In this document: positions 1 to 64,000 of the stretch, piece by piece
How the letters are laid out: each line of letters opens with the position of its first letter
How positions within the stretch are numbered: position 1 is the stretch's first letter
NCBI GenBank assembly: GCA_003252395.1
Contig: QKEL01000008.1
Span: forward strand, 310,001-374,000
Length of the DNA: 64,000 bases
Reading direction: 5' to 3'
DNA from: Spirochaetales bacterium
Lineage (GTDB): Bacteria; Spirochaetota; Spirochaetia; Treponematales; Treponemataceae
Program-made: the position numbers and the translations under genes
Notes under the pieces: model-generated
What the model was told of the DNA's origin: nothing
Databases searched by the model: none
The model's input: only the letters and a program-made list of their open reading frames with translations

Positions 1-1341
1 CGCGCCGCTTATGTCGGCCTTGGAACCGTCGTGTCGCAGGGCAAAGCGGAAGTCCTCGGGCGCGCATTCGGTAATCCAGTACCAGGCGCAGGCGGCGCGG
101 GTCTTAAGCCGGTCGAGCTGCGCTTCCTTTACGTCCGGAAGGCCCGCGATCGCCGCTTCCACGTCGCCGTCGTTGGTTTGGAGCAGGTTGCACAAATGGC
201 GGAAGGGAATCTGGTAGGACGCGCAGGGCGGCATGCCTTCCGCCTGGGAAAGCTCGTAAATCCGCCTTTCCTTCTCGAATACCTCTTCGTTTTTCGCCTT
301 CTCGAGGCCCCAGGCGATTCGCTCGGTCTTGTCGTAGTCCTCGTAAATCTTGATCACGTCCAGGTCAAAGCTGATCGTAAACTCGGTATTCGGCCGGGTT
401 CCCGCGAACAGGTACCGCGCGATCTCGGGTTGGTACACCCGGAGCACGTCGGGCAGGTCCACGACCTTTCCCTTCGACGACGACATCTTCCCGGGCGTGC
501 CCTTGATGCCGATGAAATCGTAGCGGAAGGAAACCGGCGCAGGCCAGCCGTACACCTCGTCGGCGACGTGGCGGGCCGTGTCGAAGGAACCGCCCTGGGA
601 ATGGTGGTCCTTGCCCGCGGGCTCGAACACGGTCTTTTCGTGCTTCCAGCGCATGGGCCAATCCACGCGCCAGCCGAGCTTAATGCCCTTTGCGGTACGC
701 AGGTCCACGGTATCGCGGTGCCCGCACTCGCACGAATAGGTCACGCCCCACTCCCCGTCCCAGCCCTCGATCGCCGTGGTATCGCGGTTGCATTCGTCGC
801 AAAACGCGGAGATCGGCCAGTATTCGCCGGTCATCTTGTGGCCTTCGTCGCGGTAGCGGTTGAGGATATCCTTGAGCTTGTCCCGGTTTTCCAACGCGGT
901 TTTCATGCCCTCGGCGTACGTACCGGCACGGTACCGCTCGCTCTGATACAGGAATTCGGGGTGGATGCCGACCTTGGGCAGCATGGATTCCACGTCCACC
1001 TCGTGGTGGCGGGCGTAACTGGCGTCGCGGCCGAAGGGATCGGGCACCATGGTGATCGGGAATCGGAGGTGTTTTTCGAGAATTTCCTGATTGGGCATAT
1101 TGACGGGGACTTTTCGGAACACGTCATAATCGTCCCAGGAATAGATGAAGCGAACCTTTTTGCCGCGCGAGCGCAGGGCCCGAACCACGAGGTCCACGGA
1201 AATGATTTCGCGGAAATTGCCGATATGCACGGTTCCGGAGGGGGTAATTCCGGACGCGCACGTATACACGTCCAGATCGCCCCGCTCGCGGATAATCTTG
1301 TCGGCGGTTTGGTCCGCCCAATGGGAAAGCTTTACGTCCAT
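1..1341 (-). CDS. lysS: class I lysyl-tRNA synthetase, 3' end outside window
   Basis: Charges tRNA-Lys with lysine in the cytoplasm. I translated the minus strand myself; about 447 codons are open from the ATG at 1341 to the window edge, so the C-terminal part (the family is usually about 520-530 residues) is missing only because the window ends. The class I signatures are clear: HIGN at residues 39-42 and KMSSSKG near residue 285, with a CxxC...CxC zinc-like cluster between them (CDEC, CECG). Class I LysRS is the archaeal/spirochaetal form and is the strongest taxonomic clue here. An in-frame upstream ATG near 1374 lies inside the predicted promoter, so 1341 is preferred. The long plus-strand open frame over this gene is an antisense shadow. 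Confidence 0.95.
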   Translation of the reverse strand, partial: MDVKLSHWADQTADKIIRERGDLDVYTCASGITPSGTVHIGNFREIISVDLVVRALRSRGKKVRFIYSWDDYDVFRKVPVNMPNQEILEKHLRFPITMVPDPFGRDASYARHHEVDVESMLPKVGIHPEFLYQSERYRAGTYAEGMKTALENRDKLKDILNRYRDEGHKMTGEYWPISAFCDECNRDTTAIEGWDGEWGVTYSCECGHRDTVDLRTAKGIKLGWRVDWPMRWKHEKTVFEPAGKDHHSQGGSFDTARHVADEVYGWPAPVSFRYDFIGIKGTPGKMSSSKGKVVDLPDVLRVYQPEIARYLFAGTRPNTEFTISFDLDVIKIYEDYDKTERIAWGLEKAKNEEVFEKERRIYELSQAEGMPPCASYQIPFRHLCNLLQTNDGDVEAAIAGLPDVKEAQLDRLKTRAACAWYWITECAPEDFRFALRHDGSKADISGA

Positions 1342-1351
1342 AATGCCCCGC

Positions 1352-1380
1352 AGTATACCGGATTGGGGGCGCATGGACAA
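1352..1380 (-). promoter_or_regulatory. sigma70-type promoter of lysS, near-leaderless
   Basis: Minus strand: -35 TTGTCC (1375-1380), 17-nt spacer, -10 TATACT (1352-1357). Only 10 nt separate the -10 from the ATG at 1341 and no Shine-Dalgarno is present, so the mRNA should start within a few nucleotides of the start codon. Confidence 0.65.
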
Positions 1381-1389
1381 TAAGCGGCC

Positions 1390-2043
1390 TTACTCCCCGG
1401 CTTTCTCCTCGGCTTTCTCCTCGGCCTTCTCCTCGGCTTTCTCCTCGGCTTTCTCCTGGAAGGGCAGGCTTTTTATGAAAACGGGAGAAAGAACGGCTTC
1501 TTCGCCGAAATTCTTGGCGAAATATTCCTTTGCCGCGTCGAGTTCGTCGATCCGGACCGGTTTTTCCGCCGCAAACTGATAGCCCTCGACGTTATACACG
1601 AAGGTTCCCAAATAGACGTACCGAACGTCGCCGGGCACGATGAACTCGCCTGAAAGGGGAAGCATAACGCGGAAGGTGTCGACTCCGCCCGGATTGTACA
1701 GAATGCCGTCCAGCACGATTTTCCGCTCCCCGGTCAACGTCGCGTTGGCGATATAAAAGGGCGCGCTCCCCGAGATTTCGGTATATTCGAAATCCCGCCA
1801 GGTATTATTCAAATACAGGGTAAGGGAATTTTCCGGTTTTGCGGTTTGCTTGTCCTTGCCCGCGCCCTCCGGGTTTAGAATCGCGGCGTACTCGCCGTAG
1901 AACGCGGCGTTCGCCTCGGGATTCACGACGACCCGGTACAGCATGACGAGGTCGTTGCTTTTTTTGCCGAACAAATCGAGGGCATGCGCGCTCGTCGCGA
2001 GAATCAATAGGGCAATGACCGGGAACAGGGTCTTATTTTTCAT
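1390..2043 (-). CDS. hypothetical exported protein with acidic/basic C-terminal repeat tail
   Basis: 217 residues, family not recognised. The N-terminus is a Sec signal peptide (MKNKTLFPVIALLILATSAHA, written here only to show the AHA cleavage site), so it is probably periplasmic. The middle is beta-rich without a motif I can name. The C-terminus is a low-complexity tail of KAEE units ending in KAGE, encoded by a 12-bp tandem repeat. The first 11 nt overlap the end of the upstream lipoprotein gene, and the start ATG has a GGAG about 9 nt before it inside that gene, so the two are co-translated and probably act together at the envelope. Confidence 0.8.
   Translation of the reverse strand: MKNKTLFPVIALLILATSAHALDLFGKKSNDLVMLYRVVVNPEANAAFYGEYAAILNPEGAGKDKQTAKPENSLTLYLNNTWRDFEYTEISGSAPFYIANATLTGERKIVLDGILYNPGGVDTFRVMLPLSGEFIVPGDVRYVYLGTFVYNVEGYQFAAEKPVRIDELDAAKEYFAKNFGEEAVLSPVFIKSLPFQEKAEEKAEEKAEEKAEEKAGE
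1393..1455 (-). repeat. 12-bp tandem repeat encoding KAEE tail
   Basis: Five near-identical in-frame 12-bp units (plus-strand core cggctttctcct) encode KAEE x4 and a final KAGE at the C-terminus of the exported protein. The units are nearly identical at DNA level, so copy number may vary by slippage; each change of one unit keeps the reading frame. Confidence 0.85.
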
Positions 2044-2644
2044 TTTTAAGCTCCGTTATGCGGGTTTGAATAAGGGAATCCCACGCCGTGTCCTTGAATA
2101 TCGGCGCGATCAATTGGAGGCTTTTCAGCTCGGAACCCTTCGGGGCGGGCAGGAACGCGTACTTCGAGCCGGGAAGCCGTTCGTCCCGCTTACCGGGGGC
2201 GAGCACGTAGCTTCCGGCGTATTTGAGGCCGGGAGTCTCGGTTTCCACCGTCACGCCGGTGCCGGGCTGAAAGCTCAACCGGGATTCGAAGGTATTGTCA
2301 CCCACGCGGTACATAAAATAGAGCAGGCGTTCGACCGAACCGGGCTCGACGGGGGGCAGGAAAAAGGCCTTTCCCTTACGGCCCGCCGAGACGAGGGAGG
2401 GCGAAAGGGCGGGATTGATCTGAATGAAATCGAGCTGAAAGAAGGGCATCGTGAACAACAACTCCTGCCGGTACACGGTACCGAACACCAGGGTTGAAGT
2501 CTCGGGGCTTCCCCAGGAATCGGGCGTTATCGCGACCTTATCGCTGATCGGGGGCTTAACCCCTCCCGTGGTGGAGCATCCGGCTAAAAGCGCGATCGAA
2601 ACCATCGATACGCCCACTATCGTTTTGACCTTGCGTGCTGTCAT
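2033..2644 (-). CDS. hypothetical lipoprotein
   Basis: 203 residues, family not recognised. The signal peptide ends in the lipobox LLAGC with the lipidated Cys at residue 23, followed by a Ser/Thr/Gly linker, so the mature protein should be membrane-anchored by lipid. The rest looks like beta-strand-rich globular sequence. It is the first gene of a two-gene operon, overlapping the exported 217-residue protein by 11 nt. The start ATG has AGAGGA 4-5 nt upstream and sits behind a good sigma70 promoter with a normal leader. Confidence 0.8.
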   Translation of the reverse strand: MTARKVKTIVGVSMVSIALLAGCSTTGGVKPPISDKVAITPDSWGSPETSTLVFGTVYRQELLFTMPFFQLDFIQINPALSPSLVSAGRKGKAFFLPPVEPGSVERLLYFMYRVGDNTFESRLSFQPGTGVTVETETPGLKYAGSYVLAPGKRDERLPGSKYAFLPAPKGSELKSLQLIAPIFKDTAWDSLIQTRITELKNEK

Positions 2645-2677
2645 GCGTTCCTCTTTTTCTTGCGAAGGGGTTGGGTA

Positions 2678-2706
2678 ATTTTACCCTATGGAGTGAATGT
2701 GTGCAA
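2678..2706 (-). promoter_or_regulatory. sigma70 promoter of the lipoprotein operon
   Basis: Minus strand: -35 TTGCAC (2701-2706), 17-nt spacer, -10 TAAAAT (2678-2683), then a leader of about 28 nt with AGAGGA before the ATG at 2644. Confidence 0.6.
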
Positions 2707-2735
2707 CAACGGACGCGCGGCCGATTCAAGCCGGT

Positions 2736-3740
2736 TCAGGCCGTTTCGCGCGCGACCAGCTCGGGGATTATGACCAGGTTTTCGCCCTTACCGCTTACCG
2801 ACGCTTCCAGGACCAATACCAGGGCCCCCGCGCCGGCGATAATGTGCCGCTGCCGGATGGTCGTGATTCCCGGGGAGACTAAGCCCGCCACGGGAAGGTC
2901 GTCGTATCCCATGACGGCGATATCCTTTGGAATCCGGACGCCCTCCCCGTGGGCCGCGTTTATGAAGCCCAGCGCGCTCATATCGCCGGTGGCGCAAAAT
3001 ATCGCGTCGGGGAGGGGACCCCTCCCGTAGAAATACTCGAAGGCCCGAAAGCCGGCTTCGATGTCGTAATTCCGCGATTCGAACACCAAGGTTTCGTCGA
3101 AGGGAATGCCGCGCCGCTGCAGGGCGGTGAGGTACCCTATGAGGCGTTCGGAGGCCACGCTTCCCGCTTCCGGTCCCGTTGAGGGCCCGTTCATCAGCGC
3201 GATTCGGCGGTACCCCTGGCTGACCAGGTAATTTATGCCGATGGACATGCCCTTGCTGTTTTCCAGGAGTACGGACTGCGCATAGTCGGCCCGGGATTCC
3301 GCGAGCACCACGGGTTTGCCCGCGGCGGCAAAGCGTTCCAACATTTCGGCCGAGGGCTGCATATTGTGAACGATCGCCGCGTCTACGTCGCCGTTGGGGA
3401 GGATCGCCTGTAAAACCTCTTCCCGTACCGAGGAAGAACCCCGGGTCTGAACCACGAAGGGAATAACGTTGAGCCCGAGGGCCGAAATCGCCCGGTCAAT
3501 GCCCTTATAGGTTTCGGTGCCCGCGGCCGAATCCAGCCACGGGGACACGATGGCCACGTACCGCGGCGGCCCCGCCTCTTTCCAACGGGCGAAGGTATCG
3601 AGATAACCCGTGTTCCTGATCGCCTGCATGATATGGCGAACCACCTCGGGCTCCAGGGCCGAAGGCGTTACCAGTCCCTCCAGGATGGTTTCGCACGAGA
3701 GGGAGGTCGCCTTCGCTACGTCGTGTATCGATACGGACAT
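2736..3740 (-). CDS. LacI-family-like transcriptional regulator
   Basis: 334 residues, normal LacI length. The N-terminus (SIHDVAKATSLSCETI) fits the LacI helix-turn-helix with the DVA core, but the usual VSRVLN hinge-helix sequence is altered (ILEGLVTPS). The rest is a periplasmic-binding-protein-like sensor starting near residue 62 (PRYVAIVSP) with the typical MGYDD and GITTIRQ motifs of the C-terminal lobe. The effector is presumably a small metabolite but cannot be assigned. It follows the ACT-domain gene by 15 nt with only a weak SD, so it is likely the third gene of the paaK1-ACT operon and may control it or aromatic amino acid metabolism (inference). Confidence 0.85.
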   Translation of the reverse strand: MSVSIHDVAKATSLSCETILEGLVTPSALEPEVVRHIMQAIRNTGYLDTFARWKEAGPPRYVAIVSPWLDSAAGTETYKGIDRAISALGLNVIPFVVQTRGSSSVREEVLQAILPNGDVDAAIVHNMQPSAEMLERFAAAGKPVVLAESRADYAQSVLLENSKGMSIGINYLVSQGYRRIALMNGPSTGPEAGSVASERLIGYLTALQRRGIPFDETLVFESRNYDIEAGFRAFEYFYGRGPLPDAIFCATGDMSALGFINAAHGEGVRIPKDIAVMGYDDLPVAGLVSPGITTIRQRHIIAGAGALVLVLEASVSGKGENLVIIPELVARETA

Positions 3741-3755
3741 CGCTCGGCGCGGTCC

Positions 3756-4172
3756 CTAAAACCGCATCGACTCGTTCAGGCCGTGGGATTCCACCACCGC
3801 GAGCCCGCGTTTCAGGTCCTCAACCTTGAAGATAACCACCGCGGTCTCCCCTACCTTGTCCAACGCGGCGTAGAGGTATTCGATGTTGATCCCGTTCTCC
3901 TCGAAAATATGGAGCACGTCCGCGAGGCTTCCCACCTTATCGGAGATGGTCACCGCGAGCACCTCGGTGGTCTTTGTGGTGAATTTGGCCGCCTCGAGGA
4001 TTTTCCGCGCCTTTTCCGGATCGTCGGTAATCACCCGGAGAATGCCGAAGTCGGCCGTATCGGCGATCATGATGGCGCGGAGGTTCACGCCCCCGTCCTT
4101 CAGTACCCGGGTAACCTCGGCCATGCGGCCCGCCGCGTTTTCAAGGAATATGGAAATTTGCTGTATGATCAT
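3756..4172 (-). CDS. tandem ACT domain protein
   Basis: 138 residues made of two ACT domains (about 1-68 and 70-138). ACT domains bind amino acids and serve as allosteric sensors. The first begins QISIFLENAAGRMAEVTRVL with the usual glycine turn; the second repeats this with KVGSLADVLHIFEENGINIEY. Small ACT proteins of this type are commonly encoded next to phenylacetate-CoA ligases and indolepyruvate oxidoreductases in anaerobes. Here it follows paaK1 by 16 nt with GGAGTG before the ATG. A role as aromatic amino acid sensor for the ligase is inference from this association. Confidence 0.85.
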   Translation of the reverse strand: MIIQQISIFLENAAGRMAEVTRVLKDGGVNLRAIMIADTADFGILRVITDDPEKARKILEAAKFTTKTTEVLAVTISDKVGSLADVLHIFEENGINIEYLYAALDKVGETAVVIFKVEDLKRGLAVVESHGLNESMRF

Positions 4173-4188
4173 TGGTTCACTCCGTCGA

Positions 4189-5493
4189 TTAAAGCTTTCT
4201 CTTGTCGATAACCCGCTTCGCCTTGCCGATCGACCGCTCGATGCTCTTCGGCTCCACGAGTTTCACCTTCAAGTGTACACCGAGCTTGCTTTTCATGGTA
4301 GCCTCAATATGGTTTCGAAGCCGCTCGATATCCTTGGTTTCGTCCGAGAAGCCCTCTACGTTCACCTCTACGTGGAGCTCCACCTCGTCCAGGTGCGTTT
4401 GCGGGTTGCGATCCACGATGATCAGGTAGTTCGGCTCCACCCCCTCGATGGCTATCAGGGCATGCTCGATCTGGCTCGGGAAGACGTTCACGCCCCGGAT
4501 GATCAGGAGGTCGTCGGTACGGCCGAAGAGGCGGTGTATTCTCCGCGTGGTGCGGCCGCAGCCGCAGGTTTCCGCGATGATGAAGGTGATGTCCCGGGTG
4601 CGGTAGCGGATGAGGGGGGTTCCTTCCTTGGTGATGGTGGTAATGACGAGCTCGCCCTTTTCCCCGTCGGGGAGGGGGGTGCCCGTGGCGGGATCGATAA
4701 TCTCGGGATACCAGAGGTCCTCGTTCACGTGCATGCCGTACTGGCCCTCGCACTCGAAGGCGACGCCGGGGCCGGTAATCTCCGTCAGGCCGTAAATGTC
4801 GTACGCCTTAATATTCCAGGCGGCCTCGATTTCCTTCCGCATATTCTCGCTCCAGGGCTCGGCGCCGAAACACCCCGCCCGGGTATGGAAGGTTTTCGGG
4901 TCAATGCCCATCTCGCGGGCCTGCTCGGCCATGTACAGGGCGTATGAGGGGGTGCAGGTGAATATGGTGGACTTGAAATCGCGCATGAGCATGAGCTGCT
5001 TTTCGGTGTTTCCCGAGGAAACGGGTATCACCGTGGCCCCGATCTTCTGCGTCCCGTAGTGGGTCCCGAGGCCCCCGGTGAACAGGCCGTACCCGTAGGC
5101 GTTCTGAACCGTGTCGTTGCGGGTCGCCCCGGCGCCGGAAAGGGTTCGCGCCATGCCTTCCGCCCAATCGTCCATGTCGCGTTTCGTGTACGCGTCGACC
5201 ACGGGCGTTCCCGTCGTGCCGGAGGACATGTGAATCTCGACGATCTCGTCTTGCGGAACCGCCAAAAGCCCGTAGGGATAGGTGTCGCGGAGGTCGTCCT
5301 TCGTGGTGAAGGGGAGCTTGGCGATATCGCCCAGGGATTTCACGTCCGAGGGGCGAATGCCCGCGTCGTCAAACTTCTTTTTGTAAAAGGGAACGTTGGT
5401 GTATACCCGTTCGACCAAATTTTTGAGCCGTGCGAACTGAAGCCGCCGCAACGCTCCCGTATCCATGCACTCGTTTTCGGGATTCCAAATCAT
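4189..5493 (-). CDS. paaK: phenylacetate/arylacetate-CoA ligase, copy 1
   Basis: AMP-forming ligase of the PaaK branch of the ANL superfamily; it activates phenylacetate or related aryl acetates to CoA thioesters. From the ATG at 5493 it has 434 residues, the family's usual size. Visible motifs are SSGTTGTP (adenylate loop), YGLTE, YRTRD (ribose-binding Asp) and a C-terminal lysine region (GKAKRV). The longer open frame starting at 5532 is rejected because the extra residues lie over the predicted promoter. A second copy at 8658-10007 closes the iorAB operon. In fermenters the pair IorAB/PaaK links arylpyruvate oxidation with arylacetyl-CoA; whether this copy runs toward or away from the CoA ester is not visible. 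Confidence 0.93.
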
Positions 5494-5502
5494 AATGCAA
5501 GC

Positions 5503-5531
5503 AGTATACACCGCTTTTCGGGGGCCTGCCA
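5503..5531 (-). promoter_or_regulatory. promoter of paaK1 operon, leaderless type
   Basis: Minus strand: -10 TATACT (5503-5508) lies 9 nt before the ATG at 5493; the hexamer at 17 nt spacing is TGGCAG (weak). No SD precedes the ATG, so a leaderless transcript is likely. Confidence 0.55.
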
Positions 5532-5538
5532 CGAAATT

Positions 5539-6408
5539 TCATGGTACTTCCGGGACTGAAGCCTTAATTAACGCGCGGGAGTTTTTTGCGGCGGAAACGA
5601 TGGGCACTTGGAGCTCCGTCAGCCATTCGTCACCGCTTGCCTTGTTCCATATCCCGTCGATATACGATTCCCGGGGACAGTCCGCGGGTACGTAGCCGTT
5701 ATCCTCTATCCACTGAAAGACCGCCGCGTACGCCCCGGGAAGGGTGTCGTAGGGTCCCTTGTGCAGGACGCAGGCCGCCTCTTTCACCGCGGCGACGGTT
5801 TTAAACTCGATTCCCTCGGGAAGGAGGCCGTTACCCCTTCCGGTAACGGCCTCGCACAGTTCAATCGAGATATCGCGGTCGCGGTATTCCCCGTCCAGGT
5901 AGCGGACGAAGCAATACGGGGGGTCCTGGACGCATTCGAGTTCGGGGTTGACCGCCGCCAGTGACTTCCCGACGCGGGGCATCAGGGAGAAGTAGTCGTC
6001 GTAAGAGTTAACCACGGTTTGAACGCTGTACGCGAACACCCGCGGGAGTTCCTTCACGATTACTTGGTAGGGCATCGCCTTTTCGCGCTCCAGCGCCGCG
6101 AGGTAGTGCGACACGGAGGCGAGCTGACGTTCCGTCTCCGCGGCCTTCGCCTCCAAATCCCGTTTCCTTTCCGCGAAGATCCGCTCCGGATTCCCGCCCC
6201 GGAGAACGGCGCGAATCTCCGGAATGGAAAAACCGCATTGACGGAGCGAAACGATGGTAAACATCTTGGGGAGCTGGGCGCTGGAGTAGTATCGATACCC
6301 GCTCGCGCCGTCGGTATATTCGGGTTCGATAAGGCCGGATTCCTCATAAAACCGGAGGGCCTTTACGGTGACCTTGGTTATTTTCGAGAACAATCCTATG
6401 CGGTACAT
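5539..6408 (-). CDS. MerR-family regulator with GyrI-like effector domain
   Basis: 289 residues. The N-terminal MerR winged helix is clear (MYRIGLFSKITKVTVKALRF, YYSSAQL), followed by a dimerisation coiled coil (about 80-115) and a GyrI-like/BmrR-type effector-binding domain (about 120-280), as in drug-sensing MerR proteins. The true start is the ATG at 6408 with CTGGAGGA about 9 nt upstream; a longer frame from 6678 is rejected since it runs back into the permease gene. It is the last gene of the ABC exporter operon, whose promoter has the abnormal spacing that MerR proteins untwist, so it probably activates its own operon when it binds a hydrophobic or cationic compound (inference). Confidence 0.92.
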   Translation of the reverse strand: MYRIGLFSKITKVTVKALRFYEESGLIEPEYTDGASGYRYYSSAQLPKMFTIVSLRQCGFSIPEIRAVLRGGNPERIFAERKRDLEAKAAETERQLASVSHYLAALEREKAMPYQVIVKELPRVFAYSVQTVVNSYDDYFSLMPRVGKSLAAVNPELECVQDPPYCFVRYLDGEYRDRDISIELCEAVTGRGNGLLPEGIEFKTVAAVKEAACVLHKGPYDTLPGAYAAVFQWIEDNGYVPADCPRESYIDGIWNKASGDEWLTELQVPIVSAAKNSRALIKASVPEVP

Positions 6409-6440
6409 CGTTATCAGTCCTCCAGGTTTCCGGTCGGTCC

Positions 6441-7157
6441 CTATTCCCAGCGGAACCGCGATATCGCCAAGAGGTATGATACCGCGGCCATGGCGCCCAG
6501 GACAAGAAAGCGAAAGAGATCCTGCGAGATATCGGTCTGCAGTACGGCGCCCTTCAGCAAAAGGATGCCTTGGGTGAGGGGGAAAACCGAGGCAAACGCG
6601 CGCAAACCGGCGGGGAGTATCTCGAACGGAACGGTCGCGCCAGAGAGGAGCAGCATGGGGAAGTAGGCCAGCGTACAAACCCAGTTCGCCGTTTTTTCGT
6701 TCGGGGCAAGGCTCGCGATGAGGAAACCGAGGGAGAACACGGTTACCTGGACGAATAGGAAGGTCGCGATGTACCGAACGGCCGAACCCGAAAGGGCAAC
6801 GGAGAAACCGAATCGCGCGATCAGGAATACACCCAGGGCAGAAACCCAGGCGAAGAGGACCTGAAGCAAGGCGACCGCGGAAAGGAGCACGGCCGGGCTA
6901 ACCGGGGTAACCCGGAACCGCTTGAGGATCTTGCCGTGCCGGTAGCCGGATATCGTGAGCGGCAAGCCCATAAGCGCCGAGGCGCATATGCCGACGGTGG
7001 CGATTCCGCCGAAGGCGAGCCGAATGGCCTCCGGTTCCGAGATAAAGCCGATAAGCAACATGATGCCCACGGGGAAGGCGATGCCGAATATCAGCATGTC
7101 GCCCCCGCGAAAGGCGAGTTTGGCCTCGGTCTTGAATAGGGCAATAAACGCCTTCAT
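6441..7157 (-). CDS. ABC-2 type exporter permease
   Basis: 238 residues with six hydrophobic segments typical of ABC-2 membrane proteins, including the late conserved pattern around ASLAPNEKTAN and the LSGATVPFEILP turn. It should form the membrane channel of an exporter with the ATPase whose gene overlaps it by 4 nt (ATGA). Combined with the MerR gene 32 nt downstream, a drug or toxic-compound efflux role is likely; the substrate is not visible. Confidence 0.9.
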   Translation of the reverse strand: MKAFIALFKTEAKLAFRGGDMLIFGIAFPVGIMLLIGFISEPEAIRLAFGGIATVGICASALMGLPLTISGYRHGKILKRFRVTPVSPAVLLSAVALLQVLFAWVSALGVFLIARFGFSVALSGSAVRYIATFLFVQVTVFSLGFLIASLAPNEKTANWVCTLAYFPMLLLSGATVPFEILPAGLRAFASVFPLTQGILLLKGAVLQTDISQDLFRFLVLGAMAAVSYLLAISRFRWE

Positions 7158-7936
7158 GCGGTCTCTCCTTCCCGTTCCTTCCGGTATTCAAGCTGCTCTT
7201 CCGCGTCCATGCATCGAAGGAACAGCTCCTCAAGGTTTTTAGCGCCCTCCTCGGCGATCAGCGCCGCGGGGTTGCCCGAGCGCACGACCCTCCCGGCGCT
7301 CAGGATGGCGACGCGGTCGCAAAGGAACTCTACCTCGTCCATGAAGTGGGAGGTCAGGACGATCGTCGTGCCCGATTCCCCCAGTTCCCGCAAGAAATTC
7401 CAAACCGACCTTCTCGCCGCGGGGTCCAATCCCGTGGTCAACTCGTCCAGGACGAGCAGCTCGGGATCGGGGATAAGGGCGAGTATCACCGCGAGCTTTT
7501 GCCGCTCGCCGCCCGAAAGCGAATTCACCGGCGACCGTTCCCGGCCGGCAAGGGCGAATCGATCCAGGAGGGGGCGCCAGTCGCGGGCGCGGGGATACAG
7601 GGCCACGGCGGTCTCGCAGGCCTCGGTAACGGTAATCCTGTCCTGAAAGCGGGTTTCCTGAAACTGTACCCCCACGCGGGAGAAGAGCCTTTTCCGGTCC
7701 GTCACGGGATTCATGCCCAATACGGTAACCGAACCGGAATCGAACGCCCGGGTTCCCAAAACGCATTCGACCGTCGTCGTCTTTCCCGCGCCGTTCGCGC
7801 CGATCAGGCCGAAGATTTCCCCGCGGTAAATCTCCAGGTTCATGTTCTCCACGGCGGTTTTCGCGCCGTAGGTTTTCCGGACAGCGCGAACGGATACCGC
7901 GATGCCCCTTTCCGGATCTACGTATGCCTGTTTCAT
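7154..7936 (-). CDS. ABC exporter ATP-binding protein
   Basis: 260 residues from the ATG at 7936, chosen because AAGGAG lies 7 nt upstream; the ATG 6 nt earlier is too close to the SD and the frame from 7987 runs through the promoter. Walker A GANGAGKTT (46-54), ABC signature LSGGERQ, Walker B ending LDELTTGLDP and the switch His in LTSHFMDE are all present. The usual DEPT after Walker B is DELT, a conservative departure outside the catalytic Glu. It energises the ABC-2 permease encoded immediately downstream. Confidence 0.93.
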   Translation of the reverse strand: MKQAYVDPERGIAVSVRAVRKTYGAKTAVENMNLEIYRGEIFGLIGANGAGKTTTVECVLGTRAFDSGSVTVLGMNPVTDRKRLFSRVGVQFQETRFQDRITVTEACETAVALYPRARDWRPLLDRFALAGRERSPVNSLSGGERQKLAVILALIPDPELLVLDELTTGLDPAARRSVWNFLRELGESGTTIVLTSHFMDEVEFLCDRVAILSAGRVVRSGNPAALIAEEGAKNLEELFLRCMDAEEQLEYRKEREGETA

Positions 7937-7956
7937 TTGCATTCTCCTTACCCACG

Positions 7957-7987
7957 AGGCTAGAGCCTCCTCCAAGGGGAGAGTCAA
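7957..7987 (-). promoter_or_regulatory. MerR-type promoter (19-bp spacer) of exporter operon
   Basis: Minus strand: -35 TTGACT (7982-7987), spacer of exactly 19 nt (7963-7981), -10 TAGCCT (7957-7962). A spacer of 19 instead of 17 is the hallmark of MerR-activated promoters. A short dyad CTCC-aagg-GGAG (7970-7981, plus-strand reading) lies in the spacer, and a perfect 6-bp inverted repeat GAGGCT-ag-AGCCTC (7956-7969) overlaps the -10. The operon's last gene encodes a MerR regulator. Confidence 0.7.
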
Positions 7988-8069
7988 GGAACGGCGGAGA
8001 CTATTCGCTTTTTTTGGGGGAAAACCGTATCCGGGGGGAATGGCCAGGCGATTCCGTTCCCTTCGGCGC

Positions 8070-8633
8070 TTATGCCCCGGGGGTCGGCCATTCCCGGTCG
8101 AGAATGCCGTAGAGGTAGCTGGTGCGCCAATGGTCGCGCATCCAAACGTGTTCGCGGATGGTCCCTTCCCGGGTCATGCCGAGCTTTTCCATGACCCTGG
8201 CCGAGGCCCCGTTGGCGCTGTGGCACTTGCCCCACACCCGGTGGAGCCCCAGGGTATTGAAGGCGAAATCCAAAAGGACGCGGGACGCCTCCACGGCATA
8301 GCCCCTTCCCCAATGCTCGCTCAGGAAAAAATACCCCAATTCGGCGTCCGGGGCGTCGGGGTCCCCGCTCATGAGGTCAACGCTGCCTATGGGAAGCGGC
8401 TCGCTTCCTTCGGAGAGCAATTCGACCAAGAGGTGCCATTCACTTCGGTTCTCGTCTGCCCGGCTTTTCAGCACGATATCGAGGAACTCGTCCACCTCGG
8501 CCTCGGTGGCGAGGGAAAAGAGCATGTATTTGAGCTGCCCCGGCTTGGCCGGAAAGCGCAGGAGAAAATCGCGGTCGGCGGCCTCGAATTCCCGAACCCG
8601 GAGGCGGGGCGTGAGCGTGGGCTTAAATTTCAT
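8070..8633 (-). CDS. GNAT-family N-acetyltransferase (RimJ/RimL type)
   Basis: 187 residues, the typical size for RimJ/RimL-like GNATs that acetylate protein N-termini or small amines with acetyl-CoA. Recognisable parts are the N-terminal TPRLRVREFEAADRD, the acetyl-CoA-binding region GYFFLSEHWGRGYAVEASR and the C-terminal NGASARVMEKLGM segment. The substrate cannot be inferred. It lies 24 nt downstream of paaK2 but has its own TATACT 10 nt before the ATG and no SD, so it may be transcribed separately as a leaderless mRNA. Confidence 0.88.
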   Translation of the reverse strand: MKFKPTLTPRLRVREFEAADRDFLLRFPAKPGQLKYMLFSLATEAEVDEFLDIVLKSRADENRSEWHLLVELLSEGSEPLPIGSVDLMSGDPDAPDAELGYFFLSEHWGRGYAVEASRVLLDFAFNTLGLHRVWGKCHSANGASARVMEKLGMTREGTIREHVWMRDHWRTSYLYGILDREWPTPGA

Positions 8634-8643
8634 GGTTATACCG

Positions 8644-8649
8644 AGTATA
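8644..8649 (-). promoter_or_regulatory. -10 element before GNAT gene
   Basis: TATACT on the minus strand, 10 nt before the ATG at 8633. No convincing -35 at 16-18 nt, so either a weak promoter or chance; the placement matches the leaderless pattern seen elsewhere in this window. Confidence 0.4.
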
Positions 8650-8657
8650 GCGCACCG

Positions 8658-10007
8658 CTATTCCGTTCTCCGGTCCTCCACCCGCTTGGCCTTTCCCTCG
8701 GAGATAGGGAGGGAACCGGGCTGCTTGATCTCCACCGCGGGCTTGATCGTGATCAGGGCGGCGAGCTCGTCGCGCAATCGCTCGCGCAGGGCGTTGATCA
8801 CCCGCGCGTCGTCGGCGAAGAGCTCGGCGGTAATTTCCACCTGCACGGTCAAGCGGTCCAGAACCCCGTCCTTTTCCACGATAATGAACCAGTTAGCCCC
8901 CACGCCCTTGGTGCGCAGGAGCACTTCCTCGATTTGGCTCGGGAACACGTTCACCCCGTTGATAATCAGCATGTCGTCGGTACGGCCCGTGAAACGGGCG
9001 AGGCGGCGATGGGTGCGGCCGCACTTGCACGGCCCCGGGATAAACCGGGTCAGGTCGCGGGTGCGGTACCGGAGCAGGGGCATGGCGTCGCGGCACAGGA
9101 TGGTTACCACCAGCTCCCCGACCTCCCCCTCGCGTACCGGCTCAAAGGTTTCGGGGTCGAGAATTTCCAGGATATACCGGTCTTCCCAGGCGTGCATGCC
9201 CTCGCGGAACACGCATTCGAAGGCGACCCCCGGCCCGTTGAGCTCGCTCATGCCGTAACAGTTGTACACCTCGATCCCGAGCTTTTCCTCGATCTTCCGC
9301 CGGAGCTCCTCGGAATGGGGTTCCGCGCCGGTAACGGCCATGCGGAGCCGAATGTCGTTCCGGTCGATCCCGCCCTCCTCTATCGCCTTGTGCAGGTGAA
9401 GGAGATAGCTCGGCGTGGCGTGGATCATGGTGGTGCCGAAGTCCTGCATAAATTTTAGCTGGCGGATCGTGTTCCCCGAGCTGGTGGGAATGACCATGGC
9501 GCCGAGGAGTTCCGCCCCGTAATGGAAGCAAAGGCCCCCGGTAAAAAGGCCGTAGGTCATCATGTTTTGCACCACGTCGTCGCTGGTGCCCCCCGCGGCG
9601 GTCAGGCAGCGGGCCATGGTATCGCTCGCGAGGTCAAGGTCTTTCTGGGTTAGGTAAATGACGGTCGGGGTCCCGGTAGTGCCCGAGGACGCGTGAACGC
9701 GCACCACGTCTTTCCTGGGCACCGCGAGAAGGCCGAACGGATAGGCTTCGCGGAGGTCGCCCTTCGCGGTGAAGGGAATCTTGCGAATGTCGGCAAGGGT
9801 TTCGATATCGTCGGACGAGCGTATTCCCGCCCCTTCGAGCCGTTCCCGGTAGAAGGGGGTTTTAAGGGCGTGATCCACCTGGCGCTTAAGGCCTTCGAGC
9901 TGGATCGCCTCTATGGTTTCCCGCGAGGCGGTTTCCACCGGACGGTCACGGAAGGGGATATTCCTGCGCGCCTTATCGGAACCTGAAACCGTCGCGGGGC
10001 CGCTCAT
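8658..10007 (-). CDS. paaK: phenylacetate/arylacetate-CoA ligase, copy 2
   Basis: 449 residues, PaaK branch of the ANL superfamily. [27 protein letters not shown] and the C-terminal GKAKRV are present, so all steps of adenylation and thioesterification look intact. It is the last gene of the iorA-pepF-iorB-paaK2 operon and overlaps iorB by 4 nt (ATGA). IorAB yields arylacetyl-CoA from arylpyruvates; a co-expressed ligase may exchange CoA or conserve energy from it. It is clearly diverged from copy 1, so the two may differ in substrate or direction. Confidence 0.93.
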   Translation of the reverse strand: MSGPATVSGSDKARRNIPFRDRPVETASRETIEAIQLEGLKRQVDHALKTPFYRERLEGAGIRSSDDIETLADIRKIPFTAKGDLREAYPFGLLAVPRKDVVRVHASSGTTGTPTVIYLTQKDLDLASDTMARCLTAAGGTSDDVVQNMMTYGLFTGGLCFHYGAELLGAMVIPTSSGNTIRQLKFMQDFGTTMIHATPSYLLHLHKAIEEGGIDRNDIRLRMAVTGAEPHSEELRRKIEEKLGIEVYNCYGMSELNGPGVAFECVFREGMHAWEDRYILEILDPETFEPVREGEVGELVVTILCRDAMPLLRYRTRDLTRFIPGPCKCGRTHRRLARFTGRTDDMLIINGVNVFPSQIEEVLLRTKGVGANWFIIVEKDGVLDRLTVQVEITAELFADDARVINALRERLRDELAALITIKPAVEIKQPGSLPISEGKAKRVEDRRTE

Positions 10008-10588
10008 TTAACCGCCTCCCGGGAGGCCGCGCGGCCCAGGGCCAGCGCCTTAAGATTGATATCCACCAATCGGGCGTCCTTTTTGCCGAAAAGGCTGCGA
10101 ACGCTCGCTTCCACGGTTTCCGGCTTCACGGGAAGGGAGCTCAGGGCGGCGCCCACGAGCACCATGTTCACCGATTTCAGGTTGCCGGCCTCCTTCGCGA
10201 GGGCCTCGCTTTCCACCACGAGGCTCCTCGGCAGGCGGCGGATCGCCTCGAGAATCCCGGACAGTTCCGGGTATTCGGGAATATTGACGAAGGGTTCGGC
10301 CGCGGTCACCACCACGCCGTCGGCTTTCAGGAACGAAAGGTAGCGCAGGCTTTCCACGGGTTCCATGGCGAGGATCATGTCCGCGCCGCCCGAGGGGATC
10401 AGGTCGGAAACGATGGGCCGGTCGGCTATGCGCAGATGGGCCTGCACGCCGCCGCCCCGCTGGCTCATCCCGTGAACCTCGGACTGGCGCACCTCAAAGC
10501 CGTCTTCCATGGCCGCCCCCGCGATGATCGTGGCGATGGACAACACTCCCTGTCCGCCCACGCCGGCAAGTATAATATCGTACGTCAT
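10004..10588 (-). CDS. iorB: indolepyruvate:ferredoxin oxidoreductase, beta subunit
   Basis: 194 residues from the ATG at 10588 with GGAG 8 nt upstream; the family is about 190-200 residues. The N-terminus TYDIILAGVGGQGVLS and the SEVHGMSQRGG motif are diagnostic of the gamma-type domain of 2-oxoacid:ferredoxin oxidoreductases. With IorA it oxidatively decarboxylates indolepyruvate and other arylpyruvates to aryl-acetyl-CoA, reducing ferredoxin. It overlaps the peptidase gene by ATGA at its start and paaK2 by ATGA at its end. The frame extending to 10951 is rejected because it would lie inside the peptidase gene. Confidence 0.94.
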   Translation of the reverse strand: MTYDIILAGVGGQGVLSIATIIAGAAMEDGFEVRQSEVHGMSQRGGGVQAHLRIADRPIVSDLIPSGGADMILAMEPVESLRYLSFLKADGVVVTAAEPFVNIPEYPELSGILEAIRRLPRSLVVESEALAKEAGNLKSVNMVLVGAALSSLPVKPETVEASVRSLFGKKDARLVDINLKALALGRAASREAVK

Positions 10589-12393
10589 TTGGTTTTCTCC
10601 TCCACGATTTTCACGAATCCGTCGATCTCGTCCATGAACAGGGCCACGCCGCCACGCCAGAAATCGGGGTCCTCTATGTCGAAGCCCGCCTTGGCCGTCA
10701 GGGCCACCGCGTCCATCCTCCCGGTCTCCAGGAGAAGGGCTTCGTACGACCGCGCGAAACCGGGCCCCTCGGCCTGATAGCGCGCGTATAAGGCCATGCC
10801 GAAAAGCTGGCCGAAGGCGTAGGGAAAGTTGTAAAAATCGAGGCCGTAATTGTAATAATGGGGCTTCACGAGCCACATATACGGATGGTAGCCGTCGCCG
10901 CCGAGCCCGTCGCCGTAGGTCGCCCTTTGGGCGGCGAGCATCTTCTCGCACAGTTCCGCGGCGGGGAGTTCCGCCTTGCTCCGGGTCTCGAACACCGAGC
11001 GCTCGAAATAAAAGCGCGAAAGGATATCCACGAGGATCTGGCAGCCGTCCTGCAAATGGGTCTCCAGCAGGCCGAGCCGCTGGTCGTCGGTGGCCTTACC
11101 GAGTACCGAATGGAATACGATGGTCTCGGCGAAAATGGAGGCGGTTTCGGCCAGTGTCATGGGATAATCCTGATGGAGCGGGCTTTCGTCCTTTAAAACG
11201 TCTGAGTGAAAGGCGTGGCCGAGTTCGTGGGCCACGGTGGAAACCGTGTTAAAGCTCCCGTCGAAATTGCACAGAACCCGGGTTTCCTTCACCGCCGGCA
11301 TGTCGGTGCAATAGGCGCCGCCCACCTTTCCCGCGCGGGGTTCCGCGTCTATCCACCGCTCGGCGAAGGCCTTTCGCGCGAAGTCCCCGAGGCGTTTCGA
11401 GAAGGAATCGAAATTGTCGATGACGGTCCGCTCCACCTCCTCCCAGGTATAGACGGGGAAGTCGGAACCGACCGGCGCGAAAAGATCGTAAAACTTCAGG
11501 TCGGAAAGCCCCATGAGCCGCGCCTTAGCCTTGAGGTAGCGGCGCCACTGGGGGAGCGATTCCTCCATGGCCCCGATGAGCGCGTTCAGGGCCTTCTCCG
11601 AAAGGCGTCCCTGGGCGGCGGCCTTGTCGAGATCCATCGGCCAGCCCCTGCGGGTATTCATGGTATGATTCGCGCCCTTAATGCCGTTGATGCAAGCCGC
11701 CACGGGCAGCTCGATGCTCCGGCAGCACTCGATTTCCTTATTGAACGCCTTTTCCCGTACCCCGCGGTCCGCGTCGTAGGCAAGGCTCCGAAGCTCGACG
11801 AGGGTCTTCCGCTCTCCGGTCGCCTCGTCCCAAACGCAGGAAGCCGTGGAAGTCAGTTGTTCCTGCAGACGCCCCCAGGCGTCCGCCCCGGAGCGGGCAA
11901 GATCGGCCGCGAGGTCTTCCTCGGACGGAGAAAGCTGCTTTTTTTGCCAGAACAGGGCGTCTTCGAGGCGGAAGGAAAACTTCGAGATTTCCGGATCCGA
12001 GGCGGCAAGGGCGCGCGTTTCCCTTTCCCGGGCGGCCAGCGCGTTCGAAAAGAGCACCGACGCCTTCGCCAACGGAAGCGCGATTTCCTCAACCGAGTTC
12101 ACTTCGGCCATGGCGCGCGCGTCGCCGGTATTGGTGGTGTACACGGCGCCGCAATACGAGCCGAGGGTACGCGAGAGGGTCGCTATTTCCTCCTCGAGGG
12201 CAAGGGCGGTTTTCAGCCAGGGGGCGAAACCCGCGGAATCCTTAATCGAGGGGGCCTGGTCGAGATGGGAGAGATAGTCCGACGCGAGCCGTCCGAGACC
12301 GGTTTTCGCGCTAAGATACGCGGGGTCGTCAAAACCGCGGTACACCGAGTCCAGGCTCCAGCGGGGAGGTTTTTTTTCGTTGACTGAAGCCAT
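10585..12393 (-). CDS. pepF: M3-family oligoendopeptidase F-like metallopeptidase
   Basis: 602 residues, full length for the M3B/PepF group. The zinc motif is VAHELGHAFHSD near residue 388, with the third ligand in LAETASIFAE, and the C-terminal substrate region contains GDGYHPYMWLVKPHYY. It should hydrolyse short peptides in the cytoplasm. Unusually, the gene is inserted between iorA and iorB: it starts 2 nt after the iorA stop and its stop overlaps the iorB start by ATGA. This suggests coupling of peptide breakdown to aromatic amino acid fermentation (inference). Confidence 0.93.
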   Translation of the reverse strand: MASVNEKKPPRWSLDSVYRGFDDPAYLSAKTGLGRLASDYLSHLDQAPSIKDSAGFAPWLKTALALEEEIATLSRTLGSYCGAVYTTNTGDARAMAEVNSVEEIALPLAKASVLFSNALAARERETRALAASDPEISKFSFRLEDALFWQKKQLSPSEEDLAADLARSGADAWGRLQEQLTSTASCVWDEATGERKTLVELRSLAYDADRGVREKAFNKEIECCRSIELPVAACINGIKGANHTMNTRRGWPMDLDKAAAQGRLSEKALNALIGAMEESLPQWRRYLKAKARLMGLSDLKFYDLFAPVGSDFPVYTWEEVERTVIDNFDSFSKRLGDFARKAFAERWIDAEPRAGKVGGAYCTDMPAVKETRVLCNFDGSFNTVSTVAHELGHAFHSDVLKDESPLHQDYPMTLAETASIFAETIVFHSVLGKATDDQRLGLLETHLQDGCQILVDILSRFYFERSVFETRSKAELPAAELCEKMLAAQRATYGDGLGGDGYHPYMWLVKPHYYNYGLDFYNFPYAFGQLFGMALYARYQAEGPGFARSYEALLLETGRMDAVALTAKAGFDIEDPDFWRGGVALFMDEIDGFVKIVEEKTK

Positions 12394-12395
12394 GC

Positions 12396-14078
12396 TCAGC
12401 GCGCTCCCCCGTCTTCAGCGGAACGGGCCGCCTTGTTCGCGGCGCTTTTCTTGCGAAGCCGCACCGCCTCAAGGCATTCACGGACGAAAATCACCACCGA
12501 AACGCCGCGGTACTCGGCTTCTTCCATGAGAATCTTCGCGTTTTCTTCCACCTTGCCGGGCAGGGCCTCGATAACGCGAACGTGCTCCCGCTCCACCCCG
12601 ATCCCGAGAATGGCGGATTCGAGCTGGCTGGAAGGAAGCATGGTCGGCTGGCAGCCGGTCATGGCGACGATTGAATTGTCCAAGACGATGATCGTCACCG
12701 GGGTTTTGGACGAAACCGCGTCCACCAAGCCGGTGAGGCCCGAGTGCAGGAAGGTCGAATCGCCGATGACGCCGAAGGTATATTTGTACCCGGCGTCGGC
12801 GGCTCCCCGCGCCATGCCGATGGAGGCGCCCATGCACACGATGGTTTCCACCGCCTTGAGGGGGGCCACCGCGCCCAGGGCGTAGCAGCCGATATCGGCG
12901 GCGACCACGGTCGAAACCTTCCCCTCTTTTTCGTTCAGCCGGTTCACGGCGATATTCAGGGATGAATAGGAATCGTGATGCGGACAGCCCTTGCACAGTT
13001 GCGGCGGCCGGGACGGAAGCTCGGGCGCGGAAACGCCTGAGAGCGCCGACGACCGGGGCGGGAGCCCCAGCGCGAGCCGGACGTTGTCGGGGTTGAGTTC
13101 CCCCGCGCGGGGCAAACGGCCGTCGAATTTTCCGGCGATCTTATTCTTTCCGGGGATAATGCCGCGCAGCTGCCTTTCAAGGAAGGGCATGCCCTCCTCT
13201 ATCACGAGGATGGTTTCGGCGTGATCGGCTACCTTCCGGATCAGGTCGGCCGGCAAGGGCAGGCAGGCCACGTGCAGCGTCGTGGGTAAGCCGGCGGCTC
13301 CGCAGGCCGCGCGGTAGTCCGCGAGGTTTTCCTCGAAGTAATTGCGGCCCAGGCCGCTGGTGATAATCGCGAGGTCCTTCCGGGCGGGGTTCACGCTCAG
13401 GGCGTTTCGGCCCCAAGAAGAGGACCATTCGGTCATGGGGAGCTGCTTTTCTATGAGTTTCGCGTAGTTTTTCCGCGCCAGGGCGGGAAGCAGCATCCAG
13501 TCCGCGGGAGCGCCCTTTTCCAGGCCGTTTTCCGCCCGCGGGCTTTCCCCGACACGAACCACGGCCCGGGAATGGGCAAGTCGCGTTACCATCCTCAAAA
13601 TCACGGGCACGCGGAACCGTTCGGAAAGCTCGAAGGCCTCGCCCACCATCTCGTAGGCTTCCTGTTGGTTTACCGGTTCCAGGAGGGGGATCATGGCGAA
13701 ATCGGCGTAAAACCGGGTGTCCTGCTCGCCCTGGCTCGAATGCATCGAGGGATCGTCCGCGACCACGCACACGAGGCCGCCCGATATCTGGCACAGGGCG
13801 GAATTCATGAAGGGGTCGGCGGCCACGTTGAGGCCTACGTGCTTCATCGTCACGATGGAGCGCCGGCCGGCGAAGGAAACGCCGAGTGCCGATTCGTACG
13901 CGGTCTTTTCGTTGGCGCACCAGCGGGCTACGGGACCGTCGCCCGTCTCGAAGGCATCAACGAGATATTCCATTATTTCGGTGGAAGGGGTGCCCGGATA
14001 GCCGAAACAGCCGGAAACGCCGGCATGTATGGCCCCGAGGGCTATGGCCTCGTCGCCGAGGAGTACCATGTCTTTCAT
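12396..14078 (-). CDS. iorA: indolepyruvate:ferredoxin oxidoreductase, alpha subunit, without C-terminal ferredoxin domain
   Basis: 560 residues. The order matches IorA: pyrimidine-binding domain (GYPGTPSTEI, NEKTAYE), a transketolase-C-like domain, then the TPP domain with CKGCPHH, DIGCYALG and GDSTFLHSGLTGL. Typical IorA proteins of 590-640 residues end in a two-[4Fe-4S] ferredoxin domain; here the protein stops after VRECLEAVRLRKK plus a short polar tail and shows no CxxCxxC clusters. It is the first gene of a four-gene operon with a strong promoter and a 100-nt-plus leader. Electron transfer therefore needs a separate ferredoxin domain protein not seen in this window. Confidence 0.94.
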   Translation of the reverse strand: MKDMVLLGDEAIALGAIHAGVSGCFGYPGTPSTEIMEYLVDAFETGDGPVARWCANEKTAYESALGVSFAGRRSIVTMKHVGLNVAADPFMNSALCQISGGLVCVVADDPSMHSSQGEQDTRFYADFAMIPLLEPVNQQEAYEMVGEAFELSERFRVPVILRMVTRLAHSRAVVRVGESPRAENGLEKGAPADWMLLPALARKNYAKLIEKQLPMTEWSSSWGRNALSVNPARKDLAIITSGLGRNYFEENLADYRAACGAAGLPTTLHVACLPLPADLIRKVADHAETILVIEEGMPFLERQLRGIIPGKNKIAGKFDGRLPRAGELNPDNVRLALGLPPRSSALSGVSAPELPSRPPQLCKGCPHHDSYSSLNIAVNRLNEKEGKVSTVVAADIGCYALGAVAPLKAVETIVCMGASIGMARGAADAGYKYTFGVIGDSTFLHSGLTGLVDAVSSKTPVTIIVLDNSIVAMTGCQPTMLPSSQLESAILGIGVEREHVRVIEALPGKVEENAKILMEEAEYRGVSVVIFVRECLEAVRLRKKSAANKAARSAEDGGAR

Positions 14079-14145
14079 GTTGCTAAACTCCGGAAAGGGA
14101 AGGTACGCGGAAGCGCCCTGCGGCGCGCCGCGGCGTTACGGTTCG

Positions 14146-14167
14146 CGCGGGGGCAGATCGCCCCGCG
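14146..14167 (-). other. GC hairpin in iorA leader
   Basis: Perfect 7-bp stem CGCGGGG/CCCCGCG with an 8-nt loop inside the predicted 5' leader of iorA. No T-run follows, so it is not an intrinsic terminator; it could stabilise the mRNA or be part of a leader control device. Confidence 0.45.
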
Positions 14168-14188
14168 GGTGAACCGGAACCGGAGTTC

Positions 14189-14217
14189 AGTATAACCCGG
14201 ATCGGGTCTCTTGTGAA
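14189..14217 (-). promoter_or_regulatory. sigma70 promoter of iorA operon
   Basis: Minus strand: -35 TTCACA (14212-14217), 17-nt spacer, -10 TATACT (14189-14194). The start codon is 110 nt further downstream, giving one of the few long leaders in this part of the window. Confidence 0.7.
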
Positions 14218-14225
14218 ACTGAATT

Positions 14226-15344
14226 CTAGAGGTTGTAGTATAGTTTAAGGGGAAGAAGGTTGCCGGCCACGGCGTCGCGGGCCGCGGATACCGCGGCAGC
14301 CTCGGTTTTTCCGGTGGCGGTAGCCTCGCAGCGCCCGCTCCAGGTTTTCTCCCCGGTCTTAAAATCCCATACCGCGGCATCGGTGGCTACCGTCGCGGTC
14401 CATGCCCCCGAATCGTCTTTGGAGACCGAAACCACGCGCGTGGTGCCGTAAATCAAGCGGTCCACCGCGCTTCCGAACAGCTTTTTCGCCGCCGCGATAA
14501 GGGCGGTTTCGTCGCCGGAAGCGAGCTGGGACTGAAAGTCCGCCATGCCGATGCGGGTAAAGCCCATCCGTACCAGGGGTTTCAGGCAGGCCGTCGCGGT
14601 TAGGCCCATGCCGGTCAGGGGCTTGTCGTTTGAACCGTAATCAAGGAAGGAGATACTGGTGGGAACCGCCTTATTGAGGGTGCCCGCGAGATAGGGAATG
14701 GCCGCGTACCGCTCGTCGGTGGCGTTTTTGAGGGCCTCGCCCAGAAGCGCGTCGGCCGATCGATAGGCCACGAAGAAACGGACCGCGGCCTCGGCGGAGC
14801 GGGAAGGCGGCGGGGCTTCGTAGGAGACCAAACCGTCCTCGCCGCTCACGGCTTCGATCTCCGTGACGGAAACGCGGCCGGACTCGTCAAAGGAAGGAGC
14901 TTCTATCCTGACGGGAACGCCCCGCAACGGCTCGCCAGAGGCGCCGGACACGAGGACCTCGAATTTTTTCTTGAACGCCTTTTTAGCAGCGGTCGCCTCG
15001 GGGGAGGAAACGGGCGTTACGGAAATTGTGGCCACCGCCGCGGCGATTTTCGAGCGGGCCAGGGTCATATCGTTGATCGCCTGGTCCGAGAGGGGACCGG
15101 CGGCGGCTTCGTACCGGGCGATCGCGCCGGCTATATCGCCGGCAACGAGTTTCGCCTCCACCTCGTTCGCGATCGCCGGTGAAACCGGGACCGGGGCCGC
15201 GGCGGGCTGGGCCTTTTTCCCGGCGCCGGTCTTAGCGCCGTCTTTGGATCCGTCTTTGGAACCGCCGAACGATGCCGCTGGCACCGACATGCAAGCTGAA
15301 CAAAGAAGAAAACCCGCCAGGGTAAGCGTAAAAATACGTTTCAT
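14226..15344 (-). CDS. hypothetical secreted lipoprotein
   Basis: 372 residues from the ATG at 15344 (GAGG 10 nt upstream; an ATG 9 nt earlier is too close to that SD). Signal peptide with a loose spirochaete-type lipobox, CSAC (Cys 18), then a Gly/Ser/Lys/Asp-rich linker (SKDGSKDG) and a Lys/Ala/Pro stretch. Residues about 50-100 look helical; a beta domain from about 105 (FEVLVSGASGEPLRGVPVRIE) resembles an Ig-like or carboxypeptidase-regulatory-like fold. The C-terminal part (from about 250) may be a separate alpha/beta domain. No family assigned. It stands alone, divergent from alr. Confidence 0.82.
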   Translation of the reverse strand: MKRIFTLTLAGFLLCSACMSVPAASFGGSKDGSKDGAKTGAGKKAQPAAAPVPVSPAIANEVEAKLVAGDIAGAIARYEAAAGPLSDQAINDMTLARSKIAAAVATISVTPVSSPEATAAKKAFKKKFEVLVSGASGEPLRGVPVRIEAPSFDESGRVSVTEIEAVSGEDGLVSYEAPPPSRSAEAAVRFFVAYRSADALLGEALKNATDERYAAIPYLAGTLNKAVPTSISFLDYGSNDKPLTGMGLTATACLKPLVRMGFTRIGMADFQSQLASGDETALIAAAKKLFGSAVDRLIYGTTRVVSVSKDDSGAWTATVATDAAVWDFKTGEKTWSGRCEATATGKTEAAAVSAARDAVAGNLLPLKLYYNL

Positions 15345-15446
15345 GCCGTTCATACCTCGAAAGTTTTTTATTCGCAGTACTCATGCTATCACATCGCTAC
15401 AGTACAATCATATAATAATGGAGATTTTTTACATTCAACGCGGTTC

Positions 15447-15475
15447 TTGCGAAGAACCATGCCGAAGAGTACAAT
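15447..15475 (+). promoter_or_regulatory. leaderless promoter of alr
   Basis: -35 TTGCGA (15447-15452), 17-nt spacer, -10 TACAAT (15470-15475), then only ACCCC before the ATG at 15481. Transcription must start at or next to the start codon; no SD is possible. Confidence 0.7.
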
Positions 15476-15480
15476 ACCCC

Positions 15481-16617
15481 ATGCGCGCAACGAGAGCAAT
15501 CATACACCTTAAGAATTTACAGAGCAATATCGCCGCCATCCGCGGAAACCTTACGCCGGGAACCCGGCTTTGCATACCCGTAAAGGCCGACGCCTACGGT
15601 CACGGCGCGGTCCGGGTAGCCGTGGCGGCCATCAGGGCAGGGGCTACTCATTTGGCGGTCGCCTCGGTTCAGGAGGGCATAGACCTTCGGGAGGCGGGCA
15701 TCGTCGCGCCCATCCTTTCCCTGAGCCTCCCCATCCCCGAAGAGGTGCCCTCCATCATCGAGCATGAGCTGACGCCCCTGGTCGTGGACGAGGAATTCAT
15801 CGAGGAGCTGGCGCGAATCGCCAAGGGCATGGGAAGGACCGTTCCCGTGCACCTCAAGATCGACACGGGCATGAACCGTATCGGCTGCGCCCCCGAATCC
15901 GCGGTGGAATTGGCGAAACTGATCGCCCGACACCGAAACCTCGAATTGGCCGGCACCGCGACCCATCTTTCCGTCGCGGATTCCGTCGACCCGGGCGATA
16001 TAGAATACACCCGGTCCCAATTGGGCAAATTCGACGCCTCCATCGAGGCGATGAGAAAGGAAGGCATCGATCCGGGTATCGTCCACGCGGCCAATTCGGG
16101 CGCCATCGTACAATTTCCCGAATCGCACTACGATATGGTGCGGCCGGGCATCCTGACCTACGGTTACGCTCCCTCCGCCGACCTCGCGGAACGCGTATCG
16201 GTGCGTCCGGTCATGGAACTGGAAACCCGCGTGGTCGCCATGAAGAAGATCATGGCCGGCGACTCGGTTTCCTACGGCAGGACCTGGACGGCCAAAGAGG
16301 ATACCTGGATCGGCACCTTACCCATAGGCTATGCCGACGGCCTGGTTCGTTCGCTCTCCCCCGGACTGAAAATCAGGATCGGCGACGGGCTCTTCCCCAT
16401 CGTCGGACGGATATGCATGGATCAATGCATGGTGGACCTGGGACCCGACCCCTGGGTACAGCGCTGGGACCGGGCGGTGATATTCGGCCCGGCGGACGTG
16501 GGGAGCGGCCCCACGGCCGAAACCGTCGCGGACTTGCTGGGAACCATTCCCTACGAAATTACCTGCGGCATCAATAAAAGGGTTCCGCGGGTGTACGACG
16601 GGGAAGACGCGCGGTGA
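15481..16617 (+). CDS. alr: alanine racemase
   Basis: 378 residues, the normal length. PLP-dependent enzyme that interconverts L- and D-alanine for peptidoglycan. The PLP lysine lies in PVKADAYGHG near residue 35, the catalytic Tyr region is SYGRTWTA, and GRICMDQCMVDLG is the conserved C-terminal motif. The start at 15481 is fixed by the promoter, which ends 5 nt before the ATG; the long upstream frame from 14863 crosses the divergent lipoprotein gene and is not real. It converges with the mutarotase-like gene with a 16-nt gap. Confidence 0.96.
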   Translation: MRATRAIIHLKNLQSNIAAIRGNLTPGTRLCIPVKADAYGHGAVRVAVAAIRAGATHLAVASVQEGIDLREAGIVAPILSLSLPIPEEVPSIIEHELTPLVVDEEFIEELARIAKGMGRTVPVHLKIDTGMNRIGCAPESAVELAKLIARHRNLELAGTATHLSVADSVDPGDIEYTRSQLGKFDASIEAMRKEGIDPGIVHAANSGAIVQFPESHYDMVRPGILTYGYAPSADLAERVSVRPVMELETRVVAMKKIMAGDSVSYGRTWTAKEDTWIGTLPIGYADGLVRSLSPGLKIRIGDGLFPIVGRICMDQCMVDLGPDPWVQRWDRAVIFGPADVGSGPTAETVADLLGTIPYEITCGINKRVPRVYDGEDAR

Positions 16618-16633
16618 GCGGGGCCCTCGCCGG

Positions 16634-17542
16634 CTACCGGCCCTTGCCCGCCTCGAACCCGTATCGGCGTTCCCAACTCAGGATATTCCCGGCCTCGACC
16701 GAGAAGGAATAAAACACCTCGGGGCTTATAACGCCGCCATGGCCCCATATATTCATTCCCGAGGGTAAAAAGGAACCCGTTTCGCTCACGGAGAGCGCGC
16801 GCCGCTCGTCGGTGAGTTTCCACCGCGCGGCAAGCCCGTTTTCTTCCCGAATGCCGTTAGTGAGTCCCCCGAGAAAAAACACCCGCCGCACGGGACCGTT
16901 AAAGCCGATCTCGTCGCCGAACAGGTTGAGCGCGCCCTCGGGATCGACGAACTCGTCGAACCGCGAGCGGTCCGGGCACCAGGGCAGCGACAGGCGGTAG
17001 CGCGGACCGAGCCTCGCGCCGCCTATCCGCAGGAAATTATGGACGTATTCCTCCGTCGCGAGCGCCTTTTCCCCCGTGTTTTCCAGGGTATACCGAACGG
17101 TAAACCCGTCGTCCTCCAGGGCAATTTCCTTCGAGTATTCGTACCCCCACCCGTTTCTCGCGCCGGAGGCGCAGGTAAACGAGATCCGGCCGTCCCCTAC
17201 CTCGGGCTCGCCGAATGAGAGGGGTTCCATTTCGTATTCGCCGAAAAAGCGATAGGGTTCCGCCGTTTTCTTCAGCCAGCCCACGCCGATCTTGGGAAAC
17301 CAATCCCCAACGGCGCATTGGTCATATCCGATACAGGTCTTGATGCCGAACTCGTTATGCAGGCCCCGGCCGAAACGGGCGCGGTTCCCGAGCGGAAAGG
17401 GCCGCTCATCGCCGAGGAATTCCACGCCCCTGAAGCGGGCGGAAACCACGGTTCCGTTCCGGTCGAACCGGCAGGCCCTATAGCGCTCCCCCGGGCCCTC
17501 GATCCGCAGGCTCACCGCGCCTTTTTTTAACGTGAACGCCAT
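16634..17542 (-). CDS. aldose 1-epimerase/galactose mutarotase-like protein
   Basis: 302 residues with the beta-rich pattern of the galactose-mutarotase-like fold: an early GRGLHNEFGI segment, FTVRYTLENTGEKAL in the middle and GMNIWGHGGVISPEVFYSFSV near the end. The catalytic His/Glu pair of true aldose epimerases is not obvious, so it may only bind sugars or act on an unusual one. It follows the DUF4954 gene by 5 nt, with GCGAGG inside that gene as SD, so the two form an operon and may share a carbohydrate substrate (inference). Confidence 0.75.
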   Translation of the reverse strand: MAFTLKKGAVSLRIEGPGERYRACRFDRNGTVVSARFRGVEFLGDERPFPLGNRARFGRGLHNEFGIKTCIGYDQCAVGDWFPKIGVGWLKKTAEPYRFFGEYEMEPLSFGEPEVGDGRISFTCASGARNGWGYEYSKEIALEDDGFTVRYTLENTGEKALATEEYVHNFLRIGGARLGPRYRLSLPWCPDRSRFDEFVDPEGALNLFGDEIGFNGPVRRVFFLGGLTNGIREENGLAARWKLTDERRALSVSETGSFLPSGMNIWGHGGVISPEVFYSFSVEAGNILSWERRYGFEAGKGR

Positions 17543-17547
17543 CTCAA

Positions 17548-19743
17548 TTAGCCTCGCACCGAATCGACCATGGAGACGAACGCTTCGGTTTCCTTTTTCG
17601 CGGTTTTAATGAAGGCATTGTCTTCCACCCTGCCCAGAACGGCGTCGCGCTCCGCGTGGTTGCGGTACGTAATGCCCCGGAACGCGTTGGTATAGTCTTT
17701 CGCCTTGCTCACGTAAATCTGCTCTTCCACGTACGATCGAATGCGTTTCGCCCCTTCGCAGAGTTCGTTCCAGGCCGTCCCGTCTATTTCCGGTTTCCCG
17801 GTAAGGACGCGAAGCACTTCATAGGCGTTTTCGGCGCGCTCCTTGGGGTACAGCGTCCACCAGGCTTCGTATTGTTCGTGAATTTCCGCCCAACTGCCGA
17901 AAAGACCGGTTCGGATGCCCGCGCGAAGCCCGTCCACCCTGGCGGCGGGAACGAGTTGGCCGCCCATGTTGACCCAGTCGAGGGAGACCGCTTTGGGAAC
18001 CTGCGCCGCGAAGTACCCGTAGTGAATGCCGAAGCGGGAAAGGTATTCGGCGACGGAGCGAACCCCGTAATAAAGGAGCATTTCCCGGTACGCGTTCCAG
18101 GCTTGGGCGACCTTCAGTATCCTGACCGGTCGCTTGGAACGTTCCATCATCTCGCCCATTACGAAAAGGTCCGCCACGGCGTCCGGGTCGTCCCGGATCA
18201 ATTCCCTGCCCTTCGCCTCCAGCGCGGCCTCTGAAGGCAGGTCGTCGCCGCCTTCCTCCGCCACGAACCACGCCTTGCCGGTCCACCGTTCCAAAAGCGC
18301 GAGCGCGTCCAGCATTTCCTTGGCGGTATCCGGGGACAGATGGTCCGTCTCGATATGCTGCACCACGGTCTTCCGCTTGTCCCTCGTGCGGTACTTCCAG
18401 CTATTCCGTTCCAGGGCGTACATATTGTAAAGCCACCAATACGCGGGCATCACCTCGAGCCGGTCCTGGCGGTGATTGTCCAACACCAGGGAAAACGGGA
18501 GGGGAATATTCAGCTCCGCGGGATAGTTACCCTTCGACAGAAGGGTATAGCTCGCGAAACGGCAGTTGTGCTTCAGGGTGCTGGAAAGTCCGGGCCAAAA
18601 GCCCCTGCCCGCGATGATTTCCCCGTCGTTGCCCCGGCTGTTATGGTTCGAGCCCACGGTGGCGCCGGCGGCCATGTTGGACTGGCCCATGACCAGGGTG
18701 GCGATTAGGAAGGAATTGTTGTGATGCTGTTCATGCCCCGGAAATACCAGGTTATTGAGCACCTCGCAGCAGGAAATGGTGGAATTGTCCCCGAGGATGG
18801 AGTGAATGAGCCTGGCGCCGTATTTAAGGCTCGAGTTGTTCCCGATCACGAACCGGACGGCCTTGACCCCGTAAAAAACGTGGCAGCCGTAGCCGATTAT
18901 CCCGTTCACGAGTTCCACGCCCTCGCCGATCTGGCTCGGCTCTTGGGGGCTCGATTTGATGGTGAGATTCTTGAGCTTATTGGCGCCCTTCACGTAGGAA
19001 GAAGGCCCAAAGCGCACGTCCTTGATAATCCGGCAGCTTTTTATGATCGAGCAATCCCCCACGGTAGAATACCAGCCCCGATGAGGGTCCGCGCCGCCCT
19101 GGGTAATGTCCTTGAGCCGTTCCATCAGGACCGTATCGTCGCGATAAATGGTCCATAAGTAGGCGTCGGCGCAAATCAGCTCGGTAAAAGGCAGGATTGA
19201 ACGGCCGCCCGCCTCGTTGAGCGGGTCTATCCATACCCGGACCGACTCGTCTTCCCCTTCCTTTACCAGCCCTTCGCCGAATTTCGCGTGGTTGGTGGAG
19301 ACCATCTCGTCTATGCGGCTTAAAATCACCCGATCGCCGATAACGTAATGGGAAAGGTAGGCGCAGTCGTGAATTGCGCAATTATCGCCGATATCGCAGG
19401 ATACGATACGGCTATTGGTAATGCCCGCGGGCACCATAAAGTCGTGGAACTGCAGATACCGGTTTTCCAGGGCGCCAAGGCGCACGAGGCCGGCAAAAAG
19501 GGAGTTCTTGATCAGGGTCGGATCGAAGGGATCTTCCACCAGGATATTGCCCCAGTTGGTGCAGGTATTCCCGTTCCTCACGAGATTCTCTATTTCTTCG
19601 GGGTTTAAGGGCCGCCAGGAATGGTCGGCGGCGTTGCTCTGGATATCGCGGCACCAATACTCGTCCTTGCCCTCGGGAAGGTACTCAGGACTCACGAAAT
19701 CATAGCCGAACCGGTCGGCGGGAACCAGGGAAATTTCACTCAT
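17548..19743 (-). CDS. DUF4954 hexapeptide-repeat protein
   Basis: 731 residues from the ATG at 19743. Residues about 100-420 contain many left-handed beta-helix-type turns (for example [37 protein letters not shown]), as in sugar-nucleotide or acyl transferases. The region [20 protein letters not shown] is characteristic of the DUF4954 family known from Bacteroidetes and treponemes. The last 300 residues are helical. The start is set by the -10 only 7 nt upstream; the frame continuing to 19884 crosses the promoter and is rejected. Function unknown; a nucleotidyl- or acyltransferase-like role is inferred from the fold. Confidence 0.88.
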
Positions 19744-19750
19744 ACGTCCC

Positions 19751-19780
19751 AGTATAGACCAGGATTTGCAAAATCTACAA
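19751..19780 (-). promoter_or_regulatory. leaderless promoter of the DUF4954 operon
   Basis: Minus strand: -10 TATACT (19751-19756), 7 nt before the ATG at 19743; -35 TTGTAG (19775-19780) at 18-nt spacing. Its footprint overlaps the divergent deoD promoter. Confidence 0.55.
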
Positions 19781-19794
19781 TTCCCTGCTAGTAT
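19766..19794 (+). promoter_or_regulatory. leaderless promoter of deoD
   Basis: -35 TTGCAA (19766-19771), 17-nt spacer, -10 TAGTAT (19789-19794), 7 nt to the ATG at 19802. No SD. Overlaps the divergent DUF4954 promoter, so the two cannot be occupied at once. Confidence 0.6.
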
Positions 19795-19801
19795 ACGGGC
19801 T

Positions 19802-20506
19802 ATGAGTACACATATCGGAGCGAAAACCGGAGAGATCGCGGAAGCGGTCCTCCTGCCCGGAGACCCCCTCCGCGCGAAATTCATCGCCGAAAACTTCCTT
19901 GAAAATCCCGTCTGTTATAATGAAATCCGCGGCATGTACGGATTCACCGGCACCTACAAGGGAAAGCGGGTTTCGGTTCAGGGCACCGGCATGGGCCAAC
20001 CCTCCCTTTCCATTTACGTAAACGAGCTTTTCCGCTTTTACGGCGTACAAAAGGCCATTCGGGTGGGCACTACCGGAGCGGTACAGGATTCCACCAACCT
20101 TCGCGATATCATCATCGCCATGAGCGCTTGCTCTGACTCCGCCCTCAACGTCCACCGGTTCGGCGGCAGGCTCTTCGCCCCCACCGCGAGCTTTAGCTTG
20201 GTAAAAAAAGCCTACGACGTGGCGCTCGCAAAGGGCATTACGCCCTTGGTGGGCCCGGTAACCTCCTCGGATACCTTTTACGACGACGAAGAATCGTGGA
20301 AACTGTGGGCCCGGTACGGCATTCTCGGAATCGAGATGGAAGCAGCCGAACTGTACACCCTGGCCGCGAAATTCGGGCGGGAGGCCCTCGCGCTCCTGAC
20401 CGTCTCGGACCATATCGCGAAGGGCACGTCCACCACGTCGGAAGAACGGCAAACCACCTTCCGGGGGATGATGGAAATCGCCCTCGAAACCGTGGCGGGA
20501 TCCTGA
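19802..20506 (+). CDS. deoD: purine-nucleoside phosphorylase, DeoD type
   Basis: 234 residues, normal for the hexameric NP-I family. It cleaves purine (deoxy)nucleosides with phosphate to base and (deoxy)ribose 1-phosphate. N-terminal [20 protein letters not shown], the phosphate-binding GTTGAV, the ribose-site [10 protein letters not shown] and the catalytic Asp in TVSDHI are visible. The start is the ATG at 19802, just after the promoter. Downstream are a small membrane protein gene (5 nt) and gnd, so nucleoside salvage and pentose phosphate genes may be co-transcribed. Confidence 0.96.
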
Positions 20507-20511
20507 CGGGA

Positions 20512-20724
20512 ATGACCGAACTTCAGCCAACGGAGATCGAGTTTAAGAAGAAGGGAAAGGCCGCAGGCGCGTCGAACCGGGGAAAAATCCTGGCTTTCAT
20601 AGCCCTCGCGGTCTTGCTCGCGGCCGTCGCGGGGCTTACCGCCCTGCTCGCGCACCGGGCGTCTACCGATCCCGTAATACTCGAACCCACGACCCTTCCC
20701 GCCGACGACGCGGGAAGGAAGTAA
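20512..20724 (+). CDS. small single-pass membrane protein
   Basis: 70 residues, starting at the ATG 5 nt after the deoD stop. A charged N-terminus (FKKKGKAAGASNRGK) is followed by one membrane segment (about residues 27-47, ILAFIALAVLLAAVAG) and a short polar tail. The positive residues before the segment predict N-in topology. No family recognised. The SD is weak (GACGGGA overlapping the start region), so translation probably depends on deoD. A longer in-frame extension into deoD is a shadow. Confidence 0.6.
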   Translation: MTELQPTEIEFKKKGKAAGASNRGKILAFIALAVLLAAVAGLTALLAHRASTDPVILEPTTLPADDAGRK

Positions 20725-20755
20725 TTTTACCGTAACGAAGGGGGGGCGCGACAGT

Positions 20756-22222
20756 ATGAAGGCGGACATTGGCTTCATAGGGCTCGCCGTCATGGGCGAA
20801 AACCTTGTTCTAAATATGGAAAGAAACGGCTTTACCGTGGCGGTTCACAATAAAACCACCGCGACATTGGACCGCTTCATCGAAGGCCGGGGCAAGGGCA
20901 AGCGTTTCATCCGCGCCGAAACCCTGGGCGATCTCGTCCAATCCCTGGAAACGCCCCGTAAGGTCATGATGATGATCAAGGCCGGCGCGGCGGTTGACCA
21001 AGTGATCGGCAATCTCGTTCCCCTCCTTTCCCCGGGCGACACGATAATCGACGGGGGCAATTCCAACTTTAACGATACCGAGCGCCGGACCGCGGAGCTG
21101 GCCGAAAAGGGAATCCTCTTCGTCGGTTCCGGTATATCCGGCGGCGAGGAAGGCGCCTTGAATGGCCCCTCCCTCATGCCGGGCGGCGCCGCGGCGGCTT
21201 GGCCCGCCCTGCGGGACATTTTTACCGCCATTTCCGCGAAAGCCCCGGACGGCGCGCCCTGCTGCGCGTGGATGGGCTCCGGCGGGGCCGGGCACTTCGT
21301 GAAAATGGTCCATAACGGCATCGAATACGGCGACATGCAGATCGTCTCCGAAATATACTGGATCATGAAAGAACGGCTCGGCTTGAGCCACGACCGCATG
21401 AGCGCCGTTTTCGCGGAATGGAACCGGGGACGGCTCGACTCCTATCTCATTGGCATTACCGCCGAAATCCTCGCCAAAAAGGATACCGACGGGGCGCCGC
21501 TGGTTGAACGGATCCTCGACGCCGCGGGACAGAAGGGAACGGGCAAATGGACCGGGATCGCCGCCCTGGACGAGGGCACGCCCCTCACCCTCATCGTGGA
21601 ATCGGTTTTCGCCCGCTGCCTATCCGCCCAAAAAGACACGAGGCTCGAGGCGGCGAGGCTCTTCCCGGTTCGCGCCGATTCAGGCCCCGGAGGGCGAATG
21701 GGCGCGGCGGAGGCCGAGGCCTGGATACCGCGCCTGCGCGACGCCCTGTACGCCGCGAAAATAGTCTCCTACGCCCAGGGTTTCGAGCTCTTGCGCCTTG
21801 CCTCGGCAACCCACGGGTGGAACCTTGATTTCGCCTCCATCGCCAGAATATGGCGCGGCGGCTGCATAATCCGTTCCGTATTCCTGGACCGCATCGCCGA
21901 GTCCTTCTCCGCGAAACCGGACCTTCTCAACCTTGCCCTCTCGCCCTATTTCTCGGGCGAGCTGAAGGAGGCCGAAGAGGGCTGGAGGGAAACCGTCGGA
22001 ATGGCCGTATCCTCCGCGCTGCCGGTGCCCGCGTTGGCCTCGGCGCTTTCCTGGTTCGACGGATTCCGGAGCGCGGCCCTCCCCGCCAACCTGCTTCAGG
22101 CCCAGCGGGATTACTTCGGCGCGCACACCTACGAGCGCACCGACCGTCCTCGGGGAGAGGCTTTTCACACGGACTGGACCGGACACGGGGGGTCCACCAC
22201 GTCGAGCACGTATTCAATATAA
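20756..22222 (+). CDS. gnd: 6-phosphogluconate dehydrogenase (decarboxylating)
   Basis: 488 residues, full length. Oxidises 6-phosphogluconate to ribulose 5-phosphate and CO2 with NADP in the pentose phosphate pathway. The nucleotide-binding start IGFIGLAVMGENLVLNM, GGNSNFNDTERR, SGISGGEEGA and the catalytic HFVKMVHNGIEYGDMQ are intact. A G-rich SD lies 10-14 nt before the ATG. It is the last gene of the deoD group; an 88-nt gap without a clear terminator separates it from the HD-GYP gene. Confidence 0.96.
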   Translation: MKADIGFIGLAVMGENLVLNMERNGFTVAVHNKTTATLDRFIEGRGKGKRFIRAETLGDLVQSLETPRKVMMMIKAGAAVDQVIGNLVPLLSPGDTIIDGGNSNFNDTERRTAELAEKGILFVGSGISGGEEGALNGPSLMPGGAAAAWPALRDIFTAISAKAPDGAPCCAWMGSGGAGHFVKMVHNGIEYGDMQIVSEIYWIMKERLGLSHDRMSAVFAEWNRGRLDSYLIGITAEILAKKDTDGAPLVERILDAAGQKGTGKWTGIAALDEGTPLTLIVESVFARCLSAQKDTRLEAARLFPVRADSGPGGRMGAAEAEAWIPRLRDALYAAKIVSYAQGFELLRLASATHGWNLDFASIARIWRGGCIIRSVFLDRIAESFSAKPDLLNLALSPYFSGELKEAEEGWRETVGMAVSSALPVPALASALSWFDGFRSAALPANLLQAQRDYFGAHTYERTDRPRGEAFHTDWTGHGGSTTSSTYSI

Positions 22223-22310
22223 AAAAAAGCGGCTCGCGGCATAAAAACGTCTCCGGATCGCGTGGCATTTCGATAAATTCTGTTCTAAACTATTTCGTAT
22301 AGGTGCCCCG

Positions 22311-23372
22311 ATGACAGAAACGTTAACACAGAAAATGCCGCAGCTTTTATGCATAGACGACAGCCGCTCTCAATTGGCCCTATTCAAGTCGCAGCTTTCC
22401 GGCAATTACCGCGTCGTCGTGGCGGGCAATTACGAGGAGTCTATCGCGCAATTGTCGTCGGAAATTCCCGACTTGATATTGCTCGACATGAACATGCCCG
22501 GGATCGACGGGCTCGAATTCCTCGATATCCTTCGCTACACGCCCCGATTCAAGCACATACCGGTCATGATGGTCTCCGCGGATCAGGACACGGAACACGT
22601 GAAGGAAACCTTCCGCCGGGGAGCTTCCGATTTTATCCATAAGCCCTACGATCCGGAAGAACTGGACCTTCGCATCAGGCGCACCCTCAACATGCTAAAC
22701 CAGGCCACGGCGAACGCAGGGAAACCCGTAACCGATATCTCCTCGCAGCAGCTCATGATACAGTCTCTCGCGGACCTCGCGGGCACCAGGGACAACGAAA
22801 CGGGGCAACACCTGATCAGGATAGAAAAATACGTGGAGGCGCTCGCCTCAGCCGCGGCGCGAACGGAGGCCTTTCGCGATCGGCTGCTCCCCCCCTTCGT
22901 CGAAACGGTTACGGGGCTCGCGAAGCTCCACGACATAGGTAAGGTGAGCGTTCCCGACCACATCCTCCACAAACCCGGAAAACTCGATCCGGCCGAATTC
23001 GAAATCATGAAAAAACACACCGTAAAGGGCGCGGAAACCATCGAGAGGCTCCAGGAATCCTTTCCGTCCTACCGTTATCTCGAAACGGCGAAAGAGATTA
23101 TCCTCTCCCATCACGAGCGCTGGGACGGCGCGGGTTACCCCCAGGGGCTCGCGGGCGAAAGCATACCCTTGGCGGCGCGCATAGTCGCGATTGCCGACGT
23201 ATTCGACGCGATTACCATGAAACGGGTATACAAAAGCGCGCAAACGATTATTGAGGCCTTCGTGCTCCTTAACGACGGGCGGGGAACCCATTTCGACCCG
23301 GAACTGGTCGATATTTTCCTCTCCGTCTCAAAGACCATCACCGAGATCCATCATCGCTACGGGGACGCGTAA
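22311..23372 (+). CDS. response regulator with HD-GYP phosphodiesterase domain
   Basis: 353 residues. Receiver domain 10-125 with the acidic pair DD 16-17, phosphoacceptor Asp 59 (LLDMNMPG) and Lys 111 (HKPYDP). HD-GYP domain about 145-350 with TRDNETGQH, HD at 207-208 followed by IGK, and HHERWDGAGYPQG at 267-279, all as in active c-di-GMP phosphodiesterases. It should hydrolyse cyclic di-GMP under control of a sensor kinase. The next gene, 5 nt downstream, encodes a kinase-like protein that itself looks catalytically dead, so the phosphodonor is probably encoded elsewhere. Confidence 0.93.
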   Translation: MTETLTQKMPQLLCIDDSRSQLALFKSQLSGNYRVVVAGNYEESIAQLSSEIPDLILLDMNMPGIDGLEFLDILRYTPRFKHIPVMMVSADQDTEHVKETFRRGASDFIHKPYDPEELDLRIRRTLNMLNQATANAGKPVTDISSQQLMIQSLADLAGTRDNETGQHLIRIEKYVEALASAAARTEAFRDRLLPPFVETVTGLAKLHDIGKVSVPDHILHKPGKLDPAEFEIMKKHTVKGAETIERLQESFPSYRYLETAKEIILSHHERWDGAGYPQGLAGESIPLAARIVAIADVFDAITMKRVYKSAQTIIEAFVLLNDGRGTHFDPELVDIFLSVSKTITEIHHRYGDA

Positions 23373-23377
23373 GGCCC

Positions 23378-24529
23378 ATGAAAAGGATCCTTTTGATCGA
23401 CTCCCGGCCGGAAGCCCTCGACGCGTTGGCTGCCCGCCTTGAAGGCGGCGCGTTCTCCGTCCGAAAGGCGAAACGCTTTGAGGGGGCGCTCACGGAAGCG
23501 AAACGCTTTCATCCCGAGCTAATCCTCCTCGTCGTCCAAAGCGAACTCCCAGAAAGCCTTGAAATGCTCAAAAGGTTAAAAGAGCGCGAAGAAACGGCGA
23601 AAACGCCGGTTTTCTGCCTCGCCGACCCCTCGGCCATCGCCCGGTGCCTCTCCGAGGGCGCCGCGGAATGCCTGTCGGAACCGGTCGAGGGCGAACTCCT
23701 CAAGAAGCGGATAATGCGCGAAATTGAATCGTCCAGCGGGCTACGCGAGCGCGACGAGCTCATAACCGCCCTGAAGGACAGGGTGGCCGAACGTACCGCG
23801 GAACTCGCGAGCCTACGGAAACGGCTCTTACTGATCAACGACAGTAAGGATCTTGCGCTGAGGCTCGTCGTCAGGGAACTGTCGGCCCCCGCCACGGGCA
23901 TCGCCGGAATCGCGAGAATCGCCCTTCTGGAATGCGCCGACGGAGAAAAACGCGAGCGCCTTTCCGCCCTTCTCGCCCGAAACATAGAAACCATGGATCG
24001 GCTCATCGCCAACGCGGAATACCTGGGAACCCTAAAGACCGGAATCGCCGTGACGAAACGAGCCCCCGCGGATATGGCCCCCGTCGTCGCCGCCGCCATG
24101 GAAGGGGTGAGCGAACGCATGGCGGAAAAGGGACTGGAAACCAGCCTCGTATTCCCCGGCGACCGGGCCGAACTCCCCCTGCACCCCGAATTATTCGCGC
24201 AGATGATCACGCCGGTCCTTCGCCTGGCCACGGCGTTGGCCATCCCCGCCACCCGATTGACCGTCGAGTCGGAATCGAACCCGGAGTGGAGCTCCATCGC
24301 GGTCTGCTGGACCACCTCGGAGACCAATCAGGGAATCGTCGCCAACGTAACCGATTTCGCCTCCGATCTCCTGCGGTCCATCAACGGGTTCGGCCTTATC
24401 ACCGAAATCTGCCTCGCCGAGAAAATCGCCCGCATTTACGACGGCACGGTGGTTTGGGACCTTCGCGAGGCGGACCGCGCGACCTGTACCGTCCAGTTCG
24501 ACCGGGCGAAAGCCCCGAAATCCAAATAG
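23378..24529 (+). CDS. degenerate receiver-histidine kinase-like signalling protein
   Basis: 383 residues. Residues 1-115 look like a receiver domain, but the acidic pair is reduced to D8 and the phosphoacceptor position near 52 is Val (LILLVVQSELP). A coiled coil (120-150) leads to a HisKA-like segment where the H-box His is Arg 166 (RELSAP instead of HELRTP). The C-terminal half resembles the outline of a HATPase domain, but no N-box or GxGxG ATP-lid motif is seen. It is therefore probably a scaffold or dominant partner of the HD-GYP regulator encoded 5 nt upstream. The assignment is from order and spacing of degenerate motifs. Confidence 0.8.
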   Translation: MKRILLIDSRPEALDALAARLEGGAFSVRKAKRFEGALTEAKRFHPELILLVVQSELPESLEMLKRLKEREETAKTPVFCLADPSAIARCLSEGAAECLSEPVEGELLKKRIMREIESSSGLRERDELITALKDRVAERTAELASLRKRLLLINDSKDLALRLVVRELSAPATGIAGIARIALLECADGEKRERLSALLARNIETMDRLIANAEYLGTLKTGIAVTKRAPADMAPVVAAAMEGVSERMAEKGLETSLVFPGDRAELPLHPELFAQMITPVLRLATALAIPATRLTVESESNPEWSSIAVCWTTSETNQGIVANVTDFASDLLRSINGFGLITEICLAEKIARIYDGTVVWDLREADRATCTVQFDRAKAPKSK

Positions 24530-24576
24530 CGCCCTCCCCCACTGCCCTGGCGCGGCCGGAAGCCGTAGGGCGACCC

Positions 24577-24605
24577 TTGACAGAGAACGCCTTTTTCTAT
24601 ATCTT
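24577..24605 (+). promoter_or_regulatory. promoter of tRNA-Leu
   Basis: Perfect -35 TTGACA (24577-24582), 17-nt spacer, -10 TATCTT (24600-24605); the mature tRNA begins 8 nt after the -10. Confidence 0.8.
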
Positions 24606-24613
24606 TCAGGAAT

Positions 24614-24697
24614 CCCCGGATGGTGGAATTGGTAGACACGCTAGTTTCAGGTACTAGTGCTCTTACGGGCATGGAAGTTCAAGTCTTCTTCCGGGGA
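24614..24697 (+). tRNA. tRNA-Leu(CAG)
   Basis: 84 nt with a long type II variable arm. Acceptor stem CCCCGGA pairs with TCCGGGG, discriminator A at 24697, CCA not encoded. D-arm TGGTGGAATTGGTAGACACG is typical of leucine tRNAs, the anticodon loop is TTCAGGT (anticodon CAG, reads CUG) and the T loop is TTCAAGT. Own promoter and terminator, so a single-gene unit. Confidence 0.95.
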
Positions 24698-24712
24698 CAT
24701 TCGTTAACAAAG

Positions 24713-24737
24713 AAACCGCCTCAGGGCGGTTTTTTTT
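24713..24737 (+). terminator. Rho-independent terminator after tRNA-Leu
   Basis: Stem AAACCGCC/GGCGGTTT with loop TCAG, followed by T8. It lies between the tRNA and the converging asparaginase gene and could end both transcripts. Confidence 0.9.
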
Positions 24738-24755
24738 ATACCCCCCGTCCCGCCC

Positions 24756-25256
24756 CTATTCCTCGACGGGCCGAAAAACCCCGCGCTCGTAATCCTTCCT
24801 CACGTCCTGCCAGGGAAAGGTGCGGCCGTTCATCGCCACGTACACCCCGGCCGGCAAGAGCCTGCACGCCATAAACGCCGCGCCCAGGTTAAAGGGGGCG
24901 TCCGAGCCGAACACCTGATACGGCACCATCGCCCCCGTGAGCACGATCGTCTTGTTGATTCCCAAGGGCCCCAAATACCGCGCGGTCTCGGCCATCCGGT
25001 CGGTTCCGTGCGTAATCACGATCCTGCGCTCCCTCGATCGCTCGCAGGCGGCGCGAACCAGGGCTCGGTGCTCCTCGGTCATATGCAGGCTATCGATGAG
25101 CTGAACGATCTCCAGCTCCACCTTCGACGCGATCCTCGCCTTCGCGATAATCTCGGGAAGGTGCGTATCCTTAAAGGTCAACTCGCCCCGAAGCTCGTCA
25201 TAGTGCTTATCGAAAGTCCCGCCAGTGATAATAATGCGTACCGGATCGTCGTTCAT
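24756..25256 (-). CDS. short (single-domain) asparaginase-like protein
   Basis: 166 residues, about half the size of classical type I/II L-asparaginases. It covers only the N-terminal domain: nucleophile motif ITGGTFDKHY (Thr 14) and the second Thr/Asp motif ITHGTDRM (85-86) are both present, as is Ser 56 in the DSLHM loop. Short asparaginases of this type are known, for example from Rhodospirillum rubrum (about 172 residues), so it is not a truncated gene. It would hydrolyse asparagine or a related amide. The start has no SD; a weak TTGACT-18 nt-CACTAT arrangement ends 7 nt before the ATG. Confidence 0.85.
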   Translation of the reverse strand: MNDDPVRIIITGGTFDKHYDELRGELTFKDTHLPEIIAKARIASKVELEIVQLIDSLHMTEEHRALVRAACERSRERRIVITHGTDRMAETARYLGPLGINKTIVLTGAMVPYQVFGSDAPFNLGAAFMACRLLPAGVYVAMNGRTFPWQDVRKDYERGVFRPVEE

Positions 25257-25528
25257 GCCGTCAATAGTGGCGCGAAGGCCGGGCGCGAGTCAATCGGGGG
25301 TTTATTGAGGCACGGCGCGGGCCGGGAGGCGAACGGGCCCAGGCCGGAGCCCCCGGCGAGAAGGGTCCAAGGGGGGGCGCGGAATCGGGAACTTCGATTC
25401 GGGGCGTGATACAGTGAAGGAGTCTTCCTCGCGTTGCCCCGGGAACCCGATGAAGGCGATTTGACGAATGGATCGCCGCGCGCGTTCGCGTGGCCTCCAT
25501 CATGAATAAAACGCAATGCGAGGTACCC
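25257..25528. other. intergenic region between asparaginase and lipoprotein genes
   Basis: 272 nt between two divergent genes. Apart from the weak asparaginase promoter at 25264-25293 and a possible ATACAG -10 near 25408, I see no motif, RNA or conserved small frame. The sequence is G-rich around 25320-25390. Confidence 0.5.
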
Positions 25529-26200
25529 ATGAACGGTAAACCAACCACGCGCGGCCGTACGCTTTTCTGGTGCGCGCTCCTCACGCTCGCGTTCGCTTCC
25601 TGCGAACAAGCGTCTACCGATTCCGCTTCGGCCGTAACGCTCACCTACGACGGGCCGGACTATACCGGCTATAAGGTTATCTACGCCGCCTGGATCGAAG
25701 ACGAGAACGGGCTGAACGCGCAAAATTTGTACGTATGCGAACACGCCATCGACCAGGACCTTACCGGCGACGTGCTCCCCTATTGGGCCACCGTAAAAAG
25801 GGTCGAACGGCCCGACGTAGACGGGATCAGCGGACCCTCGACCCAAAAGAGCGCGAGCGTCACGCGATCGCTCGCGATCGCAAACGCGAAGAAATTCCGC
25901 GTCTGCTTCGAAATAGACCGCTCGCGAAACGGGAACGACTTCTTCGGCGACCGTCCGTCATTCATCTATAAAACCGGATTCATAGATCCGCGCGACCCGA
26001 AAGCGACGTACGAGCTCCGCCTTACCGGATGGATGAGCAACGACACCACCGGAACCTACAGCCAGTACCCGACCACGCCAATCCCCGGGTGGGCCGCCTA
26101 TACGCTTATGGATAATCTCGAATATATCGCCGAGGCCGGTACGACCGATACCTGGACCGACCTGGTCACGAGCCTAACGGCGTTCGTTGATACGAAATAA
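25529..26200 (+). CDS. hypothetical lipoprotein
   Basis: 223 residues from the ATG at 25529, chosen because it puts a normal signal peptide at the N-terminus and has AGGT just upstream. Lipobox AFASC with Cys 25. The mature part begins with a Ser/Thr linker and a beta-rich domain. No known family. It is 24 nt upstream of mdh but functionally unrelated in appearance. In-frame starts at 25490 and 25502 would add a non-signal-like stretch. Confidence 0.75.
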   Translation: MNGKPTTRGRTLFWCALLTLAFASCEQASTDSASAVTLTYDGPDYTGYKVIYAAWIEDENGLNAQNLYVCEHAIDQDLTGDVLPYWATVKRVERPDVDGISGPSTQKSASVTRSLAIANAKKFRVCFEIDRSRNGNDFFGDRPSFIYKTGFIDPRDPKATYELRLTGWMSNDTTGTYSQYPTTPIPGWAAYTLMDNLEYIAEAGTTDTWTDLVTSLTAFVDTK

Positions 26201-26224
26201 TGCCGGGAGAACGGGGGGAAACGA

Positions 26225-27166
26225 ATGAAAATATCCATTATCGGTGCGGGCAACGTCGGGGCGACTACGGCGAAAACCATAGCGAACCGCAACCTGGTTA
26301 GCGAAATAGCCCTGGTCGACATCGACGAGGGAGTCGCCCGGGGGAAAGCCCTGGATATTGCCCAGAGCGCTTCACTAGCGGGCTTCGATACCCGCGTCAT
26401 CGGCTCCGCGGACTACGCGGAAACCGCCGAATCGGACATCGTCATAGTCACCGCGGGCATGGCCAGAAAACCGGGCATGAGCCGCAACGACCTAGCCCAT
26501 TGCAACGCCAAAATCGTAACCGCCGCGGTGACGGCCGCGGTCGAGCGCTCCCCCGACTGCGTTATCGTTATGGTGACGAACCCCCTGGACGTAATGGCGC
26601 ACGTAGCCCTCAGCGAGACCGGTTTCCCGAAAAAACGGGTTATCGGGATGGCCGGACTGCTCGACACGTCGAGGTTCAGGTATTTCATCGCCCGGGAACT
26701 GAACGTAAGCCCGCGAGAGGTCGACGCGCTCGTTTTGGGCGGTCACGGCGATCTCATGGTCCCCTGCGTATCCCAAACGTCCGTGGGCGGCAAACCCCTG
26801 CGGGAGCTTCTCCCCGGTGAAACCATAGACGCTCTCGTGAAACGCACGCGGGACGGGGGGGCGGAAATCGTCAACCTCCTGAAGACGGGCTCGGCATATT
26901 ACGCCCCAGGGGAGTCCATCGCCGAAATGATAGGGGCCATAGTCGTCCCGAACGGGAAACCGATCCCCTGTACCGCCTACCTCGAGGGCGAGTACGGCAT
27001 CAGGCAAGCGTATTGCGGCGTGCCCTGCGTATTGGAGCGAAGGGGGCTTTCCCGGATCGTGGAGCTGCCCCTGGACGAACCGGATATAAAGGCGCTCCGC
27101 CTATCGGCCGCCATGGTAACGGAACAGTATGAGTCGCTCCTAAAAACCAGGGATCGCGAAAGCTGA
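26225..27166 (+). CDS. mdh: malate dehydrogenase (LDH-like type)
   Basis: 313 residues, the usual length. Oxidises malate to oxaloacetate with NAD. Dinucleotide fold GAGNVG at 7-12 with Asp 32 favouring NAD; the loop GMARKPGMSR (78-87) carries the paired Arg that distinguish malate from lactate dehydrogenase; the active-site GGHGD and NPLDVM follow. G-rich SD before the ATG. It converges with the sigma54 activator gene, with a 41-nt GC-rich gap and no obvious T-run terminator. Confidence 0.95.
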   Translation: MKISIIGAGNVGATTAKTIANRNLVSEIALVDIDEGVARGKALDIAQSASLAGFDTRVIGSADYAETAESDIVIVTAGMARKPGMSRNDLAHCNAKIVTAAVTAAVERSPDCVIVMVTNPLDVMAHVALSETGFPKKRVIGMAGLLDTSRFRYFIARELNVSPREVDALVLGGHGDLMVPCVSQTSVGGKPLRELLPGETIDALVKRTRDGGAEIVNLLKTGSAYYAPGESIAEMIGAIVVPNGKPIPCTAYLEGEYGIRQAYCGVPCVLERRGLSRIVELPLDEPDIKALRLSAAMVTEQYESLLKTRDRES

Positions 27167-27207
27167 GCTAACCGACGGCGCGAAACCCGGTACCCGCCGG
27201 GGCCCCA

Positions 27208-28569
27208 TTAGCCACTGCGCGCGGGGCCGAGGTTTTTCAGTTTGTAATTGAGCACGCGGCCGGTTATGCCCAGCAATTCGGCAGCCTTCCTTTGGTTGCC
27301 GTCGCAACGCTCCATGGCCTGTTCTATCAACTGCCGTTCGGCTTCCTCCAGGGAAATTCCCCCGTCAGGCAGGCGCACGTTATGGCGCCGGGCGGGCGCC
27401 GACGCGGCGATGAAAAAGAGGTCTAGATCCTCTGCGCAAATCGTTTCGCCATTGGCCATCAAAACCGCCCTGTCGAGGGTATTCTCCATCTCCCTGATAT
27501 TTCCGGGCCATTTATACGCGGTCAGGATATCGAGGGCCTGGGGGGTAAACCCGGACACTTGCTTTTTCATCTTCCCGCAGGAACGCTTCAGGAAATAGGC
27601 GAGAAGCAGGGAGATATCCCCGCCGCGGTCCCGGAGCGGGGGAAGCCGAATCGTGACCACGTTAAGCCGATAAAAAAGGTCTTCCCGAAACTGGCCGTCC
27701 TGCATCATCTTAATTAGGTCCTTATTCGTCGCCGCCACGATCCGAACGTCGGTCTTCAGCGAAATATTGGAGCCTAACCGCTCGAATTCCCTTTGCTGGA
27801 TAACGCGAAGGAGTTTTGCCTGGGTCACCAGGCTCATGTCGGCCACTTCGTCGAGGAAAATGGTCCCCCCGTCGGCGTGCTCGAAGCGCCCCACGCGGGC
27901 GCGCTCAGCGCCGGTGAAGGCTCCCTTTTCGTACCCGAACAGCTCGCTCTCGAGCAGTTGTTCCGGCAGCGCCGCGCAGTTAACGCTCACGAAGGGCCCG
28001 TCCGAGCGCAGGCTATCCCGGTGCAGGGTTCTGGCCACCAATTCCTTGCCGGTCCCGGTCTCGCCGAGGATTATCACGTTTACGTCGATCTTCGCGACCT
28101 TCCCGATTATCCTGAACACCCGGTCGATCGCGGGGCTTTGCCCGATAAAGTCCGAGTATAAATTCCCGTATTCCACCGACTCATCTAGGGAAGGAGCGGC
28201 GTCCGCGCGGTTCTCCAGGGCATGCTTCACCTGAAAGTGGAGTTCGGCGTCGTAGAAGGGCTTTTGCAGGGCCCGAAAGACCACTTTCATCGTATCGCCC
28301 AATTCCTTCAGGATATTTCGGCCCGTGGGATACAATAGAATAATCGACGCGGCGGGTTGTTCGGCGTTGATCGTTTCAATAAGGGGGGCGAGACGGTCCG
28401 AGGAAACGTCGGAATCAAGGATAATAACGTCAAAACGGTCATTTTTCGCGTAATCGAGCGCGCCGGCGCCGGTCATCGTCCGACTGGTCATATGATCAAG
28501 GCCGGTAAAGAAATCCGCTAAATTTTCGCACGTCTCAACGTTGGGCACGACGATCAATATTCTCCCCAC
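27208..28569 (-). CDS. sigma54-dependent transcriptional activator (NtrC family)
   Basis: 453 residues. Receiver-like domain (1-120) with Asp 52 (ILDSD) and Lys 103 (QKPF), but the acidic pair near residue 8 is replaced by VPN, so phosphorylation is doubtful. AAA+ domain with Walker A GETGTGKE (169-176), the sigma54 contact loop GAFTGA (216-221) and Walker B TIFLDE. C-terminal Fis-type helix-turn-helix (DGNQRKAAELLGITGRVL). The start is GTG at 28569, 8 nt after AAGGAGG. The only sigma54 promoter I find in the window is 13 kb away, before a beta-helix lipoprotein gene, and has tandem upstream dyads; this protein is the natural candidate to bind them (inference). Confidence 0.94.
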   Translation of the reverse strand: MGRILIVVPNVETCENLADFFTGLDHMTSRTMTGAGALDYAKNDRFDVIILDSDVSSDRLAPLIETINAEQPAASIILLYPTGRNILKELGDTMKVVFRALQKPFYDAELHFQVKHALENRADAAPSLDESVEYGNLYSDFIGQSPAIDRVFRIIGKVAKIDVNVIILGETGTGKELVARTLHRDSLRSDGPFVSVNCAALPEQLLESELFGYEKGAFTGAERARVGRFEHADGGTIFLDEVADMSLVTQAKLLRVIQQREFERLGSNISLKTDVRIVAATNKDLIKMMQDGQFREDLFYRLNVVTIRLPPLRDRGGDISLLLAYFLKRSCGKMKKQVSGFTPQALDILTAYKWPGNIREMENTLDRAVLMANGETICAEDLDLFFIAASAPARRHNVRLPDGGISLEEAERQLIEQAMERCDGNQRKAAELLGITGRVLNYKLKNLGPARSG

Positions 28570-28624
28570 CTTGATGCCTCCTTTGCGTCTCTCCCCTTTT
28601 CCGCAGGCGCGCGAGCGCGCTCAC

Positions 28625-28653
28625 TTGCCAAAAGAAGTTCTCTTTTCTACAAT
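28625..28653 (+). promoter_or_regulatory. promoter of the cNMP/HD-GYP gene
   Basis: -35 TTGCCA (28625-28630), 17-nt spacer, -10 TACAAT (28648-28653). The first ATG after it, at 28660, is only 6 nt away and opens a 13-codon frame. Confidence 0.75.
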
Positions 28654-28659
28654 GATATT

Positions 28660-28701
28660 ATGCAGTATTGCTGCAGGAGTAAATTATCAATAAAAGTATG
28701 A
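28660..28701 (+). CDS. 13-codon leaderless upstream ORF
   Basis: ATG 6 nt after the -10, followed by 12 more codons (MQYCCRSKLSIKV) and TGA. The stop overlaps the ATG of the next gene as ATGA. The SD-like GCAGGAG lies inside this frame, 18 nt before the downstream ATG, too far for normal initiation there. Translation of this mini-ORF could therefore deliver ribosomes to the downstream gene. It is too short for a coding test. Confidence 0.45.
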   Translation: MQYCCRSKLSIKV

Positions 28702-29735
28702 AAGTTGACAAGTTACGCAGAATCCCCCTATTCGCGAACATGTCGGAATCGGACTTAAAAAAGATTTCCGAAATCGTTCATGAACGGGATTTTGCCGCCT
28801 CGGAGATAATCATAGAGGAACGGACCGAACCCACCAGTTTTTTCGTCATCGACAGGGGGAAGGTCGAGATAGCAAAGGGCTTCGAGGGGAACGACAAAGT
28901 CGTGCTCTCGATCCAAAGCAATGGGGCCTTTTTTGGGGAAATGGCGATCCTGGACGGCGGAAAGCGCTCGGCGACGGTAATGGCCCTGGAGAAGACTTCC
29001 GTGCTGGAAATTAAGGCCGGGGACTTCGAAAAGCTCCTGTATATGGCGCCGGTGCTTGCCTATCGAATCATGAGGGAATTGAGTATCCGCCTCCGGGAAA
29101 GCAACGCCCTTACCATCTCGTCCATTACGCAGAAGACGAGGCAATTATACCGCTCTTACATAGAAACGATTACCATGGTCGTTCAGGCGATCGAGGAACG
29201 CAACGCCCGCACCAAGGGCCATAATAAGCGGGTAACGCTCCTTTCCATGGGAATCGGCCGCGAAATCGGGCTCAGGGAGGAAGACATGCGGTCCCTCGAG
29301 CTCAGCGCGCTCCTCCACGATTTGGGTCTCCTGAGAATACCGGAGCGAATTTTCCACAAAAAAACCCTTACGGCCAAGGAAAAGGAACTCATCCATAAGC
29401 ATCCCTTGGAAAGCGTGAACATGATCTCCAGCGTGCCGATGCTGCAAAACGCCCTCTTGCCGATCAAATACCATCACGAGCGCTTTGACGGTTCAGGCTA
29501 TCCCGACGGCCTAAAAGGCGACCAAATTCCCCTTTTGAGCCGCATTTTGGCCGTAGCCGACGCGTATGAGGCAATGACGCGGGAAAGCCCGGTTCATTCG
29601 CAAACGAACGAAGAAGAAGCCCTCCAAGAAATTAAGCGTTGCGCGGGATCGCAATTTGACCCGAAGGTAGTGGAAGTTTTCGCAAAGGTGCTAAGCTATA
29701 GCGATGGGCCTGCGGTAGAAATAACGCCGGTATAA
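28698..29735 (+). CDS. cyclic-nucleotide-binding domain / HD-GYP protein
   Basis: 345 residues. Residues 1-125 form a Crp-type cyclic-nucleotide-binding domain with FGEMAILDGGKRSAT (79-93). The rest is an HD-GYP domain with HD at 207-208 and HHERFDGSGYPDG at 259-271, but the usual HDxGK reads HDLGL: the conserved Lys is Leu 211, so hydrolysis of c-di-GMP may be weak or altered. No DNA-binding domain. It could link cAMP or cGMP sensing to c-di-GMP turnover. Placed between the sigma54 activator and the first EPS genes, it is a likely regulator of polysaccharide production (inference). Confidence 0.92.
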   Translation: MKVDKLRRIPLFANMSESDLKKISEIVHERDFAASEIIIEERTEPTSFFVIDRGKVEIAKGFEGNDKVVLSIQSNGAFFGEMAILDGGKRSATVMALEKTSVLEIKAGDFEKLLYMAPVLAYRIMRELSIRLRESNALTISSITQKTRQLYRSYIETITMVVQAIEERNARTKGHNKRVTLLSMGIGREIGLREEDMRSLELSALLHDLGLLRIPERIFHKKTLTAKEKELIHKHPLESVNMISSVPMLQNALLPIKYHHERFDGSGYPDGLKGDQIPLLSRILAVADAYEAMTRESPVHSQTNEEEALQEIKRCAGSQFDPKVVEVFAKVLSYSDGPAVEITPV

Positions 29736-29736
29736 T
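29731..29736 (+). promoter_or_regulatory. -10 element before AMP-ligase gene
   Basis: Perfect TATAAT overlapping the stop codon of the upstream gene, about 40 nt before the ATG at 29776. No good -35 at 17 nt, so it may need an activator or be fortuitous. Confidence 0.4.
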
Positions 29737-29775
29737 CAGGATCCGCTATTTTTTTGCCCGGAAAAGAGGAACTTC

Positions 29776-31266
29776 ATGAACACGAGCGATTACCTTTTGG
29801 CAAATTCCGACGACGCGTCGATCGCCATTATCGAAACCACTCACGCATACACCTACGGGGAGCTGAAAGCGGCCGCCGCGCGCGTCGCGGGGGAACTCGC
29901 CGGAAGGGATTTGGAGCGAGGCGATCGGATCGGCATCGTGGGGGGGAATTCCCTCTTTTGGGTGGCCTCATATCTCGCCATCATGAAAATGGGCTTCGTC
30001 GCGGTTCCCTTCGCCCTTACGCTCACGGGCGATAACGCCTCCCGCAACGCAAAATGGGCCGATTGCCGGGCCATTCTCATGGACAGGCGGCAGAAGCGCC
30101 AATTTATGTCCGCGTTCGATGGGGCAATTCCCCTCATTTATGACGACGTGCTCTCCGTTCCCGGGGAATCGCATTGGCCCGCGCCCGATCCCCTGTTTTC
30201 CGCCGAAACGGACGCGGCCCTCATGTTCACGTCGGGGACGACTGCCATGCCGAAGGCCGTACGGATAACCCATTCGAATATTCAGGCGAATACCGATTCC
30301 ATCGTGGAATACCTATCGCTTACCGGAACGGATCGCATGCTCGTTATCCTGCCGTTTTTCTACTGTTTCGGTACCTCGTTGCTCCATACCCATCTCCGCG
30401 TGGGCGGCAGCCTGGCGCTGTGCAACAGCTTCACCTTTCCGGAAACGGCCCTGAATATGATGGAAACCCATGAATGCACGGGCTTCGCCGGCGTTCCGTC
30501 CTCCTATCAGCTGCTCCTCCGCATTAGCAGCTTTAAGGAACGTAAGCTTCCCCGCCTCCGCCTTATGCAGCAGGCGGGCGGTAAGCTCCACTCCGTTTTA
30601 ATCGAGGAATTGCTCGAATCAAAGCCCAACGTCGAGGTTTTCGTCATGTACGGGCAAACGGAGGCGACGGCCCGGCTCTCGTATCTTCCCCCCGCCCAAA
30701 TACGCAATAAACTCGGTTCTATCGGCAAGGGGATTCCCGGGGTCACGCTTCGCGTCTTGGACGAATCCGGCGCACCGGTCAAAACAGGCGACGTCGGCGA
30801 GATATTCGCAAGGGGAAAAAACATTTCCCCGGGATACCTGAACGACCCAGAGTCGACCGCCTCGAAATTCGTGGCGGGCGAGCTTCGAACGGGCGATCTC
30901 GCGACGGTCGACGACGAGGGGTATATATTCGTCGTTGACCGAAAGGACGATTTCATCAAATCTTGGGGATACAGGGTCAGTAGCCAGGAAGTGGAATCGT
31001 GCGTCCTGGGCATACGGGATATCGTGTCCGCCGCGGCGGTCGGGGTACCGGACCTCGCGGCAGGCGAATCCATTCACGTATTCGTAACGGTTCGGCCCGA
31101 CGCGGTCGTCCTTCCGGAAGCGGTTATCGAGCATTGCCATGCCAATCTCGGTAAACACATGGTTCCCGAGGCCGTTCACGTCATAAAGGCCCTGCCTTTA
31201 AACGCAAACGGAAAAGTGGTAAAAAACGAGCTTCGGAAAATGGCCGCGGCCGAAACCGCGACCTAG
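29776..31266 (+). CDS. AMP-forming acyl-CoA/ACP ligase
   Basis: 496 residues, class I ANL superfamily. Adenylation motif FTSGTTAMPKAVRITH, YGQTEATAR, the ribose-binding GELRTGDLA and the hinge/C-terminal KDDFIKSWGYRVSSQEVE and NANGKVVKNEL (catalytic Lys) are intact. It activates a carboxylic acid and passes it to CoA or an ACP carrier. With AcpS, two ACPs and an AsnB in the following genes, loading of an acyl or amino acid for polysaccharide decoration is likely (inference). SD AGAGGAA precedes the ATG. Confidence 0.92.
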   Translation: MNTSDYLLANSDDASIAIIETTHAYTYGELKAAAARVAGELAGRDLERGDRIGIVGGNSLFWVASYLAIMKMGFVAVPFALTLTGDNASRNAKWADCRAILMDRRQKRQFMSAFDGAIPLIYDDVLSVPGESHWPAPDPLFSAETDAALMFTSGTTAMPKAVRITHSNIQANTDSIVEYLSLTGTDRMLVILPFFYCFGTSLLHTHLRVGGSLALCNSFTFPETALNMMETHECTGFAGVPSSYQLLLRISSFKERKLPRLRLMQQAGGKLHSVLIEELLESKPNVEVFVMYGQTEATARLSYLPPAQIRNKLGSIGKGIPGVTLRVLDESGAPVKTGDVGEIFARGKNISPGYLNDPESTASKFVAGELRTGDLATVDDEGYIFVVDRKDDFIKSWGYRVSSQEVESCVLGIRDIVSAAAVGVPDLAAGESIHVFVTVRPDAVVLPEAVIEHCHANLGKHMVPEAVHVIKALPLNANGKVVKNELRKMAAAETAT

Positions 31267-31289
31267 CCTCTCGGACGCGGGCCCCGGAA

Positions 31290-32849
31290 TCAGGGGCCGT
31301 AGACCAGCGTCAGGGTAATGATCGAGGTCGTCAGGGCCAATATCGAAGTCAATACGGGAACCCGCCGCTCAAGCTGATAGTACAGGTTGTTTTCCTTTAC
31401 GTGTATCTGGTCTCCCGGCTGTATGGGTTCCGCCTTTTTCCTTTTTTTCCCGTCTTTGTTGTAGACCGTATAGGACCCCCACGAATTCCGCCAAGGATCG
31501 ATCCCGCCTGCCTGAATCATATAATAGGCGGCGGGGGAGTTGGGCCGGAACAATACGGCTCCCGGCGCGTAAACCGCTCCCGAAACCATTACCGTTACGC
31601 ATACGGTGGGAATCACGATCCGCGCGCCCGGGGTCAACGGGAGGTCGGTTGACATATTCGTCCCGGAAAGCAGGGCGGGTATATCCACCCTAGACCCGCT
31701 TAAGGATTCGGAAGAAGAGAAGAAAGACGCGTAACTGAGGTCAGCCATGGGCTGAAAGTACGCGCGAACGTCCTGCAACGCGTCCGAGAGCATCTGACCC
31801 TCTCGAATCGTGTAAGAGAACCGGTTATTCATGCTTTCAGGGGTTTGCGACGCGGCAGGGGCGGCCGACTGAGCCGAGGACGCGAGGGGCTCATTGTCCG
31901 CGCCATTTCCGCCCTGCGCGATAAATGAAGGGTCAAGAACGGCGCCCTCAAACCAGATTATCGGCAGCAGGTCCGATGAGGCGCGGACCAGAATCGTATC
32001 GCCGTCGCCCAAGAGCAAGCCAGACGTATAGCCCTCGGGAAGAGAGACGTATTCTGTTTTACCGCCTATGGAGGCAGAACGGTCGATTCGAATGCGTTTC
32101 ACGTCTGCCTGATTCGTAAGTCCGCCGCCGAAAACCTCGAGCAAGTCCCTCAACCCCTCCGCATCGAGAAGCTCATACGTACCGGGGCGCCGCACTTCCC
32201 CTTCCAACCGAACCGATTTTACCGGCTCGTGGAGCGTTATCGTGTCCCCGGGCTTTACCAGGGGGTCCAGAACCTTCCCCGTGACCATGTCGGGGGAAAG
32301 CAAGTCATATCGCCTGAGAACGCCGTCCTTGGACGTCATTTCCACGTTTCTCATGGAAGTAGAATCGGATTTATAGGCTTTGACGATTTCGCTGAGTCGG
32401 GAAAGGCCCCACGCCGCCGCGTATTGCGTCATGGAGGAACCGTCCCGAACGACTATGCGAAACACGCCCGGGGAAACGATCGTCAGCTCGGGAAGGCTAT
32501 GCGAATAATTCTTTGAAATAAGGTCTTCAACCTTGCGCTTCAGCTCCACGAAGGTGAGGCCGTTCGCGTCGAGTTTCCCGAATACGCCGAGGCTTACCAT
32601 GCCGGTACCGTCGATCTGAACGTCCATAGTGATCAGGTTGCCGTTAGTGGACCTGTATCCGAGCCGGTACACGTCGCCCAGGGTAACCGGGTAATCATGG
32701 CTTGAGATGGCGAGCTGAAGATTCGCGATGCCGCCTCCGGCCGCGGAGGGCATTTGACCCGCGGCCGCCGCGTTCTGGGCGGTAGCGGAGGCAACCGTGA
32801 TCGAAATAAGCAATAAAACAAGGCCGTATCTTTTTAGCACTTTATCCAT
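31290..32849 (-). CDS. polysaccharide export outer-membrane protein (SLBB, Wza-like)
   Basis: 519 residues. Signal peptide (LVLLLISITVASATAQN), then a Poly_export domain (about 45-165; YPVTLGDVYRLGY, MVSLGVFGKLDANGLTFVEL) and SLBB-like beta-grasp repeats (VRLEGEVRRPGTYELL about 210; VTVMVSGAVYAPGAVLF about 425). The C-terminus has a hydrophobic segment ending the protein (TSILALTTSIITLTLVYGP). It should form the outer-membrane exit channel for the EPS made by the neighbouring cluster, working with the Wzz protein. Length is greater than classical Wza, and a Ser/Ala/Gln linker near 325-345 splits the domains. Divergent from acpS with a shared -35. Confidence 0.9.
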   Translation of the reverse strand: MDKVLKRYGLVLLLISITVASATAQNAAAAGQMPSAAGGGIANLQLAISSHDYPVTLGDVYRLGYRSTNGNLITMDVQIDGTGMVSLGVFGKLDANGLTFVELKRKVEDLISKNYSHSLPELTIVSPGVFRIVVRDGSSMTQYAAAWGLSRLSEIVKAYKSDSTSMRNVEMTSKDGVLRRYDLLSPDMVTGKVLDPLVKPGDTITLHEPVKSVRLEGEVRRPGTYELLDAEGLRDLLEVFGGGLTNQADVKRIRIDRSASIGGKTEYVSLPEGYTSGLLLGDGDTILVRASSDLLPIIWFEGAVLDPSFIAQGGNGADNEPLASSAQSAAPAASQTPESMNNRFSYTIREGQMLSDALQDVRAYFQPMADLSYASFFSSSESLSGSRVDIPALLSGTNMSTDLPLTPGARIVIPTVCVTVMVSGAVYAPGAVLFRPNSPAAYYMIQAGGIDPWRNSWGSYTVYNKDGKKRKKAEPIQPGDQIHVKENNLYYQLERRVPVLTSILALTTSIITLTLVYGP

Positions 32850-32893
32850 CCTCGCGGTAACGCCTCCCCGAGAAAGGGGAGCCCGTCAGGCTA

Positions 32894-32922
32894 AGTATAC
32901 CGCACGCATATGGCACTAGCAA
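32894..32922 (-). promoter_or_regulatory. promoter of the SLBB export gene
   Basis: Minus strand: -35 TTGCTA (32917-32922), 17-nt spacer, -10 TATACT (32894-32899). The leader of about 38 nt contains the hairpin CTCCCC-tttctc-GGGGAG, which would cover the SD GGGGAGG. The -35 is the same six base pairs as the -35 of acpS on the other strand. Confidence 0.7.
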
Positions 32923-32945
32923 GCATGCGAGCAATTTGGTATCTT
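32917..32945 (+). promoter_or_regulatory. leaderless promoter of acpS
   Basis: -35 TAGCAA (32917-32922), 17-nt spacer, -10 TATCTT (32940-32945), 6 nt to the ATG at 32952. No SD. Shares its -35 hexamer with the divergent export-gene promoter. Confidence 0.6.
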
Positions 32946-32951
32946 GCCGCC

Positions 32952-33350
32952 ATGATCCTTGGAGTCGGCACAGATATTCTGGAAACGGGCAGAATTCGCG
33001 CGCTTATCGAAAAAGGCGGCGCGTCGTTTCTTAACCATTGGTTCACGGAAGAAGAAATCCGGTACTGCAACGCGAAGGTAAAGCCCTTCGTGCATTTCGC
33101 CGCCCGCCTCTCCGCTAAGGAAGCGGTCGCGAAATCCATCCGCATTGAGGCGAGCATGCCGGTTTCATGGAAGGATATCTCCATCGAAAAGGACGAAAAC
33201 GGCGCCCCGCGAGCCGTCTTGAGCGGCGGTCCCGCGAGGCGCGCGGGCGATTTGGGCGTGACCGCGATACACGTCTCCATCTCTCACGGCGACGCGTACG
33301 TCACCGCCACGGCCGTGGCGGAAAAAACCGAAGGCGACCCGGTTCAGTGA
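32952..33350 (+). CDS. acpS: holo-ACP synthase
   Basis: 132 residues, normal AcpS length. Transfers 4'-phosphopantetheine from CoA to the conserved Ser of ACPs. Visible: ILGVGTDILETGRIRAL at the N-terminus (metal-binding Asp), FAARLSAKEAVAKS (catalytic Glu/Lys) and VSISHGDAYVTATAV at the end. The start at 32952 is fixed by the -10 6 nt upstream; the longer frame from 32910 runs into the promoter. Being placed among ACP-dependent EPS genes it probably also activates the ACPs encoded at 37624 and 53722. Its 3' end overlaps the converging nadE by 7 nt. Confidence 0.94.
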   Translation: MILGVGTDILETGRIRALIEKGGASFLNHWFTEEEIRYCNAKVKPFVHFAARLSAKEAVAKSIRIEASMPVSWKDISIEKDENGAPRAVLSGGPARRAGDLGVTAIHVSISHGDAYVTATAVAEKTEGDPVQ

Positions 33351-34336
33351 TGAATCTCGGCGACGTCCGCGAAGAGCACCGGATACCGGTGTAAGTATTC
33401 GGTCGTTTTCCTTTTCTGGTCGATATCGCGATACACCCGCACCACCTGTTCTTCCTTCAGATGCGCGGCCGCGGCCACCTGGTCCAGCGGAACGCCGTTA
33501 TTCTTGCCGTAGAGGCACAAATCCATCCGGTCGTAGGGCAATGAAAAATAGAATTCCTCTTGGGACTGCGGCAGCGAGTAGGTATCGGTCGTGGGCGGTC
33601 GCTTTCGAATTTCCGCCGGAACCCCGAGATACTCCGCCAATTGGTATACCTGCGATTTATACAGATGCGCGATTGGCTTGAAATCGGCCGAGCCGTCGCC
33701 CAGTTTCACGAAAAAGCCCTGATCGTATTCGAGGCGGTTTGGGGTTCCCGTCACGGCGTAATTCAATCGGTCGGCGTGATGGTATTCCATCATTTTCCGG
33801 ACGCGCTGCTTGAAATTCGTCGCGGCCACGATGCCCAGATACGCTTCGGTAGAGCATCGTACCTTTATTTCCCTCCCCGCCGGCGTCTGTATGACCAGGG
33901 AGTAGATGCGGAAGGAGTCGGAATCCACCACGCTGGGCAACACGATCTTTGCCTTGTAGCCGGGGCCGAATTCCGGGTAATCGAGGCGAATTGCCTCGTC
34001 TCTGCGGCGGTAGCAACCGGCGGCGTCGAGCATCGGCGAAATTTCCTCCACCACGGAAGCGATGCCGAGCGAGTCGGTGAGCGACTTGCTGAGCTGTATC
34101 GTCTCGGACGACGATTCGCGTTCGGGCATGTGAAGGGCGAATACGCGCTCTTTCCCGAGCGCGGCGACGCACAGGGCGGCGGTTACGCTCGAGTCGATGC
34201 CCCCCGACACGGCGACGACGGCGCCCTTCCGCTTATTGTGCAATAAGTAATTCCTGATACCCTCGCCGATTCGCGCGACTTCTTTCTCCGCGTCGATTCT
34301 CAGCGAATCGGGGCCGAACTTTCCGGTAAAACCCAT
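33344..34336 (-). CDS. nadE: NAD synthase-like PP-loop ATPase
   Basis: 330 residues. The N-type ATP pyrophosphatase motif AVSGGIDSS (42-50) and later conserved segments (NYAVTGTPNRLEYDQGFFVK, GDGSADFKPIAHLYKSQVY) match ammonia-dependent NadE. Housekeeping NadE makes NAD from deamido-NAD; genes of this type also occur beside AsnB in polysaccharide clusters, where they may amidate or adenylate another substrate. It is the last gene of the leftward EPS operon, 15 nt after asnB. Either role is possible; the location favours a pathway role. Confidence 0.88.
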   Translation of the reverse strand: MGFTGKFGPDSLRIDAEKEVARIGEGIRNYLLHNKRKGAVVAVSGGIDSSVTAALCVAALGKERVFALHMPERESSSETIQLSKSLTDSLGIASVVEEISPMLDAAGCYRRRDEAIRLDYPEFGPGYKAKIVLPSVVDSDSFRIYSLVIQTPAGREIKVRCSTEAYLGIVAATNFKQRVRKMMEYHHADRLNYAVTGTPNRLEYDQGFFVKLGDGSADFKPIAHLYKSQVYQLAEYLGVPAEIRKRPPTTDTYSLPQSQEEFYFSLPYDRMDLCLYGKNNGVPLDQVAAAAHLKEEQVVRVYRDIDQKRKTTEYLHRYPVLFADVAEIHH

Positions 34337-34351
34337 AACGTACTCCTTTCC

Positions 34352-36340
34352 CTAACGTTTTATTACTCGATCAATGACGGTCATGGGTTCCGGGGGACGG
34401 TCTGGACCGAATCCCGAGCCATTACCCGCAATAAACTGAAAATACGCCAATTGCGTTGAAAGAACCGCGAGCACGCGCATGTTGTCGGTGTTGCTCATCT
34501 TCAGGCCCGATACGCCGGAACATTTCGCGAATAGGCCCGCAACCGTTTTCGGTTCGAAGACGCCCGCCTCGGCCAACGCCTTTTCGGAGGTTACCTCGCG
34601 TATCCAATCCTCGCCCTCGCCGCCGAAAAAACACGCCGCGTCCGGGGCGCGGTACGGTTGCTTCGGCCTGCGCAGGATAGAGGGCGGAACGAGATCGGCA
34701 AACTCCTTTTTGAGGATGTGTTTCTCGTCCAAAACGAATAGCTTCTGCCAGGACGGCAGCCCATGCGCAAGCTTCATGAATTCCGGGTCAAGGAACGGAA
34801 AACGGCCCTCGACCGAATTTCCCATCAGCATGCGGTCCCCTTGGGAAGAGAGAATGTACCCGGGGAGCAGCGTCGTCAATTCGAGCCATTGGGCCCGCGA
34901 TAGGGGATCCCAGGATTCCGAACCGGGCGGCATCGCGTCGATGACCGCGCTCTCGCATGCCGGCAGGTCCGGTGACGGCCGATACCGCGGGGTAAGCAGG
35001 CCCTTGATGGCCTTCGTGGCGTCCCAACGGGGGCGGTGGGAAAGGGCAGGATCGGACAGGTCCGTATTGCGCCCGAAGAAGGCCTTGGCGAACGCGGGGG
35101 TCTTGCCCGGGGAGCGCTCCATCCACGGGTACAGCAGTTCCGCGGCGCGAAAGCGCTTTGAGGAGGCCGGATCGCGACCCCAGAAGGCGCGAACCTTCGC
35201 CTCGCGAAAGATATCGTAACCGGCCAGCATTTCGTCCGAGCCCTCGCCGGTAACGACGACCTTGTAGCCGGCCTTCCTCACGGAGCGCGAAAGGAGGAAC
35301 ATCGGCGCCGGGCCCGAACGCAGCACCGGGCGTTCCGTATGCCAAACGACTTCGGGAAACGCGCGCGCGATATCCGCCGACCCTACCTCGACGCTCCGAT
35401 GTTCCGTTCCCAGGCGGCTTGACATCTCCCTCTGGTAGGCTCCCTCATCGAACTCCGAATCGGTAAACCGAAGGGAGAACGTATTGAGCGGCGTGGAGGT
35501 ATAGTTGGCGATGATCGCGGAGGTGACCGACGAATCGATCCCGCCGGACAGGTACGCGCCGACGGGAACGTCGCTGCGAAGGAATCGCAACCGAGTGGCC
35601 TCCACGAGCGAGGCGCGGAGGCGCTCGCCGTTTTCTTCGATACTTGCGGCGTTTTCCTCGCCCCGGGTAGGAAACCTGGTTTCCCAGAATGCCTTTATAT
35701 CCAATTTCCCGTCCCGGAAGCGCGCCCAATGGCCCGGTTCAAGCTCCCGCACGCCCGCGTATACGCTTACGGGAGCCACAGTGCTCCAAAAGGTAAACGT
35801 TTGGTCAAGCCCGACCGGGTCGAAAGCCCGTTGCAGGTCGGGATCCGCAAACAGGGCCTTTACCTCGGAGGCGAAGAGAAACCGGTCGCCGGAGAATGCG
35901 TAATGGAGGGGAACGATGCCCGCCTGGTCCCGTGACAGGATCAATTCGGCCTTTTGGGCGTCCCAAAGCGCGATCGCCCACTGCCCATTGAACCGCTTAA
36001 AGCAATCGGGGCCCCATTGTTCCCACGCGTGAACGATTACTTCGGTATCGGACGCGGTTTTCATCCGGTGGCCCAGGGCAGCCAGCTCGCGGGAAAGCTC
36101 TACGTAATTGAAAATCTCGCCGTTAAAGCTGATCCATAGATCCCCGCCTTCGTTGCTCAAGGGCTGAACCCCGCCTGCGGCGTCGATTATGGCCAAGCGG
36201 GTATGGCCGAGCGCCGCGAAGCGATCCCGGTAATAGCCTGAGCCATCCGGGCCGCGATGGGCCAAGCGGCCGATCATTTTCACGATAAGTTCCGGTTCGG
36301 GAACGCGATAGGGCGATACGAATCCGCAAATGCCGCACAT
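34352..36340 (-). CDS. asnB: asparagine synthase-like glutamine amidotransferase
   Basis: 662 residues. N-terminal nucleophile glutaminase domain (MCGICGFVSPYR, Cys 2; RLAIIDAAGGVQPL; SFNGEIFNYVE) and C-terminal synthetase domain with the PP-loop LSGGIDSSVTSA near residue 265 and TGEGSDEMLAGY. Both active sites look intact. It moves ammonia from glutamine to an adenylated carboxylate. AsnB paralogues of this type are regular members of exosortase-A/EPS loci, where they are thought to amidate a sugar or peptide substrate. The gene is 2 nt after an ACP-like gene and 15 nt before nadE, so the amidation target may be carrier-bound (inference). Confidence 0.94.
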   Translation of the reverse strand: MCGICGFVSPYRVPEPELIVKMIGRLAHRGPDGSGYYRDRFAALGHTRLAIIDAAGGVQPLSNEGGDLWISFNGEIFNYVELSRELAALGHRMKTASDTEVIVHAWEQWGPDCFKRFNGQWAIALWDAQKAELILSRDQAGIVPLHYAFSGDRFLFASEVKALFADPDLQRAFDPVGLDQTFTFWSTVAPVSVYAGVRELEPGHWARFRDGKLDIKAFWETRFPTRGEENAASIEENGERLRASLVEATRLRFLRSDVPVGAYLSGGIDSSVTSAIIANYTSTPLNTFSLRFTDSEFDEGAYQREMSSRLGTEHRSVEVGSADIARAFPEVVWHTERPVLRSGPAPMFLLSRSVRKAGYKVVVTGEGSDEMLAGYDIFREAKVRAFWGRDPASSKRFRAAELLYPWMERSPGKTPAFAKAFFGRNTDLSDPALSHRPRWDATKAIKGLLTPRYRPSPDLPACESAVIDAMPPGSESWDPLSRAQWLELTTLLPGYILSSQGDRMLMGNSVEGRFPFLDPEFMKLAHGLPSWQKLFVLDEKHILKKEFADLVPPSILRRPKQPYRAPDAACFFGGEGEDWIREVTSEKALAEAGVFEPKTVAGLFAKCSGVSGLKMSNTDNMRVLAVLSTQLAYFQFIAGNGSGFGPDRPPEPMTVIDRVIKR

Positions 36341-36342
36341 AT

Positions 36343-36573
36343 TTATATACCCATCCGCGTTTGAATGAACCGGGCCAAGCCCTCGCTCGTATCCAACCGG
36401 GCGCCTTGCATATCCGCGTCGGACACGCTCAGATCAAGGCAATCCTCCAAAAAAAGGGTAGCCTCGACCGCCCGCAGTTCCGGGTCGTCGTACCCGCCGC
36501 AAGAGGCGAGAAAATCGCGCACAAGCGCCTCAACTCCGTCTTTTTTCATATAGTCTCGCTGATTGCCCCGCAA
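36343..36573 (-). CDS. acyl carrier protein-like protein lacking the phosphopantetheine Ser
   Basis: 76 residues from a TTG start at 36573, chosen because AAGGAG lies 9 nt upstream; the internal ATG at 36549 has only a weak SD. Helical pattern and the C-terminal half (FLEDCLDLSVSDADM...LARFI) match ACPs, but the DSL prosthetic site reads PEL (31-33), Glu 32 replacing Ser. It cannot carry phosphopantetheine in the usual way, so it may be a structural subunit for AsnB or a decoy ACP. Located between Wzz (6 nt) and asnB (2 nt). Similarity to ACP is by eye. Confidence 0.7.
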   Translation of the reverse strand: MRGNQRDYMKKDGVEALVRDFLASCGGYDDPELRAVEATLFLEDCLDLSVSDADMQGARLDTSEGLARFIQTRMGI

Positions 36574-36579
36574 AGGAAC

Positions 36580-37509
36580 TTACTCCTTCCCGCGGGCGTG
36601 GATAAAGGACTTAAGCATATTCAGGGCGATGGCCAACGCCGCGCTTCCCAAGAAGCTCCCCATAAAGATCATAATCGCGAATTTTTTCCGATTGGGTCCT
36701 GACTTTATGTCAGGCACTTCCGCGAGCTCGAATACCTGGAAAATCGGTTCCACCTCGGGCGCGAGCCGGGCGGCCTCGTACTGCGGGTACAGCGCGTTGT
36801 AAATGCGTTCCTGTACGTCGAGTTGGGAACTATAATCCGAATACCTCGGGTCGATATCGGGAATTATTTTCAGCTTGTTCCGCAGGGAGTCGATGTCTTT
36901 TTTCACCGCGGTGATTTTTTGCTCGAGCAATTCCTGCTGTTCTTCCCTCGCGGAGTTTCTTTTTTGGTTATACCATTCGTCCAGCAGGCTGATCATGCGG
37001 TTGACCATGTTTTTCGCCAATACGGGATCCACGGCGACGTAGCCGATCCTCAAGAGGCCGGTGGTCGAAGAATAGGAGAACTGAAAGCGCGAAAGGAGGG
37101 CCTCCCGCAGTTTCTCCTTGCTCGTCGTCTCGAAGGCGTCCTTCATCTTGAACTCGTCGATCAGGCGGTCGAGGATCGTGCGGCTTCGCATCATCTCCAT
37201 GACCTGCGAACCATAATCGAAGCTCCGGGGCACTCCGGTAGAGGTTATGCCGAGGGCCGCCATGATCGAGTTGCTGAAATCCGTTTGCGAGTTCTGCTGA
37301 ATGACGATCGTGGCCCTCGCGGTATAGTAATTCGGCATGGGGCTTCTGTTGGGGGGAAGGGTAAGGCTTACGGCGAAAAAGGCGACGGCGGCCCCCGTCG
37401 TCAACGCGGTGAAGCCTATTATCATCCACTTATAGCGGAACAATACCGCCCAATAATACAGTATCGTTTCTATGAGGCTTTTTTCCGTCGTGTCAGAAGA
37501 ACTATCCAT
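36580..37509 (-). CDS. Wzz-type chain-length determinant
   Basis: 309 residues from the ATG at 37509 (AAGGCGG about 8-10 nt upstream). Two membrane helices, about 25-48 (WMIIGFTALTTGAAVAFFAV) and about 280-303 (FAIMIFMGSFLGSAALAIAL), flank a periplasmic region with a long coiled coil (about 165-235). The proline-containing segment before the second helix fits the Wzz family; there is no C-terminal tyrosine kinase domain. It should set EPS chain length and touch the SLBB exporter. Confidence 0.88.
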   Translation of the reverse strand: MDSSSDTTEKSLIETILYYWAVLFRYKWMIIGFTALTTGAAVAFFAVSLTLPPNRSPMPNYYTARATIVIQQNSQTDFSNSIMAALGITSTGVPRSFDYGSQVMEMMRSRTILDRLIDEFKMKDAFETTSKEKLREALLSRFQFSYSSTTGLLRIGYVAVDPVLAKNMVNRMISLLDEWYNQKRNSAREEQQELLEQKITAVKKDIDSLRNKLKIIPDIDPRYSDYSSQLDVQERIYNALYPQYEAARLAPEVEPIFQVFELAEVPDIKSGPNRKKFAIMIFMGSFLGSAALAIALNMLKSFIHARGKE

Positions 37510-37605
37510 TGCTATCCCGCCTTTATGTATCCCAATCCCCGCGGCCAACGGCCGAAGGGACGTCAAGCGCGCGGGCAGCCGAGGCCGGGCGCGCGCCGCT
37601 TTCCC

Positions 37606-37625
37606 AAGGTCCGAAGGCGGACCTT
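37606..37625 (-). other. stem-loop at end of ACP gene
   Basis: Perfect 8-bp inverted repeat AAGGTCCG/CGGACCTT with a 4-nt loop, starting in the ACP stop codon. No T-run, so read-through to wzz is expected; it may protect the upstream mRNA and explain higher ACP expression within the operon. Confidence 0.5.
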
Positions 37626-37878
37626 ATTTCTTCGAAAGGATAAAGCGCGACAGGTTGTTCAGTGAGTCCAGGTTTTCGGGAACCAGCTCTTTGTCGTCCA
37701 GCGATATGTCGTATTTGTTTTCGATATACTCGATCAGTTCCATGATGCCCGTCGAATCGATGATTCCCCGTTCAATGAACGAATCGTCCTCATGGATGGG
37801 TTCGGATTCGTTCCCGAACATAAAGTTCTCAACTATGTACCCTTTGACGGCTTCCTTGATCTGCTGCGCGTTTTCCAT
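37624..37878 (-). CDS. acyl carrier protein
   Basis: 84 residues. The phosphopantetheine Ser 42 sits in GIIDSTGIMELIEYIE, the normal ACP context, and the rest has the acidic four-helix pattern. It probably carries an acyl or aminoacyl group made by one of the AMP ligases in the cluster. SD GGAGAG before the ATG. It lies between the SGNH-like lipoprotein gene (16 nt) and wzz (114 nt, containing a stem-loop). Confidence 0.9.
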   Translation of the reverse strand: MENAQQIKEAVKGYIVENFMFGNESEPIHEDDSFIERGIIDSTGIMELIEYIENKYDISLDDKELVPENLDSLNNLSRFILSKK

Positions 37879-37894
37879 CGAGACTCTCCATTAC

Positions 37895-38728
37895 TTATTG
37901 ATATATCGTATCTATAAAAGATATAAACTTTTTCGCCGCCATCAGCGAGGCCGCCCCGTTCAGGTGGCCCCCGTCGGCGGTATATGACGGGACGAGACCG
38001 TAGTAGCGACGCCCGTCGACCAAGCCGGTTTCCCGCGACCCGTCCGGATAGGTCGATTCCAGTTCCGCGAGATCGAAAACACGGTTACCGTACGACGAGC
38101 GGATAAGCTCGTTATACTCCTGGCGCGCGAGATTCTCGGCGGCCCCCGTCGGCATGCGCCCAAGCAAACGCTTTACCCATGCCTTTGGCCCCTTTTGTAC
38201 GGTGGTCAGGGGGACCGTTACATGCATAAACGTGACCGACGGATACTTTCGGCGCAATCGCTCGATCATCGCCGAATACGACGAGAACAGGGCCCGTACG
38301 TCCGTTTCCGCGTCAAAGTCGACGTAACACAGCTTCATGCCCGCGATATCCACGTTCGCGCCCATGCCGTTTTCCAGGCGTGCCTCAAAATCGGCGAACT
38401 TCGTGAGGGGTTTCGTATTCTCGCCGATCGCGGAATGGGAGAATACGGGAGCGGGGGGGAACCCGTCCGGGCCGAGATCGGTGACATCCAGAACGTGAAG
38501 CCCGTTCCCGGCAAGAGCGACGATACCGTCCACTATATTGTAGCCCACGGACATATGGCCGAAATAAAGCGACTTGGAAGCGACCCGATCCAACGCGGCT
38601 TCGTCGAACCCGCGCTCGGCGGTTGGGTCCGCCTCGGGCGCCCTGGAACAGCTCAGAAAAAGCAAGGCGCAATAGATGCTTGCCAGGAGAGGCAACGGAA
38701 ATTTCCAACGAAAACGGACTTTTTGCAT
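37895..38728 (-). CDS. SGNH-hydrolase-like lipoprotein
   Basis: 277 residues. Signal peptide with lipobox LFLSC (Cys 27). The mature part starts with YFGHMSVGYNIVDGI near residue 55 and ends with YTADGGHLNGAASLMAAKKF, a His-containing motif reminiscent of the DxxH block of SGNH esterases, although a clear GDS is missing. It may remove or transfer acyl groups on the polysaccharide outside the cytoplasm. Function uncertain; part of the leftward EPS operon. Confidence 0.65.
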   Translation of the reverse strand: MQKVRFRWKFPLPLLASIYCALLFLSCSRAPEADPTAERGFDEAALDRVASKSLYFGHMSVGYNIVDGIVALAGNGLHVLDVTDLGPDGFPPAPVFSHSAIGENTKPLTKFADFEARLENGMGANVDIAGMKLCYVDFDAETDVRALFSSYSAMIERLRRKYPSVTFMHVTVPLTTVQKGPKAWVKRLLGRMPTGAAENLARQEYNELIRSSYGNRVFDLAELESTYPDGSRETGLVDGRRYYGLVPSYTADGGHLNGAASLMAAKKFISFIDTIYQ

Positions 38729-38796
38729 ATCGTTACTTTAACTTCTCGGGAGTCGATTTTCAATGAAAAACTCCAATTCTTCCATAAATATCGACT

Positions 38797-40158
38797 TTAA
38801 ACCGCCTCCAACGGAGCGGTCCCGTCATGCTCGCCCCCCCTTTCGTAATAGCTCGCCAATGCCCCTGCGCAAAGGATATAGACGGGGGAAACCATGGAAT
38901 TAATGAGGGAATCCAATAAGAAAAAGGTTACCACGAGGCTCAGGACAATCGCGTCCGGCTTGAACGGATTAAGAGGTTCCCCGGCCACTCCTTTCGGAAC
39001 GCCGGATTTTGCCAGCACGGATAACGGGCCTAAGCCCAACGACGCGTAAATCGAAAACAATCCGAAAATACCGGACGTGCTAAAAACGATGATCCAAAAC
39101 GAATCCACCATCTGTATTAATTGGGCGCCGGTTTCCGGGTCGACGGGCCAACCCCTGCCGTAACCGCCCCAGCCAAGGAAGGGCCGCAATAAGGCCCGAT
39201 CGCCGAACAGGTTCTCCTGACGAAGGCGGATAACGAGGGAAGCCACCCGTTCAGGATCGAAAAATCGCGAAATTTGCGCCTCTATTTGGGGGATCGTGAC
39301 GATATTGGACAGTCGAAAGAAAAAATAGCAGGGAATGAACAAGATGAACCATTTCAGGAGTTTCGAGGAACGCTTAGACGCGTACACGAAATACGTAAGG
39401 ATTCCCAGCAAGGTAAAAACGGCCCCATTGCCCGATTTACAGAGCACGACGGACCCGGCGAACGCGAGAAACGCGAGGGCGATCGGGACCTTCCAGGTTT
39501 TTTCCACGCAGCGGGAGCGCCACAGCCAAAAGGCGGTCGTCGTCGCCTCCGCCATCCACAGGGCGACCATCAGTCCATGCTGCATAAAACCGATCGGTCG
39601 ATAGCCCCCGTACCGGAAATGCTGGTCAAAGGAATGCTGAAAGAAACCGTATATAGAAAGATGCAGCTTGGGGCTCATGCGAACCTCAAAAAGAACGACG
39701 GGCACGTACAGCAAACCGCCGATTAGAATGGCGTTCGTCAGGTCGCGCATGGATTCCGGAGAACCGAAGTACCGGCGGCCCGCCCAGAAGATCACCCCCC
39801 AAGAAAAGAAATTCGACAGAATATTCGAAAAGCCGTCATAAAGTCCCAATCCGTTGGATAGGGAAGTGAGAAGGGGCGCCACAAAACACCAAAGTATCAT
39901 CGGCACGTCAAAGCCAGACAGCTTAAAGGGGTTTTTTTGTCGGGAACCGGACAGCAGCTCGCCGAGCGCGATACCGAACGAGATCGAGGTCGTCTTATTG
40001 AGGGAAGGCAAGAGCGGAAGGTCGATGAGCGACATCGGCAGGAAAAGAAACGCGCCCATGACCGCGATAATCGTGGCTTTTCGGGGAGTCTGGGTATTGA
40101 AGAGCGCGATAACGACCGCGATCCAGCCGATGAGCGCGATGGGGTTCAGTATTGGCAT
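38797..40158 (-). CDS. O-antigen ligase/polymerase-like membrane protein
   Basis: 453 residues, mostly hydrophobic with roughly a dozen membrane segments and one larger polar loop (about 275-345, IEAQISRFFDPERVASLVIRL...GRGWPVDPETGAQ), the layout of Wzy polymerases and WaaL ligases. Arg-rich loop residues (RLRQENLFGDRALLRPF) fit the periplasmic substrate loop. It would polymerise the repeat unit or attach EPS to an acceptor. 21 nt after the GT4 gene. Confidence 0.8.
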   Translation of the reverse strand: MPILNPIALIGWIAVVIALFNTQTPRKATIIAVMGAFLFLPMSLIDLPLLPSLNKTTSISFGIALGELLSGSRQKNPFKLSGFDVPMILWCFVAPLLTSLSNGLGLYDGFSNILSNFFSWGVIFWAGRRYFGSPESMRDLTNAILIGGLLYVPVVLFEVRMSPKLHLSIYGFFQHSFDQHFRYGGYRPIGFMQHGLMVALWMAEATTTAFWLWRSRCVEKTWKVPIALAFLAFAGSVVLCKSGNGAVFTLLGILTYFVYASKRSSKLLKWFILFIPCYFFFRLSNIVTIPQIEAQISRFFDPERVASLVIRLRQENLFGDRALLRPFLGWGGYGRGWPVDPETGAQLIQMVDSFWIIVFSTSGIFGLFSIYASLGLGPLSVLAKSGVPKGVAGEPLNPFKPDAIVLSLVVTFFLLDSLINSMVSPVYILCAGALASYYERGGEHDGTAPLEAV

Positions 40159-40179
40159 ATTAGCGTTCCCGCACGGGAA

Positions 40180-41415
40180 TCATCGTTTCGCCTTCGGGTC
40201 GAAATGCCCCGGGCACGCGCCCTTTAAGGCTTCAAGCCGGCGCAAGGCGACTTTATCCCAGGTATACGCCGGGGCCTTGGCCCCGGAGGCCGCGGACATT
40301 CTCCGACGAATAGACTCGTCCGAAACCAGGAGCTTGATTGCCTGAGCGAATCCGTCAATATCGTGGGGATCTATCACCATGCCTTCTTTTCCGTCCTCTA
40401 TCACGCCGCCCGCCCCCATCGGCGAAACGAGGAGCGGCAATGAGGCGCCCAAGGCCAAGTACGTGACGAGCGGGCTCCCCTCCTCCAGGCTCGGGAGGAT
40501 AAAAAAATCCGCGGCGGCGTATACCGGCTTTAGGTCGGACATAAAGTCATGATGCGTTATATTGGGATTTTTTGACATGGCGGCCGCGAGCATGTCGGCG
40601 ACCTCCGGAGAAACGCGCCCGATAACGGTAAGCTTTGCCGTCACGCCCGAGCGGTCCCATGCCTCCAGCAGAAGGTGAATGCCCTTTCGCACACAAACGC
40701 TCCCGACAAAGATCGCGGTAACGGGTTTGTCGCCCCGTTCGCCGAAATCGACGCGCGGAGGCAGAATTTCGGTATCGCGGAGGCCATAGCTCGACTCGAG
40801 GACTTTCGTCCGCGGAATGCCGGCGGTTACTATGGATTCCGTGACCGCGGGGCTGGGGCTAAAGATATAGTCCGAAAGGTTCATGCACGCCAATTCGTCA
40901 TCGACCGCGCCGGTCGTCAGGCCATGACTGGCTGGAGGCAAGCCGATGGCCTCGTACTCGGCGTCGAGAATCCGTTTGCTGCTCATCACGAGGGTATTGA
41001 TTCGTTCGCTCACCACGGTATAACCGCGTTCCTTCAGTTTCCGATACAGCCAAACCGACGCCGATGGCCACGCGTAAACCAAATCGCCGGGACGCAAGGA
41101 CGCGAGGAAGCGAAATTCCGCGAATCGCTCGAGGCTCTCGCCCTTAAAGATTCTTCGGGCGATGGACCAGATAATTCCGGGCGGGATCGCGTCTCGGTAT
41201 ACCCGGAACGCGCGGTGATCGGACCCTGAAGAATGGGTCTCTCTCCGCTTTTTTTTTTTAAAATCGCGCACCGAGTCTTCCGAGCAAATTCCCATAACGT
41301 CGGCCCGTATGTCAGGACCGTTAAAATACAAAAGAATCCGTAGCGCTACGTATGCGATGAGGTTATCCCCGAAAAAGTTCGGGTAGAGAGCTCGAATTCT
41401 TCTACTATGCACCAT
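40180..41415 (-). CDS. glycosyltransferase family 4
   Basis: 411 residues from the ATG at 41415 (AGGAAAGG upstream; the frame to 41478 lies over the promoter area). GT-B fold with AIFVGSVCVRKGIHLLLEA in the C-terminal domain and the nucleotide-sugar binding signature LPSLEEGSPLVTYLALGAS (E-x7-E type), then the usual IDPHDIDGFAQAI. It adds a sugar to the growing EPS repeat unit on the cytoplasmic face. First gene of an eight-gene leftward operon ending with nadE; divergent from the sigma54-driven lipoprotein gene. Confidence 0.9.
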   Translation of the reverse strand: MVHSRRIRALYPNFFGDNLIAYVALRILLYFNGPDIRADVMGICSEDSVRDFKKKKRRETHSSGSDHRAFRVYRDAIPPGIIWSIARRIFKGESLERFAEFRFLASLRPGDLVYAWPSASVWLYRKLKERGYTVVSERINTLVMSSKRILDAEYEAIGLPPASHGLTTGAVDDELACMNLSDYIFSPSPAVTESIVTAGIPRTKVLESSYGLRDTEILPPRVDFGERGDKPVTAIFVGSVCVRKGIHLLLEAWDRSGVTAKLTVIGRVSPEVADMLAAAMSKNPNITHHDFMSDLKPVYAAADFFILPSLEEGSPLVTYLALGASLPLLVSPMGAGGVIEDGKEGMVIDPHDIDGFAQAIKLLVSDESIRRRMSAASGAKAPAYTWDKVALRRLEALKGACPGHFDPKAKR

Positions 41416-41478
41416 GATAAACCTTTCCTGACGTAATTGTTTGCCATTCAGTGTAGTCCGATACCTATCGAAAAGCAT

Positions 41479-41495
41479 GAAAAAACGTTTTTTTC
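41479..41495. other. A/T-tract palindrome in divergent control region
   Basis: GA6CGT7C, a near-perfect palindrome between the GT4 operon and the upstream dyads. Could be a protein site or a bent DNA element; no further support. Confidence 0.35.
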
Positions 41496-41516
41496 GCCTT
41501 CATTCGCCGATCTATG

Positions 41517-41552
41517 ATTACAAAATTGTAATACGATTACGTTTTTGTAAAT
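41517..41552. promoter_or_regulatory. tandem dyads, likely activator (UAS) sites
   Basis: Two inverted repeats in tandem: ATTAC-aaaatt-GTAAT (41517-41532) and ATTAC-gttttt-GTAAAT (41536-41552), centres about 19-20 bp apart, close to two helical turns. They lie about 83-118 bp upstream of the -24 element of the sigma54 promoter, the usual place for enhancer-binding-protein sites, and also in front of the leftward GT4 operon. Confidence 0.65.
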
Positions 41553-41634
41553 AAAAATCGGTCGGTGATTCGCTTCCTGAATTCACTTCTTCTGATCCTG
41601 TAACACTTTAGCACTTTGACCGAAAGATTCAAGC

Positions 41635-41651
41635 TTGGCATGGGAATTGCA
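41635..41651 (+). promoter_or_regulatory. sigma54 promoter
   Basis: TTGGCAT-GGGAA-TTGCA: -24 TGGCAT and -12 TTGC with the invariant GG and GC 12 bp apart, matching TGGCAC-N5-TTGC. The transcript should start near 41662, 11 nt before AGGAGG and the ATG at 41685. Tandem dyads upstream and an NtrC-type activator gene in the same window support it. Confidence 0.8.
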
Positions 41652-41684
41652 ATGGTCAAAGCACAATCTTTACAGGAGGCATCT

Positions 41685-44195
41685 ATGACCTTGTATGTGG
41701 GAGAGAAATCTCAATCTGCGATCCGCCCCGGATCACATCCGGAAAAAAATAAAAAGTACTTCCTGTTTCTGGCAACCGCGATCATGACCTTGCTTTTCGG
41801 GTCGTGCGAGCAACTGAATCTTCCTAAATTGGGAACGGATAAAGATATAACGTCCTTTTCGTTTACGGCCCTTGGTATCGACGGTACGATCACCGAGGCG
41901 ACCGACTCAACGCCCGCGACCATTTCGGCCACCATCCCGTACGGCACTTCCAGCGACGCCCTCGTGGCTTCCTTCGAAACCTCGGGAACCAAGGTTGAGG
42001 TGAATGGCGAAGAGCAAACCTCCGGATCTTCGGCGAACGATTTCAGCGAGCCGTTGGTTTATACGGTGTATGCCGAGGACAGCAGCACGAAGACGTATAC
42101 CGTCGCCGTGCAGGTAGCGCCCCAGCCCACGAACCCCGATCCGGATCCCGTAACCGACCCGGATCCCGTAACCGACCCGGATCCCGAGCCGGACCCGGAC
42201 CCCGTAACCGACCCGGACCCCATACCGCCCGTGTTGTCTTCCGAACATACGATCACGGCCTTTACCTCAAACGATTCTTCGGAACAGGTGGTGATTGACC
42301 AAGCGAACGCGGTAATCGACGTAAGCCTCGCCTACGATTCGTCCCTTTCGTTCGCCCCGAAGGTCACGTTCACCGGATCGACCCTTTCCCCCGCGTCGGG
42401 AACGAGCCAGGATTTCTCGAAGCCGGTTACCTATACGGTCACGGCGGAAGACGGCTCATCGAAAGCCTATACGGTCAATACCAGCCGCCGCGCGTCGCCG
42501 AATCCCGGATCGCTGAGCGTATCCGTCAGCAGAACCTCGGGCGTCGGCCCCCTTGCCGTCCATTTCTCCGCCGAGTTCCCGACCGATTCCGACGTGTCCA
42601 ACTGGTTCCATAATTACGATTATACCTGGGATTTCGGAGACCCCGCTTCCGGGTCTTGGGCTACCACCGGCGCGTCGAAAAACTCCGCCAAAGGCCCGAT
42701 CGCGGCCCACGTATTCGAACGAGGGGGAACCTATACGATCAGCGTTACCGTCAAGTCCGAAGGCGCCGTCATCGCCAACGATTACGTAACGGTCACCGTG
42801 ACCGATCCCAACGCCTTTTACTCGGGAACGAATACCGTTTGCGTTTCGCCGGATACCGATTTCACGGGAGCTCCCGAAGGTTCGCTCAAGGTTACCACGA
42901 CGAATCTTTCCACGATAACCAAATACGCCACGGCGGGTCATAGAGTACTGCTGAAAAAAGGCGCTTCATGGAGTTCCAGCGGCCTTTCCTGGCCCGATAA
43001 CGCCGGCCCGGTCACCATTGGCGCGTTCGGAACCGGATCCAATCCCAAGGTCACCATGACGGGCGGGAATTTCCTGTACCTCACGGATAAGCAGGATTGG
43101 CGGATCATGGACATCGACCTTATCAATACGCCCCAAAACGCGGGAACCTTCGGCGGGGACACGAATCTGCAGAGGATACTGTTCCTCCGGGTCTCGACCA
43201 CCGGATTTACTGACAGCATCGCCTGGAGCCATTGGAACGACAGCAGAATGCTTACCATAGACCAGATGGCTATCGTGGATTGCGACTTCGAAAATACGCG
43301 GGAGAATAACGGCTATATCGGCAGCGAGCGGTTAATGGTCCTGGGCAATAGGTTCCACGACGCCGAAAACACTCACGTATTGCGCGTCTGGCAGGCGTAT
43401 AAGGGCGTGATCAGCGAAAACTTACTGTCCGGATCCAGTACCCAAACGACGGCCGGCCGCCATGTCCTGAAGCTGCATGGCCCCATGGAGTCGGAACTTG
43501 GCCCCGCGAAATACACGGGCAACCTCGCGCACCGCACCGAGTACGTCGTGGTCTCCGGGAATGTCTTCGGAACGTCCGGTCCTTGGCCGGTGAATATCGC
43601 CCCGCAGAACGCGGCGTCCGACGAGCGCATATCGCACGTAATCTTCGAACGCAACAAATACTTCGCCGATTACGGAACCCAAAGCGCTACCCCGCTCCAG
43701 ATCGCGGTTCGAATCGAGGCCCGGTACGTCACGGTGCGCAACAACGTTATCGACGGCAGCGGGTGGGGCTCGTACTTCACGGGTATCTCTGTGGTGAAGG
43801 ACGGTATCGTTCCTGCCCCCACCAAAGTCGCGGTGTACAACAATACGGTCTACAAGAGGGGAAGCAATAGCGGAGAGGATTGGGTAGGCGTGGAATTCAC
43901 TTCCGGCGTCACCTCTTCAAGCGCGAAAAACAACCTGGTATGCTTCCCCGACGCCACCAATAACGTGGTCGCGGTGCGGAACCAGTCGACTTCCACCACG
44001 GTCTCCGGCAATAGCCTTGCCCGCTCCGCGGACTTCGCCAACCCGGACAGCGCCAATCCCCTGGACCGCGACTTCAGTCTCGAGTCGGGATCGATAGGCG
44101 TCGATCAGGGCGTCGCGGTTCCCGTAGCCGAGGATATAGAGGGCGACGCCCGCCTCCAGGGAATCGCCGTCGACATAGGGGCGTACGAACGGTAA
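41685..44195 (+). CDS. PKD/parallel beta-helix lipoprotein (paralogue A)
   Basis: 836 residues, ATG at 41685 with AGGAGG 5 nt upstream. Lipobox LLFGSC (Cys 41). Two cadherin-like/DUF5018-like modules (about 50-145 and 185-275; both contain a TYTV-type ending) are separated by a DPDPVT linker; a PKD domain follows (about 290-375, YTWDFGDPASGSW). From about 385 there is a right-handed beta-helix with HVLRVWQAYKGV, GRHVLKLHGP and GPWPVNIAPQNAAS. Two paralogues lie at 59254 and 61090. Extracellular, probably binding, cutting or epimerising the EPS (inference). Only this copy has a sigma54 promoter. Confidence 0.88.
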   Translation: MTLYVGEKSQSAIRPGSHPEKNKKYFLFLATAIMTLLFGSCEQLNLPKLGTDKDITSFSFTALGIDGTITEATDSTPATISATIPYGTSSDALVASFETSGTKVEVNGEEQTSGSSANDFSEPLVYTVYAEDSSTKTYTVAVQVAPQPTNPDPDPVTDPDPVTDPDPEPDPDPVTDPDPIPPVLSSEHTITAFTSNDSSEQVVIDQANAVIDVSLAYDSSLSFAPKVTFTGSTLSPASGTSQDFSKPVTYTVTAEDGSSKAYTVNTSRRASPNPGSLSVSVSRTSGVGPLAVHFSAEFPTDSDVSNWFHNYDYTWDFGDPASGSWATTGASKNSAKGPIAAHVFERGGTYTISVTVKSEGAVIANDYVTVTVTDPNAFYSGTNTVCVSPDTDFTGAPEGSLKVTTTNLSTITKYATAGHRVLLKKGASWSSSGLSWPDNAGPVTIGAFGTGSNPKVTMTGGNFLYLTDKQDWRIMDIDLINTPQNAGTFGGDTNLQRILFLRVSTTGFTDSIAWSHWNDSRMLTIDQMAIVDCDFENTRENNGYIGSERLMVLGNRFHDAENTHVLRVWQAYKGVISENLLSGSSTQTTAGRHVLKLHGPMESELGPAKYTGNLAHRTEYVVVSGNVFGTSGPWPVNIAPQNAASDERISHVIFERNKYFADYGTQSATPLQIAVRIEARYVTVRNNVIDGSGWGSYFTGISVVKDGIVPAPTKVAVYNNTVYKRGSNSGEDWVGVEFTSGVTSSSAKNNLVCFPDATNNVVAVRNQSTSTTVSGNSLARSADFANPDSANPLDRDFSLESGSIGVDQGVAVPVAEDIEGDARLQGIAVDIGAYER
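42138..42221 (+). repeat. tandem repeat encoding DPDPVT linker
   Basis: Units of 12-18 bp (gatcccgtaaccgacccg and variants) encode a proline/aspartate-rich spacer between two beta modules of the lipoprotein. All copies stay in frame; units differ by silent changes (gat/gac), so the array is not brand new. Confidence 0.8.
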
Positions 44196-44209
44196 ACGGT
44201 CCCGTTCGA

Positions 44210-44237
44210 TTGAAAATCGCGCGCGTTACGGTATAGT
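44210..44237 (+). promoter_or_regulatory. possible promoter upstream of GT2 gene
   Basis: -35 TTGAAA (44210-44215), 16-nt spacer, -10 TATAGT (44232-44237). Would place a complete intrinsic terminator inside the leader of the GT2 gene. Confidence 0.45.
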
Positions 44238-44262
44238 AATGGGAGCGCGACGCACCGAAAAA

Positions 44263-44293
44263 GCCATGCGCATAGCGCATGGCTTTTTTTTTT
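44263..44293 (+). terminator. Rho-independent terminator between lipoprotein and GT2 genes
   Basis: Perfect 9-bp stem GCCATGCGC/GCGCATGGC, loop ATA, then T10. It ends the sigma54-driven lipoprotein transcript. The SD of the next gene begins only 6 nt after the T-run. Confidence 0.92.
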
Positions 44294-44309
44294 GCGCCAA
44301 GGAGTTTTC

Positions 44310-45230
44310 GTGGCCCCTACCGATAATGAGAGACCGAAATACGTATTGATATCGCCGTGCCGCAACGAGGCGGAATACATGCGGGAGACCCTCGACACGG
44401 TCCTCGCGCAATCCTTTCCGCCGAGCCTTTGGGTTATCGTGGACGACGGCTCCACCGACGACACGCCGAAAATTTTGGCCCAGTATGCCGAAGGGCACCC
44501 AGAAATAAGGATCATTACCCGGTCTGACCGCGGACATCGGGCCGTCGGGCCCGGGGTGATAGACGCCTTTTACGCGGGCTATAACGCCGTAAACCGCGGG
44601 GAGTTCGAGTATATATGCAAGCTGGACCTCGACCTTCGCCTGCCTCCCCGGTACTTCGAGATACTGATCGGCAGAATGGAAGCGGACCCCCTGATCGCGA
44701 CGTGCAGCGGCAAGGCGTATATCTACGAGGACGGAGAACTCCGCTTTGAGCGGCACGGCGACGATATGTCCCTCGGCATGACCAAGCTTTACCGGTTATC
44801 GCAATTCGAGGCAATCGGCGGGTTCGTCAAAGAAGTGATGTGGGACGGAATCGACTGCCATCGGTGCCGCATGAACGGATGGAAGGCGCTGAGCTGGGAC
44901 GAGGAAGAACTGCGCTTCGTCCATTTGCGTCCCATGGGCTCGAGTCAGACGGGCATACTCACCGGCCGGATGAGGCACGGCTTCGGGCAGTATTTCATGG
45001 GGACCGGTTTTCCCTTTATCGTCGCGAGTTCCCTTTCCAGGATAAACCAAAGGCCCTACGTTATCGGAAGCCTCGCGGTCGTGTGGGGATGGCTAAAAAG
45101 CGCGCTCCAGGGAAAGCCCCGATACGACGATCCCGATTTCAGGAAATTCCTGAGGAAGTACCAATGGAACGTCCTCTTTCGGGGAAAGGAGCGCGTGCTT
45201 CGGGAAATGGAAGGCAAACGGCGGCCGTAA
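44310..45230 (+). CDS. glycosyltransferase family 2
   Basis: 306 residues from the GTG at 44310 (AAGGAG 5 nt upstream); an in-frame TTG at 44292 lies in the terminator T-run and is rejected. GT-A fold: VLISPCRNEAEYMRETLDTV, VIVDDGSTDDT, the metal-binding CKLDLDLRLP and a C-terminal WDGIDCHRCRMNGW segment. It transfers a sugar from a nucleotide donor in EPS assembly. It stands alone between two converging units. Confidence 0.9.
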   Translation: MAPTDNERPKYVLISPCRNEAEYMRETLDTVLAQSFPPSLWVIVDDGSTDDTPKILAQYAEGHPEIRIITRSDRGHRAVGPGVIDAFYAGYNAVNRGEFEYICKLDLDLRLPPRYFEILIGRMEADPLIATCSGKAYIYEDGELRFERHGDDMSLGMTKLYRLSQFEAIGGFVKEVMWDGIDCHRCRMNGWKALSWDEEELRFVHLRPMGSSQTGILTGRMRHGFGQYFMGTGFPFIVASSLSRINQRPYVIGSLAVVWGWLKSALQGKPRYDDPDFRKFLRKYQWNVLFRGKERVLREMEGKRRP

Positions 45231-45237
45231 AGCGAGC

Positions 45238-46293
45238 CTAGTCCGCGGTTCCGCTAACCGCGGCGCGCAACTCGTCCGCGGCAATACCGGCGCCGATGGG
45301 GGACCAATGGGTATCGTCGGCGTAGTATACGTCCTTTAGCCCGGCGCGAAGGTAGGGCAAGAGCAACGCCTTCGTGTTGATATACGTATACCGCTTGTCC
45401 ATTTCCTCAAGGCTCTTGAAAAACCGCTCCTTGGGCAACGTGCCCGGTTCCATGAATTCTCCGTACAAGTCGGATTTATCCGGAGTCGGCATCACGATGA
45501 GCGTGACGCCCCGCTCGGCCAACCGGTCATGTATCAGGTTTAAGTCGTCGTTGAGCACTTCGACGTATTGGTAATCGCCAAACCGAACGTTGAGGATATC
45601 TTCGTAAAAAAAGAGCAATCGCCGGGGATACGCGCTAAAGAGGTCGCTCACCAAGCGCACGCTGTACACCTGGGAAAAAAACGCGTGGGAATCGAAGCTG
45701 TACAGCGCGTTGAAGGCGAAATACTTCAGGATATCCGAAAAGTAATCGAGGCCGACCGTCGTAGCGGTAGATTCGACGATCGCGTTTTCGCGCCGGAACC
45801 GCGCCTCGAAATCGGCGAAGTTGACCGAATCGTTCCGGTCGATGCTCTGTCCGTACCACGATATTCGGCGCTCTATAATTTCCAGCACGACGTACTTCGG
45901 CTTCACGACGGTAAAGAAGTCGCCTTTGGACATCGTATTGAGCAATTGAAGCGGGTTTTCCAAGCGATAGGCGTACCCGTCAAGATTGACGATATCCAAG
46001 CCCGATTTCCGGGCTAAAAGGTTCTGGTAGCCGGAAATTCCCTGTTGCGAGAATGAATCGCCGATGGTCAGGACGTCAAATTCCGAAAGGGAGGCCGCGT
46101 CGCAGGTCGAGTATTCGCGGTAGAGCTTCGTATCGGGATAGGTTCCCTCGAATATGTTCCGATAATCGGCCGGAACCGAGATTTTGCCGATGCGGTTTAG
46201 GTCGCCGCCCGATTTCTCGAAGCCCGCGTAATTTAGCATCAATAGGCCGAGGGGCACCGCGATTAATAGGAGCTTAAGAAGGAATTTACGCAT
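45238..46293 (-). CDS. AlgJ/AlgX-like SGNH O-acetyltransferase
   Basis: 351 residues from the ATG at 46293 (GAGG 9 nt upstream; the longer frame overlaps the MBOAT gene). One N-terminal membrane anchor (about 4-22), then a periplasmic domain with GDSFSQQ (GDS at 78-80) and YADDTHWSPIG (Asp/His pair at about 326-330), the catalytic motifs of alginate acetylation proteins AlgJ/AlgX. It would place acetyl groups delivered by the MBOAT protein onto the polysaccharide. Last gene of the eight-gene operon. Confidence 0.88.
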   Translation of the reverse strand: MRKFLLKLLLIAVPLGLLMLNYAGFEKSGGDLNRIGKISVPADYRNIFEGTYPDTKLYREYSTCDAASLSEFDVLTIGDSFSQQGISGYQNLLARKSGLDIVNLDGYAYRLENPLQLLNTMSKGDFFTVVKPKYVVLEIIERRISWYGQSIDRNDSVNFADFEARFRRENAIVESTATTVGLDYFSDILKYFAFNALYSFDSHAFFSQVYSVRLVSDLFSAYPRRLLFFYEDILNVRFGDYQYVEVLNDDLNLIHDRLAERGVTLIVMPTPDKSDLYGEFMEPGTLPKERFFKSLEEMDKRYTYINTKALLLPYLRAGLKDVYYADDTHWSPIGAGIAADELRAAVSGTAD

Positions 46294-46304
46294 ATGGTCC
46301 AGCC

Positions 46305-47780
46305 TCAAAATTGGAAATAGATAAAGTCGTTCATGCTGAACACGCCGAACCACAGGATCGCGCCGAGGAGCCCGTAATAGAGCGTCCAGCGGACGACGGC
46401 CGGTTTGGTCTTCAGCCCTTCGATAATGTTCCACCTACCCTGAATCAAGTGGATCGCCTCCATGAAAACGATGAGGAGCGTCGCTAACTCAAGGTCCTTA
46501 TTCTCGAGCCCGAAACCGTGGATAAAAAGCCGCAGGCCGTCCATATGCAGAAGCTGGCCCCAGCCGGTATGGAGGTGGCCCAGGATATACGCGGCGTCGC
46601 CTATATCGTTCGCCCGGAAGAAGATCCACGCAAAGCACGTGAGGGCAAAGGTAATGCCGACCTGCAATACCGCGTGAAGGCGCGGTACCCGATCAAGCCG
46701 TACGGCCTTGACGACCGAGCGCCTCCACTCCTTGGTGAGCGACGACGCTATGAGATAGCAGCCGTTGAGGGAGCCCCAAATCAGGAAGGTCCAATTGGCG
46801 CCGTGCCAGAGCCCGCTGACCGTGAAGGTAATGAACAGATTGAGCATCACCCGCCCGGTCGCGGCCCTGTTTCCGCCGAGGGGTATGTAAAGATAGTCCT
46901 TGAACCAGGAAGAAAGCGAAATGTGCCAACGTTTCCAGAACTCCTGTATGCTCCGGGAAAAATACGGCCGGTCGAAATTCCGCATGAGGCGGAATCCCAT
47001 TACGCGGGCCGAACCGATGGCGATATCCGAATAGCCCGAGAAATCGCAGAATATCTGGAAGGCGAAAAACACGGTGGCCACGGCGAACGCCGCGCCGTTA
47101 AAAGACTCGGGCGAGTTGAACACGGCGTTGACGAGGGGCGAAAGCCTGTCGGCGATAACGACCTTTTTGAACATGCCCCACGCCATCAACTTGAGGCCGT
47201 CCGCGGCGTTATCGTAATCGAAGGCGCGACGCGTCTTGAATTGGGGCAATAGGTTCGCGGTACGCTCGATGGGACCGGCCACCAGCTGGGGAAAGAACGT
47301 TACGAAGAGGGCATAGGTGATGAAATTCCGCTCCGCGGGAACGGTTCCGCGGTACACGTCTATCGAATAGCCCAGGGCCTGAAAGGTATAGAAGGAAATG
47401 CCCACGGGCAACAGGACGTTCAATGACGACGGCTTCCAGGGAATGCCGAGTAACGAAGAAAGGCTGAATACGCTTTCCGCGAAGAAGTTATAGTACTTGA
47501 ACGCGATGAGGATCGAAAGGTTCAAGAAGAGGGAGAGAAAAAGGACCGCCCCCTTATGGAAGCCCTTCCGTTCCATCAGGATGCCGCTCAGCCAGGTTAT
47601 GGCGACCGACGCGAGCATGAGGAGCACGTACCACGGGTTCCAGCACATGTAGAAAAAGAGGCTCGCCGCCAGTAAGAGCAGCCGGGGCAGCCATTCGGGA
47701 TACCGGGAGCGAGACGCGAAAAAAAACGCGATAACGACTATCGGAAAAAACACAACGAATTGCAAAGAGTTGAAAAGCAT
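46305..47780 (-). CDS. MBOAT O-acyltransferase (AlgI-like)
   Basis: 491 residues with about ten membrane segments. AlgI hallmarks: FNSLQFVVFFPIVV at the start, FPQLVAGPIER, EFWKRWHISLSSWFKDYLYIPLGGNR and the catalytic-His region GLWHGANWTFLIWG. It moves acetyl groups from acetyl-CoA across the membrane. Paired with the AlgJ-like gene 11 nt downstream, as in alginate and other O-acetylated polymers. Confidence 0.95.
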   Translation of the reverse strand: MLFNSLQFVVFFPIVVIAFFFASRSRYPEWLPRLLLLAASLFFYMCWNPWYVLLMLASVAITWLSGILMERKGFHKGAVLFLSLFLNLSILIAFKYYNFFAESVFSLSSLLGIPWKPSSLNVLLPVGISFYTFQALGYSIDVYRGTVPAERNFITYALFVTFFPQLVAGPIERTANLLPQFKTRRAFDYDNAADGLKLMAWGMFKKVVIADRLSPLVNAVFNSPESFNGAAFAVATVFFAFQIFCDFSGYSDIAIGSARVMGFRLMRNFDRPYFSRSIQEFWKRWHISLSSWFKDYLYIPLGGNRAATGRVMLNLFITFTVSGLWHGANWTFLIWGSLNGCYLIASSLTKEWRRSVVKAVRLDRVPRLHAVLQVGITFALTCFAWIFFRANDIGDAAYILGHLHTGWGQLLHMDGLRLFIHGFGLENKDLELATLLIVFMEAIHLIQGRWNIIEGLKTKPAVVRWTLYYGLLGAILWFGVFSMNDFIYFQF

Positions 47781-47852
47781 TTTACAAGTCCTCGGAAAGA
47801 ACTCAGTTCACGTGCGTTTTCGGAACGCAGCCCACCTCCGCGAGATCGCCCT

Positions 47853-49055
47853 TCAGCTGCCCAAGAGCAGCAGCCGAAGGCCCGGGGGAAGGGTCTTCTG
47901 GACGAACTTCGAGAAGAGGATGGGCAAACAGAGTCCCGAGGCGAGCAGGGCGATAACGCCCACGGGGCCAACGATATGGCTCATGCCGAACAATTTATAC
48001 AGAAGCCGGTGAACGACCGTAAGCGTCGCGCCGTGGAGGAGGAATATCTGAAGCGAGTACTTCCCGAGCGTATCCAGGAGCGACTTCAGCGGGATGCGCC
48101 GCAGGAAAAGGCCAAAAAAGAGGAAAATGGCCGCGATCGTCCACGCGAAGGTACCGATTTTCCATTCCACCCAGGACAAGGCAGTCGCCTCGAAAGTGCC
48201 CAACCCCAAATTCCGCAATCCATAACCGCAGAGCAATCCGCGTTCCAGGAGCATCAGGAATAGCGACAGCGCGGAAAGCGCGACGATTGCCCGGTACCGT
48301 TCGATCAATAACCGCCTAAAAGAGTCCGAATGCGTCGCGGCCCAAATGCCAAGGGTAAAGGAAAACAGGAAACGGGGGAACAAAACCTCCGGGACCGGCC
48401 CCAAGCCTAAGATACCGGGTAAAGCGGGCAACGCGCCAATGGACGCAAAAAGATACCGGTAATCGTACGCATGCACCAGCAATTGGATCGCCAACGTCGC
48501 GGAAAGCGTTATGTATGGCCTTGACGCTACCGCCGGGATGAGGAAATAGGATAAAACGTAATACTGGACGATCAAGACGATAAAGAAATAGCCCATCTGC
48601 CCGGTTCCGGTAAGCAGTTTCAGGGCGAAATCGGCCGCCGTCCAGCCTCCAATCCCCTTTCGCCAACTAAAGAGCAAGCCGACCGTTGACCAAAAAAGCA
48701 TCGGCAGGAGCAACTTTTTGGAGGCGCTCCAAATGGACTTCCAGGTACGGGGGGTCGAAAGAAGGTAATAGCCCGAAAGGAACAGGAACAAGGGCACGGA
48801 AAAACGGCAAATTTCCAGGATGAGCGATTTAGAGGCGGACAGGATTTGCCAGGGCCCCACGGCGACGAGGGAGACGGAGAGGGAATCCCGGCGCGAAACG
48901 TCGTCGGCGAGCAGCATTATCGCCGCATGGGCCAATACGACGAAAAAGATGGCGAAGCCCCTCAGGGGTAAAATAACCTTAAACGAGGCCAAGGGTTTCG
49001 CCTGCCGCTTGCCCGCAATAGCGCCGAACGCGTCGGTTACTATCTTACGAACCAT
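47853..49055 (-). CDS. acyltransferase-3 family membrane protein
   Basis: 400 residues from the ATG at 49055, preceded by GGGGTG; an ATG at 49070, 3 nt after the Wzx stop, is an alternative. About ten membrane segments; start LRGFAIFFVVLAHAAIML carries the conserved Arg and His of the family (R..H pair), with PLFLFLSGYYLL next. Such enzymes O-acetylate or succinylate sugars. It is a second acylation activity in the operon besides AlgI/AlgJ. Confidence 0.88.
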   Translation of the reverse strand: MVRKIVTDAFGAIAGKRQAKPLASFKVILPLRGFAIFFVVLAHAAIMLLADDVSRRDSLSVSLVAVGPWQILSASKSLILEICRFSVPLFLFLSGYYLLSTPRTWKSIWSASKKLLLPMLFWSTVGLLFSWRKGIGGWTAADFALKLLTGTGQMGYFFIVLIVQYYVLSYFLIPAVASRPYITLSATLAIQLLVHAYDYRYLFASIGALPALPGILGLGPVPEVLFPRFLFSFTLGIWAATHSDSFRRLLIERYRAIVALSALSLFLMLLERGLLCGYGLRNLGLGTFEATALSWVEWKIGTFAWTIAAIFLFFGLFLRRIPLKSLLDTLGKYSLQIFLLHGATLTVVHRLLYKLFGMSHIVGPVGVIALLASGLCLPILFSKFVQKTLPPGLRLLLLGS

Positions 49056-49073
49056 AAGTACACCCCACATCGC

Positions 49074-50414
49074 CTACGCAAAGGCGGCTGAGCCCGGCAA
49101 TCCCATGCCAAATAGATAGCGGATCGCGAAAAGCAATCCGGTGAAAAGCACTAAGGCGGCCGTCAGGAAAAGGTCCTGCCGGATCAACGATAATCGCTCC
49201 CTAACCAAGCCCGCGGAGATAATCAGGTACGAGGGCAGGTCATTGAAGGCGATCGCGACGATAACGCCGAACGCGCCGCCGAGTCTATAGGACAAGGGGA
49301 TGAAGATAACCATGTACACAAACTTGGCCAAGTTACCCAAAGTCGCGTACATGGGCCGCCCTATCGCCAAAAGGCTGCCCTCGACCGTCGATAAGAGAAT
49401 CAAGGGCCACATCCCGAATACCAGCATGGGAAGAATCCACGAAGCCGCCTGATACCGGGCGTCGTACAGGATATTAATGGCCACGTCGCCGAAGCTTCCG
49501 AAAAGGGCAAGAAGGGCCGTGACCGCCAAAAGGAGCCCGCCCCGCGCCTTTTGAATGCGAAGGCGCAACTCGTCCCGGGAAAGGTCCGCGTATTTGACGA
49601 TGAGGGGATAAATGACCTTACCGTTCAGCCGGTTCAAGACCTGCTTCGGCAATTCGGCCAGGTTCACCGCGATACCGTATACCCCCAACCAGGTCATCGA
49701 AAACAGCTTGCCGAGCATGAACCGATCGGCCTGGGAAGCGAGGAACATAAGCGCGGTGGAAAGCATAATCCACTTCCCGAAATTGAGAAGCTCGCCCACC
49801 GACGTCTTTTCGAGAACGAGACGATTGGGGGTCTCCTTGTTCAATACGTGGCTCCAGACGGTACGCATGATCGCCGCCACGAGATCCCCGGCCAAAAGGG
49901 CCCAAATATTCCTGAAGACCAGCGCGATACCGATCATGGATACCAAGGAGCAGACCTGGATGACCAATTCCATGATCGTCAGGGTTTTCTGCTGGAGCTC
50001 GCGATTCATCAGGGAGAGGGACGTAGAGCGACATCCGTCGGGAACGCTGATCAACCCGATAAGGGGGATGATATAGAAAAGGGCGGGCTCCTTATAAATT
50101 ACCGAAATGGGATAGGCGATAATCGCCGACAGGACCGCCAGGAATACGCTTCTGATGATTTGAATCGTCCAGGCGGTATTGAGAAAGACGGGTTCCTTGG
50201 CGCGGGCGCTGCGGATGATCGCGGGTTCGAGGCCCACGTCCGAGAACAGGCCCAGGCCGATATAGAATACCCTGGCCAGCATGATGATCCCGAAAATCTC
50301 AGGAACGAGAAGGCGGGTCAGGACGATATTCCCGGCCAGCCGGATAACCTGGGATAGGCCAAACCCGACTACGACGAAAGACGCGGCCTCGAAGGCCTTT
50401 TTCCCGTATTTCAT
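49074..50414 (-). CDS. Wzx-type polysaccharide flippase
   Basis: 446 residues, 12-14 hydrophobic segments of the MOP/MATE exporter superfamily; N-terminus SFVVVGFGLSQVIRLAGNIVLTRLL and FGIIMLARVFYIGL are typical of O-antigen translocases. It should flip lipid-linked repeat units to the periplasm. Overlaps the acetyltransferase gene by 4 nt. Confidence 0.9.
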   Translation of the reverse strand: MKYGKKAFEAASFVVVGFGLSQVIRLAGNIVLTRLLVPEIFGIIMLARVFYIGLGLFSDVGLEPAIIRSARAKEPVFLNTAWTIQIIRSVFLAVLSAIIAYPISVIYKEPALFYIIPLIGLISVPDGCRSTSLSLMNRELQQKTLTIMELVIQVCSLVSMIGIALVFRNIWALLAGDLVAAIMRTVWSHVLNKETPNRLVLEKTSVGELLNFGKWIMLSTALMFLASQADRFMLGKLFSMTWLGVYGIAVNLAELPKQVLNRLNGKVIYPLIVKYADLSRDELRLRIQKARGGLLLAVTALLALFGSFGDVAINILYDARYQAASWILPMLVFGMWPLILLSTVEGSLLAIGRPMYATLGNLAKFVYMVIFIPLSYRLGGAFGVIVAIAFNDLPSYLIISAGLVRERLSLIRQDLFLTAALVLFTGLLFAIRYLFGMGLPGSAAFA

Positions 50415-50929
50415 TTTTGGCCCTCTTCCTTCGCGGCCGGGAAATGCCAGACTTTCGCCGGCACGCCCATCGCGGTCGCGTTGTCGGGAATATTGGTAAT
50501 GACCAGGGAATTGGCGGCGATATGCACGTTATTGCCGATCCGGATATTCCCGAGCACCTTCGCCCCCGCGCCGATAAACACGTCGTCGCCGATTACCGGC
50601 GCCCCTTCTACCATATTCGTGCCGATGGTCACGTCGTGCATGATGCCGCACCGGTCGCCGATGACGGCGTCGGGATGAATCGCGATGTTTCCGCAATGGA
50701 TGAGATGAAGGTCCTTTCCGATTTTCGTTTCCCTATAGAGCGTAATGCCGCTCGTTATCAGGATAAAGAAAAGGTTCAAGCCGTAAAATTTGCTCAATAT
50801 CCAGCGAATCGGCTTGAAGCGAATCCCGTCAAGCCAAACCCCGTACCGGTAATTCCATACGGCCCATAGGGCGGGGTTCAATACCGAGGCGTCGTGGCGC
50901 CTATAGTCAGCGGCCATTTCTTTAAGCAT
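50411..50929 (-). CDS. serine acetyltransferase-like hexapeptide O-acetyltransferase
   Basis: 172 residues. Left-handed beta-helix of the CysE/colanic-acid transferase type from about residue 70: IHCGNIAIHPDAVIGDRCGI, VIGDDVFIGAGAKVLGNIRIG, NVHIAANSLVI. The catalytic His is in LIHCGN or GIMHDVTIG. Cytoplasmic; probably acetylates a sugar or serine for EPS assembly. A role in cysteine synthesis is possible but no cysK is nearby. Confidence 0.88.
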   Translation of the reverse strand: MLKEMAADYRRHDASVLNPALWAVWNYRYGVWLDGIRFKPIRWILSKFYGLNLFFILITSGITLYRETKIGKDLHLIHCGNIAIHPDAVIGDRCGIMHDVTIGTNMVEGAPVIGDDVFIGAGAKVLGNIRIGNNVHIAANSLVITNIPDNATAMGVPAKVWHFPAAKEEGQK

Positions 50930-50955
50930 GTATCACTCCTGTGCTGCGCCGTACT

Positions 50956-52197
50956 TCATGGCCGAACGGAAATTTCCGAAAGCGCGAACGGTTTTCTGAT
51001 GACGCGGCTTTCGCCACGCTCCCAGCCGATCTCGGCGGGAGTTTCATGCCCGAGAAAGAAAAGCGGCGAGGCGGTAAACCCGTAAGCGCCGGAATTCTCC
51101 ACGCAGATCAAGTCGCCCACCCGCGTCTCCGGAAGGCTCGCCCCGAAGCCCAAAAGGTCTATCGGCGTGCACAGGCATCCCGCGAGTTCGGTGGTTTTCT
51201 GCGTCCCGCCCGGGTTGGAAAGGTTCTTGAGCGGATAGTTCCGCTTGATCGTCTGGCCCAAATTTCCGCTCGCCGAATTGTGCTGATGCATTCCCCCGTC
51301 GAGGATCGCGTACGTCTTTCCCCTCGATTCCTTGACGGCAAGCACGCGGGAAAGATACCTTCCGGGCGGGGAGACGAGATACCGCCCCAACTCGATAACG
51401 AAGGACGTTTCGGGATACGCTTGTGCATATTCACTGACCGCGGCGGCGATGCCCCGGCCGGCGGAGGCCACGTCAAGTTCGGCCTGGCCTTCGTAATACG
51501 GAACGCCGAATCCGCCGCCCAGGTTTATCTTCGGCGCCTTCAGGGCGCCGGCGGCGCCCAGTTCCGCGGCGATTCGGAGGCTATTTTTCACGTTCGCCAC
51601 GAGGGCTTCCGGGTCGAGGCATTGGGTTCCGGCGTATACGTGCAATCCGGCGTACGCGGCCCTTCCCGCGGAGACTTCCTTCGCGATCTCTTGCATTACG
51701 CTCGGTGCCTCTTCCTCGTCCACGCCGAATTGCGTCGGCTTGCCGCCCATCTTCAGGGCAAAGGGGCCGGTCAGCTCAAGGGGGTTAACCCGAAGGCTGA
51801 TCCGGGGGACCGTATGGGTACGTTCGCCGGCAGCCAGTATTCGCCTTAGGTCATCGCGCGATTCCACGCTTATCGAGCCGCACCCGACAGTGGCGGCAAG
51901 CTCCAGTTCTTTGTCGGTTTTACCGGGGCCGGCGAAGCTTAGGGCAGAGGCGGGCCAACCCGCGTTCACGCAAAGCCGGATCTCCCCTCCGGACGATACG
52001 TCCAATCCGTCGGCCCAACGCAGCGCGTCTTTCAGTATTTCGGGATTGGGATTCGCCTTCACCGCGTAAAGGAGACCGATGGCGGGCCCCAACGATTGCC
52101 TGAAAAGGCCGGCCCGATCCCGAATTTCATCGAAATCGTACACGTAGACCGGGGTGCCGTACCGCTCCGCCACGGCGATAAGTTCATCGTCACGCAT
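50956..52197 (-). CDS. PLP-dependent decarboxylase (DapDC/ODC family, EPS-associated)
   Basis: 413 residues, fold III PLP enzyme. The PLP Lys 47 is in YAVKANPNP, HVYAGTQCLDP carries the conserved His, the phosphate-binding loop is INLGGGFGVPYY, and the C-terminal active-site element is LICVENSGAYGF. It decarboxylates an amino acid, free or carrier-bound. It overlaps the ligase gene by 8 nt. A decarboxylase, acyl-CoA ligase and ACP trio of this kind is known from exosortase-A-associated EPS loci, where its product is not settled. Not likely to be housekeeping LysA because of this setting. Confidence 0.9.
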   Translation of the reverse strand: MRDDELIAVAERYGTPVYVYDFDEIRDRAGLFRQSLGPAIGLLYAVKANPNPEILKDALRWADGLDVSSGGEIRLCVNAGWPASALSFAGPGKTDKELELAATVGCGSISVESRDDLRRILAAGERTHTVPRISLRVNPLELTGPFALKMGGKPTQFGVDEEEAPSVMQEIAKEVSAGRAAYAGLHVYAGTQCLDPEALVANVKNSLRIAAELGAAGALKAPKINLGGGFGVPYYEGQAELDVASAGRGIAAAVSEYAQAYPETSFVIELGRYLVSPPGRYLSRVLAVKESRGKTYAILDGGMHQHNSASGNLGQTIKRNYPLKNLSNPGGTQKTTELAGCLCTPIDLLGFGASLPETRVGDLICVENSGAYGFTASPLFFLGHETPAEIGWERGESRVIRKPFALSEISVRP

Positions 52198-53725
52198 CGG
52201 CGCCGTACTCCTTCACGACCGCGGGACGGTCTATCTTGCCGCTCGCCGTCTTCGGAAATGCCTTAACGGCAAGAACGTCCCTCGGAACGAGATAGCTCGG
52301 CGCGGATCTCTTGCAGTGGTCCACGAGTTGCGCGACGTTGTCGTCGCCCTTGAACGCGACCACGGCCCTGATCCTGTACCCGAGCTCGTCGTCGGGCACG
52401 CCGAACACCACGGATTCGGCCACGAGACCGCTCGAGGCAAGAAGCTCCTCAACCTCGGTGGGCGAAACCCGATAGCCGGAAATCTTAATCATGTTATCTT
52501 TCCTGCCCACGTAGTACAGGAATCCGTCTTCGTCTTTGCGAACCAAATCGCCGGAATAAACCGCGGTTTCAAGAAACCTGTTTTCCTTGGGCAGGAGGGG
52601 ATTGGGGCGGTACACTTCCGCGGTCTTCGAGGGATTGTTCCAATACCCCCGGGCTATCAGGGCGCCCCGGTGTATGAGCTCACCGGTTTCGCCGGCCGCG
52701 CAGGGCGTTCCGTCCTCGCGCACGATTTCGACCTGCACGCCGGGAATCGCCTTACCCATGGATTCGGGCCGCGCGTCGACCTCGGAGGGATCGAGATAAG
52801 TCGAACGAAAGGCTTCCGTCAGGCCGTACATGAGAAAGAGATCGGTCGACGGGAAGCACTCCCTGATCCGCCTGACGGTCGGAACGGGGATCTTTCCCCC
52901 GGAATTGGTAATATAACGGAGAGAGGAAAAATCCATCTCCGCGAGAATTTTATCGAGCTTCGTGAGCTTGGGATTGAATACGGCCGCCCATATCGTGGGT
53001 ATAGCCGCCAAACCGGTAATCCGCTCTTCGGCGATCAGCTTCAGCATGGGGCCGGGAACGAAAAAATGATGGAGCACGATACTCGCGCCCGCCTTGACGG
53101 CGGAGGTGAGCTGATTGAGGCCATAGTCAAAATTGAGGGGCAAGACGCCGAGTAATCGGTCCTTTTCCGTAATCCCCAGGTATTCCGAGACGGAATCGAT
53201 ACCGTCCAGCAAATTCCGGTGGGTTATGACGATGCCTTTGGGAAGCCCGGTAGAACCGGAAGTATAGATGATGGTCGCGATATCGTCGGTAATCGCGCGC
53301 GAAGGCGCTAGGCCCGAAGGATCGGCGCGGGAGTCGGACTTGAGCGCGGCGAGGCCGAGCGCCTCGATTGCCCGAAGCGCCGTTTCGGAACAGGTTTCCC
53401 CGTACACCAGGACGCTGACGCCGCAATCGCGCAGGATATGCTCGACTTGGTTGTACTTCAACTGATCGGAAATGAGGACGAACGCGCGATCGGCGATCGA
53501 GCACCCGTATATCCATACCGCCTGCGCAAGGCCCTTCTCCGTAAATATGGCGATCCTATCGCCCCGTGCGGAGCGGCCCAACCCGAGTAAGGCGGCCGAA
53601 GCGCCCCGGGCTTCGCGCAAGAAGGCGGCGTACGAGAGGGCCTCGCCGTTATGGCGAATCGCCTCTTTTTCGGGCAACCGCGCGGCGCTCCGTTCGAGGG
53701 TACAATGCAAAAGGTTGCCGGTCAT
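52190..53725 (-). CDS. AMP-forming acyl-CoA ligase (EPS-associated)
   Basis: 511 residues, ANL superfamily. IIYTSGSTGLPKGIVITH, YGLTEAFRSTYL, the GDLVRKDEDGF region and the C-terminal TASGKIDRP (catalytic Lys) are intact. It activates a carboxylate and passes it to CoA or to the ACP whose gene overlaps its start by ATGA. Resembles the ligase of exosortase-A clusters. A paralogue lies at 29776. Confidence 0.92.
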   Translation of the reverse strand: MTGNLLHCTLERSAARLPEKEAIRHNGEALSYAAFLREARGASAALLGLGRSARGDRIAIFTEKGLAQAVWIYGCSIADRAFVLISDQLKYNQVEHILRDCGVSVLVYGETCSETALRAIEALGLAALKSDSRADPSGLAPSRAITDDIATIIYTSGSTGLPKGIVITHRNLLDGIDSVSEYLGITEKDRLLGVLPLNFDYGLNQLTSAVKAGASIVLHHFFVPGPMLKLIAEERITGLAAIPTIWAAVFNPKLTKLDKILAEMDFSSLRYITNSGGKIPVPTVRRIRECFPSTDLFLMYGLTEAFRSTYLDPSEVDARPESMGKAIPGVQVEIVREDGTPCAAGETGELIHRGALIARGYWNNPSKTAEVYRPNPLLPKENRFLETAVYSGDLVRKDEDGFLYYVGRKDNMIKISGYRVSPTEVEELLASSGLVAESVVFGVPDDELGYRIRAVVAFKGDDNVAQLVDHCKRSAPSYLVPRDVLAVKAFPKTASGKIDRPAVVKEYGADA

Positions 53726-53958
53726 TTCAGTTTCGGCCCCACAAACGAGGCGATCGCGTCGAAAGACTTGAAATTGGCCTCGGAAATTTCGTCGGGATCT
53801 ACCTCTACGTCAAAACTCGATTCCAGATGGAACACCAGTTCCAACACGCCCATGGAATCAAGTATTCCCAACGCGAATAGGTTGTCCGCATCCGCGATTT
53901 CCCGCTCGGTTTTTGCCTTAAAGTATTCACGCAAGCTGTCTTTGACTTTTTGAATCAT
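53722..53958 (-). CDS. acyl carrier protein
   Basis: 78 residues. Phosphopantetheine Ser 35 in GILDSMGVLELVF. ATG at 53958, 6 nt after GGAAGGG; a GTG just before it is in frame but too close to the SD. First gene of the eight-gene operon down to the AlgJ-like gene and overlapping the ligase, so it is the probable acceptor of that enzyme's product. Confidence 0.92.
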   Translation of the reverse strand: MIQKVKDSLREYFKAKTEREIADADNLFALGILDSMGVLELVFHLESSFDVEVDPDEISEANFKSFDAIASFVGPKLK

Positions 53959-54014
53959 CACGTTCCCTTCCTCGGTAGTATTCTATGGACATGCCTCCAT
54001 GATCCTTGTCAGAT

Positions 54015-54020
54015 ACTATA
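54015..54020 (-). promoter_or_regulatory. -10 element of ACP-led EPS operon
   Basis: TATAGT on the minus strand, about 57 nt before the ATG at 53958, with no recognisable -35; it could need an activator. The intergenic region is 127 nt and shows no sigma54 motif. Confidence 0.4.
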
Positions 54021-54085
54021 GCCCAAAGATCACGTCGGCTCCTCGTTTTTCGCTCTTTTGTTCGCTTTTTATCGCACGGTCGCTT

Positions 54086-55165
54086 TCATAATGGCATAAG
54101 GTCCAATGTCCTTTCTACTTCCTCGGGATCTATCGTAAAGCCTTCGCCTGATTTAGCGCCCACCACGAAACCGAAATGTTGCCCGTCGGGATCGGCTACC
54201 CGCTTTATGCAGCTGCAAAACCGATCCGGCGGCATAAGGGTGAGGACCGAAGCGCCCGGTTCGAGAACCATGACGCCATGGATCATGTGGCTTCCTTCGA
54301 CCCCCACGATAACGCGGGCGCCCGCGCAAGCGCCGATAATCTCGGGTACCGACATCGTCGTGATGTCCACGATTCGGAACCCCCGCCGCGCGTGCAGGTA
54401 TTCGGCGAGTTCCCGTTCGTTTTCCAGTATCCGCTTCGCGCCCGTGCCGCGCCGCATGATGAAAACGCCGGCGTGCGTTTTCCAGTCCACCTTGGAAAGC
54501 AACCGGCGTGCGTTTTCCCGGCACCGTTCGCGTTTGTGCCTGGTTTGGTGCAGATCGTCGTAGACGATAAGCTCCCGGACGTACGCGTTACCGAGCCTGA
54601 CGGGCTTCATGTCCAGCCAGTTTTCGTATTCGAGGGTATGCCGGCTCGGCGGGTCATTCGTGTTGATGGGGGTGCCGTCCGTTTCCGCGAGGCGGTACGT
54701 GGCGCAATCGTCGAGGAGCCACATACCGAAAAAGGCGTTCCCGTTATACGAGGAATAGGAGGCGCCGCGGCTTATCTCGTTGTCGATACGCAAGGCGGGG
54801 AGCCGTTTTTTTCGCGGACCGAGCCACGTGCACGCCCCGCCCTTGTACACCGCGCTCGACTGCAGTATCGCGTCCTTTATCAGGTAGGCGCGAACCGGGG
54901 CCTCGTCGGCCGCGACGCCCCCGCACATCTCGGTTTTAACGTCGCCGGTGTACATGGACCCCGTTACCCGATCGAATTGCCCGGGGAGGAAATACGCCGG
55001 GAGGGAGACGCTTCTCTCGCCCGGAGCGATTTCCCAGCTCTCGTCGGCAAGGGCCCGTACGTCCGGAACCTCCTGCCGAAGGGCCGTATGCCGCCAGAAA
55101 TACCCTATAGGTTGCAAGCTCCAGGTAGGCCTGGAACCGTATAATGTGCGGTTTTGATCGATCAT
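54086..55165 (-). CDS. glycosyltransferase family 61 (DUF563)
   Basis: 359 residues. The diagnostic C-terminal pattern is IIGACAGARVIVGVEGSHM followed by MVLEPGASVLTLMPP, with DITTMSVPEIIG before it. GT61 members transfer xylose, mannose or GlcNAc-type sugars; the specific one is not visible. It follows the large repeat lipoprotein by 17 nt. Confidence 0.87.
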   Translation of the reverse strand: MIDQNRTLYGSRPTWSLQPIGYFWRHTALRQEVPDVRALADESWEIAPGERSVSLPAYFLPGQFDRVTGSMYTGDVKTEMCGGVAADEAPVRAYLIKDAILQSSAVYKGGACTWLGPRKKRLPALRIDNEISRGASYSSYNGNAFFGMWLLDDCATYRLAETDGTPINTNDPPSRHTLEYENWLDMKPVRLGNAYVRELIVYDDLHQTRHKRERCRENARRLLSKVDWKTHAGVFIMRRGTGAKRILENERELAEYLHARRGFRIVDITTMSVPEIIGACAGARVIVGVEGSHMIHGVMVLEPGASVLTLMPPDRFCSCIKRVADPDGQHFGFVVGAKSGEGFTIDPEEVERTLDLMPL

Positions 55166-55182
55166 GTTCTCGCCTTCCCACC

Positions 55183-58100
55183 TCAGTCGTACAATTCCGG
55201 ATCCTCTCGATAGATCCCGATGTTGTCAAGATAAATATTGGTATTCGGCTGCGCCTGGGTATCGTGGTCCCAAATGCGCATGAGGTCGAAGTCGTACACG
55301 TCGGGATCGGCGCCGACCGCGATTCCATGGATCAACGGCGTATCCATGTCGTCTACCCACAGGTCAACGCCCGCCTCGGTATCGCCATGCGTGAATTTAA
55401 CGTGGTATCTCAGGTGGTGCCACTGGCCGAGCATTGGCGTCACGTTCCTTCTTATGTTGAACCGCTCAACTATGGTTTGGGGCGTCATGACCGAAACCGG
55501 ATAAATGGAGGTGAAACCGACCGCGGGGGTTTCGGTCTCGTAGCAATTATACACGGGCGTTCCGATCAAATACGGCGTCTCGTCGGTTCCCCACGTCCGG
55601 TCCGAATCGCACACCAACACGAGGGGCGAGAAGGTGCCGGCGGCCATGATATCCGTGGATTCCACGTAAAAATCGAGCGCTACCCAGAAATCGGTGAGTT
55701 CCTCGCCCCACGAAACGTCGAGGCGATGGGTGGAACCGAGATTCTTGCGCAGGGCATAGCCCTCAGCCGCGTTCGCGTTCTGTATCGACAGGGTTCCGGC
55801 GGCGTCCACCACGGTGGTAAAGTAGGTCGTAAGGTCCGTGCCTTCCTCAAAGTCGATGAACATGACCGTGTTGGCGTCCCACACCGGGTAGAGCGTCATA
55901 TCCGCCGTGAGGGTTATCACCGCGCCCGGCGCGAAAGCGGTCCCCGTTCCCGCGGAATTGGTATTCCAGCCCAAGAACAGATGGCCGGTATACGTGAATT
56001 CGTTCGCGGGAATCGTGTACGAGCTTCCGTCGATCTGGACGTCGCTCTCCATCGACCCCGTTCCGCCGTTCGCGTTAAAGGATACGGTCCGGTTCACTAT
56101 CCAAATGGCATAGAGCGTTACGTTGGCATTCACGGTTATCTCCGCGCCCGGCGCGTAACTCGTGCCGGTTCCCGACGGGTTCGTGTCCCAGCGGACGAAC
56201 GTGTGATTCAGCCGCGCGAAACCATTTGGCGGAACGGTGTATTGGGCGCCCTGGGCCATTTCCGTCACGTCGTCCGGGCCGCTGCCGCCGTTGGCGTTAA
56301 GCGTAACGGTCACGCCTACCCACATCGCGTACAGGGTGGCGTCTCCGGAGGCCGTAAAGGTCGCGCCCGCGGCATACGTAGTGCCGGTTCCGAGGCTGTT
56401 CGTGTTCCAACCGCCAAACACGTATCCCATACGCGAGAAGCCGCTCGCCGGCAGCGTGCAGCTCATGCCGTTCCCGACGAAGGCGGGAAGCATTGAACCG
56501 CTTCCGCCGTTCGCGTTGAATTGAATGACCTGCGTAACGCGCCAGATCGGATAGAGGGTTATATTGGAGGTAACCGAGGCGATAGTACCCAACGCCGCGT
56601 AAGAAACCCCGGTATCGTCCGCCGTCGTTGACCAGTGGAAGAAGGTATTGCCCGCGCTATAGAATCCGTTCGAGGGAATCGTGAAGGAACTGCCGTCGTC
56701 GACGGTCACGCTCGTCATGGAGCCCGTGCCGCCGTTCGAGTCGAACGAAATCGTCCGGAGGGCTATCCAAATCGCGTAGAGCGTCTGATTGGACGTAACC
56801 GAGGCGATTTGGTCGTTGGCGGAGTAACTGATTCCGGTCCCGTTCGCCGCCGTGTTCCAATGCGAGAACCGGTATCCGGCGCGATAATACGCGTTGGAAA
56901 CCACCGTGAAGGGCTCGCCGTCGTCGACGGTCAATGGGCTCATCACGCCGGAGCCCCCGTTGGGGTTAAACGTAATGGTCCAAGACGTATCCCAAATCGC
57001 GTACAAGTCGATATTTGCGGTGACCGAGACGATTACGTCGCCCGCCGAGAAGCCGGCGCCGGAACCGTCCGAAGCGGTGTTCCATTCGACGAACCGATAC
57101 CCCGTTCGGGAGAAAGAGCAGGAAGGAAGCGTGACCGGATCGGCGTTCGCGACGCTCAGGGCGCCCATCGTGCCGCTTCCCCCGTTCGCGCTGAAGGTAA
57201 CCGTGCGCAGTTCGCGCCACCGGGCATACAGCGTTACGTTGGTGACGACCGGCCCGAGCACGTCGCCGCTTTCGTACCCGACTCCCAATCCGTTTTCCTG
57301 GGTGTTCCATTCCACGAATACGTATCCGAGGCGCGAGAAGGTAGACGCGGGAACCGTAACGAAGCCGCCGTCGTTCACGGTAATCCCGTTCATGGAGCCG
57401 CTTCCCCCGTTCGCGCTGAAGGAAACGGTCCTGATCGCGGTCCACGTGGCATAGAGCGTTATATCCGATTCAACCGGCGCGATTATCGTGCCGCTGCCGT
57501 AACCCGTGCCGAGGCCATCGGCTTGGGTATTCCATTCCTTGAAGGCGTAATCGGCGCGGTCGAACGTATTCATGGGGACCGTGAAGGACCCGCCGTTCCC
57601 GACCGTTACGCTTGCCATGGTGCCCGTTCCTCCGTTCGCGACGAAGGTAATCGTGCGGATAGCCCCCCAAATGGCGTACAACGTCATATCGGAGCCGATT
57701 GACGGTATGGTATCGCCGGACCGATACGCGGTACCCGAGCCGCTCGGCGACGTATTCCAAACGACGAAATTGAAGCCCGTTCGGGTAAACTCGCAGGCGG
57801 GAACCGTGTAGCGTTCGCCCGAGCCGATCGTTACCGAAGTCAGGGTCCCCGTTCCGTCGTTCGCGGCAAAGGATATTCGGTGCCTGATATTCCAGACCGC
57901 GTAGAGGGTGATATCGCCGCTAACGGGAGATATTTGATCCCCCGCAGCGTACGATTCGCCATCGCCGTCCGAATGAGTATTCCATTCCACGAAATTGAAG
58001 CCCGTTCGGGTAAAGGCGCAGGCGGGTACCGTAAAGGAGCCGCCGTCGCCGATCAAAACCGGAGTCATGGTCCCGGTTCCGTCGTTCGAATCGAAGGAAA

Positions 58101-59118
58101 CCGTTCGGATGGCTCCCCATATCGCGTAAAGCGTTATATCTGAAGAGATTGCCGAGATAATGTCTCCGCTATCGTACCGCTGACCGCTCCCGTCGGCCTT
58201 CGTGTTCCAGTAGGCGAAGCTCGAATTAAGAAGCGTGTATGCGCAAGCGGGAACCGTGAAGGAACCGCCGTCGCCTACCGTTACGCTTGCCATGATAGTT
58301 CCCGTTCCTCCGTTCGCGACGAAGGAAACCGTGCGGATAGCGCCCCAAATGGCGTAAAGCGTGATATTCGACGAAACGGAAGTCAGTACGTCGCCGCTAT
58401 CGTAGCGGGTGCCCGTGCCGTCGGATTGCGTATTCCAATACGAAAAGGCGTAATTATCGCGACTGAACCCGCAAGCGAGCACGGTGAAGGACCCGCCGTC
58501 GCCCAGCGTCACGCTCGCCATGGACCCGGCGCCCCCGTTGCCGTCGAAGGAGATCGTTCGGGTAACGCCCCATATCGCGTATAAGACGATATCGGCGGAG
58601 ACGGTCTCGATTACGTCGCCGCTATCGTAGCGGGATCCGGAACCGTCGGCCTTCGTGTTCCAGTAGGCAAAGCTGGTTCCGGCACGGGTAAACTCATTGG
58701 AAAGCACGGTGAACGAGCCGCCGTCGCCCAAACTGACCGGAGCCATCACGCCTTCCCCGCCGTTCGGGTCGAACGTGATCGTTCTCGTTTCGCCCCAAAT
58801 GGCATAGAGAACCATATCGCTCGTGACGGAGGGAATTTCGTCGCCTATGTCGAACGAGGTGCCCGACGCGTCGGAGGCCGTGTTCCAATACGCGAAACTG
58901 GAATTGGCCCTTTTAAAGGCGTTCGAGGGTACGATGAATGGGGCCCCGTCATTGACGAGGGCGTCTACCATTAGGCCCGTACCGCCATTGGGGTCGAAGC
59001 GCACTGAGTGCGTATTTTCTTTTTCCGGTGATGATGCTGTATTGGGGCATCCCATAAAAAACAGCGCGAAAACGGACAGACAGACGATGATCGTTGAGTT
59101 TCTCGAGAATTGCAACAT
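55183..59118 (-). CDS. large lipoprotein with 14 InlB/Flg_new-type repeats and lectin-like C-terminal domain
   Basis: 1311 residues. Lipobox FFMGC (Cys 24). Residues 37-1082 are 14 tandem repeats of about 75 residues, each with a FxxNGG start, a FxxWNT middle and LYAIW end (Listeria-Bacteroides repeat type). The last 229 residues are a separate beta-rich domain (FIDFEEGTD, WHHLRYHVKF, IYLDNIGIY) resembling concanavalin-like carbohydrate-binding or glucanase folds. Probable surface stalk that presents a sugar-binding head to the EPS. ATG with GGGGAG 7 nt upstream. Long plus-strand frames over it are antisense shadows. Confidence 0.9.
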   Translation of the reverse strand: MLQFSRNSTIIVCLSVFALFFMGCPNTASSPEKENTHSVRFDPNGGTGLMVDALVNDGAPFIVPSNAFKRANSSFAYWNTASDASGTSFDIGDEIPSVTSDMVLYAIWGETRTITFDPNGGEGVMAPVSLGDGGSFTVLSNEFTRAGTSFAYWNTKADGSGSRYDSGDVIETVSADIVLYAIWGVTRTISFDGNGGAGSMASVTLGDGGSFTVLACGFSRDNYAFSYWNTQSDGTGTRYDSGDVLTSVSSNITLYAIWGAIRTVSFVANGGTGTIMASVTVGDGGSFTVPACAYTLLNSSFAYWNTKADGSGQRYDSGDIISAISSDITLYAIWGAIRTVSFDSNDGTGTMTPVLIGDGGSFTVPACAFTRTGFNFVEWNTHSDGDGESYAAGDQISPVSGDITLYAVWNIRHRISFAANDGTGTLTSVTIGSGERYTVPACEFTRTGFNFVVWNTSPSGSGTAYRSGDTIPSIGSDMTLYAIWGAIRTITFVANGGTGTMASVTVGNGGSFTVPMNTFDRADYAFKEWNTQADGLGTGYGSGTIIAPVESDITLYATWTAIRTVSFSANGGSGSMNGITVNDGGFVTVPASTFSRLGYVFVEWNTQENGLGVGYESGDVLGPVVTNVTLYARWRELRTVTFSANGGSGTMGALSVANADPVTLPSCSFSRTGYRFVEWNTASDGSGAGFSAGDVIVSVTANIDLYAIWDTSWTITFNPNGGSGVMSPLTVDDGEPFTVVSNAYYRAGYRFSHWNTAANGTGISYSANDQIASVTSNQTLYAIWIALRTISFDSNGGTGSMTSVTVDDGSSFTIPSNGFYSAGNTFFHWSTTADDTGVSYAALGTIASVTSNITLYPIWRVTQVIQFNANGGSGSMLPAFVGNGMSCTLPASGFSRMGYVFGGWNTNSLGTGTTYAAGATFTASGDATLYAMWVGVTVTLNANGGSGPDDVTEMAQGAQYTVPPNGFARLNHTFVRWDTNPSGTGTSYAPGAEITVNANVTLYAIWIVNRTVSFNANGGTGSMESDVQIDGSSYTIPANEFTYTGHLFLGWNTNSAGTGTAFAPGAVITLTADMTLYPVWDANTVMFIDFEEGTDLTTYFTTVVDAAGTLSIQNANAAEGYALRKNLGSTHRLDVSWGEELTDFWVALDFYVESTDIMAAGTFSPLVLVCDSDRTWGTDETPYLIGTPVYNCYETETPAVGFTSIYPVSVMTPQTIVERFNIRRNVTPMLGQWHHLRYHVKFTHGDTEAGVDLWVDDMDTPLIHGIAVGADPDVYDFDLMRIWDHDTQAQPNTNIYLDNIGIYREDPELYD
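55873..59010 (-). repeat. 14 tandem repeats of about 225 bp
   Basis: Each unit encodes about 75 residues with NGG, WNT and LYAIW landmarks. Neighbouring units 2-5 are most alike, suggesting recent local duplication; units 12-14 are most diverged. Good substrate for recombination and length variation. Confidence 0.9.
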
Positions 59119-59253
59119 TATGAACTCCCCTAAAGACCTGGCATATGGGATGTTATTAATGCTGAGAATGCAATACTACCTTTTTTACCAAGTACTCTAA
59201 ACCTCCATTTTATCACATGTATAAAAAAAATAAACGAATCGCCGTTTTTTCTT
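59119..59253. promoter_or_regulatory. AT-rich intergenic region with probable promoter
   Basis: About 135 nt, markedly richer in A/T than its surroundings, between the beta-helix gene and the repeat lipoprotein. On the minus strand a TAAAAT near 59205-59210 could be a -10 with a weak TTTATT at 17 nt, giving a leader of about 85 nt. Nothing else recognised. Confidence 0.4.
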
Positions 59254-61089
59254 CTATTTCTTAGCGCTTTGTTCATAGGATCCCAAATCCGGCTTTCCGT
59301 CCATTCGGGCATTGCCGTAATAATCGTCATAGACAGGAACGGGAACGCCCGCGTCCTTCGCGGAGGCAATGGAACTGAGAGAAACGCCCCGATAAGCGGT
59401 ATTCTGCGCGTACGGCGACAGAAACGGCGAAGACCTGAGCAATGCGTTTTGTGACTCGAATTCGGGGAATCTTGGGTATTGCACGGCGGAAACCGGCCCC
59501 GAGGCATCGGGGAAAAACACGAGATTGTTCGATACCCGGGCGGACTTTACCGTCTCGGCGACGCTGACGCCGAGCCACTTTTCCCTGAAATTGTCTCCGG
59601 ACTTCACGATCGTATTGTTGAATATCCTCAGGTTCTCGGGAGCGGGCTCGACCCCGGTCCGCTCGATCACGATCCCGGTAAAGTATTTACCCCACCCGCT
59701 CCCGTCCAGGATATTGTTCCGAACCGTCACGTTGCGGGCGCTGATTCGAAGCGCGACCTGGACGGGAGTGGCGTTCAGGGAGCCGAGGGTCGCCCGATAG
59801 AGGTTCCGCTCGAAAATGATATCGGAGATTCTTTCGTCCGAGGCGCCGTTCTGCGGGGCGATATTCACCGGCCAGGGTCCGGAACCGCCGAACACGTTAT
59901 CCGAAACGATGGTGAACCCGGTGCGGCGCGCGAGTTTCCCGCTGTTTTCGCGCGGGCCAAGTTCGCCCTCCCCCGGTCCGTGCAATTTGAGGGCATGGCG
60001 CCCCGCCTCGTTGGAAAGGCTTGAGCCGGAAATGACGTTATCGCTGATAACGGAACGCCAGGCTTGCCATACCCTGAGGACGTGGGAGTCCCGCGCGTCG
60101 GCCAGTCGATTCCCGAGCAGGGCAAGCCGCTCGCCGCCGACGTACATGACATTGGATTGGGCGTCGCGCAAGTCGCAGGAAACGACCGCCATCTGATCGA
60201 TTTGGGCCAGGCTTTTCACGTTCCAGAAAGCCCATCCGATAGCGACGCCGAAACCCTCTATCTTCAATCGGAGGAAAAGCATCCGGCGAAAATCCATCGC
60301 CCCGCCGAAGACCCCGGCCTCGCCGCCGTCGCCCGCGCGGTCCGAACGGAAATGAAGGTCCATGACGGTCCAATTTTGCTTGTAATCGAGGGGAAGGAAA
60401 TTGCCGGATCCGATCACGATTACCGGTGCGTTTTTCGCGATGCCGAGCTCGTCGACTCCCTCCGCGGGACCGAAGGCGCCAATCGTCACCGGACCGGCCC
60501 CGTTCGGCCAGTCTAAGCCCTCCGTTGTCCAGGTTCCGCCCCGGCGAAAAAGGATTCTGGTGCCGGGAACGGCCAAGCGGGTAACGTTTCGCAAGTCCGA
60601 GGTTGAAATCCATCGGGCGTCCATCGGGGCCCCGTCGAAGTCGTCGGTGTCGGAAACGCAAATCGTGTTCATGCCCGCGTACGCGGACTCAGGGCTCGTT
60701 ACCGTAACGGTGAGCTTCGCGGATTGGGCTTTCCCCGCGCCGTCGAGGACCCGCAACGAGACGGTATACGTTCCCGGCGATTCGAAGACGTGCGCCGCGA
60801 CCGCGCCTTTCGCCCTATTCTTGTCGCGCTGGGTGAGACCCCAGGAACCGCTTGCGGGATCGCCGAAATCCCATGAATAGTCGCTCTCGTGGAACGCCGC
60901 GCTATCCATTTCGCCGTCCGGGCGGGCAGCGATAAAATGGACGTAGAGGGGGGCCGTACCGGAGGTTACGCTGGCCATGGGCACGCAAGGGGGCTCCTGC
61001 GCCGAGAGGGGATAGACCGCCCACGAAGAAAGGCAAAAAAACGAAAGGGCGATGGAACGCGCTTTCGAAGCGAATCGTATCTTTTTCAT
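59254..61089 (-). CDS. PKD/parallel beta-helix exported protein (paralogue B)
   Basis: 611 residues. Signal peptide of the non-lipoprotein type, cleaved near PLSAQ (residue 30). PKD domain about 45-130 (YSWDFGDPASGSW), then beta-helix with HVLRVWQAWRSV, GRHALKLHGP and GPWPVNIAPQNGAS. It lacks the cadherin-like modules of paralogue A, so it is the minimal form and the only one predicted to be soluble. GGAGAGG before the ATG, immediately after the stop of paralogue C. Confidence 0.88.
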   Translation of the reverse strand: MKKIRFASKARSIALSFFCLSSWAVYPLSAQEPPCVPMASVTSGTAPLYVHFIAARPDGEMDSAAFHESDYSWDFGDPASGSWGLTQRDKNRAKGAVAAHVFESPGTYTVSLRVLDGAGKAQSAKLTVTVTSPESAYAGMNTICVSDTDDFDGAPMDARWISTSDLRNVTRLAVPGTRILFRRGGTWTTEGLDWPNGAGPVTIGAFGPAEGVDELGIAKNAPVIVIGSGNFLPLDYKQNWTVMDLHFRSDRAGDGGEAGVFGGAMDFRRMLFLRLKIEGFGVAIGWAFWNVKSLAQIDQMAVVSCDLRDAQSNVMYVGGERLALLGNRLADARDSHVLRVWQAWRSVISDNVISGSSLSNEAGRHALKLHGPGEGELGPRENSGKLARRTGFTIVSDNVFGGSGPWPVNIAPQNGASDERISDIIFERNLYRATLGSLNATPVQVALRISARNVTVRNNILDGSGWGKYFTGIVIERTGVEPAPENLRIFNNTIVKSGDNFREKWLGVSVAETVKSARVSNNLVFFPDASGPVSAVQYPRFPEFESQNALLRSSPFLSPYAQNTAYRGVSLSSIASAKDAGVPVPVYDDYYGNARMDGKPDLGSYEQSAKK

Positions 61090-63168
61090 TTACCTCTCCC
61101 CCGCCCCGACGTCATACCCGTTTCCCTGGGGGCGCTCATTGCCTTGTATATCGTCGTACACGGGAACCTCCACGCCTTCGTCTATCCCCGGTGAGCCCGA
61201 TCGGAGCGTGAAATCGCGATCGCGGGGCGTGGCGGCGCCGGCGTTCGCGAACGCTGCGTCCGGGGCGAGGAGATTCCCCCCCGAAGACCGAGTTTGGCCG
61301 GAATCTCTCAACAGCGTGGGCCTCCCGCAGTCGGGAAAGCTTACCAGATTGTTTTTTACGATTGAGGAGCGTACGTCGGACCTTATCCTGATGCCGAACC
61401 ATTCCTCCCCTTCTTTATTGCCGGACTTATAGATCGTATTGTTATAGATGGCGACGTTGCGGGGATCGGGGATTTCGCCCCCGTCTCGGGTAACCTCAAT
61501 GCCGGTGAAATACTCGCCCCAACCGCTTCCGTCTATCACGTTATTTCGGACGGTTACGTAACTCGCGGCAATGCGGAGCCCAATCAGCTGTTCCGCGCCG
61601 TTGGGCTCGCCGAAATCCGCGAAATAGCGATTGCGCTCGAAAATGATATGCGCGAGGCGCTCGTCGGCCGCGGCGTTTTGGGGGGCGATATTGACCGGCC
61701 ACGGCCCCGACGAGCCGAACACGTTATCGGAAACGACCACGTATTCCGTGCGATTGGCGAGATTTCCCGTGTTCCGCTCTTCCCCAATCTCGACCTCATC
61801 GGGACCGTGAAGCTTGAGGGCGTGACGGCCGCTTCCGGAGGAAACGCTCGATCCGGACAGGATATTCCCGCTGATCACGCCCTGATAGGCTTGCCACACG
61901 CGGAGCACGTGGCTTTGCGCCGCGTTCGCGAAGGTACTCCCGAGAATCATCAGCCGCTCGCTCCCCACGTAGCCGACGTTCTCCTCGGCCTCGGCGATAT
62001 CGCACTCCACGATGGCCATTTGGTCGATCACCCGGTAATTCGCGTTATTCCAGTGCCCCCAAGAAATACCGTCCACGAACCCCCGGGTTTTCACGCGGAG
62101 GAACAGGATTCGCTGCATGCCGAAATTTCCGCCGAAGACCCCATGGGATTTGGTGTCATCGCGCAGTTCCAGATCCATGATTCGCCAATCGCGCTTGTCG
62201 GCTATGTCCAGGAAGGTACCCTCGTTTACCGTAATAAAAGGCGAGTCCCCGGTACCGAAGGCGCCGATGGTCACGGGCCCGCCGTTACTGGGCCATTGAT
62301 CGCCGAGATCTGAAACGCTCCAGGAAGCGCCGCGCCGCAGGAGTATACGGATCCCGGCGGTCGCGTAGTGGGCGATTGAGGAAAGATCGTCCGTGACGAC
62401 CCGCAACGCTCCCGGGGGAGCCCCGGAGAAATCGGAATCAGGCGACACGCACACCGTTTTCGATCCGGAATAGGCCGTGTCGGGGTCATCCACCGTTACG
62501 GTAACCGAGGCGGTATCGATGGTCGTCCCCCCCTGCCGCACCGTGAGGTTCACGGTAAACGATCCCGGGCGTTCGTACACGTGGCCGGCGACGGGGCCCG
62601 TGGCCTCGTTTTTCGAGAGGCCCGTGGTAGCCCACGTTTCGCCCGAGGAATCGCCAAAATCCCATTCAAACTCGTATTCATGGAACCATACCGCCGGATC
62701 GTCGGGATCGGAAAACGAGGCGCTGAAGAACACGCTCAACGGGCCCACGCCCGTCGTCCTGCTCGCGGTGAGCGTAACCGAACCGGGATTGGCCAGGCTG
62801 TAGGCGCTCACCGACACGGTATAGGAGCGCTCCTCGCCCGAGTCCTTCCATACCCGATAGGAGACGGGCGCGGAGAAATCCCGCTCTTCGCCCGCTTCGG
62901 GGTCTATCCCGTCGCCCGTATGAAGGATGGTCGGCGTTTGGGTAAGGACGGCGGTATCCAAAAGCGATACCGCGATCGTTCCGGCGGAATCGTTAATGAT
63001 CACCCGCTCGCCGGGGAGCCCGAAGGAGAACAGCTCAATCCGCGGAGTTTTATCGACGGCTTCCGGCGTTTCGCCGTCCGTATTGAACAGGCGTATCGTG
63101 CAGGAAGGAAGCGAAAGGAGGCTCAGGATAACGGCCCCCGCATATATAGACAATAACTTTTTTCTCAT
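61090..63168 (-). CDS. PKD/parallel beta-helix lipoprotein (paralogue C)
   Basis: 692 residues. Lipobox LPSC (Cys 23), one cadherin-like module (about 45-125), PKD domain about 130-215 (YEFEWDFGDSSGETW), then beta-helix with HVLRVWQAYQGV, GRHALKLHGP and GPWPVNIAPQNAAA. Between paralogues A and B in domain number. GGTGGAG before the ATG; 12 nt after the GT2 gene, so transcribed with it. Confidence 0.88.
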   Translation of the reverse strand: MRKKLLSIYAGAVILSLLSLPSCTIRLFNTDGETPEAVDKTPRIELFSFGLPGERVIINDSAGTIAVSLLDTAVLTQTPTILHTGDGIDPEAGEERDFSAPVSYRVWKDSGEERSYTVSVSAYSLANPGSVTLTASRTTGVGPLSVFFSASFSDPDDPAVWFHEYEFEWDFGDSSGETWATTGLSKNEATGPVAGHVYERPGSFTVNLTVRQGGTTIDTASVTVTVDDPDTAYSGSKTVCVSPDSDFSGAPPGALRVVTDDLSSIAHYATAGIRILLRRGASWSVSDLGDQWPSNGGPVTIGAFGTGDSPFITVNEGTFLDIADKRDWRIMDLELRDDTKSHGVFGGNFGMQRILFLRVKTRGFVDGISWGHWNNANYRVIDQMAIVECDIAEAEENVGYVGSERLMILGSTFANAAQSHVLRVWQAYQGVISGNILSGSSVSSGSGRHALKLHGPDEVEIGEERNTGNLANRTEYVVVSDNVFGSSGPWPVNIAPQNAAADERLAHIIFERNRYFADFGEPNGAEQLIGLRIAASYVTVRNNVIDGSGWGEYFTGIEVTRDGGEIPDPRNVAIYNNTIYKSGNKEGEEWFGIRIRSDVRSSIVKNNLVSFPDCGRPTLLRDSGQTRSSGGNLLAPDAAFANAGAATPRDRDFTLRSGSPGIDEGVEVPVYDDIQGNERPQGNGYDVGAGER

Positions 63169-63180
63169 AACGGCTCCACC

Positions 63181-64000
63181 TTATCCGCGACGGGTCGCGG
63201 TTTTCGTTTTCCATATTCCGACGCATTCGCCCTTCGCCACCGGCTGGGGAAACCGGCCTAAGCCTTGCCGCATAAGGGAAAGGAAGCGGCCGAACAGCCA
63301 GCAAAGGTTCGCGAAGAGCCAACCGGCGTAGCCAAAGTGCTTTCGGTAATACCGGGACCGCGCGTGGTACACGTAATCCGGCAAGGGCTTTTTCGCGAGG
63401 GCACGGGCGTCGAAATCGGAGCTTTTGCCCTGAAGGTGGACAACCTTCGCCGCGGGCCAGTTAACGATGCCGAAGCCCGCGCCGCGCGTGCGCCGGCAAA
63501 AATCCTCGTCCTCGTAATACATGAAAAAACCGTCGTCCAGATACCCGATCGCGTCGAATACCGCCCTTCGAACGAGGACGCACGCGAAGCTCGTCCATTG
63601 CGGGAAGGAGATCGCCTCGACCGGTTGGAGGGGGATCTCGTAATTCCTCAATAGCCGCGTCACGGGGCCGGAATTCGCGGAATGGATGGTTTCCGAGGGA
63701 GGGCGATGAAAGCGGAAGCAAGAGACTTGGGGGACGCGGTCGGGCCATTCGAGGCGCGGGCTTACTATTCCCGCGTCGGGGTGGGCCAAGGCGCCCGCCA
63801 AGAGGGCTTTCACGGCCCCGTCCCGAAAAAGGGTATCGGAATTCGTGAGCAAATAATACTCGGCCTCGCAGGACCGGATTCCGGCGTTGTTGCCGGCGGA
63901 AAAACCGTCGTTGCCGGGCAGCGGAAGGATCGTCACGAGGCGTCCGAGGGAAAGCGAGCGGAGGGCCTGCTCAAGCCGGCGTACCTCTTCCCCGCCGGAA
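63181..64000 (-). CDS. glycosyltransferase family 2, 5' end outside window
   Basis: The frame is open through the window edge, so the true start is beyond 64000; a GTG at 63936 is only an internal codon. About 273 residues are visible. NDGFSAGNNAGIR and YYLLTNSDTLF (DxD-like) match rhamnosyltransferase-type GT2 proteins, followed by MYYEDEDFCRRTRGAG, the acceptor-binding ED motif. The N-terminal nucleotide-binding start is cut off. Co-transcribed with the two beta-helix genes. Confidence 0.9.
   Translation of the reverse strand, partial: SGGEEVRRLEQALRSLSLGRLVTILPLPGNDGFSAGNNAGIRSCEAEYYLLTNSDTLFRDGAVKALLAGALAHPDAGIVSPRLEWPDRVPQVSCFRFHRPPSETIHSANSGPVTRLLRNYEIPLQPVEAISFPQWTSFACVLVRRAVFDAIGYLDDGFFMYYEDEDFCRRTRGAGFGIVNWPAAKVVHLQGKSSDFDARALAKKPLPDYVYHARSRYYRKHFGYAGWLFANLCWLFGRFLSLMRQGLGRFPQPVAKGECVGIWKTKTATRRG

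Follow-up and report, generated by a model that had tools for sequence, protein, structure and literature searches.

The 64,000-nucleotide stretch of Spirochaetales DNA analysed here (the window) holds a cluster in which two AMP ligases, two intact acyl carrier proteins (ACPs), an AcpS, a PLP decarboxylase, an AsnB and an extra NadE lie among polysaccharide genes (Wzx, Wzy-like, Wzz, SLBB, MBOAT and AlgX-like), raising the question of what these ligase and carrier sets supply. All genes named in the original prediction were recovered at or near their predicted positions (Table 1). Within the leftward runs, neighbouring genes overlap or lie 2–72 bases apart, and two transcription units, one for each of the two runs, are plausible. 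The cluster consists of two separate modules, A and B, rather than a single chain. We consider it reasonably likely that the product of the locus is a decorated surface polysaccharide served by two acyl-supply modules, of which module B would convert aspartate through isoaspartyl-ACP to beta-alanyl-ACP.

Table 1. Genes of the two modules and of the surrounding polysaccharide locus, in window coordinates
Feature	Coordinates	Strand	Evidence
ACP_B, module B discrete acyl carrier protein	53722..53958	-	PF00550 34.6 bits
LIG_B, putative aspartate-type beta-carboxyl AMP ligase, TIGR03098-like	52190..53725	-	TIGR03098 585 bits
DEC, probable BtrK/VinO-type PLP decarboxylase, TIGR03099-like	50956..52197	-	TIGR03099 407 bits
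Left-handed beta-helix (CysE/EpsC/WcaB-like) acyltransferase	50411..50929	-	PF00132; EpsC 109 bits, cut-off 150
Wzx-type flippase	49074..50414	-	PF13440 155 bits
Acyltransferase-3 membrane O-acyltransferase	47853..49070	-	PF01757 91.5 bits
MBOAT (AlgI/DltB-like) O-acyltransferase	46305..47780	-	PF03062 111 bits
AlgX/AlgJ-like SGNH partner of MBOAT	45238..46293	-	PF16822 60 bits; translation
GT4 glycosyltransferase, first gene of run A	40180..41478	-	PF13692 82 bits
Wzy-like polymerase	38797..40158	-	PF04932 16.3 bits, below cut-off
SGNH-fold lipoprotein, module A	37895..38728	-	alignment of 8 homologues; AlphaFold2
ACP_A, module A carrier protein	37624..37878	-	PF00550 24.9 bits
Wzz-domain chain-length protein	36580..37566	-	PF02706 31.7 bits
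ACP-like protein without attachment Ser	36343..36549	-	alignment to ACPs
AsnB-type glutamine amidotransferase, module A	34352..36340	-	TIGR01536 468 bits, cut-off 267
Variant NadE (PRK00876 type)	33344..34336	-	NF002048 501 bits, cut-off 313
AcpS-type phosphopantetheinyl transferase	about 32952..33350	+	PF01648 54 bits
SLBB/Wza-like export protein	31290..32849	-	PF10531 46 bits
LIG_A, module A AMP ligase	29776..31266	+	PF00501 228 bits

The Wzy-like protein matches PF04932 weakly, at a relaxed cut-off, and has a 362-bit orthologue within the polysaccharide locus of genome G143. The Wzz-domain protein scores 70 bits against the XrtA chain-length model, under its cut-off of 279, and the start of the AlgX/AlgJ-like gene was placed at an internal ATG. 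For the ACP-like protein, profile searches returned no family match; in the alignment it matches the second half of ACPs, and the DSx motif with the phosphopantetheine Ser is absent. AcpS is one of two in the genome, and a small leftward ORF antisense to it (32891–33280) was dropped. Identity as the housekeeping ACP was rejected, the genome's best PF00550 match being on contig 1.

In module B, the genes for ACP_B, LIG_B and DEC overlap, the first two by 4 bases, and the alignment shows that ACP_B keeps its attachment Ser, in ILDSMG. LIG_B falls 7 bits under the TIGR03098 cut-off of 592.35, and its Termititenax homologue, 55% identical to it, passes at 618 bits. In VinN, a published study attributes to Asp230, Ser299 and Arg331 the recognition of the alpha-amino and alpha-carboxyl groups of beta-activated (methyl)aspartate (PMC7756342). 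LIG_B carries all three equivalents, together with a beta13–beta14 loop of VinN length, two residues shorter than that of LgrA A2; position 330 is Phe, where VinN has Lys. Judged by these aligned residues, the LIG_B code is that of VinN for beta-carboxyl-activated aspartate. The Asp230 and Arg331 equivalents and the short loop also occur in the other exosortase-type ligases compared, with Ser or Thr at position 299; because some of these ligases have Ala at 231 and Thr at 299, a single substrate for all of them is not certain. In the ligase tree, LIG_B belongs to the exosortase-type clade and not with VinN, and the ligase tree and the decarboxylase tree both give Termititenax as the sister (100/98 and 100/99).

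The partner of this ligase, DEC, is probably a BtrK/VinO-type decarboxylase for an ACP-bound substrate, as far as its relatives, motif and phylogeny can tell. Its best solved relative is BtrK (279.7 bits), the best bona fide DapDC reaching 129, and it falls 71 bits under the TIGR03099 cut-off of 478. In this comparison, VinO was represented by decarboxylases adjoining close VinN homologues. The original prediction had named as its own refutation that the pair might prove to be an ordinary LysA and a fatty-acid ligase. That such enzymes sit in the locus by chance is suggested by their shared superfamily folds, but DEC scores 226 bits against the LysA model TIGR01048 (cut-off 298) and carries the CTPxD motif common to BtrK and all ligase-linked homologues, where ordinary LysA has CESxD. 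Moreover, the tree places DEC apart from LysA and from the genome's own LysA candidate (with midpoint rooting and the own LysA on a long branch), the genome has separate LysA-like genes, and LIG_B has Asp at the amino-binding position. Such a coincidence is therefore most implausible. The ACP-ligase-decarboxylase set was also found across several phyla, and because of this recurrence the gene grouping in module B is not due to chance.

Gene content, residues, phylogeny and the lack of an exosortase are observations; the substrates, step order, transfer enzyme and product described below are inferred. AcpS would activate ACP_B, and LIG_B would adenylate the beta-carboxyl of L-aspartate, or of a close amino diacid, and load it onto this carrier. 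DEC would then strip the alpha-carboxyl of the bound residue, yielding beta-alanyl-ACP, from which an acyltransferase would pass the beta-alanyl group to an amine or hydroxyl of a sugar precursor, on either side of the Wzx export step. As to the transfer enzyme, our guess is the beta-helix protein, with MBOAT less likely. The beta-helix protein has a 248-bit orthologue in the G143 polysaccharide locus, adjoining an A-T-TE protein; its resemblance to acetyl-CoA enzymes counts against this role. The sole PDB matches of MBOAT are DltB/teichoic acid D-alanyltransferase (100 bits). However, its identity as a true DltB was rejected, since it scores 161 bits against the DltB model TIGR04091, whose cut-off is 375. 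The layout of ligase, carrier protein, MBOAT and SGNH-type partner is possibly shared with Dlt D-alanylation (DltA–DltD), but besides this unmet DltB cut-off, the decarboxylase lacks a Dlt counterpart.

The chemistry of module B is already known from antibiotics, namely vicenistatin, bolagladin and butirosin. The VinN/VinL/VinO and BolO/BolC/BolN sets share with the window a free-standing ligase with the Asp230/Ser299/Arg331 code, a discrete ACP and a PLP decarboxylase acting on an ACP-bound amino diacid, the Bol set being likened by its description. BolO/BolC/BolN form the same ligase/ACP/BtrK-like set, and a bolN mutant is not rescued by beta-alanine (PMC7756342); further papers treat this chemistry (PMC11284099, PMC11253843). 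Whereas those sets feed PKS or NRPS lines, the window cassette sits among polysaccharide genes that include those for Wzx, MBOAT and hexapeptide acyltransferases. Butirosin BtrI/BtrK has in common with it the PLP decarboxylase subfamily acting on aminoacyl-ACP. Here, a butirosin-like alternative arises, in which module B loads glutamate via the gamma-carboxyl, or another amino diacid, to give GABA-ACP, as BtrK decarboxylates glutamyl-BtrI (PMC7857480). We consider this unlikely, given that BtrK-type loci of Clostridia and Paenibacillus carry an ATP-grasp protein adjoining the decarboxylase where the window has a ligase with the VinN code, and that DEC falls outside the BtrK clade. The described relatives with the same chemistry also serve natural products, and cassettes in Streptomyces and Micromonospora (L082–L086) adjoin other large biosynthetic-type genes, so the cassette could instead make a soluble or secreted small molecule, like bolagladin or a macrolactam, unrelated to polysaccharide. 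This is improbable: profile searches found no PKS or NRPS in the cluster, module B runs in the same direction as Wzx, acyltransferase-3, MBOAT and AlgX with hardly a gap between the genes, and relatives of the cassette sit in polysaccharide loci. Loading of aspartate for a polysaccharide remains our preferred reading.

An exosortase-A-type ligase, decarboxylase and ACP without exosortase or PEP-CTERM protein had been proposed in the original prediction, and the analysis supports this description. The exosortase family PF09721 was absent from the whole genome (3.41 Mb, 15 contigs, 92.9% complete), including the flanks of the window, where an exosortase would have spoken against the proposal, while the identical search detected exosortases in 17 of the 52 other genomes examined. 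PEP-CTERM proteins (PF07589) numbered zero here; two exosortase genomes included as positive controls gave 54 and 8. On inspection, we saw no sortase-like tail at the C-termini of large secreted proteins. No FemAB gene was recognized in the window, and PF13480 matches lie only elsewhere in the genome (C1, C4 and C2:549943). Thus, the locus resembles an exosortase A (XrtA)/PEP-CTERM locus in its adjacent ligase, decarboxylase and ACP among polysaccharide genes, but differs in lacking exosortase, PEP-CTERM proteins and a recognized FemAB gene, and in that the TIGR03099 and TIGR03108 cut-offs are not reached in the window. It might be a remnant or incomplete exosortase-A locus, its exosortase recently lost or hidden in what the assembly does not cover; both the incomplete assembly and the exosortase-associated families of ligase and decarboxylase are compatible with this. 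We regard it as distinctly improbable, because this genome encodes no PEP-CTERM protein where exosortase genomes have 8–54, and because the sister cassette of Termititenax, a cassette in genome G042 and four isolate Rhizobiales genomes likewise lack an exosortase. Besides the present genome, a second one from this phylum, Termititenax and Rhizobiales carry the pair of ligase and decarboxylase without an exosortase; in the exosortase-free Rhizobiales, a GNAT-fold N-acyltransferase (moderate model, pLDDT 69) adjoins the cassette.

Module A comprises ACP_A, LIG_A, AsnB, the variant NadE and the SGNH lipoprotein, and is a rare unit recurring in the phylum. In LIG_A, Cys replaces the amino-binding Asp and the Arg331 equivalent is kept; the protein forms a clade with the module A ligases from four further genomes (support 100/99). 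ACP_A, with the motifs IIDSTG and VPENLDS, is a carrier protein that seven further module A loci also keep. The SGNH lipoprotein, whose AlphaFold2 model (pLDDT 80) matches SGNH esterases, shows invariant H58-x-S60 and D252-x-x-H255 in the alignment. Among the 393 genomes of the phylum searched, this lipoprotein occurs in nine, the variant NadE in eight and both together in five (hypergeometric P = 9e-8, not corrected for phylogeny), a pairing that chance does not account for. A housekeeping role for the variant NadE was rejected, as a second NAD synthase gene (669 aa) is encoded at C9:24913. The chemistry we propose is mostly guesswork: LIG_A would load a different acid, without a recognized amino group, onto ACP_A; AsnB and the NadE paralogue would form amides, either in a uronamide or in an acyl group; and the exported chain would be what the SGNH lipoprotein acts on. 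A (uron)amide is probably part of the product. Relatives of AsnB produce uronamides, and in Porphyromonas an amino sugar receives Ser or Gly through VimA (PMC7468200). The window AsnB may correspond to the AsnB-like amidotransferase that makes a uronamide in the Wbp/Vim linking-sugar pathway of Porphyromonas and Tannerella, and an aminoacylated amino sugar may be a further likeness; there, VimA places Ser or Gly, and no VimA/FemAB homologue was recognized in the window.

These features separate the two modules where the original prediction had joined them, with one amino acid being loaded, decarboxylated and then amidated by AsnB and NadE. Loading and decarboxylation on an ACP are supported, but AsnB and NadE belong with the other set: in several genomes whose search gave no decarboxylase close to TIGR03099, the two accompany the module A ACP and ligase, and in genome G053 ACP, AsnB, ligase and NadE are contiguous. 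AsnB, previously counted with the exosortase-A set, falls outside its amidotransferase model TIGR03108 (402 bits, cut-off 817). Although the whole gene set lies inside 25 kb, amidation of the same acyl group is highly improbable, as beta-alanyl-ACP also has no free carboxyl for it. The locus had further been called the best candidate in the window for an undescribed pathway, which is too strong for module B with its known antibiotic chemistry and fairer for module A.

In the open-licence papers searched, the use of the module B chemistry in polysaccharide loci is not described, nor was a paper on the function of TIGR03098 or TIGR03099 found. NCBIfam curates both families solely by their association with exosortase A, under names that give no substrate. 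The residue code suggests a concrete candidate function for them, the conversion of aspartate to beta-alanyl-ACP, which bears on the open question of what exosortases attach proteins to. Our findings also show that an enzyme pair named "exosortase-associated" does not depend on an exosortase. The exosortase-free loci demonstrate that the acyl supply and the sortase can be uncoupled, and they offer simpler systems for tracing the decorated sugar. The NadE/AsnB/ACP/SGNH module gives a new starting point in the search for an amidated surface polysaccharide. We also put forward, tentatively and as a rather unlikely generalization, that the "exosortase A-associated" set serves surface polysaccharides in general as a source of beta-alanyl-ACP, and that module A is a second, undescribed ACP-based amidation pathway. 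If so, the beta-alanyl sugar of exosortase bacteria would be the primary amine joined to the C terminus of the sorted protein, a role parallel to that of the seryl sugar in Porphyromonas, while this phylum, Termititenax and Rhizobiales would decorate their polysaccharide with a beta-alanyl group without any sortase.

Two leftward gene runs, B and A, carry the finding, with neighboring genes in each either overlapping or separated by 2–72 bases. Module B comprises the acyl carrier protein (ACP), AMP ligase and PLP decarboxylase that open run B; module A comprises the ACP, AsnB, variant NadE and SGNH lipoprotein of run A, together with ligase A. The ACP-like protein of run A is missing the attachment serine. 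To the right of the window, polysaccharide genes continue with an epimerase, a deacetylase, a GT2 and an initiating sugar transferase.

Features of the polysaccharide locus and compared loci
Feature	Position	Strand	Content
Run B	53958 down to 45238	-	ACP, AMP ligase, PLP decarboxylase, CysE-like hexapeptide acyltransferase, Wzx, acyltransferase-3, MBOAT, AlgX-like protein, in order
Run A	41478 down to 33344	-	GT4, Wzy-like, SGNH lipoprotein, ACP, Wzz-domain protein, Ser-less ACP-like protein, AsnB, NadE, in order
AcpS	between run A and SLBB gene	+	
SLBB protein	beyond AcpS from the end of run A		
Ligase A	29776	+	
Large secreted protein	41616-44195	+	C-terminal motif
Large secreted protein	59254-61089	-	C-terminal motif
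Large secreted protein	61090-63168	-	C-terminal motif
Lipoprotein-like protein	55183-59118	-	1311 aa, 14 Listeria-Bacteroides repeats; adjoins ACP/ligase operon
Own contig 2	L193:1866-3932 (~375866-377932)		688-aa ORF, weak Asn_synthase domain
Own contig 2, just right of window	L193:6995-8977 (~380995-382977)		660 aa, four cadherin-like domains, second copy of module A SGNH domain
G143 (compared genome)	L185:431-2998		855-aa A-T-TE protein beside acyltransferase-3, CysE-like, Wzy-like and SGNH genes
Streptomyces diastatochromogenes	L084:6721-8277		exosortase/polysaccharide-type ligase, 368 bits; other adenylation genes in locus

No exosortase (PF09721) was matched across the organism's own genome (a 3.41 Mb assembly of 15 contigs, 92.9% complete, with the window at bases 310001-374000 of contig 2); as a positive control, the model did match exosortases in 17 of the 52 other genomes searched. 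Likewise, PEP-CTERM proteins (PF07589) gave no match in this genome, Termititenax or G042, a genome of the same phylum, and two exosortase genomes searched alongside yielded 54 and 8.

The module B ligase scored 585 bits against the exosortase-A-associated model TIGR03098 (cut-off 592.35). Aligned to VinN, whose residue numbering was verified on the PDB construct, it carries Asp 230, Tyr 231, Ser 299, Phe 330 and Arg 331 and an equally short beta13-beta14 loop (reviewed in PMC11253843); LgrA A2, an alpha-amino-acid domain in the same alignment, lacks the Arg, and its loop exceeds this length by two residues. Asp230 binds the amino group, and Ser299 and Arg331 the alpha-carboxyl, of beta-activated methylaspartate, and BolO of bolagladin synthesis has the same three residues (PMC7756342). 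Asp230 and Arg331 are retained throughout the collected exosortase-type ligases, and position 299 is Ser or Thr, so this residue code is a property of the family rather than of the window alone.

Among solved structures, BtrK (L-glutamyl-[BtrI ACP] decarboxylase) is the closest relative of the module B decarboxylase, at 279.7 bits, against 129 bits for the best-scoring chain that we take to be a true DAP decarboxylase. CTPxD, found in all ligase-linked homologues, occupies the site of CESxD in LysA, and the score against TIGR01048 (LysA) is 226 bits, below the cut-off of 298. Other LysA-like genes occur in the genome, the best of which (288 bits) also falls slightly below this cut-off. In a midpoint-rooted tree of 55 sequences, with some long branches, the decarboxylase had Termititenax as its sister (100/99), joined first by Scalindua (99/90) and next by a proteobacterial exosortase-type group (97/94); BtrK, decarboxylases adjoining VinN homologues, and LysA fell outside. 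A genome of the organism's own class clustered with Spirochaetales in this tree, by which the organism is probably a spirochaete. Because Termititenax is again the sister in the ligase tree (100/98), the two genes probably moved as a pair. The G042 cassette joins the Rhizobiales in both trees and may therefore have been acquired independently.

The pair occurs in Margulisbacteria (Termititenax), Planctomycetota (Scalindua), Myxococcota and many Pseudomonadota. Exosortase is present in 15 of these genomes and absent from 11, the latter including four Rhizobiales isolate records and three gammaproteobacterial MAGs, possibly incomplete. Cassettes neighbor FemAB/GNAT-type proteins in exosortase loci, a protein with a predicted GNAT N-acyltransferase fold (pLDDT 69) in Rhizobiales, and a hexapeptide acyltransferase in the window. 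Elsewhere, an ATP-grasp protein adjoins a BtrK-like decarboxylase in Ruminiclostridium (L064, L067, L070, also with an ACP) and Paenibacillus (L071), resembling a butirosin-type glutamate/GABA cassette. CTSxD decarboxylases form a separate clade (L076-L078, L080 and L006 from Spirochaetales and G381; L079 from Woesearchaeota) with a conserved neighborhood (clusters C8, C13, C14, C35) that has no ligase.

Of 393 genomes of the phylum, 9 encode a member of the SGNH lipoprotein family, 8 encode the NadE variant and 5 encode both (P = 9e-8, uncorrected for relatedness). The same ACP recurs nearby, variously with AsnB, ligase A or a WbuX-like PP-loop amidotransferase: contiguous ACP-AsnB-ligase-NadE in G053; NadE, ACP, SGNH, WbuX-like protein and ligase in G139; and AsnB in place of NadE in G042. 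Module A ligases form a single clade (100/99) that keeps the Arg and lacks the amino-binding Asp. The SGNH model (pLDDT 80) resembles sialate O-acetylesterases and an LPS acetyltransferase domain, and AsnB relatives such as WbpS make uronamides (PMC7468200). From this recurrence, the ligase residues, the SGNH model and the AsnB relatives, module A is read as a putative supply of an ACP-bound acid and one or more amides. The 688-aa ORF, without an NCBIfam match at E<=1e-30, is possibly a further amidotransferase-like protein of the locus, and the G143 A-T-TE protein is apparently another route of aminoacyl supply to a related polysaccharide locus. A motif like GNxRxxGxxxDIGAYE (choice-of-anchor Q type) is common to the three large secreted proteins, which may be surface cargo for the polysaccharide locus.

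Beyond the observed gene content, residue patterns, relatives and sortase absence, an amino diacid would very probably be loaded on the ACP and decarboxylated to an omega-aminoacyl-ACP; with less confidence, the acid is likely aspartate, giving beta-alanyl-ACP. An acyltransferase would then take the beta-alanyl group, for which the hexapeptide enzyme is a tentative guess and the MBOAT an unlikely one; any acceptor is likewise a guess. Such aminoacyl-ACP decarboxylation is already known from vicenistatin, bolagladin and butirosin, and in the open-licence literature searched, no paper tied it to exosortase-associated families or polysaccharides. FemAB and TIGR03108 (amidotransferase) genes of exosortase loci have been speculated to make an amino-acid-modified sugar (PMC7468200), for which module B would provide the amino acid donor.
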